From positions 682,001 through 746,000 of the forward strand of contig NZ_QHKL01000003.1 of NCBI RefSeq assembly GCF_003947415.1: 64,000 bases of DNA, given 5' to 3'. The translations under genes were made by a program, and so were the position numbers. Source of the DNA: Amycolatopsis sp. WAC 01376 (lineage in GTDB: Bacteria > Actinomycetota > Actinomycetes > Mycobacteriales > Pseudonocardiaceae). Each line of letters begins with the position of its first letter. Position 1 is the stretch's first letter. Below the pieces are notes generated by a model that was not told the origin of the DNA, did not search any database, and was given only the letters and a program-made list of their open reading frames with translations. Positions 1-64,000 of this stretch are shown piece after piece.

Positions 1-1
1 G

Positions 2-430
2 CCGGAGTTCGCCGGCGACGGCATCACCGTCGTCGACGGCGAGGTCGCCGAGTTCGGCGGCCTGCGGTTCGGGTTCGTCGGCGGCGCGCTCCTCCCGCCG
101 AACGTGGTCCCGCGCCGCAACGGCTTCTGGCGGCCGTACCTGCGCACCCGCGAGGAGTACGACGTCGCGGTCGGCGCGCTGGAGAACGTCGACGTCCTGT
201 GCACCCACATCCCGCCCGCCATCCCGGAACTGACCTACGACGTGATCGCGCGGCGGTCCGAGATCGGGTCGGCGGCGCTGGTCGGTCTCATCCGCGAGCA
301 GCGGCCGCGCTGGTCGGTGTTCGGGCACGTCCACCAGCCGCTGACCCCGCGGACGAGGCTCGGCAGGACCGAATGCCGTAACGTCGGTCACTTCAAAGAG
401 ACGGCACAGCCGTACGTGCTGCGCTGGTGA
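2..430 (+). CDS. Metallophosphoesterase (5'-truncated by window edge)
   Basis: This is the C-terminal part of a calcineurin-like metallophosphoesterase; the reading frame is open from the first complete codon at base 2. The diagnostic GHVHQP motif near the end supplies the last two metal-ligand histidines of the family, and an upstream CTHIPP segment carries another typical histidine. The N-terminal DxH and GNH-type motifs must lie upstream of the window. The substrate cannot be judged from this fragment. A leaderless-type promoter for the next gene starts 15 bases after the stop, so the two genes are probably transcribed separately. Confidence 0.8.
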   Translation, partial: PEFAGDGITVVDGEVAEFGGLRFGFVGGALLPPNVVPRRNGFWRPYLRTREEYDVAVGALENVDVLCTHIPPAIPELTYDVIARRSEIGSAALVGLIREQRPRWSVFGHVHQPLTPRTRLGRTECRNVGHFKETAQPYVLRW

Positions 431-444
431 CCCTCGGCTGCGGC

Positions 445-450
445 TACAGT
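445..450 (+). promoter_or_regulatory. Leaderless-type -10 (TACAGT) for the SRPBCC gene
   Basis: TACAGT fits the actinobacterial TANNNT -10 pattern and is followed by exactly 7 bases and then the ATG at 458. No ribosome binding site lies between. This spacing predicts a transcript that begins at or next to the start codon. The start site itself is inferred. Confidence 0.4.
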
Positions 451-457
451 TTGGACC

Positions 458-898
458 ATGGCCGAGCAGTCCACGCAGTCCATCGAGGTCGACGCCGAGC
501 CCGCGCGGGTGATGGCCGTCATCGCCGACTTCCCCGCGTACCCGGAATGGGCCAAGGCCGTCCGGGAGACCGAGGTACTCGGCGAGGATGACAACGGCCG
601 CGCCAAGCAGGTGAAACTCACCCTCGACGCCGGGCCGATCAAGGACGTCTACACCCTCGAGTACGACTGGGACGCCGACGGCAACGGGGTCAGCTGGCAC
701 CTGGTCAAGGGGCAGATGCAGAAGGCCCAGAACGGCCGCTACGCGCTCGAAGCGCTGGGCGCCGGCCGCACCAAGGTCACGTATACGCTGTCCGTCGAGC
801 TGGCGCTGCCGATGATCGGGCTGCTGCGCCGCAAGGCCGAGAAGATGGTCATGGACACCGCGCTCAAGGAGCTCAAGAAGCGCGCTGAAGCGTCCTGA
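458..898 (+). CDS. SRPBCC family protein (polyketide cyclase/lipid-transport fold)
   Basis: A 146-residue single-domain protein of the START/SRPBCC superfamily, which binds hydrophobic ligands in a helix-grip cavity. It opens with the typical STQSIEVDAEPARVMAVIAD strand-helix segment followed by FPAYPEWAKAV and ends in a long amphipathic helix rich in Lys and Glu. Length and position immediately before an ArsA-type ATPase match M. tuberculosis Rv2185c-Rv2184c. No ligand can be assigned. The start is fixed by the leaderless-type spacing to TACAGT. The gene ends 14 bases before the ATPase start, so the two are likely co-transcribed. Confidence 0.85.
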   Translation: MAEQSTQSIEVDAEPARVMAVIADFPAYPEWAKAVRETEVLGEDDNGRAKQVKLTLDAGPIKDVYTLEYDWDADGNGVSWHLVKGQMQKAQNGRYALEALGAGRTKVTYTLSVELALPMIGLLRRKAEKMVMDTALKELKKRAEAS

Positions 899-912
899 GT
901 CGAAGGGTAGGC

Positions 913-2091
913 ATGCGGATCCTGCTGTTCACCGGCAAGGGGGGTGTCGGCAAGACCACGCTCGCCGCGGCGACGGCGGCGGCACTCGCCGGGCGGGGCA
1001 GGAAGACGCTCGTGGTCTCGACCGACCCGGCCCATTCCCTCGGTGACGCCTTCGGCCGCGCGCTCGGCGCCGCACCGTCCGAAGTGGACGATATCGTCGG
1101 TCCCTCCGCGGTAGGGAGTACGTCGGGACTTCTCCACGCCGCCCAGATCGACACCCGCGGCCTCGTCGACAGCACCTGGCGCGAACTCCGGCAGGAATTG
1201 CAGACCGCGCTCGCGGGGGCGGGCCTCGACTCGCTCGACGCCGAAGAACTCACCGTGGTGCCCGGCGTGGACGAACTCCTCGCGCTCACCGAGGTCCAGC
1301 GCCTCGCCGAACACGGTCCATGGGAGACGGTCGTCGTCGACTGTGGACCGACCGCGGAAACGCTGCGCCTGCTGGCTTTGCCCGAAGCCGTCTCCGGCTA
1401 TCTGTCGAGGATGTTCAAACCGGGCGCGCGGCGGACGGCGGCCGACGCGGGGCGGCTCGGCGCGCATCTGGAGTCGCTTCGCACCCTGCTCACCGACCCG
1501 GCCACCACCACCGTACGGCTCGTGCTGACGCCGGAGCGCGTGGTCGTCGCGGAAGCCCGCCGCACCCTCAGTTCCCTTGCCCTGCGCGGGATCCTGGTCG
1601 ACGGCCTGATCGTCAACCGGCTGATGCCCGCGCCCGGGTTCTGGCGCGGCGCCGCGGCCTCGTGGATGCGGACCAGGCGCACCCAGCAGAACGCCGTCCT
1701 CGCCGAGCTCGCCGACGCCGGTTTCGGGCCCGGACAGGTGAAGCCCGTCGAGCACCGCGCCGTCGAGCCGGTGGGGCTCGAGGCGTTGCAAGAAATCGCG
1801 TACGAGCTTTATCAGGGGCTTGATCCCTTGGCAGGCAACGAAAAAGGTGTCACCCCGCTGCTGCAGGTGTCCGAATCGGACGGTGGCTATCAGCTGCGGA
1901 TCGCGGTGCCGCTGCACCGTGACTCCGAAGTGGACCTGGCCAGAGTGGACGATGATCTCGCCGTCACCGTGGACGGTTTCCGGCGGCTGATCGCGCTGCC
2001 GGAGATGTTGCGCCCGTGCCGGATCACCGGTGCGGAATCCGACGCGCACGGCCTGGTCGTGAGCCTGGCCGGGAACCGGGGACCCGGGTGA
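913..2091 (+). CDS. ArsA/GET3-family P-loop ATPase
   Basis: A 392-residue ATPase of the ArsA/Get3 (SIMIBI) class. The deviant Walker A GKGGVGKTT sits at residues 8-16, followed by STDPAHSLGDAF (switch I) and VVVDCGPTAETLRLL (switch II/Walker B). Only one ATPase unit is present, unlike duplicated ArsA arsenite pumps. No arsenic gene is nearby, so an anion-pump role is unlikely. The family in actinobacteria (Rv2184c) is of unknown function. The C-terminal third carries a small alpha-crystallin-like beta domain (LQVSESDGGYQLRIAVPLHR), seen in many bacterial ArsA homologues. The next gene starts inside the stop codon (GTGA overlap), indicating translational coupling. Confidence 0.88.
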   Translation: MRILLFTGKGGVGKTTLAAATAAALAGRGRKTLVVSTDPAHSLGDAFGRALGAAPSEVDDIVGPSAVGSTSGLLHAAQIDTRGLVDSTWRELRQELQTALAGAGLDSLDAEELTVVPGVDELLALTEVQRLAEHGPWETVVVDCGPTAETLRLLALPEAVSGYLSRMFKPGARRTAADAGRLGAHLESLRTLLTDPATTTVRLVLTPERVVVAEARRTLSSLALRGILVDGLIVNRLMPAPGFWRGAAASWMRTRRTQQNAVLAELADAGFGPGQVKPVEHRAVEPVGLEALQEIAYELYQGLDPLAGNEKGVTPLLQVSESDGGYQLRIAVPLHRDSEVDLARVDDDLAVTVDGFRRLIALPEMLRPCRITGAESDAHGLVVSLAGNRGPG

Positions 2092-2510
2092 GCGAGTACA
2101 GCGAACACACGGAGGCCGACGGCCTCAAACTGGCCGAAGAGATCCGGCTGCTGGTCGAACTCGTCGTCGAGCACGCGGCGCCGTGGCTGGAGGGCCTGAT
2201 CTCCGCCGGGCACGGCTGCTCGGAACACGACACGGACGGCGGCTGGTGCCCGCTCTGCGCGGTCGTCGGCGTCTTCCGAGGGGAGCGGCCCGAGTTCGTG
2301 GCACGGCTGATGGAGCAGGCCGCGCAGCTCGTCGCGCTGCTGCGGGCGGTGCTCGCCGATCGCTGGGAGCCCGAGGGCGGGGTGCACATGCCGGGGTTCC
2401 AGCCTGCGCGGAAGGAGCCGGCGCGGGAAGATGCGCCGGTGGGAGCTTCGCGGGTCCAGCACATCACGGTGACCAGGCGCGACGCTTGGCAGCCGGACCG
2501 GGAGAACTGA
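2088..2510 (+). CDS. Conserved hypothetical protein with a CxxC/His zinc-ribbon-like segment
   Basis: A 140-residue protein of unknown function. I chose the GTG at 2088 because it overlaps the ATPase stop by four bases; longer in-frame starts lie inside the ATPase gene. The middle contains HGCSEHDTDGGWCPLC, a spaced Cys/His set that could bind zinc. The rest is helical and the C-terminal tail is basic and Pro/Ala-rich. It lies in an apparent operon SRPBCC-ATPase-this gene-ROK kinase, with one base between it and the kinase. Cytoplasmic: no signal peptide or membrane segment is visible. Confidence 0.72.
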   Translation: MSEYSEHTEADGLKLAEEIRLLVELVVEHAAPWLEGLISAGHGCSEHDTDGGWCPLCAVVGVFRGERPEFVARLMEQAAQLVALLRAVLADRWEPEGGVHMPGFQPARKEPAREDAPVGASRVQHITVTRRDAWQPDREN

Positions 2511-2511
2511 G

Positions 2512-3486
2512 TTGCTGACGGTAGGGGTGGACGTCGGGGGCACGAGTGTGCGCGCCGGCGTGGTGGACGAGCACGGCTCGCTGATGGACACCGCCAGGGT
2601 CGGCACGCCCAGCGGGGAGGACGCGCTCGAAGACGCCATCGCCGGCGTGGTCGAAGACCTCCGCAACCGGCACGAGGTCTCCGGTGTCGGGCTCGCGGTC
2701 GCCGGGTTCGTCGCCAAGGACCGGCGGACGGTGATGTTCGCGCCGCATCTGTCCTGGCGTGCCGCGCCGGTCGCCGAACGGATCGAGAAACGCGTCGGCC
2801 TGCCGGTGACCCTGGAACACGACGTGAACGCCGCGGCGATCGGCGAGTACCGCTTCGGGGCCGCCCGCGGCGCCCAGGTGGCCGCGCTGATCGCGCTCGG
2901 TACCGGGATCGGCGCGGGTCTGCTGCTCGACGGCAAGATCTACCGGGGCGCGTACGGCGTCGCCCCCGAACTCGGGCATCTCACGGTCGTTCCCGGCGGG
3001 CGGCCCTGCCCGTGCGGCAAGTACGGCTGCTGGGAGCGGTACTGCAGCGGGACCGCGCTGGCCGCGACCGCGGTGGAACTGCTCGCCCGGCACCCCGGCC
3101 GGTCGACCGTGCTGGCGCGGGAGACCAGGGGAGACCCCGGTTCGGTCACCGGCCGCCGGGTCGCCGGTGCCGCCCGCGACGGCGACCCGATCGCCCAGCG
3201 CGCGATGACCGAACTGGGCAAGTGGCTCGCCGAAGGGCTGGCGCTGGTCGCGGATGTCTTCGACCCGGAGATCATCGTGATCGGCGGCGGGGTGTCCGAA
3301 TCGGCGCCGCTGTTCCTCGACGAGGCGCGAGAGCAGTACGCGGGCAAGATCACCGGCGCCGGGCACCGGCCGCTGGCCCGGATCCGCACCGCGCACCACG
3401 GGGACGACAGCACGATCGTCGGCGCGGCGGCGCTCGCCGTCGACGCGGCGAAGGCTCCCGGCGCCGAAGTCGGTGTGACAGGCTGA
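2512..3486 (+). CDS. ROK-family glucokinase
   Basis: A 324-residue sugar kinase of the ROK family, expected to phosphorylate glucose with ATP (or polyphosphate). The N-terminal phosphate-binding loop is DVGGTSVRAG. Further on are EHDVNAAAIGE with the catalytic Asp, the hexose-binding Glu-Leu-Gly-His (PELGHLTV) and the ROK zinc motif CPCGKYGCWE. No N-terminal helix-turn-helix is present, so it is an enzyme and not a ROK repressor. Translation probably starts at the TTG at 2512, directly after the preceding stop, which suggests coupling. Glucose is the most likely substrate by family; fructose or N-acetyl sugars cannot be excluded. Confidence 0.87.
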   Translation: MLTVGVDVGGTSVRAGVVDEHGSLMDTARVGTPSGEDALEDAIAGVVEDLRNRHEVSGVGLAVAGFVAKDRRTVMFAPHLSWRAAPVAERIEKRVGLPVTLEHDVNAAAIGEYRFGAARGAQVAALIALGTGIGAGLLLDGKIYRGAYGVAPELGHLTVVPGGRPCPCGKYGCWERYCSGTALAATAVELLARHPGRSTVLARETRGDPGSVTGRRVAGAARDGDPIAQRAMTELGKWLAEGLALVADVFDPEIIVIGGGVSESAPLFLDEAREQYAGKITGAGHRPLARIRTAHHGDDSTIVGAAALAVDAAKAPGAEVGVTG

Positions 3487-3490
3487 AGCC

Positions 3491-4363
3491 GTGACCCGGC
3501 AAGACGGCAACGGCTTCGTGAAATGCGACTTCGGGCATCTCCACTGGGGTTTGAACGGCGCCGCCGGGCTGCTGCTGTCCGATCCCGCGCGCGGTGTCCT
3601 GCTGCAACGCCGGGCTTGGTGGGTGCATCACGGGCGTACGTGGGCGCTGCCAGGGGGCGCCGTCGAGGCGGGGGAGAGCCCGCGTGAGGCCGCCACCCGC
3701 GAGGCGCACGAAGAGGCCGACATCCCGCCGTCGGGCGTCCGCGCGCTGGCCGCGTCGCACGTCGACCACGGGAACTGGCGCTACACCACGATCCTGGCCG
3801 CGCCGATCGGCACGCTTTCGGCCAGGGTGAAGAACGCGGAGAGCGCGGAACTGCGGTGGGTCCGGGCGGGCGAGGTCGCGGACTTCCGGCTGCACCGCGA
3901 TTTCGCGGTGGCGTGGCCGGGATTGAAGGAACACTTGGATCGCGAACTGGTACTGGTGGTCGACGGCGCGAACGTCGTCGGGTCGCGGCCGGACGGCTGG
4001 TGGCGCGACCGGCGTGGCGCCGCGGAACGGTTGCGGGACAAGCTCGCGACCCTGGCCGGCACCGGGCTCGCCGATCCGGCGCTCCCGGGTGGCGGCGAAT
4101 GGTCGTGGTGGCCGAGGGTCGTGCTGGTCGTCGAGGGGAAGGCGCGGGGAGTCGCGGCCGTGCCCGGCGTCGAGGTCGTCGACGCCGAGTCCGACGGGGA
4201 CTCCCAGATCGTGGCCGTCGCGCGGAAGGCCAGGGAGGCCGGCCCGGACGACCACGTCGTCGTGGTGACCGCCGATCGCGAGCTGCGTTCCCGCGTCGAG
4301 GCGCTGGGTGCTTCGACCTTCGGCCCGAGCACCCTCCTTGGGCATCTCGACTCCCGCATTTAG
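3491..4363 (+). CDS. NUDIX hydrolase fused to a NYN/YacP-like PIN domain
   Basis: A 290-residue two-domain protein. Residues about 15-150 are a NUDIX hydrolase with the box GGAVEAGESPREAATREAHE followed by EADI. Residues about 158-290 form a PIN-fold nuclease-like domain of the NYN/YacP type: VVDGANVVGS supplies the first acidic site, DGDSQIV and VVTADRELRSRV the others. The combination suggests a nucleotide or RNA-end hydrolase joined to an RNase, but no substrate is known. GTG start, four bases after the kinase stop. The final codons and the TAG stop lie inside the left arm of an intergenic palindrome (4354-4419). Confidence 0.82.
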   Translation: MTRQDGNGFVKCDFGHLHWGLNGAAGLLLSDPARGVLLQRRAWWVHHGRTWALPGGAVEAGESPREAATREAHEEADIPPSGVRALAASHVDHGNWRYTTILAAPIGTLSARVKNAESAELRWVRAGEVADFRLHRDFAVAWPGLKEHLDRELVLVVDGANVVGSRPDGWWRDRRGAAERLRDKLATLAGTGLADPALPGGGEWSWWPRVVLVVEGKARGVAAVPGVEVVDAESDGDSQIVAVARKAREAGPDDHVVVVTADRELRSRVEALGASTFGPSTLLGHLDSRI

Positions 4364-4419
4364 TCCTCTGGATGCGGTCCTTGCACGCGCAACTACCGCA
4401 TTCAGAGGACTAAATGCGG
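4354..4419. repeat. Family B double palindrome (convergent gap)
   Basis: Left arm CCGCATTTAGTCCTCTGG plus ATGCGGT and right arm ACCGCATTCAGAGGAC plus TAAATGCGG are near-perfect inverted repeats around a loop of about 16 bases. Each arm also begins and ends with GCAT/ATGC and so can fold on itself. The element separates the convergent NUDIX and ligase genes and contains the NUDIX stop codon. Sister copies lie at 25889-25952 and, as half an element, at 47384-47407. A bidirectional terminator is the likely role. Confidence 0.8.
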
Positions 4420-4426
4420 TCGGAGG

Positions 4427-5569
4427 TCAGGGGCGCGCGATCTTTCCGTCCCGCATTTCGGCGATGAGTGAAGCGACGACGGCGCGAAGGCTGCCGTTGT
4501 AGTGCTTCGCCACCGCGCGCTGACGCAGGTAGCTGGGCCCGTAGGCCAGGATCGTCTCGACCGACCGCAGTTCGTCGACGCAGTCCAGGCGCCGGGCGAC
4601 CGGTTCGAGCCGCTCCAGCAGGTCGTAGGTGTCGTCGGTGACGAGCCGTTCGTTTCCGGCCGCGTCGAGGATGATGATCGCGTCGACGCCGTAACGCGCC
4701 GCGCGCCACTTGTTCTCCTGGACGTGCCAAGGCGGCAGCGTCGGCAGGATCTCGCCGTCTTCGAGGCGGGAATTGAAATCGTCGACGAGACATTGCGTCA
4801 GCGCCGCGATCGCGCCGACCTCCTCCAGCGTCGGCAATCCGTCGCACACCCGCATCTCGATCGTCCCGAAATGCGGGGCGGGCCGGACGTCCCAGCGGAT
4901 CTCGGAGAAGTGGTCGATCACGCCCGTGGTGAACATGTCGTCGACGTAGCTCTCCAGCTCGGTCCACTTCCGGAACTGGAACGGCAGCCCGGCCGTCGGC
5001 AGCTGCTGGAACATCAGCGCGCGGTTCGACGCGTAGCCGGTGTCCTCCGCACCCCAGTACGGCGAAGACGCCGAAAGCGCTTGCAGGTGCGGCGCGTAGT
5101 TGAGCAGCGCGTCCAGGATCGGCAGGGCCTTGTCGCGATGGTCGACGCCGACGTGCACGTGGACGCCGTAGATCAGCATCTGCCGCCCCCACCACTGGGT
5201 CCGGTCGATGAGCTTGGCGTAGCGCTCCTTGTCGGTGACCTTCTGCTGGTACCACGTCGAGAACGGATGCGACCCGGCCGAGAACAGCTCGACGCCCAGC
5301 GGGTCGAGGACCGAATGGACGACGTCCAGCGACTCGTTCAGATCGGCCTTGACCTCGGCGATCGTGTCGCAGATCCCGCTGATCACCTCGATGGTGTTGA
5401 GCAGCAGCTCCTGCTTGATCTTCGGGTGCTCCTCCTCGCCGTCGGGCCGGACGGCGTCCAGCACCTGCTCCGCGACCGACGAAAGCTCACCGGTCCGCCG
5501 GTCGACGAGGGCGAGCTCCCATTCCGCGCCGACCGTCGACCGGCGCGAGGGAGTGAAGTCGATCTTCAT
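4427..5569 (-). CDS. YbdK-type carboxylate-amine ligase (putative glutamate-cysteine ligase 2)
   Basis: A 380-residue member of the GCS2/YbdK family, which couples a carboxylate (often glutamate) to an amine with ATP. It begins STVGAEWELALVD, the usual TVGxExE start with acidic metal ligands. It also contains HVHVGV, the metal/substrate histidine motif, and FGTIEMRVCDGLPT towards the C-terminus. Weak glutamate-cysteine ligase activity is known for the family, but actinobacteria make mycothiol, so the true amine partner is uncertain. ATG start at 5569. It is read towards the NUDIX gene and separated from it by a double palindrome. Confidence 0.85.
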   Translation of the reverse strand: MKIDFTPSRRSTVGAEWELALVDRRTGELSSVAEQVLDAVRPDGEEEHPKIKQELLLNTIEVISGICDTIAEVKADLNESLDVVHSVLDPLGVELFSAGSHPFSTWYQQKVTDKERYAKLIDRTQWWGRQMLIYGVHVHVGVDHRDKALPILDALLNYAPHLQALSASSPYWGAEDTGYASNRALMFQQLPTAGLPFQFRKWTELESYVDDMFTTGVIDHFSEIRWDVRPAPHFGTIEMRVCDGLPTLEEVGAIAALTQCLVDDFNSRLEDGEILPTLPPWHVQENKWRAARYGVDAIIILDAAGNERLVTDDTYDLLERLEPVARRLDCVDELRSVETILAYGPSYLRQRAVAKHYNGSLRAVVASLIAEMRDGKIARP

Positions 5570-5589
5570 GATCGGAATTGTCCGGCAGT

Positions 5590-6093
5590 TCAGACCTGGG
5601 CGCCGTTGTGCGGATCCGCGCCGGGCGGCGGCCCCTGGCGAACCCGCAGCAGGAGCAGGGCGATCGCGGTCGCGAGGGCGAGGATGCCGAGCGGGGTGCC
5701 GAGCCGCGTGCCCATGCCGATCAGATTGGGCGCGATCAGGAGCAGCAGGCCGACCACGAAGAACAGCAGGACGATGAAGGCGCCCTTGCGCGGACGCGGC
5801 AGGGGAGGCGGCTCGGGCGGCACGAAGTGGCCCTCGTCCTCACCCGGCCCGGCGGGATCGTCCTCGAAGAGGGTCTTGTCCCAGCTGGTGCCGCCGCCTC
5901 GCCAGCCCGCTTCGGATTCGGCGTCCGACTGCTCGGGCCGGGGTGCCTTCTCGGCGGGCTTTTCCCTCGTCTTCCCGGCCGGTTTCTCCAGGTCGTCTTC
6001 CGGGAACAGCCCGACGCCCTCCGCACGGAGGTCGGCCACGATCTCGGCGAACGTCGCGTCGACGTCCTCCGGCCCGTCCTTGCCTCTGCTCAT
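5590..6093 (-). CDS. Hypothetical membrane protein, two C-terminal TM segments
   Basis: A 167-residue protein with an acidic, Pro- and Lys-rich cytoplasmic N-terminal part (residues 1-100) and two hydrophobic segments near the C-terminus (FIVLLFFVVGLLLLIAPNLI and LGILALATAIALLLL). No enzymatic motif is visible. Its ATG overlaps the stop of the upstream esterase gene by four bases (ATGA), so the two are translated together. The combination with PlsC and ArsA genes resembles Rv2183c in mycobacteria, but I cannot confirm homology. Confidence 0.7.
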   Translation of the reverse strand: MSRGKDGPEDVDATFAEIVADLRAEGVGLFPEDDLEKPAGKTREKPAEKAPRPEQSDAESEAGWRGGGTSWDKTLFEDDPAGPGEDEGHFVPPEPPPLPRPRKGAFIVLLFFVVGLLLLIAPNLIGMGTRLGTPLGILALATAIALLLLRVRQGPPPGADPHNGAQV

Positions 6094-6860
6094 CCGGCGT
6101 CCACCTGTCCCGCCCGGCGCACGGACCGGGCGAAGTCCACCGTACGCGTGAAGATCAGGCCCGCGTCGTGGTCTTGCGTGGCGACGTGGAAGCTGTTCTC
6201 CAGCACCACCTCGGTCACGTCATCGCTGCCGATCCCGTCGAGGATCACCTGGGAGTTGACCGGCTCCACGATGTGGTCGACGGCCGAATGGAGCAGGAGC
6301 ACGGGCTGGGTCACCTTGCCCAGATCCGCGCGGGTGAGCTTCCACAGCTTCGCCAGGCTCGCCGCGGCGCGCACAGGCGTCCGCGAGTAGGCCAGCTCCG
6401 TCTCGCCCGGCTTCGCGATGTCGTTGGCCACGCCCGGCACCGACGGCAGGATCCGCGACAGGACGGGCAGCAGTTTGGCGTCCCACCGCAGGGTCAGCAC
6501 CGACGGGTTCACCAGCACGATGCCGGCGATCCGGTCGCCGAACTCCTCGGCCAGCCGCAGCGTCAGCGTCCCGCCCATCGACATCCCGGCGACGAACACC
6601 GTGTCGCAGGTCGAGAAGAGCGCCAGCAGCTCTTCGCGGACCGCGCCGTACCAGTCTTCCCAGCCTGTCCGGTTCATGTCCTGCCACCGGGTCCCGTGCC
6701 CGGGGAGCAGCGGGCAACGCACCGTGTAACCGGCCTCGGCCAGATGGTCGCCCCAGGGCCGCATACTCGCGGGGGTGCCGGTGAACCCGTGGCACAGCAG
6801 GAACCCTGCTTCGGACGAACCGGTGTGAGCGAACGGTTCCGCGCCGGCGAGGACGGCCAT
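6090..6860 (-). CDS. Alpha/beta hydrolase, Est30/monoacylglycerol-lipase-like carboxylesterase
   Basis: A 256-residue serine hydrolase. The oxyanion motif HGFTG lies near residue 24, the nucleophile elbow GMSMGG places Ser94, the acid is in SAVDHIVEP and the catalytic His in ENSFHVATQDHD. This pattern (HGFTG, GxSMGG, SFHV) is that of small carboxylesterases such as Bacillus Est30/YvaK. Short to medium acyl esters are likely substrates. No signal peptide, so cytoplasmic. It leads a two-gene operon with the membrane protein (ATGA overlap). A GGAAGG ribosome site precedes the ATG, and the gene diverges from plsC. Confidence 0.85.
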   Translation of the reverse strand: MAVLAGAEPFAHTGSSEAGFLLCHGFTGTPASMRPWGDHLAEAGYTVRCPLLPGHGTRWQDMNRTGWEDWYGAVREELLALFSTCDTVFVAGMSMGGTLTLRLAEEFGDRIAGIVLVNPSVLTLRWDAKLLPVLSRILPSVPGVANDIAKPGETELAYSRTPVRAAASLAKLWKLTRADLGKVTQPVLLLHSAVDHIVEPVNSQVILDGIGSDDVTEVVLENSFHVATQDHDAGLIFTRTVDFARSVRRAGQVDAG

Positions 6861-7000
6861 GCGATCGCCTTCCGTGAGAGCTGGGTAGGTCTACTATGTT
6901 CGCACGACCGGAGCGGCTTGTGGGCCCCCGGCCACTGCCGGAATCAGGCCGGATCGGGTGTGAGATCCGTCGCTGGCCGCGGGTAACCGGGTGGACTTCG

Positions 7001-7029
7001 TTGTGCCAAGAGTGCGCGATTCGTAGTCT
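7001..7029 (+). promoter_or_regulatory. Candidate promoter of the acyltransferase gene
   Basis: TTGTGC (7001-7006) and TAGTCT (7024-7029) are separated by 17 bases, a reasonable sigma-A type arrangement, and lie 45 bases upstream of the GTG at 7075. The gap 6861-7074 is divergent and has no other visible structure. Confidence 0.35.
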
Positions 7030-7074
7030 TGACCATCGGGCGCGGGGGTTGAGCTGCTAGGAGGAGTTTTCGCA

Positions 7075-7836
7075 GTGCTGTACTGGCTCATGAAACACGT
7101 GTTTATCGGGCCACTGCTCAAGGCGCTGTGGCCCACCAAAGTCGTCGGCGCGGAGAACATCCCCGACGACGGTGGCGCGATCCTCGCGGGCAACCACCTC
7201 GCGGTGGCCGACTCCTTCTTCATGCCGCTGCGCGTCAAGCGCAAGGTGACCTTCCCGGCCAAATCGGAGTATTTCACCGAAAGAGGCTTCAAGGGCCTGT
7301 TGAAGAAGTGGTTCTTCACCGGCGTCGGCCAGTTCCCGATCGACCGTTCCGGCGGCAACGCCGCACAGGCCGCGCTCGACACCGCGACCCGGCTGGTCCG
7401 CGAAGGGCACCTCCTCGGCATCTACCCCGAAGGCACCCGCTCCCCGGACGGCCGCCTGTACAAGGGCAAGACCGGCGTCGCGCGGATCGCGCTGGAGTCC
7501 GGCGGCGTCGTGGTCCCGGTGGCCATGGTCGGCACCGACAAGGTGAACCCGATCGGCTCGAAGATGTGGTGGCCGCGCCGCCTCGAGATCCGCTTCGGCA
7601 AGCCGCTCGACTTCTCGCGCTACGAAGGCCTCGCCGGCGACAGGTTCATCGAGCGGTCCATCACCGACGAGATCATGTACGCCCTCATGGAGCTCTCCGG
7701 CCAGGAGTACGTCGACATCTACGCCGCCAAGGCGAAGGAACTGCTCGCCGCCGAGGAGGCGGGAATCCGCCCCAAGGTGCCCGCGCAGCCGTCCGCCCAC
7801 GACGTCGCCCGTATCCCGGACACCAAGGTCGGCTGA
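7075..7836 (+). CDS. plsC: 1-acyl-sn-glycerol-3-phosphate acyltransferase (PlsC family)
   Basis: A 253-residue acyltransferase that should acylate lysophosphatidate (or a related lysolipid) at the membrane in phospholipid synthesis. Family blocks in order: NHLAVADSFF (the NHxxxxD catalytic motif), FPIDRSGG, YPEGTRSPDGRLYKG and VVPVAMVGTDKV. The N-terminal hydrophobic stretch is short, fitting an interfacial enzyme. Start GTG at 7075 has a good GGAGGA site upstream. Related proteins next to ArsA and RNase AS genes occur in mycobacteria (Rv2182c). The acyl acceptor is not proven. Confidence 0.88.
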   Translation: MLYWLMKHVFIGPLLKALWPTKVVGAENIPDDGGAILAGNHLAVADSFFMPLRVKRKVTFPAKSEYFTERGFKGLLKKWFFTGVGQFPIDRSGGNAAQAALDTATRLVREGHLLGIYPEGTRSPDGRLYKGKTGVARIALESGGVVVPVAMVGTDKVNPIGSKMWWPRRLEIRFGKPLDFSRYEGLAGDRFIERSITDEIMYALMELSGQEYVDIYAAKAKELLAAEEAGIRPKVPAQPSAHDVARIPDTKVG

Positions 7837-7856
7837 GGCCCCACTAGGGTTCTCCG

Positions 7857-8342
7857 GTGCGCTTTTTCTACGACACCGAATTCATTGAGGACGGCGTGAC
7901 CATCGATCTGGTGTCGATCGGTGTCGTGGACGAAAGAGGCCGCGAGTTCTACGCGGTCTCGACCGATTTCGATCCCGGCAAGGCGGGCCCCTGGGTCCGC
8001 GACCACGTGCTCCCGAAACTCCCGTCGCCAGCCGACCCGGCGTGGCGCAGCCGCGAGAAGATCCGCACGGACCTGCTCGAGTTCTTCGGCAAGCCGCCAG
8101 GCGGGATCGAACTGTGGGCCTGGTTCGCCGCCTACGACCACGTCGCGCTGGCGCAACTGTGGGGTCCGATGCCCGCGCTGCCGCGCCAGCTGCCGCGCTT
8201 CACGCGTGACCTGCGGCAACGCTGGGAGGACGCGGGCAAGCCGAAGCTGCCCGCCGCCCCGGACGACCAGCACGACGCGCTGGCCGACGCGCGGCACAAC
8301 TACCAGCGGTGGCAGATCATCGAGTCTTACTGGCACCGGTAG
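7857..8342 (+). CDS. RNase AS-type 3'-5' exoribonuclease (Rv2179c-like)
   Basis: A 161-residue DEDDh exonuclease. FYDTEF at the N-terminus gives the first Asp and Glu, AAYDH the middle Asp, and QHDALADARHN the His/Asp pair. The compact size and the FYDTEFIEDG start match RNase AS of M. tuberculosis (Rv2179c), which trims adenylate-rich 3' ends. A leaderless-type -10, TAGGGT at 7845-7850, is followed by six bases and the GTG at 7857, so it probably has its own transcript despite the short gap after plsC. Downstream lies a set of three palindromic elements shared with the convergent DAHP synthase gene. Confidence 0.88.
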   Translation: MRFFYDTEFIEDGVTIDLVSIGVVDERGREFYAVSTDFDPGKAGPWVRDHVLPKLPSPADPAWRSREKIRTDLLEFFGKPPGGIELWAWFAAYDHVALAQLWGPMPALPRQLPRFTRDLRQRWEDAGKPKLPAAPDDQHDALADARHNYQRWQIIESYWHR

Positions 8343-8352
8343 GTCCCTGCCT

Positions 8353-8413
8353 GAAGTACGTGAAGGCCCCCTTCCTGTACCTAGGCGCAAGGATGGGGTC
8401 CTTCATGTACTTG
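8353..8413. repeat. Family A palindrome A1
   Basis: Arms AAGTACGTGAAGGCCCC and GGGGTCCTTCATGTACTT pair with a few mismatches around a loop containing GTACC and GGCGCAAGG. The loop is almost identical to that of A11 at 61183-61239, more than 50 kb away. It lies just after the RNase AS stop in a convergent gap. Terminator-like. Confidence 0.75.
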
Positions 8414-8481
8414 GGCTGGCCTTCACGTGCGGCGCTTGTGACTGGTGCGGCTGCTGGGACTGGAGTGGCGGTCCAGAGTCC

Positions 8482-8528
8482 GTGAAGGCCTCCTTCACTA
8501 CCCTCAAGGTAGGGAAGGAGGCCCTCAC
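8482..8528. repeat. Family A palindrome A2
   Basis: GTGAAGGCCTCCTTCACTAC and GTAGGGAAGGAGGCCCTCAC form a long stem with two mismatches and a short loop. The left arm alone is self-complementary (GAAGG-CCTCCTTC). Second of three elements in the 353-bp convergent gap 8343-8695, which otherwise holds only a single half-arm of family C type (GCGAAG-like, about 8572-8593). Confidence 0.75.
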
Positions 8529-8626
8529 TACGAATGGGCCTGACGCAAAGGACGCCATCCCCGCGTGCCATGCGACGAAAGCTCCCTTCGCGGCTTAAGC
8601 CCCTGGCCTCCCACCCCGCCGCGCCA

Positions 8627-8681
8627 TGCAAGGAACGGTCCTTTCATGGCAAATTTTGCAAGTAAAGGACCGTTCATTGCA
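8627..8681. repeat. Family A palindrome A3
   Basis: Arms TGCAAGGAACGGTCCTTT and AAAGGACCGTTCATTGCA pair around GCAAATTTTGC. This is a slightly decayed relative of the perfect copies at 54095 and 57059. It ends 14 bases before the DAHP synthase stop codon (minus strand), so it probably terminates that gene. Confidence 0.78.
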
Positions 8682-8695
8682 GCCGCCGGGATCCG

Positions 8696-9772
8696 TCAGC
8701 GGCGCGAGTCCACCGCCTTCGCGAGCGTGTCCAGCAGTTCCGCGGTCGTCTCCCAGCCGAGGCAGGCGTCCGTGATCGACTGCCCGTAGGTCAGCGACGA
8801 AGCCGAGCCCAGCGTCAGGTCCTGCCGGCCCGCCACCAGGAAGCTTTCCAGCATCAGCCCCGCGATGCCCCGCTCACCGGCGCCGATCCGCCCGGCGAGT
8901 TCGCGGACGACCGAAGCCTGGCGCACGTGGTCCTTGGCGCTGTTGCCGTGGCTCGCGTCGATGATCACGCGCTCCGGCAGCCCGGACTTCGCGAGCCGCG
9001 CCAGCGTGTCCGCCACTGTCGCGGCGTCGTAGTTCGGACCGGCGGAGCTGCCGCGCAGGATCACGTGACAGTCCTCGTTGCCCGCGGTGGTGATCAGCGC
9101 GGCGAGCCCGTCGGGGTTGATCCCGGCGAAGACGTGGCTCGCGCCGGCCGCGCGGGTGGCGTCGACGGCGACCCGGACGTCGCCCTCGGTCGAGTTCTTG
9201 ATCCCGACCGGCATCGACAGCGCGCTGCACAGCTGCCGGTGCACCTGGCTCGCCGCGGTCCGCGCGCCGATGGAACCCCAGGTCACGGTGTCGGAGATGA
9301 ACTGCGGGGTGATCGGGTCGAGGAATTCGCAGCCGACCGGCAGCCCGAGCGCCGAGATGTCGAGCAGCAGTTTGCGCGCCATCCGGAGACCGTGGTTGAC
9401 CTCGTAGGTGCCGTCGAGGCCGGGGTCGTTGATCAGGCCCTTCCAGCCGAGCGTGGTCCGCGGCTTCTCGAAGTAGACGCGCATGACGATGTGCAGGTCG
9501 CGGCGGTGTTCTTCGGCCTTGGCGGCGAGGCGGCGGGCGTAGTCGAGCGCGGCGTCCGTGTCGTGCACCGAGCAGGGCCCGACGACGACGAGGAGCCGGT
9601 CGTCCCGGCCGTCGAGGATGTCGACGGCCGAGGCCCGCCCGGCTAGGACGGTATCGGCGATTTCCGCCGTCATCGGATGTTCGTGCCGCAGCATCGCGGG
9701 CGACAGCAGCGGGTCGATGGCCGCCGTGCGGTGCCCGTCGAGGGCGATCAGGGTGTCAGCGGAGGGAGACAT
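8696..9772 (-). CDS. aroF: Class I 3-deoxy-7-phosphoheptulonate (DAHP) synthase
   Basis: A 358-residue class I DAHP synthase, first enzyme of the shikimate pathway (phosphoenolpyruvate plus erythrose 4-phosphate). Family blocks: VVVGPCSVHD, MRVYFEKPRTTLGWKG, GSIGARTAASQVHR, GIKNSTEGD, ILRGSS and IIDASHGNSAKD. The start at 9772 follows a GAAAGGAA site; a longer in-frame reading runs into the leader region and is not supported. Unlike the class II enzyme of M. tuberculosis, this is the type used by E. coli and by AroF of Corynebacterium. Feedback sensitivity (Tyr or Phe) cannot be read. Expression is probably controlled by the upstream aromatic leader peptide. Confidence 0.92.
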   Translation of the reverse strand: MSPSADTLIALDGHRTAAIDPLLSPAMLRHEHPMTAEIADTVLAGRASAVDILDGRDDRLLVVVGPCSVHDTDAALDYARRLAAKAEEHRRDLHIVMRVYFEKPRTTLGWKGLINDPGLDGTYEVNHGLRMARKLLLDISALGLPVGCEFLDPITPQFISDTVTWGSIGARTAASQVHRQLCSALSMPVGIKNSTEGDVRVAVDATRAAGASHVFAGINPDGLAALITTAGNEDCHVILRGSSAGPNYDAATVADTLARLAKSGLPERVIIDASHGNSAKDHVRQASVVRELAGRIGAGERGIAGLMLESFLVAGRQDLTLGSASSLTYGQSITDACLGWETTAELLDTLAKAVDSRR

Positions 9773-9773
9773 C

Positions 9774-9812
9774 GCGGGTCTGGTTCCTTTCGAAAGGGAT
9801 ACCGACCCGCGG
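9774..9812 (-). promoter_or_regulatory. Hairpin sequestering the DAHP synthase ribosome site
   Basis: On the transcript, CGCGGGTC pairs with GACCCGCG directly before the ATG, with an inner CCTTTCGAAAGG hairpin whose 3' half is the GAAAGG ribosome site. Together with the leader peptide this could block translation when the leader ribosome does not stall. Pairing is read directly; the mechanism is inferred. Confidence 0.5.
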
Positions 9813-9819
9813 GAACACG

Positions 9820-9844
9820 CCGAGCCGGTGTGATTCCGGCTCGG
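9820..9844 (-). terminator. Attenuator hairpin after the leader peptide
   Basis: CCGAGCCGG and CCGGCTCGG form a nine-base-pair GC stem with a seven-base loop, starting nine bases after the leader stop codon. It is a candidate attenuator stem in the 5' region of the DAHP synthase transcript. No clear U-tract follows, as usual in high-GC actinobacteria. Confidence 0.55.
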
Positions 9845-9852
9845 GGTGGAGG

Positions 9853-9918
9853 TCAGCGCAGGTTCACGCCGCCGTGCCCACCCGGGGCCGGCTTCGTAAA
9901 CCAGAAATAGCGCTGCAC
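9853..9918 (-). CDS. Aromatic leader peptide of the DAHP synthase gene
   Basis: A 21-residue ORF reading (M)QRYFWFTKPAPGGHGGVNLR. Codons 4-7 are Tyr-Phe-Trp-Phe, four consecutive aromatic residues, just upstream of the first gene of aromatic amino acid synthesis. The GTG start at 9918 is six bases after TAGCTT, a leaderless-type -10. A GC hairpin and a hairpin over the downstream ribosome site follow. Ribosome stalling at the aromatic codons would couple enzyme synthesis to charged tRNA levels. Corynebacterium glutamicum has a comparable leader before its aroF. Too short for routine gene finders. Confidence 0.75.
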   Translation of the reverse strand: MQRYFWFTKPAPGGHGGVNLR

Positions 9919-9924
9919 GGCGCC

Positions 9925-9930
9925 AAGCTA
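9925..9930 (-). promoter_or_regulatory. Leaderless-type -10 (TAGCTT) of the aro leader
   Basis: TAGCTT on the minus strand is followed by GGCGCC and the leader GTG, which matches the TANNNT-N6-RTG pattern seen at several genes in this window. No clear -35 is visible. Confidence 0.45.
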
Positions 9931-10054
9931 GCACATCGCGGACGTGGACCGATTCCCGAGGTGGTCCGCCCTGCACCGATCCAGAGAACTCCCGCTACGC
10001 TGGCGGCGGGACATGTGACTGTCATCTCTACGGAACACAAGACGGAGGCTTCTC

Positions 10055-11080
10055 ATGCGTGTCGGTGTGCTGACCGGCGGTGGCGACTGCCCGGGGCTCA
10101 ACGCGGTGATCCGCGCTGTGGTGCGCAAGGGCATCGAGGTACACGGCTGGGACATCGTCGGGTTCCGCAACGGCTGGAACGGTCCCCTCACCGGGGACAG
10201 CCGCCCGCTCGGCCTGAACGACGTCGAGGACATCCTGACCCGCGGCGGCACGATCCTGCGTTCGTCGCGGACCAACCCGTACAAGGTCGAGGGCGGGGTC
10301 GACAAGATCAAGGCCGTGCTCGCCGAGCAGCAGGTCGACGCGCTGATCGCGATCGGCGGCGAAGACACCCTCGGCGTCGCGAAGCGGCTCACGGACGACG
10401 GTATCGGCGTCGTCGGGGTGCCCAAGACGATCGACAACGACCTCGGCGCCACCGACTACACGTTCGGCTTCGACACGGCTGTCTCGATCGCCACCGAGGC
10501 CATCGACCGGCTGCACACCACGGCCGAGTCGCACCACCGCGCCCTCGTCGTCGAGGTCATGGGCCGTCACGCGGGCTGGATCGCGCTGCACTCCGGTCTC
10601 GCCGGGGGCGCGAGCGTGATCCTGGTGCCGGAGCGGCACTTCAGCGTCGACCAGGTCGTCTCGTGGGTCGAGCGCCGCTTCGAGAAGGAGTACGCGCCGA
10701 TCATCGTGGTCGCCGAGGGCGCGCTGCCCGAGGGCGGCGAGGAGAAGCTGCTGACCGGTGAGAAGGACGCCTTCGGGCATGTCCGGCTCGGCGGCATCGG
10801 CACCTGGCTGGCCGACGAGATCGCCGCCCGCACCGGCAAGGAGTCCCGTGCGGTCGTGCTCGGGCACGTCCAGCGCGGCGGCACCCCGACGGCGTACGAC
10901 CGCGTGCTCGCCACCCGGTTCGGGCTCAACGCCGTCGACGCCGTCGCCGACGGTGATTTCGGCGTGATGACCGCGCTGCGCGGCACCGACATCGTCCGCG
11001 TCAAGCTCTCCGAGGCGACCGCCGAGCTGAAGACCGTCCCGGTCGAGCGGTACGAAGAGGCCGAGGTCTTCTTCGGCTGA
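10055..11080 (+). CDS. pfkA: 6-phosphofructokinase, residues of the pyrophosphate-dependent type
   Basis: A 341-residue group A phosphofructokinase that phosphorylates fructose 6-phosphate. GVLTGGGDCPGLNAV opens the protein, VPKTIDNDL carries the catalytic Asp, and EVMGRHAGWIALHSG binds the sugar phosphate. The phosphoryl-donor residues are Asp104 (GGEDT) and Lys124 (VPKTIDND). Asp at 104 with Lys at 124 is the signature of PPi-dependent enzymes such as that of Amycolatopsis methanolica, while ATP enzymes have Gly104. A clear ACGGAGG ribosome site precedes the ATG. A candidate -10, TACGCT, lies at 9996-10001. A strong hairpin (11095-11136) follows the stop. Confidence 0.93.
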   Translation: MRVGVLTGGGDCPGLNAVIRAVVRKGIEVHGWDIVGFRNGWNGPLTGDSRPLGLNDVEDILTRGGTILRSSRTNPYKVEGGVDKIKAVLAEQQVDALIAIGGEDTLGVAKRLTDDGIGVVGVPKTIDNDLGATDYTFGFDTAVSIATEAIDRLHTTAESHHRALVVEVMGRHAGWIALHSGLAGGASVILVPERHFSVDQVVSWVERRFEKEYAPIIVVAEGALPEGGEEKLLTGEKDAFGHVRLGGIGTWLADEIAARTGKESRAVVLGHVQRGGTPTAYDRVLATRFGLNAVDAVADGDFGVMTALRGTDIVRVKLSEATAELKTVPVERYEEAEVFFG

Positions 11081-11094
11081 GCCGTGTTTCAGGA

Positions 11095-11136
11095 GAAGGC
11101 CCCTTACTTTGTGCTGAGCTCGGGTAAGGGGCCTTC
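11095..11136 (+). terminator. Terminator of pfkA (family A type stem)
   Basis: GAAGGCCCCTTAC (11095-11107) pairs perfectly with GTAAGGGGCCTTC (11124-11136) around a 16-base loop, 14 bases after the pfkA stop. The GAAGGCCCCTT core is that of the family A palindromes, but the loop is longer and unpaired. Confidence 0.8.
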
Positions 11137-11213
11137 GCTTTCCTTGCGGCGCCTCCATCTCGGCGAGTTGAATCGGCCGCCTGGGGGATCTGGGTGGAAG
11201 GGCGGCGGTTCTC

Positions 11214-12725
11214 ATGGCGGGTGCGGGATCCAGCAGGCGCGAGTTCCTGAGATGGCTGGCCGCCGGCGGGACCGGGGTGGCGCTCGCCGGGCTGCTGCCC
11301 GGTACAGCCGCCGCGGACACGGTCGAGATCGTCGTCATCGACCGGGTCACGCTGATCGACGGCACGGGTTCGGCGCCGCGGCGTGACGTCTCGGTCGTGC
11401 TCGCCGGCGACCGGATCGCCTGGGTCGGCGCCTCCGGCCAGGTTCCGGAAACCGGTGGCGCCCGGGTGATCGACGGCCGCGGCAAGTACCTCATCCCCGG
11501 GCTCTGGGACATGCACACCCACGGCGCGGACCTGGAAGAGATCGTCCCGCCGCTGCACCTCGTCCACGGCGTCACGGGCGCCCGTGAGATGTGGGGGTAC
11601 GCGGAGAACCGCGCGACCAGGGACAAGATCGAACGCGGCGAGCTGCTCGGCCCGCGGTTCGTCCTGGCGAGCGGGATCGTCGACGGGCCGGTCACGCTCC
11701 TTGGCCCGCCGGTGCTCCAGGTGACGACGGCGGCCGAGGCGCGGGCCGCCGTCCGCGCGGAGAAGGCCGCGGGCGCCGAGTTCGTGAAGACCTACTCCTA
11801 CCTCGGGTCCGACGCCGTGCGAGCGATCGCGGACGAGGCGCGCCACCAGGGCCTGAGGTTCTCCGGGCATTGGCCGTACAAGCTGTCGCACCGCGAGGCG
11901 AGCGACCTCGGCCAGCACAGCTTCGAGCATTTCTTCGGGGTGTCCGTCCACTGTTCGTCCCGGCGCGACGAGATCCTCGGCAGGCTGAAAACGACGCCGT
12001 ACGACCCAGCGGCTCCGCGTGCCTTCTTCAACCTCGCGCGGCAACTGGAGTTCGAATCGGTCACCACGTACGACCCCGGAGTGGCGCGGGCCTACTTCGG
12101 CGGGCTGCGGTGCAACGGCACCTGGCACTCGCCGACGCTGACGATCAACCGGGTGGTCACCCAGCCCGCCGAAACCCACCAGCAGGACCCCCGGCTGAAA
12201 TACGTCCCCGCGGACCTGCGCGAGAGCTGGGTCAAGGGCATCGAATTGTTCGCGCCGAAGACGCCGTCGGAGATCGCCCTTCAGGAGCGGTACTACCAGG
12301 AGACGCTGCGGCTGGTCGGCGTCGCGCACGAAGCGGGCGTCGGGCTCATCGGCGGCACCGACTGCCTCAACCCGTACACCTTCCCCGGCAGCGGACTGCA
12401 CGAGGAGCTCGGCTTCCTGGTCGAGGCCGGGCTTTCGCCGGTGCGGGCGTTGAAGACCGTCACCGGCGACGCCGCGAAGTTCCTCGGCAGGGAAAGGACT
12501 TCGGGCACCGTCGCGGCGGGGAAGGAGGCGGATCTCGTGCTGCTGGACGCGAACCCGGCCGCCGACATCCGCAACGTCGCGAAGATCGACACCGTCATCA
12601 CCCGCGGCCGCGTGCTCGACAGGGCTGAGCGAGGGCGGATGCTCGCCGCCGTCGAGGCCGCCGCGAACCGGCCCGCGACGAGTCCCCGGATCCGGGCCCT
12701 CGCCCGGCGGGGTTGTTGCTGCTGA
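11214..12725 (+). CDS. Tat-exported amidohydrolase
   Basis: A 503-residue metal-dependent hydrolase of the amidohydrolase superfamily (imidazolonepropionase/prolidase-like branch). The N-terminus SSRREFLRWLAAGGTG is a twin-arginine signal followed by a hydrophobic stretch and an Ala-rich cleavage region, so it is exported folded. Metal-ligand motifs: GLWDMHTHG, an active-site Lys in EFVKTYSY, SGHWP and GGTDCLNP. The C-terminal KEADLVLLDANP is typical of the family. The substrate is unknown. The protein ends in three consecutive cysteines, which is odd. The ATG at 11214 is used; the gene stands alone, with a convergent VOC gene after it. Confidence 0.82.
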   Translation: MAGAGSSRREFLRWLAAGGTGVALAGLLPGTAAADTVEIVVIDRVTLIDGTGSAPRRDVSVVLAGDRIAWVGASGQVPETGGARVIDGRGKYLIPGLWDMHTHGADLEEIVPPLHLVHGVTGAREMWGYAENRATRDKIERGELLGPRFVLASGIVDGPVTLLGPPVLQVTTAAEARAAVRAEKAAGAEFVKTYSYLGSDAVRAIADEARHQGLRFSGHWPYKLSHREASDLGQHSFEHFFGVSVHCSSRRDEILGRLKTTPYDPAAPRAFFNLARQLEFESVTTYDPGVARAYFGGLRCNGTWHSPTLTINRVVTQPAETHQQDPRLKYVPADLRESWVKGIELFAPKTPSEIALQERYYQETLRLVGVAHEAGVGLIGGTDCLNPYTFPGSGLHEELGFLVEAGLSPVRALKTVTGDAAKFLGRERTSGTVAAGKEADLVLLDANPAADIRNVAKIDTVITRGRVLDRAERGRMLAAVEAAANRPATSPRIRALARRGCCC

Positions 12726-12729
12726 GGTG

Positions 12730-13167
12730 TCAGCCGAGCTTCTCGGCCAGCTCGATGATGATCCCGTCGGGGCCGCGAAGGTAGCAGAGCCGAAAGGTGT
12801 CCTCGTAGTTCACGACTTCGCCCACGAGCGTGCCTCCGTGGGGCCGCACCCGGTCGAGGACGCCTTCGATGTCGTCGACCTGGAAGGCGAGGTGGCGCAG
12901 ACCGAGCGTGTTGGCCGGAGCGTGCGAGTCGCCGGAGTGGGACTCGGGGGTGAGGTACTGGATGAGCTCGAGCCGCCCGTCGCCGCCGGGGACGCGCACC
13001 ATCGCGATCTCCGATTTGGCCTGCCCGACCGCGGTGATGCGGTCCGCCAGGTCGCTCTCCATCGTCATCTTGCCTTCCAGTTCGAGGCCGAACTCGACGA
13101 AGAACGCGACGGCGGCCGTGAGGTCGCTGACGATGACGCCGACGTGGTCCAGCTGCCGGATGCCCAT
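12730..13167 (-). CDS. VOC-fold protein (glyoxalase/methylmalonyl-CoA epimerase-like)
   Basis: A 145-residue vicinal-oxygen-chelate protein. It has two beta-alpha-beta-beta-beta repeats: MGIRQLDHVGVIVSDLTAAV opens the first with a metal His, and GLRHLAFQVDDIEGVLDRV the second. IELIQYL-like and GIIIELAE segments supply the Glu ligands. The layout resembles methylmalonyl-CoA epimerases and glyoxalases, but the substrate is uncertain. GAGGAG precedes the ATG at 13167; a longer reading upstream lacks a ribosome site. It lies 71 bases downstream of the ammonia-lyase gene in the same direction and may be in its operon. Confidence 0.78.
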   Translation of the reverse strand: MGIRQLDHVGVIVSDLTAAVAFFVEFGLELEGKMTMESDLADRITAVGQAKSEIAMVRVPGGDGRLELIQYLTPESHSGDSHAPANTLGLRHLAFQVDDIEGVLDRVRPHGGTLVGEVVNYEDTFRLCYLRGPDGIIIELAEKLG

Positions 13168-13238
13168 GGTGATCTCCTCGCTGTGGTGTGTGCTGCCCCG
13201 GGGACGACGCCGTCCGGCGGTTCTCGACATCGGAGGAG

Positions 13239-14681
13239 TCAGATGAGCGAGAAGGTGTCCAAAAGCGAGACGGCGCGCGCGATGTCCTCGGTGAGTGGCC
13301 GGTCCTCGACGCTCGGATCGAGCACGGCGGCGGCGGTCTCGTAGGCGTCCCGCGCGGGCAGGGAGACGAGTTCGGCCTTCCGCATCCGCAGCGCCCGGAC
13401 GGCCGCGACCAGCTCACACGCCAGGACCTGTTGGTAGGCCGTCCCGGCCGCGGTCGCCGCCCGCGCGGCCTGGGTGGAGAAGCTCGCGTGGTCTTCGATC
13501 CCGCGCGAGACGACGGCGGTGCCCAGCGTCGCCGGGAGCGCGGCCTGCCGGAGTTCGGTGAGCGCGTCGTGGGCGACGTACTCCAGGATCATCACGCCCG
13601 AACTGCCCGACGGCCCGGCCGCGAGGAACGGCCGCAGCCCGGTGAACTCCGGTTCCACCAGGTCGCCGAGGCGGGCCACCGACAGCTCCGCGACCTGGTG
13701 GACGGTCGCCCGCACCTGGTCGAGCGCGGTCGAGACGTACGCGGTGTGGAAATGCGCGTGGTGGTAGGCGTCCTGGTGCACCGTCGAGATCATCGGGTTC
13801 TCGGTGCTGGCGTTGATCTCCACCGCGAGCACGTCGCGCAGATAGTGGATCGCGTCCAGCGCCGGCCCCTGAACCTGCGGGAAAGCGCGGAGCCCGAACG
13901 GGTCCTGGATGCGCCTGCCGGGTTTGGGCGTGCCCTCCATCCCGAGCAGTCGCCGCATCTCCGCCGCGCACGCGACCTGCCCGGCGTGCGGACGCGCTTC
14001 GTGCACAGGAGTCGCGTACGCCTCCGGGTTCCCGTCGAGCGCGATGTAGGTCAGTGCCGCGACCACGTGACTCGCCCGCGTCAGCGTGTCGAGCCGCATC
14101 GCCGCGAGCGTCGCTTCGGCCAGGGTGGCGGCGTTGCTGCTCATGAACGCGAGCGCGTCACCGGCCTGCACGGGTACCGGCGGCACACCGCCGGTCAGCC
14201 ACGGCCGTTCGCCGGTGAGGGCGAGCGCGGTCTCCGCGAGCGGGGCGAGGTCGCCGGTGCCGATCGCGCCGAGCCGGTGCACCAGCGGCAGCGACCCGGT
14301 CCGCACCGCGGCGGCCAGCGCCCCGATCAGCTCCGGGCTGAGCCCGGACCGTCCGGCCAGCAGCTGGTTGAGCCGGATCAGCATCATCCCCCTGGTCTGG
14401 GCGGGGGACATGACATCGCCGCTGCCGCCGGCGTGACTGCGCAGCAGCCGCAGCCCGTGATCCGGCGACTCGCCTTCGCCGACCGGATCCTCCTTGTTGG
14501 CGCCGACGCCGGTGGTGCGGCCGTAGACGATCCGCCGCGTGCTCAGCTCCTCGGCGAGTTTCCACGCGCTTTCGGCGCCGCGCAGCGCGGCGATGGAAAC
14601 GTCAATGCCCAGCGGCCCCTCGGTGCCCGCGGCGGTCACGACGTCCGCGCAGCGCAGGGTCCGGCCGTCGACCCGGATCAC
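13239..14681 (-). CDS. Aromatic amino acid ammonia-lyase family protein with altered MIO triad
   Basis: A 480-residue member of the histidine/phenylalanine/tyrosine ammonia-lyase family. Conserved parts include YGRTTGVG (active-site Tyr53), GDLAPLAE, STENPMI and GIEDHASF with its Glu. The Ala-Ser-Gly triad that cyclises to the MIO cofactor is Gly131-Thr132-Gly133, and the catalytic Tyr of QDPYSLR is Phe252. A normal MIO-dependent lyase activity is therefore doubtful. The GTG at 14681 has an AAAGGAGG site eight bases upstream; the frame stays open further up but would run through the globin gene. It forms a run with the VOC and truncated haemoglobin genes. Confidence 0.8.
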   Translation of the reverse strand: MIRVDGRTLRCADVVTAAGTEGPLGIDVSIAALRGAESAWKLAEELSTRRIVYGRTTGVGANKEDPVGEGESPDHGLRLLRSHAGGSGDVMSPAQTRGMMLIRLNQLLAGRSGLSPELIGALAAAVRTGSLPLVHRLGAIGTGDLAPLAETALALTGERPWLTGGVPPVPVQAGDALAFMSSNAATLAEATLAAMRLDTLTRASHVVAALTYIALDGNPEAYATPVHEARPHAGQVACAAEMRRLLGMEGTPKPGRRIQDPFGLRAFPQVQGPALDAIHYLRDVLAVEINASTENPMISTVHQDAYHHAHFHTAYVSTALDQVRATVHQVAELSVARLGDLVEPEFTGLRPFLAAGPSGSSGVMILEYVAHDALTELRQAALPATLGTAVVSRGIEDHASFSTQAARAATAAGTAYQQVLACELVAAVRALRMRKAELVSLPARDAYETAAAVLDPSVEDRPLTEDIARAVSLLDTFSLI

Positions 14682-14719
14682 GGCGGCCTCCTTTCCCGAC
14701 CGCCCCACTATGACCGCAC

Positions 14720-15190
14720 TCAGTCCGACGGCGGCTGCCAGGGCGGGCGGTTGCCCCAGTCCCACTTCGGCATCGGCTCGGGCACGGTGACCTCGCGGCC
14801 GGGCTGGGAGAACATCACCGCGAGCCTGCTGCCCCATTCGACGTAGGCGGCGAACGCGGAGCGGAACTCGGGGTCGGCGGGCAGCCCTGCCTCGTCGGCG
14901 GCGTCGAAGAGCAGGTTCACCCAACGGCGGCGCTGCTCTTCGGTGATGGCGCGACCGAGATGCCGTCCGACCATGTGCCGGTGACCGCCGTGGTCGTGAC
15001 TGTAGGTCTCGGGGCCGCCGAACACCTCGGCGAGCCAGACCGCCACGTGCTCGGGATGGCCGGGGTCCATCTGGCGGAAGACGGGCTCCAGCAACGGGTC
15101 CTTCAGCACGTGGCCGTAGAAGACGGCCGTCAGCCGTCGCAAGGCGTCCAGCCCGCCCGCCCATTCGTACAACGTCGGCGTCTCGGTCAC
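14720..15190 (-). CDS. Group II-type truncated haemoglobin
   Basis: A 156-residue globin of the truncated (2-over-2) class. YEWAGGLDALRRLTAVFY at the N-terminus holds the B-helix Tyr, PGHPEHVAVWLAEVFGGP the E-helix and loop, and HGGHRHMVGRHLG the proximal His region; RWVNLL carries the Trp of group II proteins. Such haemoglobins bind O2 or NO and often protect against nitrosative stress. GTG start at 15190 with GGGAGGA upstream. The C-terminus has a Trp/Pro-rich extension (WDWGNRPPWQ). It diverges from an HxlR regulator and precedes the ammonia-lyase-like gene on the same strand. Confidence 0.87.
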   Translation of the reverse strand: MTETPTLYEWAGGLDALRRLTAVFYGHVLKDPLLEPVFRQMDPGHPEHVAVWLAEVFGGPETYSHDHGGHRHMVGRHLGRAITEEQRRRWVNLLFDAADEAGLPADPEFRSAFAAYVEWGSRLAVMFSQPGREVTVPEPMPKWDWGNRPPWQPPSD

Positions 15191-15295
15191 GTAGGGTCCT
15201 CCCAGCGGCGATGATCTCCCGGTCGGGCAAGGCAACCATCCTCCGGCCGCTCCGGACAACCGCTTACTTTTCGGTGCGTACCAACGGGAGTGGCG

Positions 15296-15637
15296 ATGAA
15301 GCGGTACCACTGCGCGGTCGAGCTCGCCGTCGACGTCATCGGCGGCAAGTGGAAGCCGGTGATCCTCTCGCATCTGAAGGAAGGGGTGCATCGGTACGGC
15401 GAACTGCGGCGCCGGATGCCGGGCGTCAGCGAGAAGATGCTGACCCAGCACCTGCGCGAACTGGAGGCGGACGGCCTCGTGCTCCGCGAGAGCCGGGAAG
15501 GCCGGGTGCCGCACGTCGAGTACCGGCTCACCGAGGAAGGGGAGCGGTTACGCCCCGCACTCCAGGCGCTCTACGACTGGGGGACGCGGCGCGCGGCCGA
15601 CCGCGGAATCCCGTTCGAGCCGTTACCTATTCACTGA
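15296..15637 (+). CDS. HxlR-family transcriptional regulator
   Basis: A 113-residue winged-helix repressor of the HxlR/MarR-like family. It opens MKRYHCAVELAVDVIGGKW, the hallmark CxxExxxxxxGGKW motif with a redox-capable Cys near the N-terminus, then KPVILSHLKEG and the recognition helix SEKMLTQHLRELEADGLV. HxlR proteins often sense electrophiles or oxidants through that Cys. It diverges from the truncated haemoglobin, ammonia-lyase and VOC genes and probably regulates them. I chose the ATG at 15296 over the GTG six bases upstream because of its spacing to GGGAG. Its 3' end overlaps the convergent ArsR gene by seven bases. Confidence 0.87.
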   Translation: MKRYHCAVELAVDVIGGKWKPVILSHLKEGVHRYGELRRRMPGVSEKMLTQHLRELEADGLVLRESREGRVPHVEYRLTEEGERLRPALQALYDWGTRRAADRGIPFEPLPIH

Positions 15638-15939
15638 CTGTCTTCGTCGAGGTGCCGCTCGAGCGCGTCGATCCGGCCTTCCCAGAACCGGCGGTACGGC
15701 GCGAGCCAGGCGTCGACCTCCGCGAGCGGCTCCGGGCGGAGCCGGTAGCAGCGGCGCTGGGCGGCGACGCGGACGGTGACCAGACCCGCCTCGCGTAGGA
15801 CACGCAGGTGCTTCGATACGGCCGGTTGGCTCAATTCGAGGACCTCGACCAGCTCGTTGACCGACCGTTCGCCATCGCGCAAGAGGTCCAGGATGGTCCT
15901 CCGCCGCGGCTCGGCGAGGATCTCGAAAGTCTGCATCAT
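15631..15939 (-). CDS. ArsR-family winged-helix regulator
   Basis: A 102-residue ArsR-type repressor. MQTFEILAEPRRRTILDLL opens the protein and LSQPAVSKHLRVLREAGLV is the recognition helix. The tail RRFWEGRIDALERHL is typical of the metal-independent subgroup that is usually linked to SRPBCC/AHSA1 genes. No Cys metal site is seen. Two adjacent ATGs (15939, 15936) are possible starts. It diverges from the chitinase gene and overlaps the HxlR gene tail-to-tail by seven bases. Its target is unknown. Confidence 0.83.
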   Translation of the reverse strand: MMQTFEILAEPRRRTILDLLRDGERSVNELVEVLELSQPAVSKHLRVLREAGLVTVRVAAQRRCYRLRPEPLAEVDAWLAPYRRFWEGRIDALERHLDEDSQ

Positions 15940-16018
15940 CCGGGAAATGTGCCCCGCGCGGCATATTTCCGTCAAGGAATGTTCGAAAATGTCCATCCGA
16001 AAGTCGCGGTCTGAACCA

Positions 16019-16047
16019 TTGACGAAGTGGTCTAGTCCACTTAATTT
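16019..16047 (+). promoter_or_regulatory. Chitinase promoter with embedded DasR-type operator
   Basis: TTGACG (16019-16024) and TAATTT (16042-16047) are separated by exactly 17 bases. The spacer is filled by AGTGGTCTAGTCCACT (16026-16041), which matches the DasR-responsive element of streptomycetes (AGTGGTCTAGACCACT-like) with one difference. Binding there would block RNA polymerase directly. DasR is the GntR repressor of chitin and N-acetylglucosamine use, released by glucosamine 6-phosphate. Confidence 0.75.
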
Positions 16048-16102
16048 GTGCGTGTCCCGCCGCAGTCCTCTCGTCACCGCAGGTGACCGTGAAGGGAGAA
16101 CG

Positions 16103-17326
<1,224 letters not shown>

Positions 17327-17339
17327 GCCTCTCTCGGGC

Positions 17340-17394
17340 GCGCGTGAAGGCCCCCTTCCCTCGGCTCAGCCGAGGGAAGGGGGCCTTCACGCGC
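17340..17394. repeat. Family A palindrome A5 (perfect, 27-bp arms)
   Basis: Perfect inverted repeat with a single central base: left arm GCGCGTGAAGGCCCCCTTCC then CTCGGCT; right arm is its exact complement. The inner stem uses CTCGGCT/AGCCGAG where other copies use different sequences, so pairing is kept while sequence changes. It lies 13 bases after the chitinase stop: probable terminator. Confidence 0.85.
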
Positions 17395-17413
17395 TTCTGT
17401 CGGGGGTGGGGAT

Positions 17414-17419
17414 TAACGT
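17414..17419 (+). promoter_or_regulatory. Leaderless-type -10 (TAACGT) of the DUF2461 gene
   Basis: TAACGT, then CACCGC, then ATG. The hexamer-to-start spacing of six bases predicts transcription initiation at the A of the start codon. Confidence 0.45.
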
Positions 17420-17425
17420 CACCGC

Positions 17426-18091
17426 ATGGGTTTCGAGGGTTTCGGCGAGTACGCCATCGACTTCTACGACGGTCTCGAGGCGGACAACTCCAAGTCCTAT
17501 TGGGACGCGAACCTCGCCACCTACAAGGCCGACGTCCGCGCGCCGATGGAGGCGCTGCTCGCCGAGCTGGTGCCGGAGTTCGGCGACGGCTTCGGCGAGG
17601 GAAAGGTGTTCCGCCCGTATCGCGACGTCCGGTTCGCCAAGGACAAGACGCCGTACAAGACCCATTGCGGCGCGGTGATCGAGCAGGGCCGCGGTGGCGG
17701 CGCGTACTACGTCGAGGTCGGCCCGGCCGGGCTGCGTGTCGGTGGCGGCTGCTTCCACTTCGAGTCCGATCAGCTCGCCCGCTTCCGCAAGGCCGTCGAC
17801 ACCGAACTGCGCGGCGCCGAACTGGCCAAGATCCTCGCGAAGCTGGAGAAGGCGGGCTGGGAGGTCAAGGGGGACAGGCTCAAGTCGAAGCCGCGCGGGT
17901 TCGCCGAGGATCATCCCCGCATCGACCTGCTGAGGTACCGCTCGGTGTACGCCGTCCGCGGCTGGGAACCGGACGACGTCCTGCACGAACGGGGCGCGCT
18001 CGACCGGGTGCGAAAGGCATGGCGGCAGGTCCGCGCGTTCAACGAGTGGGCCCGTGACCGGGTCGGGCCGAGCGAGAAGCCGCGACGATAA
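17426..18091 (+). CDS. DUF2461 family protein
   Basis: A 221-residue cytoplasmic protein of the DUF2461/TIGR02453 family. Recognisable blocks are FYDGLEADNSKSYWDAN at the start, FRPYRDVRFAKDKTPYKTH in the middle and the DHPRIDLLRYRS segment towards the end. The biochemical role of the family is unknown. A leaderless-type promoter is visible: TAACGT at 17414-17419, six bases, then the ATG at 17426. The gene stands alone between the chitinase terminator and pyk. Confidence 0.85.
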   Translation: MGFEGFGEYAIDFYDGLEADNSKSYWDANLATYKADVRAPMEALLAELVPEFGDGFGEGKVFRPYRDVRFAKDKTPYKTHCGAVIEQGRGGGAYYVEVGPAGLRVGGGCFHFESDQLARFRKAVDTELRGAELAKILAKLEKAGWEVKGDRLKSKPRGFAEDHPRIDLLRYRSVYAVRGWEPDDVLHERGALDRVRKAWRQVRAFNEWARDRVGPSEKPRR

Positions 18092-18199
18092 CCGTCGAAC
18101 CCCGATCAGCGGTTGTCCATCCCAGGTGAACTGACACTTTTCTTGAACTTTCGGTATCGGTACAGACGTATCCGCGATGAGGGACTACGCTGTACGAAC

Positions 18200-19624
18200 G
18201 TGAGCCGACGCGCGAAGATCGTTTGTACCCTGGGCCCCGCGACCGCTACGCCGGAGAAGATGCGGCAACTCGTCGACGCCGGGATGGACGTCGCGAGGAT
18301 GAACTTCAGTCACGGGACGCACAGCGACCACAAGCAGGTCTACGACCTCATCCGCAACGCCGCCGCCGAATCCGGCCGCGCCGTGGGCATCCTCGCCGAC
18401 CTTCAGGGGCCGAAGATCCGTCTCGGCACCTTCGCGGGCGGTCCGGTCGAGTGGCACAACGGCGACATCGTGCGCATCACCGTCGAGGACGTCGCGGGTA
18501 CGCACGACCGCGTCTCGACCACCTACAAAGGACTCGCCGACGACGCGAAGCCCGGCGACCGTCTCCTCGTGGACGACGGCAAGGTCGGCCTCGTCGTCAA
18601 GCAGGTCGAGGGCCCGGACGTCGTCTGCGAGGTCACCGAAGGCGGCCCCGTCAGCAACAACAAGGGCGTTTCCCTGCCGGGGATGGACGTCTCCGTCCCC
18701 GCGCTGTCCGAAAAGGACATCGAAGACCTCGAGTTCGCGCTCGAACTCGGCGTGGACTTCATCGCGCTGTCGTTCGTCCGCTCGCCCGCCGACATCGACC
18801 TGGTCCACCAGGTGATGGACCGCGTCGGCAAGGGACGCCTCCCGGTGGTCGCGAAGATCGAGAAGCCCGAAGCGGTCTACAACCTCGAAGCCATCGTGCT
18901 GGCCTTCGACGCGGTGATGATCGCTCGTGGTGACCTCGGCGTGGAACTCCCGCTGGAGCAGGTCCCGCTGGTGCAGAAGCGCACCATCCAGATCGCCCGC
19001 GAGAACGCGAAGCCGGTCATCGTCGCGACGCAGATGCTCGAGTCGATGATCAACAGCTCCCGGCCGACCCGCGCCGAAGCCTCGGACGTCGCCAACGCGG
19101 TGCTCGACGGCGCGGACGCCCTCATGCTGTCGGGTGAGACCAGCGTCGGCCGCTACGCGATCGAGGTCGTCCAGACCATGGGCCGGATCATCGAGGCCGT
19201 CGAGACCGACTCGCCGGTCGTGCCGCCGCTCTCGCACGTCCCGCGCACCAAGCGTGGCGTCATCTCCTACGCGGCCCGTGACATCGGTGAGCGGCTGAAC
19301 GCCAAGGCGCTGGTCGCCTTCACCCAGTCCGGTGACACCGTCCGCCGGCTCGCGCGGCTGCACACGCGGCTGCCGCTGCTGGCGTTCACGCCGGAGGAAA
19401 GCGTCCGCAGTCAGCTCGCGATGACCTGGGGCACCACGACGCGGATCGTGCCGAAGGTGGGTTCCACCGACCAGATGATCCAGCAGGTCGACCACGCGAT
19501 GCTCGAAATGGGCAAGTACGCCAAGGGCGACCTGGTGGTCATCGTGGCCGGTTCCCCGCCCGGGACCGTCGGCTCGACCAACCTCATCCGGGTGCACCGC
19601 CTCGGCGAGGACGACCACGCCTGA
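18200..19624 (+). CDS. pyk: Pyruvate kinase
   Basis: A 474-residue pyruvate kinase, last step of glycolysis (phosphoenolpyruvate plus ADP to pyruvate plus ATP). Motifs: RRAKIVCTLGPATATPEK, MNFSHGTHSDH, LQGPKIRLG, the B domain around residues 70-165, the active-site lysine region VVAKIEKPEAV, MIARGDLGVELP and ATQMLESMINSSRPTRAE. GTG at 18200 gives the expected length and has TACGCT (18186-18191) eight bases upstream, so the transcript may be leaderless. Together with the ROK kinase and PFK it gives three glycolytic genes in 17 kb. A family A palindrome follows. Confidence 0.95.
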   Translation: MSRRAKIVCTLGPATATPEKMRQLVDAGMDVARMNFSHGTHSDHKQVYDLIRNAAAESGRAVGILADLQGPKIRLGTFAGGPVEWHNGDIVRITVEDVAGTHDRVSTTYKGLADDAKPGDRLLVDDGKVGLVVKQVEGPDVVCEVTEGGPVSNNKGVSLPGMDVSVPALSEKDIEDLEFALELGVDFIALSFVRSPADIDLVHQVMDRVGKGRLPVVAKIEKPEAVYNLEAIVLAFDAVMIARGDLGVELPLEQVPLVQKRTIQIARENAKPVIVATQMLESMINSSRPTRAEASDVANAVLDGADALMLSGETSVGRYAIEVVQTMGRIIEAVETDSPVVPPLSHVPRTKRGVISYAARDIGERLNAKALVAFTQSGDTVRRLARLHTRLPLLAFTPEESVRSQLAMTWGTTTRIVPKVGSTDQMIQQVDHAMLEMGKYAKGDLVVIVAGSPPGTVGSTNLIRVHRLGEDDHA

Positions 19625-19653
19625 CCCTGGTCACGCCAGGCCGCGACTATGCC

Positions 19654-19700
19654 GTGAAGGCCTCCTTCCCTACCTTCAAAGTAGGGAAGGAGGCCTTCAC
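19654..19700. repeat. Family A palindrome A6
   Basis: GTGAAGGCCTCCTTCCCTAC (19654-19673) and its exact complement (19681-19700) form a 20-bp perfect stem with a seven-base loop, 29 bases after the pyk stop. Probable terminator of pyk. Confidence 0.85.
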
Positions 19701-19739
19701 TACGTCGGGGCTGGGGTGGTCGAGTGGGCTCGCGTGACT

Positions 19740-19778
19740 GGATGGACGACACGCGTGTCTGAATGGACGACACGCGTG
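19740..19778 (+). repeat. Tandem direct repeat (2 x 18 bp)
   Basis: GGATGGACGACACGCGTG (19740-19757) and GAATGGACGACACGCGTG (19761-19778) are repeated with a 21-base period, and each contains the palindrome ACGCGT. They lie between pyk and tesB. The rest of the gap 19701-19954 contains one half-arm CGAAGGTGGCCTTCG (about 19883-19897) and the tesB promoter. Role unknown; could be a tandem regulator site. Confidence 0.6.
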
Positions 19779-19941
19779 ATCAGGCGGACGCCTCGCGGGG
19801 GAGTTCGGCCGCACGACCACCTGTACGCGCCCTCACCAGAGACACCGACCACCGCGAGCCGTGAGTTGTCCTCACCTGTCCCGAAGGTGGCCTTCGCGAC
19901 AAACGTCCCGCCTCACCCGGGACCGGGGCACCCTTACGGCC

Positions 19942-19947
19942 TAAAGT
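19942..19947 (+). promoter_or_regulatory. Leaderless-type -10 (TAAAGT) of tesB
   Basis: TAAAGT is followed by TCAGGAC (seven bases) and the ATG at 19955, matching the TANNNT-N6/7-RTG pattern of leaderless actinobacterial genes. Confidence 0.45.
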
Positions 19948-19954
19948 TCAGGAC

Positions 19955-20854
19955 ATGACTGAGATGGCCAGGGAAGCCGCGGCCGGTTTCGACAACGCCG
20001 GCGGAGTGGGCGGCCAGCCCGTGCTCGACCGGCTGGTCGCGTTGCTGGACTTGGAGAAGATCGAGGAGAACATCTTCCGCGGGGTCTCGCCCGCCCACTC
20101 GCCGGTGCGGGTGTTCGGCGGGCAGGTCGCCGGGCAGGCGCTGGTCGCCGCGGGCCGCACGGTCCCCGAGGAGCGGAAGGTCCACTCGCTGCACGCGTAT
20201 TTCATCCGCGGCGGCGACCCGAGTGTCCCGATCGTCTACGAGGTCGACCGGATCCGCGACGGCCGTTCGTTCACCACCCGCCGCGTCGTGGGCATCCAGC
20301 ACGGCAAGGCGATCTTCTCCCTGTCCGCCTCGTTCCAGAAGGACGAGGGCGGCATCGAGCACTCCGAGGGCATGCCGGACGTCCCGGACCCCGAGTCGCT
20401 CCCGACGTTGCAGGAGCGCGCCGAGGGCTACTTCATGGGCAATCTCGACCGGCCGCGCCCGATCGACCTGCGATACGTCAACGACCCGCCGTGGGTGACC
20501 AGGAAATCGGGCGAGCGGCCCGCCAGGAACCAGGTCTGGATGCGGGCCGACGGCAAGCTCCCGGATCAGCAGTTGCTGCACGTCTGCGTCCTGACTTACG
20601 CCTCCGACATGACGCTCCTGGATTCGGTCCTCGCGCGCCACGGCGTCTACTGGGACCTCGACAAGGTGATCGGCGCGAGCCTCGACCACGCGCTCTGGTT
20701 CCATCGCCCGTTCCGGGCCGACGAGTGGTTCCTCTACGACAGCGCGTCGCCGACGGCGTCGGGTGCCCGCGGCTTGGCGACCGGCCGGTTCTTCGCCGCG
20801 GACGGAACGCATATCGCGACCGTCGTGCAGGAAGGTCTTCTCCGGGTGGTGTGA
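19955..20854 (+). CDS. tesB: Acyl-CoA thioesterase II
   Basis: A 299-residue double-hotdog thioesterase that hydrolyses medium- and long-chain acyl-CoA. Family blocks: NIFRGVSPAHSPVRVFGGQV, GQALVAAGRTV, LHAYFIRGGDPSVPIVYEVD, then in the second half LTYASDMTLLDS (active-site Asp), SLDHALWFHRPFRADEW and ATVVQEGLLR. Length matches E. coli TesB (about 286). The ATG is placed by leaderless spacing to TAAAGT. It could supply free fatty acids or release stalled acyl-CoA during beta-oxidation. Confidence 0.93.
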   Translation: MTEMAREAAAGFDNAGGVGGQPVLDRLVALLDLEKIEENIFRGVSPAHSPVRVFGGQVAGQALVAAGRTVPEERKVHSLHAYFIRGGDPSVPIVYEVDRIRDGRSFTTRRVVGIQHGKAIFSLSASFQKDEGGIEHSEGMPDVPDPESLPTLQERAEGYFMGNLDRPRPIDLRYVNDPPWVTRKSGERPARNQVWMRADGKLPDQQLLHVCVLTYASDMTLLDSVLARHGVYWDLDKVIGASLDHALWFHRPFRADEWFLYDSASPTASGARGLATGRFFAADGTHIATVVQEGLLRVV

Positions 20855-21313
20855 ACGGTGACGTTCCGCATCGGAGAGGCGTCTTGTCCACCCTTTAGAG
20901 GGAATGGCGAAACGCATTAACATCTGGAGCCAGAGCATTACGGAATGGTGGAGATAAAGGGAGGGCCGGAACCGATCGGGGGACGGCTCCGGCCCTGCTC
21001 CGGGGGTGAATCCGGCCTTGACGGGTATCCTTCCGGAAACCCATCGGTGCAGCTCGCGGCCCCGCGCCAGTGCCGCGAACGGGTCCGCTGCCGCCGGTGA
21101 AGGCGGGCGTACCGCGTTGCACAATGCTCAACCTACAACGGCAATCTGCAAATTGCAGGATGAAAATCCGGCCGGGCCGGAAAATGCTGGTGTGACCATC
21201 TCACCGAATGTGTCTCGGGCTGGTTAGATGTGCTTCGTGCGGCGTTACTGAACACTGTTCTCCTCGCCGTGTCGCGATCGATGGTGCTCGGACAGCCCTG
21301 TGGAGGTGCCGTG
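20855..21313. other. 459-bp gap between tesB and the XRE gene
   Basis: No convincing gene. It holds a stem GGGCCGGA/TCCGGCCC (20963-20995), probably the tesB terminator, and the 13-bp palindrome CTGCAAATTGCAG (21146-21158) about 155 bases before the XRE start, a possible operator. The latter is AT-rich for this genome. Short ORFs here have no plausible protein features. Confidence 0.6.
20963..20995 (+). terminator. Candidate terminator after tesB
   Basis: GGGCCGGA (20963-20970) pairs with TCCGGCCC (20988-20995) with a 17-base loop, about 110 bases after the tesB stop. Stem only eight base pairs, but very GC-rich. Confidence 0.45.
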
Positions 21314-22201
21314 ATGACGAGGGGTCAGGGGCCCACCGTGCGCCGCCGACGGCTGGCGAGCGAGCTGAGGCGGTTGCGCGAGGCGGCGGATCTCACCATC
21401 GACGAGGTGAGCGAGAAGCTCGAATGCTCGGCGTCGAAGGTCAGCCGGATCGAGACCGGGCACGTCGGCGTCACCCCGCGCGACGCGCGCGACATGCTCG
21501 AGCTGTACGGCATCGCGGGCGACGAGCAGGAAGCGCTCGTCCAGCTGGCCAGGGAAGCCCGCAAACGCGGCTGGTGGCATGCGTATAACGAGGTGTTCAC
21601 CGGCACCTTCGTCGGCCTGGAGGCGGACGCGAGTTCACTGCGGGCGTTCCAGGCGCTGCTGGTGCCGGGACTGTTGCAGACCGAGCGCTACGCCAAGGCC
21701 GTGATCAGGGCGATGCGGCCCGACGCCGAAGACGCCGAGATCAGGCGCAGGGTCGCGGCGAGGATGGCGCGGCAGGAGCTGCTGACCGATCCTTCGCCGC
21801 CGGAGTACTGGGCCGTCATGGACGAAGCGGTCCTGCATCGCACGGTCGACGGCCCCGAGGTGATGGCGGAACAGCTGTACCGGATGGTCACGATGGCGGC
21901 GCAGCCGAACGTGACCGTCCAGATCGTGCCGTTCGGCGCGGGGGCCCATCCCGGGATGGAGGGTCCGTTCCTCATCATGGGCTTCCCCGAACTGGCCGAC
22001 ACCGACGTGGTCTACGTCGACAGCACCTCCACTGGGCTCTACCTGGAGGAACCCCCGGACGTCCGGCGATACGCGTTGATGTTCGACCATCTGCGTGCCG
22101 CCGCGTTGAAGCCGGACGACTCGGTCGAGGTGATCGCCGAGGCCGCCGGAAGGTTCGCCGAACGGGCGGCCCTCTCGGAGAAGTCCCTGGAAACAAAGTA
22201 A
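21314..22201 (+). CDS. XRE-type helix-turn-helix regulator with DUF5753
   Basis: A 295-residue DNA-binding protein. Residues about 10-75 form the Cro/C1-type HTH (RLREAADLTIDEVSEKLECS, then SKVSRIETGHV); the C-terminal 200 residues match the DUF5753 domain (WHAYNEVFTGTFVGLE, LVPGLLQTERYAKAV, VQIVPFGAGAHPGMEGPF). Such proteins are paired with DUF397 partners throughout filamentous actinobacteria and are linked to development and antibiotic control (WhiJ/BldB-like systems). The ATG at 21314 is seven bases after GGAGG. The partner gene begins 13 bases after the stop. Confidence 0.88.
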   Translation: MTRGQGPTVRRRRLASELRRLREAADLTIDEVSEKLECSASKVSRIETGHVGVTPRDARDMLELYGIAGDEQEALVQLAREARKRGWWHAYNEVFTGTFVGLEADASSLRAFQALLVPGLLQTERYAKAVIRAMRPDAEDAEIRRRVAARMARQELLTDPSPPEYWAVMDEAVLHRTVDGPEVMAEQLYRMVTMAAQPNVTVQIVPFGAGAHPGMEGPFLIMGFPELADTDVVYVDSTSTGLYLEEPPDVRRYALMFDHLRAAALKPDDSVEVIAEAAGRFAERAALSEKSLETK

Positions 22202-22213
22202 GGAGTGGGGAGC

Positions 22214-22432
22214 ATGACGCCCAACGATGATCTTTCCCAGGCCCGGTGGTTCAAGAGCAGCCACAGTGGCGGCGGCAACGACTGCGTCGAGGTCGCCTTC
22301 ACCGGTTCCGGTGCCGCCCTGAGGGACTCCAAGGACCCCGAGGGAGGTGCCTTCCGCCTCTCGCCGCAGGCTTGGCGGGGGCTGCTCGGCGCCGTGCGGC
22401 CGAGTGGCCCGGGTCACGCCCAGAACCACTGA
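22214..22432 (+). CDS. DUF397 protein, partner of the XRE regulator
   Basis: A 72-residue DUF397 protein with the standard signature ARWFKSSHSGGGNDCVEVAF, then ALRDSKDPEGGAFRLSPQAW. Members act as small antagonists or co-factors of the neighbouring XRE/DUF5753 regulator, sometimes in a toxin-antitoxin-like manner. ATG 22214 is eight bases after AGGAG. The two genes form an operon closed by a 15-bp stem terminator. Confidence 0.9.
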   Translation: MTPNDDLSQARWFKSSHSGGGNDCVEVAFTGSGAALRDSKDPEGGAFRLSPQAWRGLLGAVRPSGPGHAQNH

Positions 22433-22435
22433 AAC

Positions 22436-22485
22436 TCGACCCCTTACGCCGCCCGAGCAGGGGATAGGCCGGCGTAAGGGGTCGA
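22436..22485 (+). terminator. Terminator of the XRE-DUF397 operon
   Basis: TCGACCCCTTACGCC (22436-22450) and GGCGTAAGGGGTCGA (22471-22485) form a perfect 15-bp stem with a 20-base loop, four bases after the DUF397 stop. Confidence 0.8.
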
Positions 22486-22587
22486 ATCACGTCCGGGTGT
22501 AGGTGATCACCCGATGCCGCAGGGCACCCCTCAGGACGAATCTCATCACTACCAACCAAGGCAGTGAGTTCCTAAGGGGAAACAGTG

Positions 22588-22800
22588 ATGAACACGAACG
22601 ACGCTCTACTCACCGGAGTACTGGCCGAGGTCGAGTACCGCCGCGAAGAGCTCCAGCGAGCGGGCCGCAGCGTGTGGGTCGACCGGGCCCGCCGGGCGGG
22701 CAAGCGCATCCGCGCGCACCGCGCCGAAGTACGGGTGCCCGCCCAGCAGCGGCGCGAGGCGCGACAGGCGCCCGCCCGCAGCGGCGAGATCACCCGGTAG
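22588..22800 (+). CDS. Small basic hypothetical protein
   Basis: A 70-residue protein without a recognised domain. It is mostly helical and very Arg-rich in its second half (VDRARRAGKRIRAHRAEVR). The ATG at 22588 follows an AAGGGGA site; a GTG three bases earlier is an alternative. The basic tail could bind nucleic acid, but this is speculation. It lies alone between the DUF397 terminator and the large LuxR regulator. A real gene is likely from its ribosome site and codon use, not certain. Confidence 0.55.
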   Translation: MNTNDALLTGVLAEVEYRREELQRAGRSVWVDRARRAGKRIRAHRAEVRVPAQQRREARQAPARSGEITR

Positions 22801-22863
22801 AGGTCGAGTGCGATGAAGCTCTCGGCTAAAACACAGGCGAAGTTGTCGGCCCGGTAGGCAAGA

Positions 22864-25800
22864 ATGCACCTCGTGCCCCGTCTTGGCTCCGGAATCCCGA
22901 TCGTCGCCCGCACTCAGGAGATGCGGCAGCTCCGCGCCGCCTTCGCCCGTGCAGAACGGGCCGAGGCCGGCGCGGTGCTGCTCTCCGGTGACGCCGGCGT
23001 CGGCAAGACCCGACTGCTGACCGCGCTCGGCGAGTTCGCCGCGGGCGCGGTCGCCCTGGTGCTCACCGGGCGCTGTATCGACGTCCATGAGGGCGGTCTT
23101 CCTTATCTTCCGTTCGCCGAGGCGCTCGCGCCGTTGGCGACGACGTCCGATCCCGCGGTCACCGCCGCGGTCCGGGCCCGGCCGGCGCTGGGCAGGCTGC
23201 TCCCGCAGATGCAGCAGGCGGAGGACTACCCCGCCATCGAAGACGGTCAGCTCACCGCGAGCGAACGGGTGTCGACGCAACGGCTCCGGCCCGAACAGGA
23301 CCTCGGCCAGCTCCAGCTGTTCGACGCGGTACTGGGGGTGCTGACCGTCATCGCGCAACGCCGGCCCGTGGTGATCCTGCTGGAGGATCTGCACTGGGCC
23401 GACGGCTCCACCCGGAACCTGCTGTCCTTCCTGCTGACGAGGCTGCGCACCCAGCGGCTGCTGGTGGTGGCGAGCTACCGCGAGGAGGACGTCCACCGGC
23501 GGCATCCGCTCCGGGCCGTGCTGTCCGAGGTGGTGCGCCTCGGCGCGGTCGAACGCGTCGAGGTCAAACCGTTCGGCGCCGAGGACGCGCGCGCCTTCGT
23601 CGAGGCGCTGGCCGACGAGCCGATCGCGCAGGACATGATCGCCGACATCGTCGCCCGCTCCGAGGGCAATCCGTTCTTCGTCGAGGAGTTGCTCGCGTCG
23701 GCGAAGGACTGCCGTGAACTCCCCGCCGGGCTTGCCGAAGTGCTGCTCGCCCGGGTGGAACAGCTTTCCCAGATCACCCGCCGCGTGCTGCGTGTGGTCT
23801 CGGTCGCCAAGGACGCGGTGGCGCACGCCGCGCTCGCCGAGATCTCCGGTCTGGACGAACTCGAACTCGACGAGGCACTGCGCGAAGCGGTGCAACATCA
23901 CGTACTGGTGATCGAGAACGGTTTCTACACCTTCCGCCACGCTCTGTTGCAGGAAGCGGTCTACGGCGACCTGTTGCCGGGGGAGCGGGTGCGCATGCAC
24001 GCGGCCTACGCGTCGCGCATCCGCAACCGGACGCAGGGGCGCGGCCAGGACGCGCGGCTCGCGCACCACAGCCTGGAGAGCAAGGACTTCGTCACCGCGC
24101 TGGCCGCGTTGCTGCGCGCGATGGACGAGGCGGAGAAGCTGGGCGCGCCCGGTTCAGCGCTGCGGCACGTCGAGCAGGCACTGTCCATTTGGGACGCCGT
24201 GCCCGCGGCGGACCGGCCGCCGGAGGTCGACGAACTCCGGTTGCTGCACGAAGCGTCGTATTTCGCGAGCACGTCGGGGGAGCCGGAGCGGGCGGCCGCC
24301 TATTCGCGGTCCGCGACCGAGGCCCTCGGCCCGGACACCGGCAACGAGCGGTCCGCCAAGGTCTGGCGACGGCACGCGGAGGCGCTGCTTGCGGTCGACG
24401 GCACGCTGGACGAGGTCATCGAGGCGATCGACAAGGCATGGGAGCTGGTCGAGCACACCGAGGCGAGTTCCGCGCGGGCCTGGGTGCTCGCCACCAGGGC
24501 CGGGATCCTGCGGCTGATCGACAGGCACGAAGAAGCGCTGCAATGCGCGCTGGCCGCGGTCGCCGACGCCAGGGCCGTCGGCGCGGACGGGGCGGAGGCG
24601 GCGGCGCTGGTCTCGCTCGGGACGCTGGCCGATTCGGCTGGCGACGTCGAAGAGGCGCGGGAGCGGCTGCGGGAGGCCGAGCGGAAGGCCAAGGAGTCCG
24701 GCGCGCTCAACGGCGAACTGCGGGCGCTGCACTTCCTCGGGCTGAGCTACGACGACAGGGCCGAGATCCGCTCCGCGCTGAAGTACTACGCCAAGGGCAT
24801 CCAGCGGGCCAAGGAGACCGGGCTGACCTGGAGCTCGTTCGGGATCGAGCTGCGGACCAAGCACCTCACGCTGCGGTACGTCAGCGGAGACTGGCCGGAA
24901 AACGATGACGCCGGTCGCGCGGGCCGAGGCGTTTCGAGTGTCGTCGCCGGGCGGTTCCTGGCGATCTGGGCGCAGTTCGTCGTCGGCCAAGGCCGGTTCG
25001 CGGACGCGGACAAGATCCTCCCCAGTTTGCGTCAGCACTGGAGTGCGGACTACTCGATCGCGCTCGCGGCGGGTGACGCCGCCATCCAGCTCGCGTCGTG
25101 GCGGGGGGACCACGCGGGCGCGGTGCGGCAGGCGCACGAGCTGATCGACTGGCTCGAAGAGACCGAACCCGCGGTGCTCGGCGGGATCCGGATCAGCGTG
25201 CACGGCGTCGCGGCCGCCGTCGCACAGGCTGCCGAAGCCAAGGTGCGCGGCGATGTCGCGACGGTCGAGGCGGCGGTGAAAGCGGGTGAGGAGATGCTCG
25301 CCCACGGCCGCCACTGCGCCGAACACGGCATCCCGCGTTCGGTGTCGCTCGGCCCGGAGGCGCTGGCGTGGCTCGCCCGGCTGGAGGCGCTCGGCAGCTG
25401 CCTGCGCGGCGCGGGAGACCCGGAGCTGTGGGCGAAGGCGGTCGAGGCGTTCGGGTACGGCGCGGTGTACGAGCAGGCGATATGCCGCCTGCAGCACGCG
25501 AAGTCCTTGCTGGCGTCCGACGGTGACACCGCGCTCGCGACGTCGGAGCTGCTGGCCGTGCACGCGGTGGCCGACCGGCTGGGCGCGTGCCCGCTGCGCG
25601 AAGCCGTCCGCGAGCTCAGCCACCGGGCGCGTGTCGAGCTTCCCGGCGAGGCCGCGGCCCCGCGACGTGACGTCGTCGACCCGCTCACCGATCGCGAACG
25701 CGACGTGCTGGAACGCGTCGCGCTCGGCCGGACCAACCGGCAGGTCGGCGAAGAGCTGTACATCAGCGAGAAGACGGTGAGCGTCCACCTTTCGCGCGTG

Positions 25801-25887
25801 ATGGCGAAACTCGGCGCGAGCCGCCGGGCCGAGGCGGTCGCGATCGCCTACGACCGGGGCCTGCTCGCCGCGCCGACCTCTTCCTAG
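22864..25887 (+). CDS. LAL-type (large ATP-binding LuxR) transcriptional regulator
   Basis: A 1007-residue regulator. An AAA/STAND ATPase occupies the N-terminal part: Walker A GDAGVGKTR near residue 42 and Walker B VVILLEDLHWAD near 170. The middle 500 residues are TPR-like helical repeats (many Ala/Leu/Glu helices). The C-terminal LuxR helix-turn-helix is LTDRERDVLERVALGRTNRQ followed by ISEKTVSVHLSRVMAKLG. Such proteins activate degradative or secondary-metabolite operons on ligand and ATP binding. No obvious target operon is adjacent; it may act at a distance. ATG 22864 has only a weak ribosome site. A family B palindrome follows. Confidence 0.9.
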   Translation: MHLVPRLGSGIPIVARTQEMRQLRAAFARAERAEAGAVLLSGDAGVGKTRLLTALGEFAAGAVALVLTGRCIDVHEGGLPYLPFAEALAPLATTSDPAVTAAVRARPALGRLLPQMQQAEDYPAIEDGQLTASERVSTQRLRPEQDLGQLQLFDAVLGVLTVIAQRRPVVILLEDLHWADGSTRNLLSFLLTRLRTQRLLVVASYREEDVHRRHPLRAVLSEVVRLGAVERVEVKPFGAEDARAFVEALADEPIAQDMIADIVARSEGNPFFVEELLASAKDCRELPAGLAEVLLARVEQLSQITRRVLRVVSVAKDAVAHAALAEISGLDELELDEALREAVQHHVLVIENGFYTFRHALLQEAVYGDLLPGERVRMHAAYASRIRNRTQGRGQDARLAHHSLESKDFVTALAALLRAMDEAEKLGAPGSALRHVEQALSIWDAVPAADRPPEVDELRLLHEASYFASTSGEPERAAAYSRSATEALGPDTGNERSAKVWRRHAEALLAVDGTLDEVIEAIDKAWELVEHTEASSARAWVLATRAGILRLIDRHEEALQCALAAVADARAVGADGAEAAALVSLGTLADSAGDVEEARERLREAERKAKESGALNGELRALHFLGLSYDDRAEIRSALKYYAKGIQRAKETGLTWSSFGIELRTKHLTLRYVSGDWPENDDAGRAGRGVSSVVAGRFLAIWAQFVVGQGRFADADKILPSLRQHWSADYSIALAAGDAAIQLASWRGDHAGAVRQAHELIDWLEETEPAVLGGIRISVHGVAAAVAQAAEAKVRGDVATVEAAVKAGEEMLAHGRHCAEHGIPRSVSLGPEALAWLARLEALGSCLRGAGDPELWAKAVEAFGYGAVYEQAICRLQHAKSLLASDGDTALATSELLAVHAVADRLGACPLREAVRELSHRARVELPGEAAAPRRDVVDPLTDRERDVLERVALGRTNRQVGEELYISEKTVSVHLSRVMAKLGASRRAEAVAIAYDRGLLAAPTSS

Positions 25888-25888
25888 C

Positions 25889-25952
25889 CGCGTTTAGTCC
25901 TCTGAATGCGGTTCTTGCCCGCGCAACTACCGCATTCAGAGGACGAAATGCG
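25889..25952. repeat. Family B double palindrome (convergent gap)
   Basis: GCGTTTAGTCCTCTGAATGC plus GGT pairs with ACCGCATTCAGAGGAC plus GAAATGCG, loop containing GCCCGCGCAACT. The loop is nearly the same as in the 4354 copy (GCACGCGCAACT). It starts two bases after the LAL stop and ends five bases before the stop of the convergent dehydrogenase gene. Confidence 0.8.
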
Positions 25953-25956
25953 TGGG

Positions 25957-27570
25957 TCAGCGGCGCGGGAGGCGGCGAAGCACCTTGAGGCCGGCGCTCA
26001 GACCCCGTGCCCACAGCTTCGGCGGGATTCCGCGGCCGGGGCGCAGCGGCATCCCGCGCTGCACCGCGATCGCCTGGGCCTCGGTGTACTTGAGCAGTCC
26101 TTCGGCACTGTTGCGGCGCCCGACACCGGACTCCTTCATCCCGCCCATCGGCAGCCCGACGGTCCCGAAGGTCGCCGCGAAGCCTTCGTTGACGTTGACG
26201 GTCCCGGCCTTCAGCCGCGCCGCGACCTCCCAGCCCGCGCGGCCGTTACGCGACCACACGCTCGCGTTGAGCCCGAACTTCGTGTCGTTGGCGCGCTCGA
26301 TCGCGTCGGTGACGTCGGTGTAGCCGTAGATCGACACGACCGGCCCGAACGTCTCTTCGGCGAACAGTTTGACGTCCTCGGTGACGTCGGTGAGCACGGT
26401 CGGCTCGTAGAACAGCGGGCCGAGGTCGGGCCGGGCTTTGCCGCCGGTGAGCACCTTCGCGCCCTTGGACCGGGCGTCCTCGACGTGCCCCGACACCGTC
26501 TCCAGCTGGGCTTCGGAGGTCAAAGATCCCATCTGCGCCTGGTAGTTCAGTGCGCCTCCGAGCCGAAGCGCGGAGGTCTTGGCGACGAAGGCCCGCGTGA
26601 ACTCCTCGCGGATCGACTCGTGGACGTAGATCCGCTCGACCGAAACACACAGCTGCCCCGCGGAGGAGAAGCACGCGGTCACCGCGCCGGTCGCGGTCTT
26701 GGCGATGTCCGCGTCGGGCAGCACGATCATCGGGTTCTTGCCGCCGAGTTCGAGCGAGTAGCTCGTCAGCCGCTCCGCCACCTTCGCGGCGAGGCCCTTA
26801 CCCGTGGGCGTGGATCCGGTGAAGCACAAGTAGTCCGACTCTTCGACGAGCGCGTCGCCGATCCGCGAGCCGCGGCCGAGCACGATCTGCCAGACGCCGG
26901 CGGGCAGCCCGGCCTCCTCGGCGATCTCCTGCAGCCACAGCGCCGAGAGCGCGGTCTGGTTGTCCGGCTTCTGCACGACGGCGTTGCCCGCCGCGAGCGC
27001 GGGCAGGACGTCCATCGCGGTCAGCGCGAGGGGGTAGTTCCACGGCGAGATGATCCCGACGACACCCTTGGGGTGCCGGATCTCGCCGACCTTCGTCAGC
27101 ACCGGGATCAGCCCGGCGGCGCGACGCGGCGAAAGGAACTTCGCGCTGTGCTTGCCGTAGTAGGCGGCTACGAGCGCGGTGGCGCTGACCTCGTCGAAGG
27201 CGTCCATCCGGGCTTTGCCCGCCTCGATCTGCACGAGGTCGAGCGCTTCTTCCTGCCGCTTCAAGACCAGGTCGTGCAGGCGGATCAGGATGCGCTGGCG
27301 GTCTTCGACCGGCCGTTCGGCCCACGCGCGCTGCGCTTCCCGCGCCTGGCCGTACACGGCGCGGACGTCGGCGTCGGTGGCCTGGGGGAGGGTCGCGATC
27401 GGCTGCCCGGTGAACGGCGCCCGCATCTGGACCGGCGCCGAATCCTCGCCGCCCACGACCCGCCGCACGAGCCGTTCCGCCCTGGCCATGGCCGGGGCGC
27501 CGGGGACGCCGCCGATGGTGGACGGTCCTTCGGTGTGCTGGCCCGCACTCGCCGGTGTCGTGCTCGTCAT
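25957..27570 (-). CDS. gabD2: GabD2-like succinate-semialdehyde dehydrogenase
   Basis: A 537-residue aldehyde dehydrogenase, expected to oxidise succinic semialdehyde (or a related aldehyde) with NAD(P)+. Motifs: IISPWNYPLAL, FTGSTPTGKGLA (cofactor loop), LELGGKNPMIVL with the general-base Glu, and SSAGQLCVSVERIYVHES with the catalytic Cys. The N-terminal extension and overall length resemble M. tuberculosis GabD2 (Rv1731). The ATG at 27570 has GGAGA upstream; a longer reading would extend to 27669 without support. The substrate is inferred from family only. Confidence 0.85.
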   Translation of the reverse strand: MTSTTPASAGQHTEGPSTIGGVPGAPAMARAERLVRRVVGGEDSAPVQMRAPFTGQPIATLPQATDADVRAVYGQAREAQRAWAERPVEDRQRILIRLHDLVLKRQEEALDLVQIEAGKARMDAFDEVSATALVAAYYGKHSAKFLSPRRAAGLIPVLTKVGEIRHPKGVVGIISPWNYPLALTAMDVLPALAAGNAVVQKPDNQTALSALWLQEIAEEAGLPAGVWQIVLGRGSRIGDALVEESDYLCFTGSTPTGKGLAAKVAERLTSYSLELGGKNPMIVLPDADIAKTATGAVTACFSSAGQLCVSVERIYVHESIREEFTRAFVAKTSALRLGGALNYQAQMGSLTSEAQLETVSGHVEDARSKGAKVLTGGKARPDLGPLFYEPTVLTDVTEDVKLFAEETFGPVVSIYGYTDVTDAIERANDTKFGLNASVWSRNGRAGWEVAARLKAGTVNVNEGFAATFGTVGLPMGGMKESGVGRRNSAEGLLKYTEAQAIAVQRGMPLRPGRGIPPKLWARGLSAGLKVLRRLPRR

Positions 27571-27687
27571 GCCGTCTCCGTTCCATGCGGCGTGGAGCCG
27601 GAAGGCGCCACGCAGAGCCCAGGGTGTTACCGACGAGTACAGCATACTGCCGGTATGGAGACTGTCCACCGCTGATATGAATAAGTT

Positions 27688-28476
27688 TCACATATTGTCG
27701 GGCCGTGGCGGATTGTCCGGCGACGGGCGCAGGATGTCCTGCTGCTGCAACGCGGAGCCCGCGGGTGGTGTCGGGGGTGACGGCGGCTCGTAGGCCTGCG
27801 GATATTGCTGCTGAGGGACGCTGGGAGCGTAAGGGCTGTAGGTGGCCGGGTAAGGGGCCTGAGGGGGCGGCGCCGGTTCACGCCGGTTGGCCACGACCGC
27901 CAGCCCGATCGTGAGCAACGCCACGAGTCCGCCCGCGAGCAGGATCCAGAATCCGCTCCCGGTGCCGTAGCGCGAGACGAAGCGGCCGGTGTCCTGCCCG
28001 AAGCTCAGGCTCGCCGAGATGTCCATGCCGAGCATCCAGACGCCGATCGCGGTCCCCGCCCCGCCTGCGACCAGCAGTGTCCTCGACGTCGTCGCGGCCG
28101 GCGACCCCGAACTCCGCCGATACGAGGCGAAACCGACCGCGGCCCCGGCGAACAGCGTCAGCGCGGCGGCGGACAGCGGGATGCCGTAGCGGGCGACGTG
28201 CGTCTTGTCGTAGAACTCCTTCTCCTCCGCCGACGGCTCGATGTCGAAGCTCCGCGTCCAGCCGGTCTCGGCGAATTTCGACACCGTCTTGCCTTCGGAG
28301 ACCTGTTCGTACGTCGACTGCGGGAGAAAAGTCGCGAGGAGGACCAGCAGACCGGCGAAAACTCCCATCATCGCGGCGAAGAGCCGGGGGAGCCGCACGT
28401 CGGACGGCGGTCGCGCGGGCTGCCCTGCGCCGAACGGGCCAGTCGGTTGGTACGGCTGCTGCTGCGGCGCGCTCAT
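27688..28476 (-). CDS. Hypothetical membrane protein, four TM segments and Pro/Gln-rich tails
   Basis: A 262-residue membrane protein of unknown function. The N-terminal 25 residues are Gln/Pro/Gly-rich, then TM1 (FAAMMGVFAGLLVLLATFL), an extracytoplasmic loop of about 50 residues, TM2 (AAALTLFAGAAVGFASY), TM3 (TLLVAGGAGTAIGVWML) and TM4 (FWILLAGGLVALLTIGLAVV). The last 60 residues are Pro, Tyr and Gln-rich and probably disordered in the cytoplasm. It stands alone between gabD2 and the TetR gene. A GGAGC-type site precedes the ATG. Confidence 0.75.
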   Translation of the reverse strand: MSAPQQQPYQPTGPFGAGQPARPPSDVRLPRLFAAMMGVFAGLLVLLATFLPQSTYEQVSEGKTVSKFAETGWTRSFDIEPSAEEKEFYDKTHVARYGIPLSAAALTLFAGAAVGFASYRRSSGSPAATTSRTLLVAGGAGTAIGVWMLGMDISASLSFGQDTGRFVSRYGTGSGFWILLAGGLVALLTIGLAVVANRREPAPPPQAPYPATYSPYAPSVPQQQYPQAYEPPSPPTPPAGSALQQQDILRPSPDNPPRPDNM

Positions 28477-28579
28477 GGTCGGCTCCTCCGCCGGTTTTGT
28501 TGTCCAGCAAGGAATTTCACCATGAATCGGCCGACGAGATAAGTGTCACCTGTGCTCTGGTCAGCGGCTCCCGCGCGTG

Positions 28580-29194
28580 CTACGCGGAGGTGTCCTCGTA
28601 CAACATCACCGCGATCCGTTTCCATTCGTCGAGCAACTGCCGCCGCCGCTTCGGATCGCCACCGAGTTCGGCGTCCAGCGCCAGCCCGCGGGTGAGGTTC
28701 ACGGTCAGCCAGAACAGGATTTCCGCGCGCTCCTTCGGCAGGTCCCCGGCGACCGCGGTGATGTGCTCCAGCGTCGAGCGGCCCAGCGCCCGGTCGACCG
28801 GGCGGATCGCCTCGCGGAGTTCGGGGTCGGTGCGCGCCGCGACCCACAGTTCCGTGGCGGCCGTGGACAGCGTGCCCGAGTAGCCCTCCCACAGCAGGTC
28901 GATCGCCGCCGCGACGCCCGAGGCGCCACCGGGAAGCGCCGAGATCGACGTCGCGAGCCGTCCGCGCAACTTCTCCGTCAGATGTTCGACGGCGGCCGCC
29001 ATGAGTTCGGCCTTCGCGGAGAAGTGATGCTGCACGGCGCCCTTCGAGACGCCCGCGCGGGCGCAGATCTCCTGGACCGAGGTGCGCGCGTAACCGAGGT
29101 CGACCAGGCAGTCGATGGTCGCGTCGAGCAGGGCGGTGCGCGTCTGCTCACGCCGCTCGGCCTGGGTGCGATGGGTCCTGCCGAGCACACTCAC
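28580..29194 (-). CDS. TetR-family repressor of the acyl-CoA dehydrogenase operon
   Basis: A 204-residue TetR regulator. The N-terminal HTH is ALLDATIDCLVDLGYARTSV then VSKGAVQHHFSAKAELM. The C-terminal ligand domain is not recognisably specific. It starts with GTG at 29194 and diverges from an acyl-CoA dehydrogenase/CoA-transferase pair; the gap contains a clear palindrome (29228-29257). An acyl-CoA or CoA-linked intermediate is the likely inducer, by analogy with FadR/PaaR-type TetR proteins. Confidence 0.87.
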   Translation of the reverse strand: MSVLGRTHRTQAERREQTRTALLDATIDCLVDLGYARTSVQEICARAGVSKGAVQHHFSAKAELMAAAVEHLTEKLRGRLATSISALPGGASGVAAAIDLLWEGYSGTLSTAATELWVAARTDPELREAIRPVDRALGRSTLEHITAVAGDLPKERAEILFWLTVNLTRGLALDAELGGDPKRRRQLLDEWKRIAVMLYEDTSA

Positions 29195-29227
29195 CGGATC
29201 GGGCCCCCTTTACGTGCAGCTCGGTAC

Positions 29228-29257
29228 GGATGTACATTCCGCTTGGAACTTACATCC
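29228..29257. promoter_or_regulatory. Candidate TetR operator
   Basis: GGATGTACATTCC (29228-29240) and GGAACTTACATCC (29245-29257) are inverted repeats with 11 of 13 matches and a four-base centre. The site lies in the divergent gap, 33 bases from the TetR start and 41 from the dehydrogenase start. Confidence 0.65.
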
Positions 29258-29298
29258 TAAGCGTCATGTTTTCCAGGTCCGATCAGGAGGCGTTGGCC

Positions 29299-30450
29299 GT
29301 GCCCTTGCAGATCCAGAAGAGTTCGTGGAGCACGACGGAGCTCGAAGACCTCCGGGACCTCGCCCGGACCTTCTGCCAGAAGGAACTCGTGCCGAACCAG
29401 GAGCGCTGGGCGGCCGAGAAGAAGGTCGACCGCGAGCTGTGGACGAAGGCGGGCGAGGTCGGCCTGCTGGCCCTGTCCATCCCGGAGGAGTACGGCGGTG
29501 GCGGCGGCACGTTCGCCCACGAGGCCGTGCTCTACGAAGAGCAGGCCCGATCCGGCGACAGCGCATGGGGCGTCACCGTCCACAATGGAATCGTCGCGCA
29601 CTACATCCTGGAGTACGCCGGCGAAGAGCAGAAGAAGGCGTGGCTGCCGAAGTTCGCCTCCGGCGAGATGGTCGGCGCGGTCGCGATGACCGAACCCGGC
29701 ACGGGTTCGGATCTGCAGAACATCAAGACGCGCGCGGTCCGCGACGGCGACCACTACGTGATCAACGGCGCGAAGACGTTCATCACCAACGGTTTCCACG
29801 CCGACCTCGTCGTCGTCGCGGTGAAGACCGACCCGGACGCGGGCGCGCAAGGCGTCTCGCTGATCGCCGTCGAGACCGACACCCCCGGCTTCAGCCGCGG
29901 CCGCGTCCTCGACAAGATCGGCCTCAAGGGCCAGGACACCGCGGAGCTGAACTTCGACGACGTCCGGGTGCCCGCCGCCAACCTCCTCGGCGGACAGGAA
30001 GGCCTCGGCTTCATCCAGCTGATGCAGCAGCTGCCGCAGGAACGGCTGATCATCGCCGTCACCGCGGTGGCCGGGATGGAGGCCGCGATCGACCAGACCA
30101 TCGCCTACACCAAGGACCGCCAGGCCTTCGGCCGCCCGGTCTACAACTTCCAGAACACGAAGTTCAAACTCGCCGAGGCCGCGACCGAGGCCGCCGTGTC
30201 CCGCGCGTTCCTCGACCAGTGCATCGAACGGCATCTGCGCAAGGAACTCGACGTGCAGGGCGCGGCGATGGCGAAGCTGTGGACCACCGAACGGGTCAAC
30301 AAGGTCGTCGACGACTGCCTGCAGCTCTTCGGCGGCTACGGCTACATGACCGAGTACCCGATCGCGCGTGCGTGGGCCGACATCCGGATCTCCCGTATCT
30401 TCGGCGGCACCAGCGAGATCATGAAGGAAATCATCTCCCGCACGCTGTGA
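29299..30450 (+). CDS. Acyl-CoA dehydrogenase
   Basis: A 383-residue FAD-dependent acyl-CoA dehydrogenase. AMTEPGTGSDLQNIKTRA binds FAD, AYTKDRQAFGRPVYNFQ is the family block in the C-terminal domain, and FGGYGYMTEYPIARAW and IFGGTSEIMKE end it. The Glu of medium-chain enzymes is Gly here (FGGTSE), while Glu248 in PQERL aligns with the base of long-chain/isovaleryl types, so the proton is probably taken from there. GTG 29299 lies eight bases after AGGAGG. It is followed 32 bases later by a CoA-transferase and controlled by the divergent TetR. Branched or long acyl-CoA substrates are likely. Confidence 0.9.
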   Translation: MPLQIQKSSWSTTELEDLRDLARTFCQKELVPNQERWAAEKKVDRELWTKAGEVGLLALSIPEEYGGGGGTFAHEAVLYEEQARSGDSAWGVTVHNGIVAHYILEYAGEEQKKAWLPKFASGEMVGAVAMTEPGTGSDLQNIKTRAVRDGDHYVINGAKTFITNGFHADLVVVAVKTDPDAGAQGVSLIAVETDTPGFSRGRVLDKIGLKGQDTAELNFDDVRVPAANLLGGQEGLGFIQLMQQLPQERLIIAVTAVAGMEAAIDQTIAYTKDRQAFGRPVYNFQNTKFKLAEAATEAAVSRAFLDQCIERHLRKELDVQGAAMAKLWTTERVNKVVDDCLQLFGGYGYMTEYPIARAWADIRISRIFGGTSEIMKEIISRTL

Positions 30451-30482
30451 AACCCGTTGCCGTACCAGGAAAGGACGTGGCG

Positions 30483-31625
30483 ATGAAGGCTGGGCCACTG
30501 AGCGGGCTCAAGGTCGTCGAACTGGCCGGGCTCGCCCCGGCGCCGTTCGCCTGCACGATCCTCGCCGACCTCGGCGCGGAGGTCGTCCGGGTCGACCGGG
30601 CGACACCGGGCAACGACGTCATCGGGTTCCCGAACGATCCGCTCGCGCGGGGCAGGCGCTCGATCGGCATCAACACCAAGACCCCCGAGGGCGTCGAACT
30701 GGTGCTGAAACTCGCCGACGACGCCGACGTGCTCATCGAGGGTTTCCGTCCCGGCGTCGCCGAGCGGATGGGCATCGGGCCGGAACAGGTCCACGCCCGC
30801 AATCCGCGGCTGGTCTACGGCCGGATGACCGGCTACGGCCAGGACGGCCCGCTGGCGACCGTCGCCGGGCACGACATCAACTACATCGGCATCTCCGGCG
30901 CGCTCGAACCCATCGGGCACGCCGGGCAGCGGCCGGTGGTGCCGCTCAACCTCGTCGGTGACTTCGGCGGCGGTGGCCTCCTGCTCGCCATGGGCGTGCT
31001 GGCGGCGCTGTTCGAACGCCAGGCGTCCGGCAAGGGACAGGTCGTCGACGCGTCCATGGTGGACGGTGCGGCGCTGCTGACCACCAGCCTGCACGGACTG
31101 CTGGATTCCGGGCTGTGGCCGGGCGGGCGCGGCGAGAACATGCTCGACGGCGGCGCGCCGTTCTACGACACCTACGAGACCGCCGACGGCAAGTACGTCG
31201 CCATCGGCGCGATCGAGATGCGGTTCTGGGGCGATCTGGTGAAGGTGCTCGGCCTCGATCCCGAGGAGACGCCGGTCCACGTCGACAAGAACGAGTGGCC
31301 GAAGCTGCGCAAGATCGTCGCCGAGGCCGTCGCGAAGCACACTCGCGACGAACTCGTCGCGAAGGCCGAAGGCACCGACGCGTGTCTGACGGCGGTGCTC
31401 TCCCCGAGGGAGGCGCCGTCGCATCCGCACAACGTCGCGCGCAAGACGTTCGTCGACGTCGGCGGCATGATGCAGCCCGCGCCGGCGCCGAGGTTCGACC
31501 GCACGCCTGCCGAGACGCCGGAACCGCCGCGGCCCAAGGGTGGCGACACCGCCGAGGTCCTCGCCGAACTCGGTGTGGACGCCGACGGGATCGAACGGCT
31601 CAAGGCCGCCGGGGCGATCGCCTAG
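30483..31625 (+). CDS. CaiB/BaiF (class III) CoA-transferase or alpha-methylacyl-CoA racemase
   Basis: A 380-residue family III CoA-transferase. LKVVELAGLAPAPFACTILADL opens the fold; DVLIEGFRPGVAERMGIGP, MTGYGQDGP and the active-site Asp region VVDASMVDGAALL follow. Family members either transfer CoA between acids or racemise 2-methylacyl-CoA; the length and the GLAPAPFACTILADLGAEV start favour the racemase branch, which prepares branched substrates for beta-oxidation. It pairs with the acyl-CoA dehydrogenase upstream. ATG 30483 is placed by AAGGA eight bases upstream. Its stop overlaps the convergent GNAT stop by four bases. Confidence 0.86.
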   Translation: MKAGPLSGLKVVELAGLAPAPFACTILADLGAEVVRVDRATPGNDVIGFPNDPLARGRRSIGINTKTPEGVELVLKLADDADVLIEGFRPGVAERMGIGPEQVHARNPRLVYGRMTGYGQDGPLATVAGHDINYIGISGALEPIGHAGQRPVVPLNLVGDFGGGGLLLAMGVLAALFERQASGKGQVVDASMVDGAALLTTSLHGLLDSGLWPGGRGENMLDGGAPFYDTYETADGKYVAIGAIEMRFWGDLVKVLGLDPEETPVHVDKNEWPKLRKIVAEAVAKHTRDELVAKAEGTDACLTAVLSPREAPSHPHNVARKTFVDVGGMMQPAPAPRFDRTPAETPEPPRPKGGDTAEVLAELGVDADGIERLKAAGAIA

Positions 31626-32158
31626 AGGCGTTCCGGGTCGGGGCCCAGGTCCGATCGCAGCATCGAGTAGAGGATGTGATCGCGCCAGGTCCCGTCCCGG
31701 AACGCGTAGCCGCGGAGCACGCCTTCGCGGGTGAAGCCTGCCTTCGTCAGCGAGCGCTGCTCGGCGACGTTGCCCGCTTCCGTCGACGCCTCGACGCGGT
31801 TCATCTGCGTATGCGCGAAGAGGTAGCGGACCAGCAACCGCTGGGCCTCGGTGCCGTGGCCGTGGCCGCGGGCCTCGGGGATCAGCACGAGCCCGGCGTT
31901 CCAGCAGTACGACGTCGCCCCGGATCTGGTCTTGTGCCAGGAGACGAAACCGAGCCGCTGCCCGTCGAGGTCGATCATCAGCATCCCGTTGTCCGCCGCG
32001 AGCATGCCGGTCTCCGCCCAGCGGCGGCGCAGGAAATGCGGGTCGTGCCAGCCGTGCCACTCGAACGCGCCCGCGGCCCGCGGATCGTTCGTCAGCGTTT
32101 CGAGCATCGGCAGGTCGTCTTCGTACACCGGTCTGAGCGCGACTCCGGTTTCTGTCAT
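31622..32158 (-). CDS. GNAT-family N-acetyltransferase (RimJ/RimL-like)
   Basis: A 178-residue acetyltransferase. The acetyl-CoA loop is PEARGHGHGTEAQRLLVRYL, followed by NRVEASTEAGNVAEQRSLTK and AGFTREGVLRGYAFRDGTW, the standard arrangement of RimJ/RimL-type GNAT enzymes that modify protein N-termini, ribosomal proteins or antibiotics. The substrate is unknown. It lies 10 bases downstream of the crotonase gene in the same direction and is likely co-transcribed. Confidence 0.85.
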   Translation of the reverse strand: MTETGVALRPVYEDDLPMLETLTNDPRAAGAFEWHGWHDPHFLRRRWAETGMLAADNGMLMIDLDGQRLGFVSWHKTRSGATSYCWNAGLVLIPEARGHGHGTEAQRLLVRYLFAHTQMNRVEASTEAGNVAEQRSLTKAGFTREGVLRGYAFRDGTWRDHILYSMLRSDLGPDPERL

Positions 32159-32168
32159 CCGACAGACT

Positions 32169-32954
32169 TTAGGACGGATCGCCCTCGAAACTGCCGTGAC
32201 GCCCCGCGCCGTCGCTGAACCGGCTCGCGCCCTTGACGGCTTCTTCGGCGAGCCCGCCGCCGATCAGCGCGTTCGAGAACTCGGCCCGCATCGCCTCGTC
32301 TTCGGTGAGCCCGTACTGGCCGTACGCGGACTTGCGGTCCGCGCGCAGGCACGCCTGGGGGAACGCGGCCAGTTCGCGCGCCAGGGCTTGCGCGGCCGCC
32401 AGTGCCTCGCCGTCGGGCACGACCCGGTTCGCAAGCCCGATCGCGAGCGCCTCGTCGGCGTCGACCGGCCTGCCGGTGAGGATCAGGTCCATCGCCCGCG
32501 AATGCCCGATCAGCCGGGGGAGGCGCACCGTGCCGCCGTCGATCAGCGGGACACCCCAGCGGCGGCAGAACACGCCGAAGACGGCCGTGCTGTCGGCGAC
32601 CCGCAGGTCGCACCACAGCGCCAGTTCGAGGCCGCCCGCGACGGCGTGCCCGCGGACCGCGGCGATCACCGGCTTCGACAGCGTCATCCGCGACGGCCCC
32701 ATCGGCCCGTCACCCGCCGGGCCGAGCGAGTTGGTGCGGCCGGTGCCGACGGCCTTCAGATCGGCTCCGGCGCAGAAGGCGTCACCCGAACCGGTGAGGA
32801 CGGCGACCGCGGCCTCGTCGTCGGCGTCGAAGGCGCGGAACGCGTCCGCCAGCGCGGCCGCGGTCGGTCCGTCCACCGCGTTGCGGGCCCCCGGCCGGTT
32901 CAGCGTGATCGTCGTCACGGGTCCGTCCCGGTGTACGAGAACGTTTTCGCTCAT
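32169..32954 (-). CDS. Crotonase-family protein lacking the second hydratase Glu
   Basis: A 261-residue enoyl-CoA hydratase/isomerase homologue. VLTGSGDAFCAGADLKAV forms the oxyanion hole, and AVAGGLELALWCDLRVAD carries Glu110, equivalent to the first catalytic Glu of hydratases. The second Glu (in FGQPE of rat hydratase) is replaced by Cys130 (FGVFC), so simple hydration is unlikely; isomerase, hydrolase or another crotonase reaction is possible. TesB, acyl-CoA dehydrogenase and racemase genes are near. GGAGCGATCG precedes the ATG at 32954. Confidence 0.84.
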   Translation of the reverse strand: MSENVLVHRDGPVTTITLNRPGARNAVDGPTAAALADAFRAFDADDEAAVAVLTGSGDAFCAGADLKAVGTGRTNSLGPAGDGPMGPSRMTLSKPVIAAVRGHAVAGGLELALWCDLRVADSTAVFGVFCRRWGVPLIDGGTVRLPRLIGHSRAMDLILTGRPVDADEALAIGLANRVVPDGEALAAAQALARELAAFPQACLRADRKSAYGQYGLTEDEAMRAEFSNALIGGGLAEEAVKGASRFSDGAGRHGSFEGDPS

Positions 32955-33073
32955 CGATCGCTCCCTCGGGAATCCGGGTGGGCAACAGGGCCCCGATCTC
33001 CTTAAAGTGGTGACAAAGTCCGCAGTGCGCGCGGAGTCATCGTCTGGACACTACGGTGTGATGGGATGGAGCC

Positions 33074-33241
33074 ATGTCGCCCGGCTTGAAGAAATTCGTT
33101 GTGATCGCCGTTGTCGCGCTCGTGCTCTTCTTTCTGATCAGCAGGCCGACCCAATCCGCCGACGCCGTCCACACCGCACTCGGCTGGCTGCGGTCCGGTG
33201 CCGAAGCCATCGTCACGTTCGTCCGGAGCCTCTTCTCCTGA
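33074..33241 (+). CDS. Small single-pass membrane protein (55 residues)
   Basis: A 55-residue ORF: MSPGLKKFVVIAVVALVLFF begins a membrane helix that ends LIS, followed by a short external part ending RSLFS with an amphipathic WLRSGAEAIVTFVRSLF helix. The ATG is preceded by GGGATGGA and a TACGGT -10-like hexamer. The stop is followed within eight bases by a pair of palindromes. The charge pattern (Lys before the helix) gives an N-in topology. Function unknown, but the features are those of a real small protein. Confidence 0.7.
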   Translation: MSPGLKKFVVIAVVALVLFFLISRPTQSADAVHTALGWLRSGAEAIVTFVRSLFS

Positions 33242-33248
33242 CCCACCG

Positions 33249-33288
33249 CGGTGATCACCGGTGTCCTCGCTGACGCCGGTGATCACCG
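33249..33288. terminator. Twin 12-bp palindromes after the small membrane protein
   Basis: CGGTGATCACCG occurs twice, at 33249-33260 and 33277-33288. Each copy is a perfect palindrome and the two also pair with each other around GTGTCCTCGCTGACGC. The architecture is that of the other double palindromes in the window, with a different sequence. It starts eight bases after the stop at 33241. The rest of the gap to 33591 shows no gene or strong structure. Confidence 0.65.
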
Positions 33289-33591
33289 TGCGCGGCCACC
33301 AGCGGTTATCACGCACAGTCACCCGCCTCCGGTTTCGGTCGAGCGACTCGACCATCCGGGTGGATTGCCCCCGAAAACCCGCTGGTCGACGAATTCGTGC
33401 CCTGGAAGCTCTGGCGGAAAAGACCTCCGCGCCCCTACGGTGCTCACATTGCGTGATCGGTTGGTCCTCAAGGCGCCGGAGCCGGCCTCCTGAGTGAGGA
33501 GTTTCCGCAGGTGCGAGCCCCAGGGCAGCGGAACTTTCAGCCGGGCAAGTAAGTCAGGACTTGTCAGTCGGGGAATCATGAGGAGGCAGGG

Positions 33592-34071
33592 ATGACCGGA
33601 GATCCCGGAGTCGATGCGTTGATCCGGCAGTGGGCCGCGGAACGCGAGCAGACCCCCGAGGAGCAGGAGGCCGACCGCATCGCGTCGGCGTGGCTGGCGG
33701 ACGTGCGGCAGGCTCCCGGCATTCCCGGCCAGCGTCAGCAGTCCGGTCAGGCGCGCTGGGCGCCGGTCGAGGCCGCCGATCCCGGCTACCTCGACGCGAT
33801 GCGCAGCCGGCTCCCGGAGGTCCCGCAGGACCTGCTCGTCGCGGCCGCCGGCTGGTGGCAGATGGTCGGCGGCGTCGCCGAGGCCGAAGCCTGGTGGGAC
33901 GCCGGCATCAGCCCGCTCGACCAGCGCGCCCTCGACTACCGCGCGGCCGGGCTCGCCCCGTCCGACCTGAGCCGTCGTCTCGGCCCCATGACCGTCTTGC
34001 AGCACCTTCGCCGCGGCAGCGCCCCGGCCTGGTGCGTGGCGCGGCTGGCGAGGCAGCAGAAGTCCGCCTGA
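33592..34071 (+). CDS. Conserved hypothetical protein
   Basis: A 159-residue cytoplasmic protein. The N-terminal half is acidic and helical (WAAEREQTPEEQEADRI); the C-terminal half is Trp/Arg/Leu-rich (AAAGWWQMVGGVAEAEAWW, then LAPSDLSRRLGPMTVLQHLR). No known domain can be named. AGGAGG stands six bases before the ATG, a strong ribosome site, so it is a genuine gene. The downstream gene encodes a lytic transglycosylase, but no link is evident. Confidence 0.75.
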   Translation: MTGDPGVDALIRQWAAEREQTPEEQEADRIASAWLADVRQAPGIPGQRQQSGQARWAPVEAADPGYLDAMRSRLPEVPQDLLVAAAGWWQMVGGVAEAEAWWDAGISPLDQRALDYRAAGLAPSDLSRRLGPMTVLQHLRRGSAPAWCVARLARQQKSA

Positions 34072-34202
34072 TGAGAACTTCTCGCACACGCGGGTGAACC
34101 GGCGTGGCAGGGGCGATCTCGACCAGCGCGTAACGCTAACCTGCGCGGGCTCGTTGTTCGAGCATCGGTCGTGATCGCCGCCCACGCTGGAGGACCCGCT
34201 TC

Positions 34203-35090
34203 GTGCGCACCACCCCGGAAAACGACGAGCTCGTCGCCGACCCGGCCACGCCCGCTCCGCCACGTCGCGGGGTGGGCGCCGCCGTACTCGGCAGGCTGGT
34301 GATCGTGCTGGCCGTGCTCGGCCTCGCCGGGGGCGGGATCTGGCTGGTGACCAAGGCTTCCGCCCCGGTCGCGAGCCCGACGACGATGGAGATCCCCGCG
34401 CTGCAGGTCAAGGCGGCCGACGTCAAACCCGGCTCGGTCGCCCCGGTCAACGCCACTCTCGCGGGCGGCGCCACTCAGCAGACCGCGCCGCAGCAGGCGC
34501 AGCCGAAGCCGGGCAAGGACCCGCTGACCGGCTGGACCGAGCGGGCGGCACAGGCCACCGGCATCCCGGCCAGGGCGCTGTTCGCCTACGGCAACGCCGA
34601 ACTGGCGATGCGCCAGATGCAGCCCGGCTGCAAGATCTCGTGGGCGACCCTGGCGGGCATCGGCCGGATCGAGTCGAACCACGGCCAGTACGGCGGCGCC
34701 GTCCTCGGCCAGGACGGACGGCCATCGAAGCCGATCATCGGCGTCCCGCTCGACGGGTCGCCCGGCGTGAAGGCGATCGGCGACACCGACCGAGGCCAGT
34801 TCGACGGGGACGCGGCCGTCGACCGCGCGGTCGGCCCGATGCAGTTCATCCCCAGCACCTGGCGCCGCTACGCCGCCGACGGCAACCGCGACGGCGTCGG
34901 CGACCCGCAGCAGATCGACGACGCGACACTGGCGGCGGCGCGCTACCTGTGCGTGAACAACCGCGACATGTCGGCCGCCTCGGGCTGGTGGCAGGGGATC
35001 CTGTCGTACAACAACTCGACCGAGTACGCGCAGAAGGTCTTCGGGCTGGCGGACGACTACGCGAAGGCCGTCGCCGCGGGCCGCTCGTGA
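34203..35090 (+). CDS. Membrane-anchored lytic murein transglycosylase (MltB-like)
   Basis: A 295-residue cell-wall enzyme that cleaves peptidoglycan between N-acetylmuramic acid and N-acetylglucosamine. TM or signal-anchor LVIVLAVLGLAGGGIWLV lies at residues about 33-50, followed by a Gln/Pro-rich linker. The catalytic Glu is in LAGIGRIESNHGQYGG; AVGPMQFIPSTWRRYAADGN is the second signature, and ARYLCVNNRD and GILSYNNSTEY complete the lysozyme-like fold. GGAGG precedes the GTG at 34203. A long perfect palindrome lies after the stop. Confidence 0.9.
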   Translation: MRTTPENDELVADPATPAPPRRGVGAAVLGRLVIVLAVLGLAGGGIWLVTKASAPVASPTTMEIPALQVKAADVKPGSVAPVNATLAGGATQQTAPQQAQPKPGKDPLTGWTERAAQATGIPARALFAYGNAELAMRQMQPGCKISWATLAGIGRIESNHGQYGGAVLGQDGRPSKPIIGVPLDGSPGVKAIGDTDRGQFDGDAAVDRAVGPMQFIPSTWRRYAADGNRDGVGDPQQIDDATLAAARYLCVNNRDMSAASGWWQGILSYNNSTEYAQKVFGLADDYAKAVAAGRS

Positions 35091-35116
35091 GTTTCGGTCC
35101 GTGAGGGCGCTCTGAA

Positions 35117-35173
35117 ATGTCATGAAAGGGTCGTTCAGGACAAAAAATGTCCTGAACGACCCTTTCATGACAT
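35117..35173. repeat. Family A palindrome A7 (26-bp arms)
   Basis: ATGTCATGAAAGGGTCGTTC plus AGGACA (35117-35142) is exactly complementary to 35148-35173, with an AAAAA loop. It lies 26 bases after the transglycosylase stop. The inner stem (AGGACA/TGTCCT) differs completely from other copies but still pairs. Confidence 0.85.
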
Positions 35174-35263
35174 CCAGGGGAGGGCGCATCATCCCTCGCG
35201 GACCGGCTCGGGACCAAGGTCCCGAGCGCCCAGGTCGGCGAAGTTTCCCACCGCGACCAGTGC

Positions 35264-35269
35264 TAGCGT
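35264..35269 (+). promoter_or_regulatory. Leaderless-type -10 (TAGCGT)
   Basis: TAGCGT, then six bases, then the GTG at 35276 of the following gene. Same arrangement as at 445, 7845, 17414 and 19942. Confidence 0.45.
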
Positions 35270-35275
35270 CGATGC

Positions 35276-35647
35276 GTGTCCGCATCGTCAGCCACCCTGC
35301 GCCGTCTCGGCATCGCCGGCGTCTGCCTGGTGAGCCTGGCGCTGTGCTGCGGGCTCGCCTGGTGGCAGTGGGAGCGGTTCTCCTCGGCGAGCGGGACGTT
35401 CCAGAACCTCGGCTATGTGTTGCAGTGGCCGCTGTTCGGGCTGTTCCCCGCGTTCATGTTCTGGCGGATCCGCAAGCTCCGCCGTCAGGCCGCCGAGGCC
35501 GACGCCCAGGAAACGGTGGCCGAGCTCGCCGTTCCCGAGGTGCCCGCGCCCCGGCAGCGGCGCGCCCCGGCGCCGCCGCCCCCCGAGGACGACGAGCTCG
35601 CCGCGTACAACAGGTACCTTCGCGAACTCAACGCCCGCGATCAGTAG
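35276..35647 (+). CDS. Small membrane protein, partner of DUF3817 gene
   Basis: A 123-residue protein with two hydrophobic segments (LGIAGVCLVSLALCCGLAWW and LQWPLFGLFPAFMFW) and a cytoplasmic C-terminal half with a Pro-rich linker (APRQRRAPAPPPPEDDELAA) and a conserved YNRYLRELNARD end. This pair with a DUF3817 gene is common in actinobacteria; function unknown. Starts at GTG 35276 by leaderless spacing. The DUF3817 gene begins 24 bases after the stop. Confidence 0.78.
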   Translation: MSASSATLRRLGIAGVCLVSLALCCGLAWWQWERFSSASGTFQNLGYVLQWPLFGLFPAFMFWRIRKLRRQAAEADAQETVAELAVPEVPAPRQRRAPAPPPPEDDELAAYNRYLRELNARDQ

Positions 35648-35671
35648 TTCCCCAGAGAGGTTCGAGACCCT

Positions 35672-36025
35672 ATGACCACCCGAACTGACGACGCCGCCCC
35701 GGCCCGCCCGGTTTCGCTGGGCGGACCGCTGATCCGCTTCCGCGTCGCGGCGTACGCCACCGGTGTGGCCCTGCTCGGGCTGGTCGTCGAGATGCTGCTG
35801 CAGTACGTCTTCCGCGTGGAGCTGCCCCAGTTCGTGAAGATGATCCCCATGGTCCACGGCGGGCTCTACCTGGTCTACCTGCTGCTCGCGGTCGACCTCG
35901 CGATCAAGGCCCGCTGGTCGATGAAGGGCACCCTCCTCGTGCTGATCGCCGGCTGCATCCCGTTCTTCTCCTTCGTGATGGAGCGCAAGGTCACGCACAA
36001 GGTCCAGGCGGGCGCGAAGCTCTAA
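35672..36025 (+). CDS. DUF3817 integral membrane protein
   Basis: A 117-residue membrane protein matching DUF3817: FRVAAYATGVALLGLVVEML is TM1 with the conserved Arg-Tyr start, MIPMVHGGLYLVYLLLAVDL is TM2 with the conserved HG, and GTLLVLIAGCIPFFSFVMER is TM3. The family has no known function. An AGAGAGG ribosome site precedes the ATG. The stop overlaps the convergent MFS gene by three bases. Confidence 0.88.
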   Translation: MTTRTDDAAPARPVSLGGPLIRFRVAAYATGVALLGLVVEMLLQYVFRVELPQFVKMIPMVHGGLYLVYLLLAVDLAIKARWSMKGTLLVLIAGCIPFFSFVMERKVTHKVQAGAKL

Positions 36026-37443
36026 GCCCGGCGCCGGAAGGTCAGCGCCACCAGGAAGGACACCGCCGTCACCACGGCGGCGGCGGTGAACGCCGCGGTC
36101 ATCCCGTCGACGGTGGTCTCCGCCGGAGTGCCGGACGGCGTCCGCGTCACCGCGCCGAACACGGTGATCAGGATCGCCAGCCCCAAGGTCGCCCCGACCT
36201 GCTGCAACGTCTGCAAGGCGCCGCCCGCGGCCCCCGCGTCGTCGGTCGGGACCGTCGCCATGATGATCACGCTGAGCGGGGAGAACGCCAGCCCCGCGCC
36301 GACGCCCATCAGCAGCATCGGGCCGAGCAGATGGGAAAAGTAGCCGCCGTCCGTGGTGAGCGTGGTCAGCCAGACGACCCCGCCGGTCATCAGCGCGGTC
36401 CCGGTCAGCGCGAGTGGTTTCGGCCCGAACCGGGGGAGCAGCTTCGGGATCAGCCTGCTGAGCCCGAACATGCAGACCGCCATCGGCAGGAACGCGAAGC
36501 CGGTCTCCAGCGCGGCGAAGCCCGCGATGTCCTGCAGGAACTGGGTCAGGAAGAAGAACATCGACATCATGGCCATCGGCCCGAGGAAGAAGTTGACGTA
36601 GGCCGCCGCGCGGTCGCGTTCGGCGAACAGGCGCAACGGGATCAGCGGCTCGCTGACCCTGGTCTCGATGGTGACGAACGCGGCCAGCAGCGCCAGTCCC
36701 GTGGCGAGAGCGCCGAGGGTGATCAGGTCACCCCAACCGTGCGAAGCGGCGTGGGTGAAGGCGAACACCAGCGAGCCGACGCCGAAGGTGCCGGTGAACG
36801 CGCCGGGAAGGTCCAGCCGGGCGCGTCGCCGGGGAGGGTCGGCGACGTAGCGCGAGGCGAGCAGGACGATCGCGAGCCCGAACGGGACGTTGATGTACAG
36901 CGCCGCGCGCCACGAGATCCATTCGGTCAGCAGCCCGCCGAGCAGCAGGCCGATCGCGAAACCGCTGCTGGACATCGCCGAGAACAACGCCAGCGCGCGC
37001 ACCCGTGCCTTGGCTTCGGTGAAGGTGCTGGTGATCAGCGCGAGAGTGCTCGGCCCGGCGAGCGCGGCGCCGACGCCCTGCGCGATGCGGGCGGCGATCA
37101 GCAGTTCCGCCGAACCGGCGAGGCCGCCGAACAGGGAGGCGGCGGTGAACACGGCCGCGCCGACGACGAACATCCGGCGGCGCCCGAACACGTCACCCGC
37201 CCGGCCGCCGAGCAGCAGCAAGCCGCCGAACACCAGGCTGTACGCCGTCATCACCCAGGAGAGGCCAGTGTCGGTGAAGCCGAGTTCGGACTGGATGCGG
37301 GGGAGCGCGACGTTCATCACCGTCGCGTCGAGGATGAGCATGAGCTGGCAGGTCAGGATGATGGGGAGGACCAGCCGGTGTGGAGGTGGTAGGGCCCCGG
37401 CCGTCTCCGGCCTAGGCTCGGCACGCAGGGTTCGTTCGGTCAA
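36022..37443 (-). CDS. MFS drug exporter, DHA2 (EmrB/QacA) family
   Basis: A 473-residue transporter with about 14 predicted membrane helices. Motif A GGRAGDVFGRRRMF, motif C-like GVGAALAGPSTLALI and the QLMLILDATVMNVALPRIQ first helix with the DHA2 Asp are present. It should export toxic compounds with protons. I place the start at the TTG at 37443, six bases after GGAG; a TTG four codons earlier is possible. It diverges from a TetR repressor, and the gap holds three related operator-like palindromes, so it is very likely repressed by it. Confidence 0.87.
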   Translation of the reverse strand: MTERTLRAEPRPETAGALPPPHRLVLPIILTCQLMLILDATVMNVALPRIQSELGFTDTGLSWVMTAYSLVFGGLLLLGGRAGDVFGRRRMFVVGAAVFTAASLFGGLAGSAELLIAARIAQGVGAALAGPSTLALITSTFTEAKARVRALALFSAMSSSGFAIGLLLGGLLTEWISWRAALYINVPFGLAIVLLASRYVADPPRRRARLDLPGAFTGTFGVGSLVFAFTHAASHGWGDLITLGALATGLALLAAFVTIETRVSEPLIPLRLFAERDRAAAYVNFFLGPMAMMSMFFFLTQFLQDIAGFAALETGFAFLPMAVCMFGLSRLIPKLLPRFGPKPLALTGTALMTGGVVWLTTLTTDGGYFSHLLGPMLLMGVGAGLAFSPLSVIIMATVPTDDAGAAGGALQTLQQVGATLGLAILITVFGAVTRTPSGTPAETTVDGMTAAFTAAAVVTAVSFLVALTFRRRA

Positions 37444-37472
37444 GGAATACTCCAAAGACGTAACGAGATGAA

Positions 37473-37556
37473 GCGGAGAGACTCTCCACTTGAGGTCGTG
37501 AGCGATGATATGGAGGCAGTCTCCGCTTACGCAAGTGGATTCGGAGAACCTCTCCG
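37473..37556. promoter_or_regulatory. Three operator-like palindromes between MFS and TetR genes
   Basis: GCGGAGAGACTCTCCAC (37473-37489), TGGAGGCAGTCTCCG (37511-37525) and CGGAGAACCTCTCCG (37542-37556) share the half-site CGGAGA/TCTCCG; the last is perfect. Centres are 37-31 bases apart. Probable binding sites of the TetR product. Confidence 0.7.
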
Positions 37557-37580
37557 TTTTCGTCGCCCGAGGAGGTGCAG

Positions 37581-38150
37581 ATGGTCACGGCCGATCCGGC
37601 CCGCCCCATGCGCGCGGACGCGCGGCGCAACTACGAGCGCATCGTGGCCGTGGCGAAGGAGGCTTTCACCGCCGACGGCGTGGACGTGCCCGCCGACGAC
37701 ATCGCCAAACGCGCCGGGGTCGGCGCGGGCACGCTGTACCGGCACTTCCCGACGCGCGACAAACTGATCGAGGCCGTCTACCGCGACGAGATCGACGGAT
37801 TGGCGCAGCAGGCCTACGACCTGCTCGACGAGTTGCCACCGGGCAAGGCGCTCGAGACGTGGCTGGCCACGCACGTCATCTACGTGGTCGAGAAGCACGG
37901 GCTCGCGATGACACTGAAGGCGTCCGTCGACGCGGGCTCCGAAGTCTTCGGCTGGTGTCAGTCGCGGTTGCGGGCCGCCGCCGACACGATCGTGAAGGCG
38001 GCGCAGGACGAGGGCGCGCTCAGGGCCGACGTCACCGGCGTCGACATCCTGCGGCTCGGCCACGGCCTGGGTTCGGCGGCGAGCAAGGCTTCGGAGGAGG
38101 ACACGAAGCGGCTTCTCGCGATCGTGCTGGACGGCCTCCGGACGCCATGA
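37581..38150 (+). CDS. TetR-family repressor of the divergent MFS exporter
   Basis: A 189-residue TetR regulator. YERIVAVAKEAFTADGVDVP and GVGAGTLYRHFPTRDKLIEA form the DNA-binding domain. The ligand domain has the TetR_C_33-like layout (LETWLATHVIYVVEKHGLAM). ATG 37581 follows GAGGAGG. The stop codon TGA (38148-38150) lies within the left arm of a family A palindrome, so the protein ends LRTP only because of the repeat. Confidence 0.87.
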   Translation: MVTADPARPMRADARRNYERIVAVAKEAFTADGVDVPADDIAKRAGVGAGTLYRHFPTRDKLIEAVYRDEIDGLAQQAYDLLDELPPGKALETWLATHVIYVVEKHGLAMTLKASVDAGSEVFGWCQSRLRAAADTIVKAAQDEGALRADVTGVDILRLGHGLGSAASKASEEDTKRLLAIVLDGLRTP

Positions 38151-38196
38151 ACGGTCCGTTCCTGGCAAATTTTGCAAGGAACGGACCGTTCATGGC
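38144..38196. repeat. Family A palindrome A8 (contains the tetR stop codon)
   Basis: GCCATGAACGGTCCGTTCCT and its complement flank GGCAAATTTTGCA. Arms are near-perfect over 26 bp. The TetR stop TGA is the ATGA of the left arm. Convergent gap with the symporter gene. Confidence 0.85.
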
Positions 38197-38279
38197 GCGC
38201 GTCAGGGGGTTCGGCGCGTTCGCTTGTCGAGCCCGGTCGCCGTCTGTGCCCAGCCTGCCCAGCGACCGACGTCCGCGTT

Positions 38280-38326
38280 GCGAAAGCCACTTTCGCAACC
38301 TTCAACGTCGCGAAAGTGGCTTTCGC
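38280..38326. repeat. Family C double palindrome
   Basis: GCGAAAGCCACTTTCGC (38280-38296) and GCGAAAGTGGCTTTCGC (38310-38326) are exact complements with a 13-base spacer. Each arm alone is also a hairpin (GCGAAAG-CTTTCGC). It lies between A8 and the symporter stop. Half-arms of the same type occur near 8575 and 19883. Confidence 0.8.
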
Positions 38327-38371
38327 GGCATGCCGCGGCCGCGAGGCTCGCCGGTCCGCGGCGGGCGCGCG

Positions 38372-39946
38372 TCAGGAGCCGATCCCGGTGAGGGACCGCA
38401 CCTCCATCTCCGCGTGCTTGACCGGATCGGCCTTCGAGCGGCCGACGAAGGTGCCCACGAACCCGCACAGGAACGAGAACGGGATCGACACCAGGCCCGG
38501 GTTCTTCAGCGGGAACCAGTGGAAGTCGACGCTCTTGATGATCGAGTCCGCGGCCCCGGACATCACCGGCGAGAAGAACACGAGCACCAGGCTCGCGATC
38601 AGCCCGCCGTAGATGCCCCACAGCGTGCCGGTGGTGTTGAAGCGTTTCCAGAACAGCGAGTACAGCAGCGTCGAGAGGTTCGCCGACGCCGCGACGGCGA
38701 ACGCCAGTGCCACCAGGAACGCGATGTTCTGCCCGTTCGCCAGGATGCCGCCGACGATCGCGAACGCCCCGACGGCGACCGCGGTCAGCCGGGCGACCCG
38801 GACCTCCGCGGCCGGTTCCGCCTTGCCGTTCTTGAAGATGTTGGCGTAGACGTCGTGGGCGAAGGAGGCGGACGCGGTGATCGTCAGCCCGGCGACGACG
38901 GCGAGGATGGTCGCGAAGGCCACCGCCGAGACGACGCCGAGCAGGACGGTGCCGCCGATGTTCAGCGCGAGCAGCGGCGCCGCCGAGTTCTCCCCGCCGG
39001 GCGCGTTCTTGATCGCCTCCGGGCCGACCAGCGCGGCCGCGCCGAAGCCGATGACCAGCGTGCAGAGGTAGAAGAGGGTCATGCAGGCGGTCGCCCAGAC
39101 CACCGAGCGCCGCGCCTCGCGCGAGTTCGGCACGGTGTAGAAGCGCATCAGCACGTGCGGGAGCGCGGCGGCGCCGAGGACCAGTGCCAGCGCCAGCGAG
39201 ACGAAGTCGAGCTTCGTGACCTCGCTCTTGCCGTAAGAGCCGCCGGGCTGCAGCAGTTCGTCACCGAGCGGGCTGTTGTCGGCGGCGGCCGCGAGCCGGT
39301 TCGAGAAGCTGAAACCGAACTTGCCGAACAGGAACACGGTGATCAGCGCGCCGGTCAGCAGCAGGATGGTCGCCTTGATGATCTGCACCCATGTGGTGCC
39401 CTTCATCCCGCCGACCAGCACGTACAGCACCATGACGACACCGACGACGCCGATCACCAGCGCCTGGCCGATGCCGCCGTGGATGTCCAGCAGCAGCGCC
39501 ACCAGCCCGCCGGCACCCGCCATCTGCGCGAGCATGTAGAAGAAGGAGATCACCAGCGTCGACGTCGCGGCCGCGGCGCGGACCGGGCGCTGCTTCATGC
39601 GGAAGCTGAGCACGTCGCCCATGGTGAAGCGGCCGGTGTTGCGCAGCAGTTCCGCGATCAGCAGCAGATCGACCATCCACGCGACGAGGAACCCGATCGA
39701 GTACAGGAAGCCGTCGTAGCCGTGGATCGCGATCGCCCCGGCGATACCGAGGAACGACGCCGCCGAGAGGAAGTCACCCGAAAGCGCGATGCCGTTCTGC
39801 CGTCCGGTGAAGGCGCTGCCCGCGGCGTAGTAGTCCGAAGTGGACGAGTTGCGCGTGCTGACGCGGTACACCACGTACAGGGTGATCGCGACGAAGAGCG
39901 CGAACACCGCGATGTTCAGCACCGGGTTGTTGTCGGGGATGCTCAT
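38372..39946 (-). CDS. actP: Sodium:solute symporter, acetate/monocarboxylate type
   Basis: A 524-residue transporter of the solute:sodium symporter family with about 13 membrane helices. The first third includes YYAAGSAFTGRQNGIALSGD and FLSAASFLGIAGAIAIHGYD, the substrate and sodium region of ActP/MctC-type carriers. GGMKGTTWVQIIKA is the family signature. Acetate, propionate or pyruvate uptake is likely. The ATG overlaps the stop of the upstream DUF485 gene by four bases, the standard yjcH-actP arrangement. The name is by similarity in layout only. Confidence 0.87.
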   Translation of the reverse strand: MSIPDNNPVLNIAVFALFVAITLYVVYRVSTRNSSTSDYYAAGSAFTGRQNGIALSGDFLSAASFLGIAGAIAIHGYDGFLYSIGFLVAWMVDLLLIAELLRNTGRFTMGDVLSFRMKQRPVRAAAATSTLVISFFYMLAQMAGAGGLVALLLDIHGGIGQALVIGVVGVVMVLYVLVGGMKGTTWVQIIKATILLLTGALITVFLFGKFGFSFSNRLAAAADNSPLGDELLQPGGSYGKSEVTKLDFVSLALALVLGAAALPHVLMRFYTVPNSREARRSVVWATACMTLFYLCTLVIGFGAAALVGPEAIKNAPGGENSAAPLLALNIGGTVLLGVVSAVAFATILAVVAGLTITASASFAHDVYANIFKNGKAEPAAEVRVARLTAVAVGAFAIVGGILANGQNIAFLVALAFAVAASANLSTLLYSLFWKRFNTTGTLWGIYGGLIASLVLVFFSPVMSGAADSIIKSVDFHWFPLKNPGLVSIPFSFLCGFVGTFVGRSKADPVKHAEMEVRSLTGIGS

Positions 39947-40365
39947 CGCTCACCCGCCCCGACGGAGGCCCGCAGCGCCTCGACCTTGGGGTCGAGCCGC
40001 TTGTTAGCGAACTTCAGGTAGGCGATGGTGATCAGGATCGTGCTGGCGAACTGGCCGAGCCCGAGCAGGATGCCGACGTTGACCTCGCCCCACACCTTCC
40101 GGCTCATGAAGTCGTGCGCGTAGGCCGCCAGCAGCACGAACGTCATGTACCAGGTGAAGAACAGCAGGCTCATCGGGAACACGAACCGGCGGAAGGTCTT
40201 GCGCAGCGCGACGAACTCCTTGCCGTGCTGGATCCGGTCGAAGTCGGGGCCGGTGGCGCGCGGCGGCGGGGGAGCGGGCCGGCGCTCGCGGACGAACAGC
40301 GCGGGCATCTGCCCGGTGTCCTCCAGGGCGTTGCTCGCCGCGTAAGGACGCGCGACGTCGGGCAT
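39943..40365 (-). CDS. DUF485 membrane partner of the symporter
   Basis: A 140-residue DUF485 (YjcH-type) protein. The N-terminal 50 residues are Pro/Arg-rich; two membrane helices follow (FVFPMSLLFFTWYMTFVLLA and GILLGLGQFASTILITIAYL) with the conserved FxxLxxxFRRFVFP block before them and FANKRLDPKVE after. Members always accompany acetate-type symporters. ATG 40365 has GGAGGA five bases upstream, better than the ATG at 40386. Confidence 0.88.
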   Translation of the reverse strand: MPDVARPYAASNALEDTGQMPALFVRERRPAPPPPRATGPDFDRIQHGKEFVALRKTFRRFVFPMSLLFFTWYMTFVLLAAYAHDFMSRKVWGEVNVGILLGLGQFASTILITIAYLKFANKRLDPKVEALRASVGAGER

Positions 40366-41015
40366 GGGTTCCTCCGGGGCTTGCATCCGTGGCGCGGTAC
40401 GGGAGCGCACATACTAACTACGGCTTCACGCGCTCTGAATAGGCGACCCCGGTTCCGCGAAGGCAAGCGCTCGGTATTCGGTTTTACCTCGTATTAGTGT
40501 TTCCGGAAATCGTTTCGGCCGGAATGAACCGGCTTTATCACTCGTAATAGTGAGCAGGGTTGTCACGCCGGGTCGTCGCCCGAACGGCCCACTGCGGCAA
40601 ACGATGGACGGTGACCACGCTCTGTCCCTCGTTTTGGTGACAGATCGTAGTTTCGCTACCGGCTCGCGACGGGTTCCGATACCGTGCCCGCCATCCCGGA
40701 CCGGGGAAGATCCCCCGCTTCACCGGGCGTCTCGAAAGAAATCACCACGTCGGGCGACAATGAACCGGCTTGGGCGGCAAGGCCACAACATCGGGCACAT
40801 ATTTGGGCTTGACCCACCCGTTGGGGGCACGGAAAGTAGTTCGACCGGGCGACGCGGCTACCGTACGTGGGCTGAACGGGTGATAAGGGCACCCTGTGTA
40901 TCCGCGCAAGCCGTAACCGGAATTCCCTCGTTTGTGACGCGCAGGCGGATTTCGGGCCCCGTAGATCGTTCGTGAACACACTTTTCGCTGGTCAGCCCCC
41001 GTATGCCGAACGGAA

Positions 41016-41042
41016 TTGACGGCACCCGGATTGGTGTACGAT
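41016..41042 (+). promoter_or_regulatory. Candidate conservon promoter
   Basis: TTGACG (41016-41021) and TACGAT (41037-41042) are separated by 15 bases, short for sigma-A; using GATTCT as -10 gives 18. A transcript from here would have a 5' leader of about 290 bases. Confidence 0.35.
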
Positions 41043-41110
41043 TCTTTGGCCCGGCTGACCCGCTGTGACCGATTGGCAAAGAAAAGTTGATCTCGACGAC
41101 CATGCACTTC

Positions 41111-41136
41111 GCAGGTTGCGACCTGCACGTGCAGGT
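41111..41136 (+). promoter_or_regulatory. Mutually exclusive hairpins in the conservon 5' leader
   Basis: GCAGGT (41111-41116), ACCTGC (41121-41126) and GCAGGT (41131-41136) occur in a row, so the middle segment can pair with either neighbour. The second pairing is the perfect 16-bp palindrome ACCTGCACGTGCAGGT (41121-41136). It could be an RNA switch or simply a protein operator. Confidence 0.4.
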
Positions 41137-41343
41137 GCAAGACCTCTCGATGCGGACCGGTGTACCCAGGGACACTCGGGACACCCGGATCGCCGGACAG
41201 GGTCCCTCACGTCGCGATCGATCACGGGGTCAGTCCGGGGTCGAGTTCCCCGCGAGCGGACGTCTCGCGGGAACGGACGCCTCAGACCGTGCCAGGACGC
41301 CGGACAGGGAGTCACCTACGTGACCGTTGCAGGAGAAGGCCAA

Positions 41344-44300
41344 GTGCCTGTCGGGGAGCTGCTGGGACGCACTCCCCGGCCATCTCGGTGGGCCACCGGC
41401 TGGCGCACGCTCGTGCGCTGGCGGGACTGGAGCCTGCCGGTGAAGCTGTCGGCCGTGACGCTGGTGCCGATCCTCATCGCGCTCGCACTGGGCATCGCGA
41501 CCATCGCCGGCCAGGTCGGCCGGTCCGACGGCTACCAGCGGCTGGACCGGCTCGTCGCGTTGAGCGGGCACATCCGCACCCTCGCCGACGGGCTCGGCCG
41601 CGAACGCACCCAGTCCGCCGCCGGGCTGACCGCGGGCACCGTCGGCGGGACCCTCGAGCTCGCCTCGGCTCGCGCCGACGTCGACACCGCCATTCCTCTC
41701 TACGGCGCCGCCGCCACCCGGGCGGTGGAGAACGAGCCGTCGCTCCGTCAGGCGCGGGAAGCGGCCGCAGCCCAGCTCGACAGGCTGCCCGACATCCGGC
41801 AGCGGGCCTCCTCCGGACAGCTCGACCCCGTCCAGGCGATCGGTGAGTACACCGATGTCACCACCGCGCTGCTGGCCCTCGACACCGCGCTGGCGGCGGG
41901 TGCGGGCCAGGATGTCCTCGGCGGCACTCCCACCGCACTGCACGACCTCGCCGTGATGAAGGAACAACTGTCGCTGAGCCAGGCGCTGGTCTCCTTCGGC
42001 ATCGCCCGGTCGAGTCTCGCGCCGAGCGAACTCGACCGGTTGCGCACCGCCGAACTGAGGCTGGCCGACCGGTTCACCGACTTCCGCGCCGCCGCCTCGG
42101 AGCAGCAGCGCCAGGAGTTCAGCGCCGTCGTCACCGACGAGGCGATGGAAAACCGTGACAGGCTCGCGAAAACCGCGCTCGGCGAACAGGGAACCCCGTC
42201 CGCGCAAGCGTTCCGCTCGTTGTCCGCGCAGGGCTGGACCGACGCCTCGACCGCGGTGATCACCAAGGTCGGCGAGGTCGCGAACAAGTTCGGCGGTGAG
42301 ACCAGCGCGGTCTCTGCCGAACTGGTCGACGACGCCAGCAGCGGCGCGGGTCTGCTCGCGGTCCTGCTGTTCGGCGCGATGGTGCTCGCCGTCGCCGTCG
42401 TCTTCCTCATCACCCGCCAGTTGCTGCGCTCGCTGAAGGTGTTGCGCGCCAGCGCTCTCGACGTCGCCGAGAAGCAGCTGCCCGACGCGGTCCGCAACAT
42501 CCAGGAAGGCCGCTCGCAGGGCACCGACGTGCGGCCGGTCCCGGTCGGCAGCGACGACGAGATCGGCGAGGTCGCCAGGGCCTTCGACAAGGTGCACCAC
42601 CAGGCGCTGCGCCTGGCCACCGAGCAGGCCTCGATGCGCACCGGCTACAGCAACGTGTTCGTCAACCTCTCCCGCCGCAGCCAGAGTCTCGTGCAGCGCC
42701 AGCTGCAGCTGATCGAGCGGCTGGAGCGCGACGAAGAGGACGCCGACCAGCTGGCCACGCTCTTCCAGCTCGACCACCTCGCCACCCGCATGCGCCGTAA
42801 CAACGAGAACCTGATGGTCCTCTCCGGCGCCGAGCCGGGCAGGCGGTCCGGCCAGCCGGTCTCCGCCACCGACGTGGTGCGCGCGGCCGTGTCCGAGATC
42901 GAGCAGTACCAGCGGGTCACCGTGCAGAACCCGCCGCCGGTGCGGCTGGTGGGCTACGCGGCCAACGACCTGATGCGCCTGATCGCCGAACTGCTGGACA
43001 ACGCCACGGCGTTCTCCGCCCCGGAAACCCAGGTGACCGTCGCGACCAGGCTCGTCGAGGACGGCTCGTTCGGCATCGACATCCTCGACAAGGGCATCGG
43101 GATGAACGAGGCCGAGGTCGCCGAGGCCAACGCCCGGCTCACCGAGGCCCCCAACGTCGACCTCACCACCTCACGCCGGATGGGCCTGTTCGTGGTCGGG
43201 CGGCTGGCCAACAGGCACCGCATCGGTGTCTCGCTGCACGGCGGCAAGGACATCGTCGGCGTGCGCGCCACCGTCTCGGTCCCGGCGGATCTCGTGATGG
43301 TCCCGCCCGGCGGGGACCCCGGTCCCGCCACCGGCCCGATCACCCAGCGCCTCGCGCCGCTGCCGCCGCAGCAGCCGGGCGGCCTGCCCCGCCGCCAACG
43401 CCACACGAACGGCTCGCGGCCGGGAACGCCGAACGTGCCGTCGCAGGGCGGCGAGCGCTGGCCGTCGGCGAACGACCTGGCGGGCCACACCAAACCCGGC
43501 GTGAACGGGCACAGTCACACCCAGGACCCGCGGCCGCCGTCGGATCTGGAGATCTCGGGAACGGCGCTGTTCAGCCCGATCCCCAAGGACGAGACGGCAT
43601 CGCCGCCCGCCCGCCCGCCGGCGCCGGAGCCCCGTCGTCCCGAGCCGGAACCCGCCGCGGAGCCCGAGCCCGTCGCGAAAGAGGCGGAGAAGCCCGCCTC
43701 GGTGGAAGGCGAGCTGCCCAGCGGCAAGGAACTGTTCGAAGCCAAGAACAGCACCACGCTGAGCGAATGGTGGAACCAGGCGACCACGCCGCCCCCAGCC
43801 GCGCCCGCGCCCACCGCGTCGGAGACGACGCCGATCTTCGACGAGATGCTCTCGGCGTGGTTCCGTTCGCCCGCTCCGGAAAAGCCCGCGGCCAAACCCG
43901 CGGCGAAGAAGGAGAAGCCGGGGGCGAAGGAACCCGAAGAGAAGAAGACGGCCGAGTCCGCTCCCACCGCCGAGCAGGAATCCCGCACCTGGGACTTCGC
44001 CAGCGACAAGGCCTTCCGCACGGTGCAGGAGGTCTCGCAGAACGCTCCGTCGACCTTCACCCAGGCAGGGTTGCCCCGCCGCCGCAAGGGCGAGCAGCTC
44101 CTGCCGGGCAGCGCGGCGTCGTCGGTCCCGGCCGCCGAACCCACCGCCAAGTCGGAGCTGCCGGTCCGCGACCCGGCGAACGTGCGCGGCAGGCTGAGCA
44201 GCTTCCAGCAGGGCGTCAAGCGGGGGCGCAAGGAGGCGGCGGACAAGACCGCGCCCGCCGAGGCCCTCGCCACCCAGCCGGACGCGACTCCTGAGCCGGA

Positions 44301-44766
44301 AGCGGCACCCGAGCCGCCGAAGGCCTCCGAGCCCGCGAAGGCAGCGAAGACACAGGAGACGGCGAAGACAGCGGAGACATCGGAGACGGCCGCGCGTCCG
44401 GCCCCGCCCGCCGCGTTGCCGAGCCGGAAACCGCAGGCAGCGGAACCGGAACCGGAACCGGTCGCCGCCATCGAGCAGACGGACGCCTGGAACTTCGGCT
44501 CCGACGAAGGCTGGAAAGCAGCCCAAGCGGTGTCCCAGTCTGTCCCCTCGAAGATGACTTCGGCAGGATTACCCAGGCGCCGCCGCGGGGAGCAACTGCT
44601 TCCGGGCAGCGCGGGACCGCCCGCCGGGGCGGTCACCCCCCGACCACAGCGAGACGCGCACGACGTGCGCGGTCGCCTGAGCAGTTTCCAGCAGGGCATC
44701 CAGCGCGGACGGCACCGCACGGCCCAGGCGACCGAAGCCAACCACGAAACCCTGGAGGGTGAATGA
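41344..44766 (+). CDS. cvnA: CvnA: conservon histidine-kinase-like sensor
   Basis: An 1140-residue membrane sensor. TM1 is near residues 35-57, a nitrate/nitrite-sensing (NIT)-type extracytoplasmic domain covers about 60-335, TM2 is near 337-357, then HAMP, a helical dimer region (FQLDHLATRMRRNNENLMVL) and a GHKL ATPase (LIAELLDNATAFSAP, DKGIGMNEAE, GLFVVGRLANRH). The last 480 residues are Pro/Glu/Lys-rich and carry two copies of a conserved module (GLPRRRxGEQLLPGSA ... RGRLSSFQQG). Conservon kinases signal to the CvnB-C-D set instead of a classical response regulator. GTG 41344 is seven bases after AGGAGA. CvnB starts inside the stop codon. Confidence 0.9.
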   Translation: MPVGELLGRTPRPSRWATGWRTLVRWRDWSLPVKLSAVTLVPILIALALGIATIAGQVGRSDGYQRLDRLVALSGHIRTLADGLGRERTQSAAGLTAGTVGGTLELASARADVDTAIPLYGAAATRAVENEPSLRQAREAAAAQLDRLPDIRQRASSGQLDPVQAIGEYTDVTTALLALDTALAAGAGQDVLGGTPTALHDLAVMKEQLSLSQALVSFGIARSSLAPSELDRLRTAELRLADRFTDFRAAASEQQRQEFSAVVTDEAMENRDRLAKTALGEQGTPSAQAFRSLSAQGWTDASTAVITKVGEVANKFGGETSAVSAELVDDASSGAGLLAVLLFGAMVLAVAVVFLITRQLLRSLKVLRASALDVAEKQLPDAVRNIQEGRSQGTDVRPVPVGSDDEIGEVARAFDKVHHQALRLATEQASMRTGYSNVFVNLSRRSQSLVQRQLQLIERLERDEEDADQLATLFQLDHLATRMRRNNENLMVLSGAEPGRRSGQPVSATDVVRAAVSEIEQYQRVTVQNPPPVRLVGYAANDLMRLIAELLDNATAFSAPETQVTVATRLVEDGSFGIDILDKGIGMNEAEVAEANARLTEAPNVDLTTSRRMGLFVVGRLANRHRIGVSLHGGKDIVGVRATVSVPADLVMVPPGGDPGPATGPITQRLAPLPPQQPGGLPRRQRHTNGSRPGTPNVPSQGGERWPSANDLAGHTKPGVNGHSHTQDPRPPSDLEISGTALFSPIPKDETASPPARPPAPEPRRPEPEPAAEPEPVAKEAEKPASVEGELPSGKELFEAKNSTTLSEWWNQATTPPPAAPAPTASETTPIFDEMLSAWFRSPAPEKPAAKPAAKKEKPGAKEPEEKKTAESAPTAEQESRTWDFASDKAFRTVQEVSQNAPSTFTQAGLPRRRKGEQLLPGSAASSVPAAEPTAKSELPVRDPANVRGRLSSFQQGVKRGRKEAADKTAPAEALATQPDATPEPEAAPEPPKASEPAKAAKTQETAKTAETSETAARPAPPAALPSRKPQAAEPEPEPVAAIEQTDAWNFGSDEGWKAAQAVSQSVPSKMTSAGLPRRRRGEQLLPGSAGPPAGAVTPRPQRDAHDVRGRLSSFQQGIQRGRHRTAQATEANHETLEGE

Positions 44767-45215
44767 CCTCGCCGAACCCGGCCCAGCCCCAGCAGAACCA
44801 GTTCGGGTGGCTGGTGAATGACTTCGCCGAGCGGGTGCCCGGAGTGGCGCACGCCGTGGTCGTGTCGGCGGACGGCCTCCTGCTCACCGCGTCCAGCAGG
44901 CTCCCGCTGGACCGGGCCGACCAGCTGGCCGCCGTCGCGTCCGGACTGGTGAGCCTGACCCAGGGCGCCGCCCGGTGCTTCGAGGCTGGCGCGGTCAACG
45001 AGACCGTCGTCGAGATGGAACTCGGCATCATGGTGCTGATGTCCATCAGCGACGGCTCCTGCCTGGCCATCCTCGCCGCCCCGAACTGCGACATCGGACA
45101 GGTCGCCTACGAGATGACGATGCTCGTCGACCGCGTCGGCCAGATCCTCACGCCGGAACTCCGCGCTCAATTGCAGGGCGCCGGTGGGTCGCTGATCGGC
45201 GAACCGGTGGGATGA
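44763..45215 (+). CDS. cvnB: CvnB: roadblock/LC7-domain protein
   Basis: A 150-residue roadblock/LC7 protein: FGWLVNDFAERVPGVAHAVV, SADGLLLTASSRLP and ETVVEMELGIMVLMSISDGS are the typical strands and helices of this GTPase-regulator fold (MglB-like). It probably acts on the CvnD GTPase as GAP or scaffold. ATGA overlap with cvnA. The order kinase-roadblock-DUF742-GTPase is the defining conservon order in streptomycetes. Confidence 0.92.
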   Translation: MTSPNPAQPQQNQFGWLVNDFAERVPGVAHAVVVSADGLLLTASSRLPLDRADQLAAVASGLVSLTQGAARCFEAGAVNETVVEMELGIMVLMSISDGSCLAILAAPNCDIGQVAYEMTMLVDRVGQILTPELRAQLQGAGGSLIGEPVG

Positions 45216-45222
45216 TGTCCCG

Positions 45223-45969
45223 ATGAGCACCGGATCCGGATCCTTCGGCGAACCGCCGGGGACGGGTGAACACCAGCCTCCGCACGCGGGGGCTGCCCAT
45301 GCTGCCGGTTCACGGGACGACGGCACCTTCGCCGACGTCCTGAACGGGTTCACCCTGGATTCGGGCCGTGGTCGTCGGAAGCGCAAGAAGAACAAGCAAG
45401 CCCAGGATTCCCAGCCGGGTGGAGCCCACTCCGCCGGGGAATCGGCAGTCCCGCAGCCGACCGATCAAGGAGACCGCGTGACCTCACTTGCCTCTCCACC
45501 CGACAGCGGCGCAGGCGCCGTCGGGCCGAGACCAGGTGGTCTTTTCGACCCGGGTCCACCCAGCGGCGAGTTCATCATGCCCGCCGTCTTCGAGCAGTCG
45601 CCGTCGCCGCTCGAAGAGACGGCGATCGTCCGTCCCTATGCCCTCACCGGGGGCCGGACCAAGGCGAACTACGCTCTCGAGCTGGAGACGCTCATCTCCA
45701 CCAAGGACCATGTCTCCGCGGGTAGCCTCCCCGCGGTGGCCGCGGACCAGATCGAGTGCGTTTCGATCATCGAAGAGTGCCGCACCCCGCGTTCGGTCGC
45801 CGAGATCGCGGCGACCCTGCGCGTACCGCTGGGTGTGGCACGCGTGCTGATCAGCGACGCGGCGGACGCGGGACTGGTCAGCGTGCACAAGACGATTTCG
45901 GGCAATGACGGCGCCGAGGCACATCTGGTGTTGATGGAAAGGGTTTTGAGTGGACTCCGTCGGCTTTAA
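45223..45969 (+). CDS. cvnC: CvnC: DUF742 protein (long form; second start at 45478)
   Basis: A 248-residue protein whose C-terminal 115 residues are DUF742, a winged-helix fold: IVRPYALTGGRTKANYALEL, ECRTPRSVAEIAATLRVPLG and VARVLISDAADAGLVSVH. The N-terminal 130 residues are low-complexity with a Lys/Arg cluster (GRGRRKRKKNKQ). The ATG at 45223 has only a weak ribosome site. The in-frame GTG at 45478 has AAGGAGA four bases upstream and gives a 163-residue form of normal family size, so both forms may be made. CvnD starts 20 bases before its stop. Confidence 0.88.
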   Translation: MSTGSGSFGEPPGTGEHQPPHAGAAHAAGSRDDGTFADVLNGFTLDSGRGRRKRKKNKQAQDSQPGGAHSAGESAVPQPTDQGDRVTSLASPPDSGAGAVGPRPGGLFDPGPPSGEFIMPAVFEQSPSPLEETAIVRPYALTGGRTKANYALELETLISTKDHVSAGSLPAVAADQIECVSIIEECRTPRSVAEIAATLRVPLGVARVLISDAADAGLVSVHKTISGNDGAEAHLVLMERVLSGLRRL

Positions 45970-46561
45970 GGCACCGCGGGAAACCGCGCCCCCGACCATG
46001 ACATCCGCGAAGATCGTCGTGGCGGGTGGCTTCGGTGCGGGTAAGACGACCTTCGTCGGTTCGGTGTCGGAGATCGTCCCGCTCACCACCGAGGCGATGA
46101 TGACGGACGCCAGTCGGGGGATCGACAACCTCGACCAGACGCCCAACAAGTCGACCACCACGGTCGCGATGGACTTCGGCCGGGTCTCCCTGGACGCGGA
46201 CCTGATCCTCTACCTGTTCGGCACGCCCGGACAGCAGCGGTTCTGGTTCATGTGGGACGACCTCGTCCGCGGCGCGATCGGCGCCGTGGTGCTGGCCGAC
46301 ACGCGACGGCTGGCCGATTCGTTCGCGCCGATCGACTTCTTCGAGGACCGGGGCCTGCCCTACATCGTCGGGGTGAACACCTTCGACGGCGTCCTCGAGC
46401 ACGACATCAACGACGTGCGTGAAGCGCTGTCGATCGACCCCAACATCCCGATCGTCCGCTGTGACGCCCGGGAGCGGGAGTCGACCAAGCAGACGTTGAT
46501 CACGCTGGTCGAGTACGCGATGCGGCAGTGGATCGCCTTGCGTGCCAGCAACGCGAGGTGA
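45950..46561 (+). CDS. cvnD: CvnD: Ras-like/MglA-type small GTPase
   Basis: A 203-residue GTPase. P-loop GGFGAGKTTFVGSVSE, switch II FGTPGQQRFWFMWDDLVRGA and GVNTFDG (NKxD-like, altered to NTFD) with RCDARE as the last motif identify the conservon class. The Lys of NKxD is Thr here, normal for the group. It is the output of the conservon and interacts with CvnB. GTG start at 45950 overlaps cvnC by 20 bases, so translation is coupled. Confidence 0.92.
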   Translation: MDSVGFKAPRETAPPTMTSAKIVVAGGFGAGKTTFVGSVSEIVPLTTEAMMTDASRGIDNLDQTPNKSTTTVAMDFGRVSLDADLILYLFGTPGQQRFWFMWDDLVRGAIGAVVLADTRRLADSFAPIDFFEDRGLPYIVGVNTFDGVLEHDINDVREALSIDPNIPIVRCDARERESTKQTLITLVEYAMRQWIALRASNAR

Positions 46562-46597
46562 ACCTGACGGCGGCAGCGTAGGGGCTGCCGCCCGGTT

Positions 46598-47155
46598 TCA
46601 CCGCGCTTCGTAGGTCAGCAGCACCGAGCGCCCGTCGAAAGTACGGGTGCCGGTCAGTCGCAGGTCCGTGCGCACTCCGCCCGCGAACACCTGCTTGCCG
46701 CCGCCGAGCACCACCGGGTGCACGATGACGTGGCACTCGTCGATCAGGCCGCGGTCGGCGAGCGCGGTGGCCAGTTCGGCCCCGCCCATCAGCAGCAGAT
46801 CCTTGCCGGGCCTGGCCTTGAGTCCGGTCACGCGTTCGGTGAGATCGCCGGCGACGACCTCGGTGTTCCAGTCCGCTTTCTCCAGCGTCCTGGAGAAGAC
46901 GATCTTCGGCGTCTTCCGCCAGATCGGGGCGAACCGCAGGTCGTGCGGGTGGTCCGAGATCGATTCGGCCTGCGGCCAGTACGACGACATCATGTCCCAG
47001 ACCCGCCGCCCATAGGCGAAGGTGTCGGCGCGGTCGACCAGTTCCTGGGAGTGGGCGGACAGTTCGGGGCCCATCTCGGTCCAGTCGAACTCGCCATTGG
47101 GGCCCTCGATGCGGCCGTCGAGTGAGGTGTGGACGGCGTAGACGACCTTGCGCAT
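46598..47155 (-). CDS. Dihydrofolate reductase-like (RibD C-terminal domain) protein
   Basis: A 185-residue protein of the RibD-C/DHFR-like fold: RKVVYAVHTSLDGRIEGPNG, YGRRVWDMMSSYWP and LLLMGGAELATALADRGLID are family blocks, with VVLGGGKQVF near the end. Such stand-alone reductases use NADPH on unknown substrates; a true folate or riboflavin role is not supported by context. The ATG at 47155 is used; the nearest ribosome site is weak. It ends 36 bases from the convergent cvnD stop. Confidence 0.83.
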   Translation of the reverse strand: MRKVVYAVHTSLDGRIEGPNGEFDWTEMGPELSAHSQELVDRADTFAYGRRVWDMMSSYWPQAESISDHPHDLRFAPIWRKTPKIVFSRTLEKADWNTEVVAGDLTERVTGLKARPGKDLLLMGGAELATALADRGLIDECHVIVHPVVLGGGKQVFAGGVRTDLRLTGTRTFDGRSVLLTYEAR

Positions 47156-47291
47156 GGCTTGATCCCTTCGGTGTGGCGCCCGCCTTCCGGGCACCGGACA
47201 CCGAGGGGTCGGAGCGGACGCGGGGTTCTCGACATGGCCCCACGAATTTATTCAAGGGGTAGCGACCGGGCTCGCCACCGTGGGCCCAGGG

Positions 47292-47339
47292 GCGAAGGCG
47301 TCCTTCGGTGCATCGGACGCGGTGAAGGGAGCTTTCACT
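47292..47339. repeat. Two single palindromic arms
   Basis: GCGAAGGCGTCCTTCG (47292-47307) and GTGAAGGGAGCTTTCAC (about 47321-47337) are each hairpin-forming and resemble arms of families C and A. They do not pair well with each other. They may be decayed elements in the 269-bp gap 47156-47424. Confidence 0.5.
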
Positions 47340-47383
47340 TCACCGCCGCCCGGGCTCGCCCGCAATCGCGACTTTTGGCCCCT

Positions 47384-47407
47384 ACGCATTTAGTCCTCTG
47401 GAAGCGT
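47384..47407. repeat. Family B half-element
   Basis: ACGCATTTAGTCCTCTGGAA followed by GCGT is one arm of the family B palindrome (compare 4354 and 25889). The second arm is missing. It lies 17 bases from the stop of the DUF899 gene (minus strand). Confidence 0.65.
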
Positions 47408-47424
47408 CTGACCCGCATGATCGC

Positions 47425-48075
47425 TCAGTACTCGTCGTGCCGTTTCCACCAGTGGCCCGGGCCGTCCGTCCCGCGGCCGGACTCCTCCCACGCCTCCTGC
47501 CGCCCGAACGGCGTCAGGTCGAGGTAACGGAAGGTGCTCACGAACTGTTCGGCGCCCCTGCCGGAGGTGAAGTAGGTGCGGAAGACCTCGTCGCCCTCGC
47601 GCAGGAAGACGCTGATGCCGAACCCGCCGTCGAGACCGCAGTCGGGGTTGAAGTCATCGCCCGCCGTCGAGACCCACGGGATCGTCCAGCCCATTCGCTC
47701 CTTGTACTTCTCGATTTCGGGAAGCGTGGCGGGCGAGACCGCGGTGAACGTCGTGTCGCGGTCGTGGAGGTGGGCAAGGGGGCCGACGTGGTCGATGACC
47801 ATCGAACAGCCGACGCAGCCCGCCTTCTGGCCGGGATTCAGCATGAAGTGGTAGACGATCAGCTGGCGGCGTCCTTCGAACAGGTCCAGCAGCGAGACGC
47901 GGCCGCCCGGGCCTTCGAACTCGTACTTGCCGTCGAAGCGGACCATGGGCAGCCGCCGGCGTTCGGCGTTGATCGCGTCGGTGGCTTTGGTGAGTTCCTT
48001 CTCCTTGATCATCAAGGCGTCCCGCGCGGCCTGCCATTCTTCGCGCGACACGACTTCGGGGAGGGTCGGGGTCAT
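47425..48075 (-). CDS. DUF899 (thioredoxin-like) family protein
   Basis: A 216-residue DUF899 protein with the usual start VSREEWQAARDALMIKEKEL, FEGRRQLIVYHFML, the GCVGCSMVIDH cysteine pair typical of the family and GISVFLREGDEVFRTYFTSG. The fold is thioredoxin-like; activity unknown. The family commonly accompanies ArsR and AHSA1-type genes, as here. Its ATG overlaps the AHSA1 gene stop by four bases. Last gene of a three-gene operon. Confidence 0.9.
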   Translation of the reverse strand: MTPTLPEVVSREEWQAARDALMIKEKELTKATDAINAERRRLPMVRFDGKYEFEGPGGRVSLLDLFEGRRQLIVYHFMLNPGQKAGCVGCSMVIDHVGPLAHLHDRDTTFTAVSPATLPEIEKYKERMGWTIPWVSTAGDDFNPDCGLDGGFGISVFLREGDEVFRTYFTSGRGAEQFVSTFRYLDLTPFGRQEAWEESGRGTDGPGHWWKRHDEY

Positions 48076-48515
48076 CGGTTCGTCTCCTGTCGGGTCAGGT
48101 GTGCGGCGAGGTCTTCGAAGGTTTCGGACCACCCGGCACGGTGGTCGTCGCGGGTTTCCTCGGAGGGGAATTCACCCTGGTGGAAGGTCATTTCGGTCTT
48201 GTCGCCGAGATCGGTGAAGTCGATCGTCACCAGCGTCTTCTCCTCGGGCGAGGACACCCAGGAGAAGGTGAACACCAGCCGTTCGGGGGCGGAGATCTCG
48301 CGATAGACCCCGGCCGAGGTGTGCTCGACGCCTTCGTCGTTGCCGATGGTCGCTCGCCAGGCGCCGCCCTCGGCGAGGTCCATCTGCACGCCGGAGGCGG
48401 TGAACCCCTTGGGGCCCATCCAGTTCGCGAACTGTTCAGGAACCGTCCACGCCTGGAACACCAGTTCCCGCGGCGCGTCGAAGACGCGGGTGATGGTCAG
48501 CTCCTTCTCACTCAT
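48072..48515 (-). CDS. SRPBCC protein, AHSA1 (Hsp90 activator homologue-like) family
   Basis: A 147-residue protein of the AHSA1/CalC-like SRPBCC branch: ELTITRVFDAPRELVFQAWT, WMGPKGFTASGVQMDLAEGG, APERLVFTFSW and EFPSEETRDDHRAGW. These small-ligand binding proteins are encoded in many genomes directly after an ArsR gene of the type found here. Ligand unknown. It overlaps both neighbours (8 and 4 bases), so the operon is translationally coupled. Confidence 0.9.
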   Translation of the reverse strand: MSEKELTITRVFDAPRELVFQAWTVPEQFANWMGPKGFTASGVQMDLAEGGAWRATIGNDEGVEHTSAGVYREISAPERLVFTFSWVSSPEEKTLVTIDFTDLGDKTEMTFHQGEFPSEETRDDHRAGWSETFEDLAAHLTRQETNR

Positions 48516-48846
48516 TCGGCTTGCCTTTCTGGAGTTCGGTCAGGTGCTCGTCGAGACGGTCGAAACCGTCGTCCCAGAACCGGCGGTAGCGCTCGACCCA
48601 GTCCGAGATGTCGCCGAGTGGCCCCGCCTCGAGACGGCAGGGCCGCCATTGAGCCGTCTTACCGCGGCTGATCAGGCCCGCACGCTCAAGGACCTTCAAG
48701 TGCTTCGAGATGGCCTGGAGGCTCACTGGGAAGGGTTCCGCCAGCTCGTTCACGGTGGCCTCGCCGCCGGCCAGGCGCGCCAGAATGGCGCGGCGGATGG
48801 GGTCCGCCAGCGCGGCGAACGTGGCGCTGAGCTGATCAGTGGTCAT
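48508..48846 (-). CDS. ArsR-family repressor of the AHSA1-DUF899 operon
   Basis: A 112-residue winged-helix protein: LSATFAALADPIRRAILARL, VSLQAISKHLKVLERAGLIS and the C-terminal RRFWDDGFDRLDEHLTELQ. No metal-binding Cys pair is seen, so it belongs to the group that senses non-metal signals. It is the first gene of its operon; an AATCA-N6-TGATT palindrome lies just upstream, which suggests autoregulation. Confidence 0.9.
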   Translation of the reverse strand: MTTDQLSATFAALADPIRRAILARLAGGEATVNELAEPFPVSLQAISKHLKVLERAGLISRGKTAQWRPCRLEAGPLGDISDWVERYRRFWDDGFDRLDEHLTELQKGKPNE

Positions 48847-48854
48847 CGCTGCTC

Positions 48855-48870
48855 AATCAGTCGGTTGATT
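48855..48870. promoter_or_regulatory. Candidate ArsR operator
   Basis: AATCAGTCGGTTGATT is an imperfect palindrome (AATCA/TGATT-type ends) centred about 16 bases upstream of the ArsR start. It lies in the divergent gap with icmF and could affect both promoters. Confidence 0.5.
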
Positions 48871-48981
48871 AACCTAGTGGTTGAATATAGTGGTGCCAGT
48901 CGGCATGTCAAGGACGAGTGAGAGCGTCGTCACGCGAGTGGATGGGTTTAAAACAGTCGGAAGTCCAAGTATTTTGGAGAG

Positions 48982-51900
48982 ATGACCTGCGACCTGCACC
49001 GGCCCGTGAACCCCGTTCGCTTCGTGACGGCGTCGAGCCTCTTCGACGGGCACGACGCGTCCATCAACATCATGCGGCGCATCCTGCAGTCGCAGGGCGC
49101 GGAGGTCGTGCACCTCGGGCACAACCGGTCGGTCGACGAGGTCGCCACCGCGGCCATCGCCGAGGACGTCCAGGGCGTGGCCATCAGCGCCTACCAGGGC
49201 GGGCACGTCGAGTACTTCAGCTACCTGGTCGAGCTGCTCCACGAGCGCGGCGCCGGGCATATCAAGGTGTTCGGCGGCGGTGGCGGGGTCATCGTCCGTG
49301 AGGAGATCGACCTGCTGCACTCACGAGGAGTCGCGCGGATCTTCTCGCCGGAGGACGGCTACGAGATGGGCCTCCCCGGCATGATCAACCTGATGATCAA
49401 AGCCTGCGACACGGATCTGTCCGCGCAGTCGCCCGGTTCGCTGGACAAACTGTTTTCGGGTGACATCCCGGCGCTGTCCCGGGTCATCACGCAGCTTCAG
49501 CGCGAGGCATTGCCGCAGGACGCGCTCGACAAGATCACCGAGGCCGCCAAGTCGCGGACGGTGCCGGTCCTGGGGATCACCGGTACGGGTGGTTCCGGGA
49601 AGTCGTCGCTCACCGACGAGCTGATCCGCCGGTTCCGGCTGGACCAGGAGGACAAGCTCCGCATCGCCGTGCTCGCCGTCGACCCGTCGCGCCGCAAGGG
49701 CGGGGGAGCGCTGCTCGGCGACCGCATCCGGATGAACTGCCTCGACGGCAGCCCGGTCTACTTCCGTTCGCTGGCCACCCGCACCACCAGCGGCGAGATC
49801 CCGACCGGTCTCTCCGAGTCGATCCTCGCCTGCAAGGCCGCCGGCTTCGATCTGGTGATCGTCGAGACGCCGGGTATCGGCCAGGGTGACGCCGGCATCG
49901 TCGACTACGTGGACCAGTCGCTGTACGTCATGACGCCGGAGTTCGGCGCGGCGTCGCAGCTGGAGAAGATCGACATGCTCGACTTCGCCGACGCGGTGGC
50001 GATCAACAAGTTCGAGCGCCGCGGCGCCGAGGACGCCCGCCGCGATGTCGCGCGCCAGCTCGTCCGCAACCGCGAGGCGTTCAGCTCCTCGCCCGAGGAC
50101 ATGCCGGTCTACGGCACCAGCGCCGCGAAGTTCAACGACGACGGCGTCACCGCGCTCTACCAGCACCTGCGCGACACCCTCGCCGAGCGTGGCCTGACCG
50201 TCTCGGCAGGCGTGCTCCCGAAGGTCGAGGGCAAGGTGTCCACCGACGCCAGCACGATCATCCCGGCCAACCGGTCGCGCTATCTCGCCGAGATCTCCGA
50301 GACCCTCCGCGGCTATCACGCGAAGACCGAGCAGCAGGTCGCCGCGCTGCGCAAACGTGAGCACTTCGCCGTCGCCAAGGAGGCGCTGGCCGCCGTCGAC
50401 GCGAGCACCGACGCGCTCGACGGCCTGCTCGCCGCCGCCGAGTCCGATGTGGACGGTGAAACGACGAATCTGCTGGACCGCTTCCAGGAACTGGCCGAGT
50501 CCTACCGTGCCGACGAACTGGTCGTGAAGATCCGCGACAAGGAACTGCACACCCAGCTCTGGCGCGACACGCTGTCCGGCAACCGGATCCCGCGCGTGGC
50601 GCTGCCGCGCTACACCGAGTCCGGCGAGCTGCTGTCGTTCCTGCGCCGCGAGCACCTTCCCGGATACTTCCCTTACACCGCGGGCGTCTTCCCGTTCAAG
50701 CGCGAGGGTGAGGACCCGGCGCGGATGTTCGCGGGCGAGGGCGACCCCTTCCGCACCAACAAGCGGTTCAAGCTCCTCTCCGCCGACTCCGAGGCGAAGC
50801 GCCTTTCGACCGCCTTCGACTCCGTGACGCTTTACGGCCACGACCCGCACACCCGTCCCGACATCTACGGCAAGGTCGGCACGTCGGGTGTCTCCATCGC
50901 GACCCTCGAGGACATGGAGGTGCTCTACGACGGCTTCGACCTGACTTCGCCGAGCACTTCGGTGTCGATGACGATCAACGGCCCGGCGCCGACGATCCTC
51001 GCGTTCTTCCTCAACACCGCGATCGACCAGCGGACGGCGGCGTTCAAGGCCGAGCACGGCCGCGAGCCGTCCGAAGCCGAGGCCGCCGAACTGCGCGAAT
51101 GGGCGCTGCGCAACGTCCGCGGCACCGTGCAGGCGGACATCCTCAAGGAGGACCAGGGGCAGAACACCTGCATCTTCTCCACCGAGTTCAGCCTGCGCAT
51201 GATGGCCGACATCCAGGAATGGTTCATCGAGCACGGCGTCCGGAACTTCTATTCGGTGTCGATCTCGGGCTACCACATCGCCGAGGCCGGGGCGAACCCG
51301 ATCTCGCAGCTGGCGTTCACCCTGTCGAACGGTTTCACCTACGTCGAGAGCTACCTCGCGCGCGGGATGAGCATCGACGACTTCGCGCCGAACCTGTCGT
51401 TCTTCTTCTCCAACGGCATGGACGCCGAGTACTCGGTGCTGGGCCGGGTCGCCCGCCGGATCTGGGCGGTCGCGATGCGGGAGCGCTACGGCGCCAACGA
51501 GCGTTCGCAGAAGCTCAAGTACCACGTGCAGACCTCCGGCCGGTCGCTGCACGCGCAGGAGATGAGCTTCAACGACATCCGCACCACGCTGCAGGCGCTG
51601 TGCGCGCTCTACGACAACGCGAACTCCTTGCACACCAACGCCTTCGACGAGGCGATCACGACGCCGTCGGAGAGCTCGGTGCGGCGCGCGATGGCCATCC
51701 AGATGATCATCAACAAGGAATGGGGCCTGTCGAAGAACGAGAACCCGTTGCAGGGTTCGTTCATCATCGACGAGCTGACCGACCTGGTCGAAGAGGCCGT
51801 CCTGCTGGAGTTCGACCGCATCTCCGAACGCGGCGGCGTGCTGGGCGCGATGGAGACCGGCTACCAGCGCGGCAAGATCCAGGACGAGTCGATCCTCTAC

Positions 51901-52218
51901 GAACGCCAGAAGCACGACGGCACACTGCCGATCATCGGCGTCAACACCTTCCGCAACCCGAACGCCGGCGAGGACGACGTCGAGGTCGAACTCGCGCGGG
52001 CCACCGAGGACGAGAAGCGGTCGCAGCTGGAGCGGCTCGAGGACTTCCAGCGCCGCCACCAGGCCGAGGCGCAGGCGGCGCTCAAGACGCTGCGCGAGGC
52101 CGCGACCCGCGGCGGCAACCTGTTCGGAGTGCTGATGGACGCCGCGCGGGTGTGCTCGCTCGGTCAGATCACCGAGGCGTTCTTCGAGGTGGGCGGGCAG
52201 TACCGGCGCAACGTGTAG
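48982..52218 (+). CDS. icmF: IcmF: fused isobutyryl-CoA mutase with built-in G-protein chaperone
   Basis: A 1078-residue adenosylcobalamin enzyme that interconverts isobutyryl-CoA and n-butyryl-CoA. Residues 1-140 bind B12 (DGHDASINIMRR near residue 23 carries the cobalt-ligand His). Residues about 195-420 are a MeaB-type GTPase (GTGGSGKSSLTDE, VETPGIGQGD, AINKFERRG) that protects and reloads the cofactor. The mutase barrel fills the C-terminal half. Substrate residues fit isobutyryl-CoA: Phe in GVFPF where methylmalonyl-CoA mutase has Tyr, and Gln in GQNTC where it has Arg. GGAGAG precedes the ATG. No cobalamin riboswitch is seen in the 135-bp gap upstream. Confidence 0.95.
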   Translation: MTCDLHRPVNPVRFVTASSLFDGHDASINIMRRILQSQGAEVVHLGHNRSVDEVATAAIAEDVQGVAISAYQGGHVEYFSYLVELLHERGAGHIKVFGGGGGVIVREEIDLLHSRGVARIFSPEDGYEMGLPGMINLMIKACDTDLSAQSPGSLDKLFSGDIPALSRVITQLQREALPQDALDKITEAAKSRTVPVLGITGTGGSGKSSLTDELIRRFRLDQEDKLRIAVLAVDPSRRKGGGALLGDRIRMNCLDGSPVYFRSLATRTTSGEIPTGLSESILACKAAGFDLVIVETPGIGQGDAGIVDYVDQSLYVMTPEFGAASQLEKIDMLDFADAVAINKFERRGAEDARRDVARQLVRNREAFSSSPEDMPVYGTSAAKFNDDGVTALYQHLRDTLAERGLTVSAGVLPKVEGKVSTDASTIIPANRSRYLAEISETLRGYHAKTEQQVAALRKREHFAVAKEALAAVDASTDALDGLLAAAESDVDGETTNLLDRFQELAESYRADELVVKIRDKELHTQLWRDTLSGNRIPRVALPRYTESGELLSFLRREHLPGYFPYTAGVFPFKREGEDPARMFAGEGDPFRTNKRFKLLSADSEAKRLSTAFDSVTLYGHDPHTRPDIYGKVGTSGVSIATLEDMEVLYDGFDLTSPSTSVSMTINGPAPTILAFFLNTAIDQRTAAFKAEHGREPSEAEAAELREWALRNVRGTVQADILKEDQGQNTCIFSTEFSLRMMADIQEWFIEHGVRNFYSVSISGYHIAEAGANPISQLAFTLSNGFTYVESYLARGMSIDDFAPNLSFFFSNGMDAEYSVLGRVARRIWAVAMRERYGANERSQKLKYHVQTSGRSLHAQEMSFNDIRTTLQALCALYDNANSLHTNAFDEAITTPSESSVRRAMAIQMIINKEWGLSKNENPLQGSFIIDELTDLVEEAVLLEFDRISERGGVLGAMETGYQRGKIQDESILYERQKHDGTLPIIGVNTFRNPNAGEDDVEVELARATEDEKRSQLERLEDFQRRHQAEAQAALKTLREAATRGGNLFGVLMDAARVCSLGQITEAFFEVGGQYRRNV

Positions 52219-52259
52219 CGGCGGGAATATCGCGGGGCGTGTTCGGGTAGTTGCTGAAC

Positions 52260-53105
52260 ATGGAGATCGGAATCGCCACCTTCATCACCGATGAAGGCAT
52301 CAGGCCGGACGTCCTCGCCGCAGCCGTCGAAGAGCGCGGGTTCAGCTCGCTTCACATCGCGGAGCATTCCCACATCCCGGTCAGCCGGGAATCGCCGTAT
52401 CCGGGCGGTGGCGAGCTGCCGCGCGTGTACTACCGGACCCTGGACCCGTTCGTCGCGCTGACGGCGGCGGCGGGGGCCACGTCGAACCTGAAACTGGGCA
52501 CGGGCGTCGCGTTGCTGCAGCAACGCGACGTCATCCACACGGCGAAAGAGGTCGCTTCGCTCGACCTGGTTTCGCGAGGCCGGTTCGTCTTCGGGGTCGG
52601 CGTCGGCTGGAACCGGGAGGAAATGCGCAATCACGGCACGGATCCGCGCACCCGTGGTGTGCTCGTGGACGAGCAACTGGCCGCGCTGAAGGAGATCTGG
52701 ACCAAGGACGAGGCCGAGTTCCACGGCGAGCTCGTCGACTTCGACCCGATCTTCGCGTGGCCCAAGCCGGTGCAGAAGCCGCATCCGCCGATCTACATCG
52801 GTGGCGCGGGGGAGAAGGCGATGCAGCGGATCGCCAAGTACGGCGACGGCTGGCTGCCGCACGCCCACACCCCGCCGGAGGAGCTTCGCCGGGCTCGTCA
52901 GTGGCTGGCCGACCAGGGCCGTGGTGACCTCAAGTTCTCGGCCTTCGGCGCCACCCCGGAGGAGGACGCGCTGAGCAGGCTGGTCGACGGTGGCGTCGAC
53001 GAGGCCACGCTCTTCCTGCCGACAGAGCCCGAAGCGGCGACACTGGAACGACTCGACCAGTACGCGAAGGTCGCCGAAAGCTTTCGAAAGGGGCAGCAGG
53101 CGTGA
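52260..53105 (+). CDS. LLM-class F420-dependent oxidoreductase (TIGR03619-like)
   Basis: A 281-residue luciferase-like flavin/F420 oxidoreductase. GIATFITDEGI, SLHIAEHSHIP, TSNLKLGTGVALLQQRDVIH and GRFVFGVGVGWNREEMRNHG are the family blocks. Coenzyme F420 is the usual cofactor in actinobacteria; substrate unknown. ATG 52260 is chosen over a TTG nine bases upstream. The next gene overlaps it by four bases. It lies 41 bases after icmF. Confidence 0.86.
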   Translation: MEIGIATFITDEGIRPDVLAAAVEERGFSSLHIAEHSHIPVSRESPYPGGGELPRVYYRTLDPFVALTAAAGATSNLKLGTGVALLQQRDVIHTAKEVASLDLVSRGRFVFGVGVGWNREEMRNHGTDPRTRGVLVDEQLAALKEIWTKDEAEFHGELVDFDPIFAWPKPVQKPHPPIYIGGAGEKAMQRIAKYGDGWLPHAHTPPEELRRARQWLADQGRGDLKFSAFGATPEEDALSRLVDGGVDEATLFLPTEPEAATLERLDQYAKVAESFRKGQQA

Positions 53106-54091
53106 CTGAGGTACAAATCGGCTTGGCCGCGGCACTCGAGCAGTTCTCGCCGCGCGAGTCGATCCGGCTGGCGGCGCTGGCCGAACAGCACGGATTCTCC
53201 GGCCAGATGGCCGCCGACCACTTCCAGCCGTGGGTCCCTCAACAGGGTGAAGCGTCCTTCGTGTGGAGCGTGCTCGCCTCGTTGGCGGAGAACACCACCG
53301 GTGACCTCGGGCCGGGCGTGACCTGCCCGTCGTTCCGGTTGCACCCGTCGATGGTCGCGCAGGCCGCGGCGACGCTGGAGGCGACCTATCCTGGCCGCAC
53401 CTGGCTCGGCATCGGCTCCGGCGAAGCGCTCAACGAGCACATCATCGGCGGCTACTGGCCCGAAGCGCCCGAGCGGGTACGGCGGATGTTCGAGGCGCTC
53501 GAAGTCATCCGGAAACTGTTCACCGGTAAGGACGTCAAGCACAGCGGCGAGTTCTTCAAGCTGCACACCACCCGGCTGTGGACGCTGCCGGACGAGCCGC
53601 CGCCGATCTACATCGCGTCGGCGGGCCCGTACACCTCACGCAAGACCGGTGAGCTCGCGGACGGGCTGATCACGCCGGGCGCGTCGATCGAGAAACTGGC
53701 GGGGATCCTCGACAACTTCGGCACCGGCGCGCGCAAGGCGGGCAAGGACCCGGACACGATGCCGAAGCTGCTGCAGGTGCACCTGTCGTGGGCCGAGGAC
53801 GACGAGACGGCGTGGGCCAACGCGATGGACCAGTGGCCCAACGGCGGCATGAAGTTCCCGAAGGCCGACATCCGCTCGCCGTTCGACTTCGCGCAGATGG
53901 CGAAACTGGTGCGGCGTGAGGACTTCGAGGGCCGCATGGTCGTCTCGTCCGATCCGGACGTGCACCGCGCGGCGCTGCAGAAGTACGTCGACGCCGGCTT
54001 CAACCGGATCTACATCCACAACGTGGGCCGGAACCAGGACGAGTTCATCGAGACCTTCGGGCGGGACGTGCTGCCGAAGCTGACCGCCTGA
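53102..54091 (+). CDS. F420-dependent oxidoreductase, glucose-6-phosphate-dehydrogenase-related (TIGR03557-like)
   Basis: A 329-residue LLM-fold protein. The N-terminal QIGLAAALEQFSPRESIRLA, GQMAADHFQPWVPQQGEASF and GIGSGEALNEHIIGGYWPEA blocks match the FGD-related branch, which reduces F420 with an alcohol or sugar phosphate. Whether it is a true glucose-6-phosphate dehydrogenase is unclear. GTG start within the previous stop (GTGA). A perfect 57-bp palindrome follows the stop. Confidence 0.87.
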   Translation: MTEVQIGLAAALEQFSPRESIRLAALAEQHGFSGQMAADHFQPWVPQQGEASFVWSVLASLAENTTGDLGPGVTCPSFRLHPSMVAQAAATLEATYPGRTWLGIGSGEALNEHIIGGYWPEAPERVRRMFEALEVIRKLFTGKDVKHSGEFFKLHTTRLWTLPDEPPPIYIASAGPYTSRKTGELADGLITPGASIEKLAGILDNFGTGARKAGKDPDTMPKLLQVHLSWAEDDETAWANAMDQWPNGGMKFPKADIRSPFDFAQMAKLVRREDFEGRMVVSSDPDVHRAALQKYVDAGFNRIYIHNVGRNQDEFIETFGRDVLPKLTA

Positions 54092-54094
54092 CGC

Positions 54095-54151
54095 GCGCTA
54101 TGAAAGGTCCTTTCCTTGCAAATTTTGCAAGGAAAGGACCTTTCATAGCGC
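54095..54151. repeat. Family A palindrome A9 (perfect, 28-bp arms)
   Basis: GCGCTATGAAAGGTCCTTTC then CTTGCAAA, one central T, and the exact complement. It starts four bases after the stop of the F420 gene and ends 10 bases before the kstR stop. Its near-identical sister A10 lies at 57059, on the other side of kstR-fadE34. Confidence 0.9.
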
Positions 54152-54161
54152 TTGGGCAGGG

Positions 54162-54809
54162 TCAGACGTTCTTGTCCAGCAGCAGGTGCACCGACAGTTC
54201 GAGCCGGTTCGCGACGTCGGCCGCCGAAGCGCGCCGCGTCACCCACGCGACCAGGTTCGCCATCCAGACGTCGGCGATGACGTGGAAGATGTCGCGATCG
54301 GCCTCGGTCGGGTCCTCGATGCCCATGGCCTTGGCGAACATGTTCTCCATCAGCCGTCCGACCTGTTCGACCTCGGCGGCCGCGGTCGTGTCGGCGAACA
54401 TGAACGCACGGACCATGGCTTCGGTCAGGTGTGGGTCCCGCTGCATCAGCCGGGTGTTGCGGCCGAGGACGAACATCAGCCGCTCGCTCGGGGTTTCGCC
54501 GGGGATGGCCGCGCGGTCGAGTTTCTCCTGCGCGCGTTCGAATTCCCTGGCCAGCCCGGAAACCAGCAGGTGGATCTTCGACGGGAAATAGCGGTACAGC
54601 GTGCCGAGCGCGACGTCCGCCTTCTCGGCGACCGCCCGCATCTGGACCGCGTCGTACCCGCCTTTCGCGGCGAGGGTCAGGGTCGCGTCGATGATGCGGC
54701 GCCGCCGGTCGCGTTGCGCCGCGGAGCCCAGTTCCTCGCCGCCCAGCGCGGAGAGACCGTTGCCGCTTCGCGCCTTCGCGCTCGTGGGCGCCTTGGCCTT
54801 CCCTGGCAT
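54162..54809 (-). CDS. kstR: KstR: TetR-family repressor of cholesterol/steroid catabolism
   Basis: A 215-residue TetR regulator closely resembling M. tuberculosis KstR: RDRRRRIIDATLTLAAKGGY, DAVQMRAVAEKADVALGTLY, RYFPSKIHLLVSGLAREFER, LTEAMVRAFMFADTTAAAEV and IADVWMANLVAWVTRRASA match recognisable KstR segments. KstR binds 3-oxo-cholest-4-enoyl-CoA type inducers and represses steroid-degradation genes. It diverges from fadE34, as in mycobacteria (Rv3574/Rv3573c), with an exact KstR box between. ATG 54809 follows AAGGGGGA; the ATG at 54827 is less well placed. Confidence 0.92.
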   Translation of the reverse strand: MPGKAKAPTSAKARSGNGLSALGGEELGSAAQRDRRRRIIDATLTLAAKGGYDAVQMRAVAEKADVALGTLYRYFPSKIHLLVSGLAREFERAQEKLDRAAIPGETPSERLMFVLGRNTRLMQRDPHLTEAMVRAFMFADTTAAAEVEQVGRLMENMFAKAMGIEDPTEADRDIFHVIADVWMANLVAWVTRRASAADVANRLELSVHLLLDKNV

Positions 54810-54909
54810 CGCCACGTCCCCCTTCATCGAACGGAACTTGTTCCACTTTCCCCGCGTAGCGTACCTAAGCGGACGAACTGTTCAAGACGTGACCCACTGG
54901 GCAAGAAAC

Positions 54910-54923
54910 TGTAACACGTTCTA
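54910..54923. promoter_or_regulatory. KstR box
   Basis: TGTAACACGTTCTA matches the KstR operator consensus TNNAACNNGTTNNA exactly. It is 101 bases from the kstR start and 36 from the fadE34 GTG. A weaker copy, CGGAACTTGTTCCA (54832-54845), lies close to the kstR start and differs at the first base. Confidence 0.82.
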
Positions 54924-54958
54924 CACTCGCGGGTAGGTCCGAGCAGGAGGTCTCACCC

Positions 54959-57034
54959 GTGTCGATCGCGCTCACCGAGGAACAGGCGGCGCTGGCCGCG
55001 TCGATCCGGGCCTGGGCGGCTTCCGCCCGCCCCGTCGACGCCGTCCGAAATGGCCGGATCACCGAGCCACCAGCAGGACTGGCGGAGCTCGGCCTGTTCG
55101 GCGTGGCGATTCCCGAAGACGTCGGCGGCGCCGGCGGTACGGTCACCGACCTGAGCGCCGGGCTCGCCGAAGCCGCCGAAGCACTCGTGCCGGGGCCTGT
55201 CCTCGGGACGGCGTTGGGCGGCGCGCTGCTCGCGACGGTTCCCCAAGCCGCCAAGGAGATCCTGCCCGGTCTCGCGGACGGGACCGAACGGATGGCGGTG
55301 GTGCTGGGCCGGGGTTTCCGCATCTCGGGCTCGGTCGTCGACGGCGAGTCGGGACCGGCTCTCGACGTTCACCCGTCGGCATGGACGTTGGTCTCCGACG
55401 GCGACGTCTCCGCGCTCATTCCACCCGGGACGTCCGGAATGGACATCGACTACTGCGAGCCCTTCGACGTGTCCCGGCCCGTCGGCCGTATCCGATGCGC
55501 GAAGGTGCGGCCCGAAGCGGTTTTCGAGGCTCTGCCGGTGGATTCCTACGCCGCCACTCTCGGTGCCGCCGAAGCCGCGGGGATCGCCCGATGGTGTCTT
55601 CGGACCGCCGTCGAGTACGCGCAGGTGCGAGAGCAGTTCGGGCGTCCCATCGGGTCGTTCCAGGCGATCAAGCATCTGTGCGCGGAAATGCTGTGCCGGG
55701 CCGAAGCCACCGACGCGCTCGCGTGGGACGCGGCGAGAGCGGCCGAAGACCCGGCGCAGCACGCCCTCGCGGCCGCCACGGCGGCGGCTTACGCACTCGA
55801 CGCGGCCGTGGCCAACGCGAAGGACTGCATCCAGGTCCTCGGCGGCATCGGCTTCACCTGGGAGCATGACGCGCACTTCTACTTGCGGCGCGCCGTAGCG
55901 CTGCGGCAATGGCTGGGCGGTTCCGCCCGCTGGCGACGTCGTGCCGCCGGACTCGCGCTGCGCGGCGACCGCCGGACATTGAGTGTCGACGTCGGCGAAG
56001 ACGCCGGACTCCGTGACCTGGTAAGCGAAATCGCCGCTTTACCCGAGCAGTCACAGCGCGTCGCGCTGGCCGATTCGGGACTGTTGGCCCCGCATTGGCC
56101 CGCGCCGTACGGCAGAGGCGCGACCGCCGCCGAGCAACTGCGGATCGACACCGCCCTCGCCGGTGCCGGCATCCGTCGTCCCGACCTGGTCATCGGCGCC
56201 TGGGCGGTCCCGACACTGCTGGAACACGGCTCCGAGGAACAACGCGAACGGTTCGCCGCGCCCACTTTGCGCGGCGAGATCACCTGGTGTCAGCTGTTCA
56301 GCGAGCCCGAGGCGGGCTCGGATCTCGCGTCGCTCCGCACGACGGCCCGCCGCGTCGACGGCGGCTGGCTGCTCAACGGCCAGAAGGTGTGGACCTCGCT
56401 CGCCCGCGAAGCCGACTGGGCGATCTGCCTGGCGCGAACCGACCCGGAAGCCCCGAAACACCAGGGGATCACCTACTTCCTCGTCGACATGACCGCGGGC
56501 GGGATCAGTACGCGTCCGCTGCGTGAGATCACCGGCGACGCCGTCTTCAACGAGGTGTTCCTCGACGACGTCTTCGTCCCGGACGACATGGTGGTCGGGG
56601 AGGTCGACGGCGGCTGGCGGCTCGCGCGGACGACGCTGGCCAACGAGCGGGTGGCCCTCGGGAGCGGATCCGCGGTGGGGGAGGGGGTCGAAAACCTGCT
56701 CGCCACGCTGGGCGATGACGCCGATCGGGAACGGCTCGGTGCGCTGATCGCCGACGGCAGCGCGTGTTCGGTCCTGGACCTGCGGGCCACGCTGCGGCGG
56801 CTCGACGGCCAGGATCCGGGCGCCGAGTCGAGTGTGCGCAAACTGCTGGGAGTGCGGCATCGGCAGGCGGTGGCGGAGTTCGCGCTGGAGGCTTTGGCGG
56901 AGAACGCGCTCGTCGCCGGTGACCCCGCGCAGCACGAGTTCCTGCTGACGCGATGCCTCAGTATCGCGGGCGGTACGACGCAGGTGCTGCTGTCGCTGAC
57001 GGCCGAGCGGTTGCTGGGGCTGCCTCGGTCCTGA
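54959..57034 (+). CDS. fadE34: FadE34-like fused acyl-CoA dehydrogenase (steroid side chain)
   Basis: A 691-residue protein made of two acyl-CoA dehydrogenase units. Unit 1 (about 1-345) has LFGVAIPEDVGGAGGTVTDL, YAQVREQFGRPIGSFQAIKH and QVLGGIGFTWEHDAHFYLRR; unit 2 (about 350-691) has SEPEAGSDLASLRTTARR, INGQKVW-like NGQKVWTSLAREADW and IAGGTTQVLLSLTAERLLG. This fused architecture and the divergent kstR are those of FadE34 (ChsE3), which dehydrogenates the CoA ester of a steroid side chain (five-carbon stage) in cholesterol catabolism. GTG 54959 lies eight bases after GAGCAGGAGG. Confidence 0.9.
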   Translation: MSIALTEEQAALAASIRAWAASARPVDAVRNGRITEPPAGLAELGLFGVAIPEDVGGAGGTVTDLSAGLAEAAEALVPGPVLGTALGGALLATVPQAAKEILPGLADGTERMAVVLGRGFRISGSVVDGESGPALDVHPSAWTLVSDGDVSALIPPGTSGMDIDYCEPFDVSRPVGRIRCAKVRPEAVFEALPVDSYAATLGAAEAAGIARWCLRTAVEYAQVREQFGRPIGSFQAIKHLCAEMLCRAEATDALAWDAARAAEDPAQHALAAATAAAYALDAAVANAKDCIQVLGGIGFTWEHDAHFYLRRAVALRQWLGGSARWRRRAAGLALRGDRRTLSVDVGEDAGLRDLVSEIAALPEQSQRVALADSGLLAPHWPAPYGRGATAAEQLRIDTALAGAGIRRPDLVIGAWAVPTLLEHGSEEQRERFAAPTLRGEITWCQLFSEPEAGSDLASLRTTARRVDGGWLLNGQKVWTSLAREADWAICLARTDPEAPKHQGITYFLVDMTAGGISTRPLREITGDAVFNEVFLDDVFVPDDMVVGEVDGGWRLARTTLANERVALGSGSAVGEGVENLLATLGDDADRERLGALIADGSACSVLDLRATLRRLDGQDPGAESSVRKLLGVRHRQAVAEFALEALAENALVAGDPAQHEFLLTRCLSIAGGTTQVLLSLTAERLLGLPRS

Positions 57035-57058
57035 AAGTTCCGGTCACGGCACTTTGTC

Positions 57059-57115
57059 GTGCTATGAACGGTCCTTTCCTTGCAAAATTTGCAAGGAAAG
57101 GACCGTTCATAGCAC
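57059..57115. repeat. Family A palindrome A10 (perfect, 28-bp arms)
   Basis: GTGCTATGAACGGTCCTTTC then CTTGCAAA, one central A, and the exact complement. It differs from A9 by a paired change (AAAGG to AACGG with matching change in the other arm). It lies 24 bases after the fadE34 stop. Confidence 0.9.
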
Positions 57116-57145
57116 CGCCGCCCGCCGGCTGTCGGTCCCGTGCTC

Positions 57146-57151
57146 TAACGT
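57146..57151 (+). promoter_or_regulatory. Leaderless-type -10 (TAACGT) of helZ
   Basis: TAACGT is followed by seven bases and GTG at 57159. This is the reason for choosing that start over the GTG at 57150, which overlaps the hexamer. Confidence 0.4.
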
Positions 57152-57158
57152 GCGGGTC

Positions 57159-59914
<2,756 letters not shown>

Positions 59915-59915
<1 letters not shown>

Positions 59916-61099
59916 TGCCCAGCGCGACAGGGCGGAAGCGGCGCACCTTCGGCAACACGTGGTGGGGCAAGGCTTGGGTCGAAGCCCTGGAGGAGCGCGC
60001 CAAGCTCGATCCGAACAGGCTGCCGCGCGGGCGCACGTACGCGCGCAAAGGCACGGTCAGCAAACTCGCGGTCGGCGCGGGCGAGGTGACCGCGTGGGTA
60101 CAGGGCAGCCGGGCGGTGCCGTACCGGGTGACCATCCGCATGCGGGCGTTCACCGAGGCACAGTGGGAGAGCCTGCTCCGCATGGTCGGTTCCCGTCTCG
60201 GGCACGTCGCGGCCCTCCTCGACGGCGAACTGCCCGGCGAGCTGGCCGAGGACGCGCGGGCCGCCGGCGCGGATCTGCTCCCCGGCCCCGGCGATCTGCG
60301 GCCGAAATGCTCCTGTCCCGACAGTGCGAACCCGTGCAAACATGTCGCCGCGGTGTACTACCTGGTCGCGGACGAGGTCGACACCGATCCGTTCGCGCTG
60401 TTCCTGCTCAGAGGCAGGCCGAGGGAGGCCGTGCTCGCGGAACTGCGGTCCCGCCGTGCTCCCGCGAGCGAACCGGGTAAACGGGTGCGTGCCCCCGCCG
60501 CACCCGGGGTGGATCCGAAACGTGCCTACACCCGGCGGATCGCCGCGCTCCCGCCGCGACCGGCCGTTCCCGGCATGGTCGGACCGCCCGCGGTCCTCGA
60601 CCTCGACCCGCCGCACCGCACGGGCTGGAGCGGCGACATGTTCGTCGAACTGGCCGCCGATGCCGCCGCGCGGGCCTGGGAACTGCTGGTGATGGGGCCC
60701 GAGCGCGAAGTGGAGCTGACGTTCGAGGAGGACCTTGCCCGGCGTGCGGCGGCCGGCGATCCTCACGTGGTCGCCGAACTCGCCGAGGCCGCGGGAGTCC
60801 CGGTGCGGGATCTGGCCGTCTGGGCACAGGCCTGGCGCGAGGCGGGCCGGGGCGGGATGGCGGTGGTGCGGGAGCCCTGGCGGCCGGGGCAGGCACCGCT
60901 CGCGCAGGCCACAGCTGATCTCGCCGAATCGGGGTTGCCGGGAACGCCGAAGACCTGGCGGAACCGGATCACCCAGGGAGACCTGCAGCTGCGCTACGGC
61001 CGTGACGAACGGTGGTACCGCTTCGTGCGCGACGGCGAGGGCTGGCGGGTCGACGGCCCGCCGTCCGCGCGGCCGACCGACGTGATCTACCCACCCTGA
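59915..61099 (+). CDS. SWIM zinc-finger protein, HelZ partner
   Basis: A 394-residue protein with a SWIM zinc finger, CSCPDSANPCKHVAAVYY at residues 131-148 (CxCx7CxH). RRTFGNTWWGKAWVEALEER at the start is conserved in partners of bacterial SNF2 proteins. The rest is helical. Such proteins probably bind DNA or protein for the adjacent helicase. One-base overlap with helZ (TGATG). Followed by a long repeat-filled convergent gap. Confidence 0.9.
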
Positions 61100-61182
61100 C
61101 CACGAGCAACCTGGGGAGAGCCTGGGTCGCGGTGGTCGTGAGTGGCGATTCCTCTTAGGTACCTGTGGCGCTTCTTGCGTGA

Positions 61183-61239
61183 AGTACATGAAGGACCCCT
61201 TGCTGTACCTGGGCGCAAGGATGGGGTCCTTCATGTACT
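61183..61239. repeat. Family A palindrome A11
   Basis: AGTACATGAAGGACCCC (61183-61199) is exactly complementary to GGGGTCCTTCATGTACT (61223-61239). The 23-base loop shares CTGTACCT and GGCGCAAGGAT with A1 at 8353. Confidence 0.82.
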
Positions 61240-61264
61240 GCGGGAAGGGGTGAAGGTCGAGTTT

Positions 61265-61300
61265 CCTCGGCTGAGCCGAGGGAAGGGGGCCTTCACGCGC
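61265..61300. repeat. Family A fragment A12
   Basis: CCTCGGCTGAGCCGAGG (61265-61281) is a palindrome followed by GAAGGGGGCCTTCACGCGC, the right arm of A5 (17340). The left outer arm is degenerate, so this is a decayed copy. Confidence 0.65.
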
Positions 61301-61368
61301 TGTCGCTGTAGTGCCGAGGCTCCAGGGGGCGTTCCTGCCCGCCCGCAGCCTCGGCCCGGCCCGGCATG

Positions 61369-61419
61369 CCGTGAAGGGCTCCTTCCCTACTCTCAGGGTA
61401 GGGAAGGAGGCCCTCACGG
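61369..61419. repeat. Family A palindrome A13
   Basis: CCGTGAAGGGCTCCTTCCCT and AGGGAAGGAGGCCCTCACGG pair with one or two mismatches, loop ACTCTCAGGGT. Close to A6 and A2 in sequence. Confidence 0.75.
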
Positions 61420-61535
61420 ACTTGCGATCCCGGCCCACCCGTCGTAGGCACTTAGAACACTGTTGGCTAACCCGAATCGCCACTCGCGACCACCCTGAAC
61501 GACGCTTTTCGGCACCCTGGTCGCTCGAAGTACGT

Positions 61536-61548
61536 GAAGGGGCCCTTC
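61536..61548. repeat. Family A single arm A14
   Basis: GAAGGGGCCCTTC is a 13-base self-complementary arm preceded by AAGTACGT as in A1. No second arm is found. Confidence 0.55.
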
Positions 61549-61596
61549 GCGCGCCATCGTTGAGCCTGGTGGGACTACTGGGCTACAGCCGTGTGT

Positions 61597-61649
61597 TCCG
61601 TGAAGGCCTCCTTGAGGGACCCAGAGTCCCTCAAGGAGGCCTTCACGGA
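61597..61649. repeat. Family A palindrome A15 (contains the lipase-gene stop codon)
   Basis: TCCGTGAAGGCCTCCTTGAG plus GGAC (61597-61620) is exactly complementary to 61626-61649, with a five-base loop CCAGA. The TGA stop of the minus-strand hydrolase gene is the TGA of its outer arm. Confidence 0.85.
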
Positions 61650-62890
61650 CCTGTGGCCCCGCGCCGCCAGGTGCGGTAGCTCCACTCCAGGAACCGCTCC
61701 ACCCCGCGGACCACGTGCGCGCTGCGGATCGAGGGGAAGACGTCGAAGGCGTGCTGCGCGCCGGAGATCTCCGCGTACGCGACTTCACGCTGGGACTTCT
61801 CCCGGAGACGCCGCACGAATTCGCGGGCCTCGCCGACCGGCACCAGTGAGTCGTGGACGCCGTGGATGACGAAGAACGGCGGCGCGTCCTCGGTGATGCG
61901 GTCCAGTGGTGACGCCGCGATGTAGTCGTCGAGGAAGTTCACCGGGTCCCGGTCCGCCTCGAAGACGTGCCGGGCGATGAGCGTCTTGAGCCGGGTCTGG
62001 CTGGAGCGCCGCCCGCTGGTCGCGGCGAAGTCGTACACGCCGTAGTGCGGGGCGCACGCCTGGATGCTCGTGTCGGCCTCGGTGAAGCCGGGCTGCAACG
62101 CCGGATCGTTCGCGGTCAGTGCCAGCAGCGCGGCGAGATGCCCGCCCGCGGAACCGCCGGTGACGGCGACGAACGACGGGTCGCCGCCGTAGGACTCGGC
62201 GTTGTCCCGGATCCAGGCCAGCGCGCGTTTCGCCGCGATGATGTGCGCGGGCCAGCGGGCGGCGGGGGAGAGCGGGTAGTTGATCGCGATGCAGATCCAG
62301 CCGCGTTTGGCCATGTGCAGCATCAACGGCAGGCCCTGCTGATCCTTGTTGCCGATCACCCACGCGCCGCCGTGCACCTGCAGCAGGATCGGCGCGCCGG
62401 TGACCGGTTCGCGCGGGGCGTAGACGTCGAGCAGGAACCGCTTCCCGCCGGGCGCGTAGGCGACGTTGCGGGTCCGCCGGACGTCCGGGTCGCGCATCCG
62501 GAACGGCATGGCCAGCTGGCCCCACGGTGTCGCGAGGTCGGTCGGGCTCGGCGGATGCTCGAGTTCGTCGGTGTAGGCCTTGCCGATGCCTTCGGTCAGC
62601 GCGGTCTCGATCTCGCCGCGGGCCCGCTGGGACTGCGCGATCAGCGTGCCGAGCCCGGCCGCCGACGCTGCCGCGAGCGCGAGTCCGGCCTTGCTCGAAC
62701 CGCCCCGGTGCCGGGCGACATGCGCCGCCACGTCGGCCGTGGTGAGCGCGAGCAGATGCGGGGCGAGCTCCCCCGTGAGCCAGCCCGCGAAGAACGCCGG
62801 AACCGCCGTCCTGGCGCCTCTCGGCGGCTTCAGCGCGTTCGCGGTGAGCGCGAGCTGGAGTGCCTGGCGGACGACGAAACTCGGCTGCAT
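61643..62890 (-). CDS. Alpha/beta hydrolase, hormone-sensitive-lipase-like (LipN/LipI type)
   Basis: A 415-residue esterase/lipase. QVHGGAWVIGNKDQQGLPL carries the HGG(A)W oxyanion motif, AVTGGSAGGHLAALLAL the nucleophile elbow (GGSAGG), and GVHDSLVPV and EISGAQHAFDVF the Asp and His of the triad. The N-terminal 130 residues are helical and hydrophobic, typical of the long mycobacterial Lip proteins. It diverges from a wax ester synthase/DGAT gene, so a role in neutral-lipid turnover is plausible. The ATG at 62890 is used. The stop is contributed by palindrome A15. Confidence 0.86.
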   Translation of the reverse strand: MQPSFVVRQALQLALTANALKPPRGARTAVPAFFAGWLTGELAPHLLALTTADVAAHVARHRGGSSKAGLALAAASAAGLGTLIAQSQRARGEIETALTEGIGKAYTDELEHPPSPTDLATPWGQLAMPFRMRDPDVRRTRNVAYAPGGKRFLLDVYAPREPVTGAPILLQVHGGAWVIGNKDQQGLPLMLHMAKRGWICIAINYPLSPAARWPAHIIAAKRALAWIRDNAESYGGDPSFVAVTGGSAGGHLAALLALTANDPALQPGFTEADTSIQACAPHYGVYDFAATSGRRSSQTRLKTLIARHVFEADRDPVNFLDDYIAASPLDRITEDAPPFFVIHGVHDSLVPVGEAREFVRRLREKSQREVAYAEISGAQHAFDVFPSIRSAHVVRGVERFLEWSYRTWRRGATGP

Positions 62891-62956
62891 GGGCACCGAT
62901 CCTACCGCCGGGTGACAGCCTAGAACCGGTTGCAAAGTTCACTTAAGGTGATTCTT

Positions 62957-64000
62957 ATGCGGAGATTGAGTGGTCTGGACGCGAGTTTCCTCTACTTGGA
63001 GACACCGGCCCAGGTGCTGCACGTGTGCGGACTGCTCACCTTGGACGGTTCGACCTTGCCCGGTGGCTACGATTTCGAACGCTTCAAGGAGAAACTGGCC
63101 GAACGGGTCGACCTGATCCCGGCGTTCCGGCGCAAATTGCACAATCCACTCTGGAATCTCACGCATCCGGTCTGGGTCGAGGACGAGGACTTCGACCTCG
63201 AAGCCCACGTTCACCGGATCGGCGTACCCGCCCCCGGCGACCGGCGGGAGCTGGCCGAACTCTGTGCCCACATCGCGGGACAACGGCTGGACCGCACGCA
63301 GCCGCTCTGGCAGTTGTACGTCATCGAAGGCCTGGCGGACGGCGGGATCGCTGTCCTGCTGAAGATGCACCACGCCAGTGTCGACGGGGTCGGCGGCGCC
63401 AGTCTGATCACTTCTCTCGCCGGCCTCGAAGCGGACGCCCCGCCGCCGGAGGTCGCGCACGACGAACGCCGCAACGGGGACGTCCCCGGCAGGCGCGCGC
63501 TGCTCGGCGCCGGGCTGACGTCGTTCGTGAAACGCCCCGCCGAGCTGGTGAAACTGCTCCCCGACCTGCTTGAGCTCGTCCCGAGCTGGCTGGGTAAAGC
63601 GTTGCAGGGCAAGGGAATGCCGGTCCCGTTCACCGCGCCGCGCACGTCGTTCAACGGGACGATCACCGCGCACCGCAGCGTCGCCTACGCCTCTCTCGAC
63701 CTCGACGAGGTCAAACGGGTCAAGAACGCCTTCGGGGTGACCGTCAACGACGTCGTCCTCGCCGTGGTTTCCGGTGCGCTGCGGCGGTTCCTGCGAGAGC
63801 GGGGCGAACTGCCGGAAGATCCGCTGGTGGCGACCGTGCCGGTCTCCGTGCACGCCCGCACCGAACGCGAGCACGGCACCAACAAGGTCTCGGCGTTCTT
63901 CGCGTCGCTGCCCACCCATCTGGAGGATCCCGCCGCGCGGGTGTTCATGCTCGCGGAGTCGAACCGGCATTCCAAGGACCATCATCACGACATCGACGCC
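62957..64000 (+). CDS. Wax ester synthase/diacylglycerol acyltransferase (3'-truncated by window edge)
   Basis: The first 348 residues of a WS/DGAT, which makes triacylglycerol or wax esters from acyl-CoA. MRRLSGLDASFLYLETPAQV is the usual start; the catalytic HHxxxDG is KMHHASVDGVGG with His138-His139 and Asp143; LDRTQPLWQLYVIEGL precedes it and NDVVLAVVSGALRRFL is the second conserved block. The gene continues past 64000. AAGGTGA is the ribosome site before the ATG at 62957. The gap to the divergent lipase gene is only 66 bases. Confidence 0.92.
   Translation, partial: MRRLSGLDASFLYLETPAQVLHVCGLLTLDGSTLPGGYDFERFKEKLAERVDLIPAFRRKLHNPLWNLTHPVWVEDEDFDLEAHVHRIGVPAPGDRRELAELCAHIAGQRLDRTQPLWQLYVIEGLADGGIAVLLKMHHASVDGVGGASLITSLAGLEADAPPPEVAHDERRNGDVPGRRALLGAGLTSFVKRPAELVKLLPDLLELVPSWLGKALQGKGMPVPFTAPRTSFNGTITAHRSVAYASLDLDEVKRVKNAFGVTVNDVVLAVVSGALRRFLRERGELPEDPLVATVPVSVHARTEREHGTNKVSAFFASLPTHLEDPAARVFMLAESNRHSKDHHHDIDA

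Follow-up and report, generated by a model that had tools for sequence, protein, structure and literature searches.

In a 64,000-nt stretch of the Amycolatopsis sp. WAC 01376 genome (the window), the original prediction described about fifteen copies of one palindromic design, termed family A, and read them as selected RNA or cruciform structures at gene ends, probably terminators or 3'-end processing sites, spread by some copying process. The question raised by this locus is whether such palindromes are kept for what they do at the ends of genes or are present as mobile repeats. We favor the second answer, at a probability of roughly 0.55: the elements probably represent several families of non-autonomous, REP/BIME/MITE-like mobile palindromic repeats at gene 3' ends that act without RAYT.

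Palindromic elements in the window

Ten of the fifteen predicted copies are full hairpins with scores of 15–28 (at 8482, 8627, 17340, 19654, 35117, 38144, 54095, 57059, 61369 and 61597), three are partial (8353, 61183 and 61265), and one is a lone arm (61536). The copy at 11095 had been wrongly pooled with family A; it is a separate ordinary conserved hairpin. Both flanks could be matched in 4 of the 13 named relatives, and all four have this hairpin at the corresponding position. The proposed arm motif TGAAxGGxCCTTC has no exact match in the window; the actual family A arm, TGAANGGNNCNTTC, has 12 matches, with 0.1 expected. Hairpins of any kind with a score of at least 12 number 16 in the window, whereas one order-1 Markov sequence gave none and a second gave one. 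No Rfam match was found within the window at the gathering threshold. The elements are listed below, with the strand where one was assigned.

4354..4419: family 1 palindrome between convergent genes, with CGCATTTAGTCCTCT arms
8353..8412: family A hybrid palindrome; the outer arms GTACGTGAAGG and CCTTCATGTAC pair, the inner halves come from two subtypes
8482..8528: family A palindrome, full hairpin with a CTACC inner module
8627..8681: family A palindrome, full hairpin with a GCAAATTTTGC inner module
11090..11140, + strand: ordinary hairpin outside family A, kept by descent in four close named relatives
17340..17394: family A palindrome with a CTCGGCT inner module and a perfect 27-bp stem; stop codon 13 nt before
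19654..19700: family A palindrome, full hairpin following the gene for pyruvate kinase
25889..25952: family 1 palindrome between convergent genes
35117..35173: family A palindrome with an AGGACA inner module and a perfect 26-bp stem
38143..38197: family A palindrome, full hairpin in a convergent gap; 8 nt of it are shared with the end of the upstream gene
38280..38326: second palindrome in the same gap, with GCGAAAGCCACTTTCGC arms; absent from the original list
54095..54151: family A palindrome with a perfect 28-bp stem, in a 70-bp convergent gap compared across relatives
57059..57115: family A palindrome with a perfect 28-bp stem; 57-bp element aligned at one place in 13 species including WAC 01376
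61134..61491: composite element with family-3 half arms at its borders (GGTCGTGAGTGGCGATTC ... GAATCGCCACTCGCGACC) and family A palindromes within
61179..61239: family A hybrid palindrome in this composite; the outer arms pair, the inner halves come from two subtypes
61250..61300: family A palindrome in this composite, left outer arm partly decayed
61369..61419: family A palindrome in this composite, full hairpin with a CCTACT inner module
61535..61548: lone family A arm, an arm match with no partner arm
61597..61649: family A palindrome, full hairpin with a GAGGGAC inner module

As a genome query, the composite at 61134..61491 gave 99 mostly partial matches, and none but itself spans the whole query.

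Repeat families in the genome

A hairpin scan of 1.664 Mb of the WAC 01376 genome identified 290 long hairpins, 220 of which belong to five repeat families; the largest (n = 126) takes in family A. The predicted existence of repeat families with a shared design is supported, as is their spread by some copying process. The whole genome is estimated to contain at least 1000 such palindromic elements, mostly directly behind gene ends. The arms had been predicted to be self-complementary, and this holds for families 0, 1 and 2 (an arm stem of at least 5 in 57%, 26% and 38%, respectively, versus 6–9% in shuffles) but not for families 3 and 4, which do not exceed shuffles. Non-family hairpins barely exceed them (10% versus 7%). 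The stem is free of mismatches in 120 of the 220 family elements.

Position relative to genes

With gene positions from a home-made gene caller, convergent gaps contain 110 family elements, co-directional gaps 102, divergent gaps four and genes four, whereas gap lengths predict 46, 114 and 56 for the three kinds of gaps, respectively. The predicted 3'-end location and avoidance of divergent gaps therefore hold beyond the window, and with only 4 + 4 of 220 elements in genes or divergent gaps, equal frequency at these sites was not observed. The median distance from the stop codon to the hairpin, for all convergent and co-directional hairpins, is 19 nt, and 107 of 158 convergent gaps bear a hairpin.

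This position agrees with the tentative alternative that the elements are selected two-way terminators or 3'-end stabilizers without a U-tail, for which any strong hairpin would serve, so that the sequence turns over while the slot is kept.

Tests of a terminator function

In WAC 01376, a U-tail (at least four T in the next 8 nt) follows 6 of 102 co-directional family elements versus 13 of 39 other hairpins; in relatives, which were called with a gene model trained on WAC 01376, the numbers are 1/35 and 2/6. The mostly missing U-tail argues against terminators, although U-less terminators are stated for M. tuberculosis and Streptomyces in PMC8355165. U-tailed terminators tend to be few in gaps with a family element, both convergent (3/88 versus 6/53 without one, p = 0.08) and co-directional (1/89 versus 16/347, p = 0.22), which would fit the terminator reading; neither difference is significant.

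Sense-strand stem mismatches of family elements in WAC 01376 have a G-T : A-C ratio of 30:24, with no G-U excess, versus 50:11 in other hairpins. The lack of an excess speaks against terminators. In two relatives the family elements do lean toward G-U (20:8, p = 0.036; others 10:5), a point in their favor. The controls for family elements are 31:29 in convergent gaps, 3:0 within genes and 0:4 in divergent gaps; those for other hairpins are 4:13 (p = 0.049, with an arbitrary strand), 22:16 and 3:3. Striking in WAC 01376, the G-U contrast failed to recur in the two relatives. With the U-tail mostly missing and a G-U test that is mixed between WAC 01376 and its relatives, the data do not establish the prediction of selected RNA terminators. 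Moreover, terminators do not need a shared sequence, yet repeat families exist. A terminator or RNA-stabilizing role of family elements is possible.

Turnover and slot conservation in related genomes

Family A is nearly restricted to the genus Amycolatopsis. Its pattern occurs in 51 of 80 Amycolatopsis genomes (with only 1–4 copies in 21 of these 51), in 3 of 10 genomes from other genera of the same family, and in 0 of 60 genomes from other families. Within the 80 Amycolatopsis species the family A copy number ranges from 470 down to 0.

Related species often hold the position of an element while its sequence is exchanged or rewritten. By automatic gap matching, which may contain miscalls and was checked by eye for some slots, co-directional gaps matched to the relative G042 are occupied in both genomes in 12 cases, in one only in 9 and 1, and in neither in 90 (p = 8e-10), whereas shared occupancy of convergent gaps is not above chance (13, 7, 2 and 4; p = 0.35). 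By such matching, 3 of 49 family hairpins have a counterpart of ≥0.85 identity in the matched gap, versus 9 of 15 other hairpins. Co-directional gaps thus often keep the slot and not the sequence. Selection for a hairpin at these sites would explain the kept slots as well, which is a point against mobile repeats and in favor of terminators. One slot (B160122), scored empty by this matching, has in the raw sequence of G042 the same outer arm and a different inner stem; inner stems are exchanged beneath one outer arm at one site.

Individual slots vary in content, and element boundaries vary between species. At slot 19654, four named relatives have other family A versions, G014 has the same subtype, and no hairpin was called in G008. 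Behind 25887, relatives have a palindrome of family 1, 3 or 4, or lack a hairpin. In the gap behind 54091, with coding flanks 93–99% identical, 11 of 13 close species have palindromes in about eight versions, and families 0 and 3 replace each other; the lack of a hairpin in the other two argues against terminators.

The original prediction interpreted differing inner stems that keep pairing as covariation. Differences among dispersed copies do not amount to covariation at a single site, and pairing in such hairpins should be treated with caution, as it is no proof of RNA selection. Two-sided change does occur at the orthologous slot 57059, where both arms change together. Four of the 13 copies at this slot have 7–10 mismatched pairs, which again does not suit two-way terminators. 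The element diverges by 0.31, close to the 5' gap flank (0.30), versus 0.06 in the 3' flank. Such co-change of both arms would also follow from template switching at replication that copies arm onto arm, a mutational by-product with no function and little mobility. We regard this explanation as unlikely, since it does not account for the occurrence of the same families at unlinked sites, for dialects, for slots that have an element in one species and none in another, or for the 3'-end location.

Species dialects

Family 1 has a species dialect: the triplet after TCCTCT is GAA, GGA, CGA, AAA or GCA in 59 of 59 arms of WAC 01376, whereas all 21 arms from G042 have AGT, ACT or GGT. Among the copies listed, one from G031 mixes both dialects. 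Mean whole-element identity is 0.74 for six orthologous pairs, 0.80 for paralogs within WAC 01376, 0.71 for G042 paralogs and 0.68 for non-orthologous cross pairs; therefore a vertical signal remains, and the dialect is weak by this measure. A role of the palindromes as binding sites of a chromosome-organizing or regulatory protein, or as cruciforms, would suit their symmetry, frequent perfection and conserved arms but is very improbable, as dialects differ between close species and unrelated families substitute for each other in one gap (0 and 3 behind 54091; 1, 3 and 4 behind 25887).

An IS4-type transposon and its miniatures in family-3 palindromes

An intact IS4-family transposon, L255, sits between two family-3 half arms, as do 9 of 13 miniature copies examined by eye. 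Its transposase matches Nterm_IS4 (1.9e-22), DDE_Tnp_1 (6.7e-8) and NF033592 (169.7 bits, cut-off 115); no match to this transposase was found in the WAC 01376 genome. Members of the IS4 subgroup have a length of 1400–1650 bp, NAATR ends with WTW further in, and direct repeats of 10–13 bp (PMC2266710). L255 has 1558 bp and CAATG ends, provided that those are the true ends; further end letters match the subgroup only partly, and the flanks contain an inverted 10-mer, not a direct repeat. The inverted ends and half arms of L255 are identical over 63 bp, variable part included, as arm-onto-arm template switching would also produce.

A 361-bp miniature element, with the central palindrome intact in five copies and split at the center in two, shares GCTTAAGTTGATCTTGG ends with L255; ends shared with a transposon, as in MITEs, were found for family-3 composites only. 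One center insert is flanked on both sides by GTTCTAACG. By eye, candidate target-site duplications of family-3 miniatures are an exact 10-bp direct repeat in L263 and a 13-bp repeat with a single mismatch in each of L260 and L261; C11, C22 and L264 have direct repeats as well, and the letters are inverted or unclear in C30b, B779 and L262. The IS4-type transposon and its miniatures often occupy the center of family-3 palindromes, and palindromes may serve as landing sites for a transposon. The center letters on either side are inverted, not direct, in 3 of 9 nested miniatures and in L255, so the half arms could belong to the transposon's own ends.

Comparison with known systems

No earlier description of these elements was evident in titles and abstract openings of the open-licence papers listed. 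REPs and REPINs are short high-copy intergenic palindromes whose inverted pairs make long hairpins (PMC3116915, PMC3733652), and BIMEs are composites of REPs (PMC2817692). The Amycolatopsis elements are similar in being high-copy palindromes between genes (four of the 220 in 1.664 Mb are in-gene), many of them 3' of coding regions, with inverted pairs forming long hairpins. Unlike the REP/RAYT system, several unrelated families share slots. RAYT (PF01797) was detected in none of the 48 Amycolatopsis genomes searched, with WAC 01376 likewise negative, in 3 of 32 others, and in 5 of 14 control genomes including E. coli. The REP tag GTAG/CGTC is not enriched at the foot of the elements (25/220, or 11%, versus 13.9% at random intergenic sites). 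In term searches, neither Amycolatopsis nor Streptomyces nor Actinobacteria came up in PMC3733652, and Amycolatopsis was likewise absent from PMC12306157, the table of which includes three Actinomycetota genomes.

Like MITEs, the elements are non-coding and multicopy with inverted ends. In contrast to MITEs, family A elements of ~45–60 bp are almost entirely inverted repeat and have no known autonomous partner. ISRm22, also of the IS4 family, inserts in palindromic repeats (PMC1525189) and targets REPs; here the transposon is placed near the dyad center, with layered nesting and miniature derivatives, in an actinomycete host. As hairpins following stop codons the elements resemble U-tract-less intrinsic terminators; they differ in forming sequence families, often perfect, with the U-tail mostly missing. 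Neisseriaceae DNA uptake sequences similarly have species dialects and inverted pairs at gene ends, but they consist of a short unit with an uptake receptor.

Origin and significance of the elements

As mobile repeats, the elements would be copied into slots close to the ends of genes, the least harmful places for an insertion. Copies already in place would be rewritten from other copies and arm-to-arm, which would keep them perfect and yield dialects. In family 3, the IS4-type transposon and its miniatures would land at the dyad center. Two-way termination may arise at some copies as a by-product. No transposase could be tied to family A; a solo-arm search gave no autonomous family A element among the matches listed, and no target-site duplication was seen in the gaps examined. 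Lack of a dedicated transposase is also stated for CGTC repeats in PMC3733652.

We speculate, more loosely, that gene ends could host a self-renewing slot system, in which unrelated families compete for slots, both arms are rewritten in place into the dialect, and successive insertions at centers deepen the nesting, in some cases through an IS4-type transposase reading palindrome symmetry. Such slots would be both two-way gene-end barriers and harmless docking sites, without RAYT.

The genus has many sequenced species, in which orthologous slots can be found empty or filled, swapped, rewritten or decayed, and an intact transposon in palindromes; the choice among RNA selection, arm-to-arm correction and inter-locus copying is therefore testable. 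The elements bear on the question of how short palindromic repeats can multiply and remain perfect when no dedicated transposase serves them, and are relevant to the insulation of gene ends in antibiotic producers.

Distribution of palindromic repeats

The genome has a size of 9.07 Mb, of which the window is part; among named genomes, its pyruvate kinase is matched best by Amycolatopsis species. A sample of 1.664 Mb (18% of the genome) contains 290 hairpins at a cut-off score of at least 14. Grouping by shared 10-mers assigned 220 of these to five families with 126, 46, 23, 20 and 5 members; the remaining hairpins form tiny groups (13) or are unique (57). Extrapolation from the sample gives about 1,200 family elements for this genome. 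Among gaps of at least 40 bp, the number that contain a hairpin is 107 of 158 for convergent, 122 of 498 for co-directional and 9 of 240 for divergent ones. The placing is the same in two relatives, G042 (380 kb; 23/39, 17/111 and 1/50, respectively) and G026 (400 kb; 16/35, 13/103 and 1/61). Of the 42 family elements in co-directional gaps of at least 300 bp, 15 are no more than 60 nt from the stop codon, versus 6.8 expected under uniform placing that leaves out the 100 nt adjoining the following gene. The nine divergent-gap hairpins of our own sample include AT-rich symmetric sequences (C 108423, D 172363) that resemble regulator operators, not repeats. At loci L231-L242 of G026, two unlike hairpins recur jointly, about 125-410 bp apart with common sequence between them, like a compound element.

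The comparisons draw partly on named relatives and partly on genomes with G handles. The pattern of family A, the nested palindromes, was found in 51 of 80 Amycolatopsis genomes (only 1 to 4 copies each in 21 of them), in 3 of 10 that represent other genera within the same taxonomic family and in 0 of 60 from other families. A reversed control pattern gave no matches in any genome searched (80 + 10 + 60). The most family A matches among the 150 genomes, 470, are in the 6.9-Mb relative G001.

The arm motif as first given in the original prediction has no exact match in the window; the actual arm, TGAANGGNNCNTTC, has 12 matches there versus 0.1 expected, and hairpins of all kinds number 16 versus 0 and 1 in two Markov sequences. 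Ten of the 15 predicted copies are hairpins with a score of at least 15, and the others are two hybrids, one copy with a decayed arm, one lone arm and the copy at 11095. The latter is an ordinary hairpin rather than a family A member; it recurs at the corresponding position in the four named relatives, out of 13, in which both flanks were matched. The hairpin at window positions 22436-22485 (CCCCTTAC...GTAAGGGG), also an ordinary conserved one, has been retained by descent in 10 of the 13 named relatives, as compared by eye.

Two-level symmetry and possible RNA signatures

The proposed design of palindromes within palindromes holds for some families and is not general to 3'-end hairpins: arms are self-complementary above shuffles in families 0, 1 and 2, not in families 3 and 4, and hardly so in hairpins outside the families. 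Inner and outer stems act as modules: one orthologous site retains the outer arm GTCCGTGAAGGCCTCCTT but has a different inner stem.

A T-rich tail (at least four T within the next 8 nt) follows 13 of 39 other hairpins and 6 of 102 family elements (co-directional, score at least 14). This result was reproduced in G042 and G026 taken together (other hairpins 2/6, family elements 1/35). For mismatches within the stems a wider set was used (score at least 10; 107 other hairpins, 129 family elements), with bases taken from the sense strand. The ratio of G-T to A-C mismatches in this genome is 50:11 in other hairpins versus 30:24 in families (Fisher p 0.0025). The contrast was not reproduced in G042 and G026 (families 20:8, p 0.036; others 10:5), and pooling of all genomes gives 50:32 in families (p 0.06) versus 60:16 in others (Fisher p 0.016).

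Conserved slots with exchanged sequences

We matched 181 gaps between this genome and G042, some of them scored wrongly where the flank alignment was short. Family elements occupy both members of 12 co-directional gap pairs, a single member of 9 and 1, and neither of 90 (p 8e-10); shared occupancy is not significant in convergent gaps (13 both, 7 and 2 single, 4 neither). Only 3 of 49 family hairpins have identity of at least 0.85 in the matching gap, versus 9 of 15 other hairpins.

The gap behind 54091 offers the clearest case of a slot with changing sequence. Its coding flanks are 93-99% identical across 13 close species, this one included; 11 of these have palindromes, which belong to family 0 or 3 and come in about eight versions, three of them each common to a species pair, and the other two have none. 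In three species at greater distance the hairpins are small and unlike. The gap behind 57034 holds a 57-bp element at a constant place in 13 species. Pairing is kept in 90.3% of cells, with two-sided change in 15 of 27 pairs and a covariation score of 0.368, versus 0.133 after shuffling and no more than 0.108 after sliding. Mismatches affect 7 to 10 of the pairs in four copies. Divergence between species is 0.31 in the element, 0.30 in the 5' gap flank and 0.06 in the 3' flank.

Family 1 has genome-specific dialects. The triplet following TCCTCT is GAA, GGA, CGA, AAA or GCA in all 59 arms of this genome, and AGT, ACT or GGT in all 21 arms of G042. Among the matches listed and read by eye, all 25 G042 copies (from a total of 110) and all 12 copies in G019 fit this pattern; the 25 copies from G006 include four odd arms, and a single G031 copy combines both forms. 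Whole-element identity is 0.74 for orthologues and 0.68 for non-orthologous cross pairs; an orthologous signal is thus still present, and rewriting of family 1 would be partial. The TTTAGCCCGCTAAA variant of this family is very frequent in G000:C11:1-200000 (L001-L010). Many of its copies there are single, and some lie within predicted genes; among the matches listed, no such accumulation is seen in the rest of the sample.

Nesting in family 3 and an IS4-type transposon

The sample contains five composites of 370-463 bp bounded by family-3 half arms. A related copy lies in the window:

61134-61491, composite copy with family A palindromes inside

A 361-bp element with GCTTAAGTTGATCTTGG ends carries a family-3 palindrome at its centre. 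Five copies have this palindrome intact; in two others a longer insert interrupts it at the midpoint, and one of these two has GTTCTAACG at both junctions. Thirteen miniature copies (seven from this genome, six from G019) were read by eye with both flanks: nine are flanked by two family-3 half arms, one by a one-sided half arm, one by a family A arm and two by none. At loci L193 and L262 of G019, N letters stand beside adapter-like CTTCCGATCT inside palindromes, which may therefore break read assembly there.

In G021, ends of the GCTTAAGTTGATCTTGG type flank an open 419-aa frame of an IS4-family transposase, and the inverted ends, taken together with the half arms, match exactly across 63 bp. 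Of the 80 genomes, 17 have matches to the transposase (E up to 0.001), and this genome has none; after G021 the closest are G009 (84%), G044 (80%) and G040 (68%, one stop codon). G001 has six matches at 34-35% identity. REP sequences have been described as targets of IS elements, IS4-family ISRm22 among them (PMC1525189). In the G021 transposon and in three of the nine nested miniature copies, the letters from the palindrome centre stand in inverted, not direct, orientation on either side, so that the half arms may belong to the transposon's ends, or arm-to-arm correction may have acted.

Proposed origin of the repeats

The most economical explanation, somewhat better than even in our estimate (about 0.55), is that these are mobile non-autonomous palindromic repeats. 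They would settle at gene ends, settled copies would be rewritten in place through conversion, re-insertion or template switching, and palindromes of one family would be used by the IS4-type element. We hold this explanation slightly less firmly because of the inverted centre letters. The repeats work like REP/BIME and MITE sequences; in contrast to REP, they were negative in the tests for a REP transposase (RAYT) and for the tag. Terminator activity may be a by-product of the repeats, or it may be the reason why their slots are retained.
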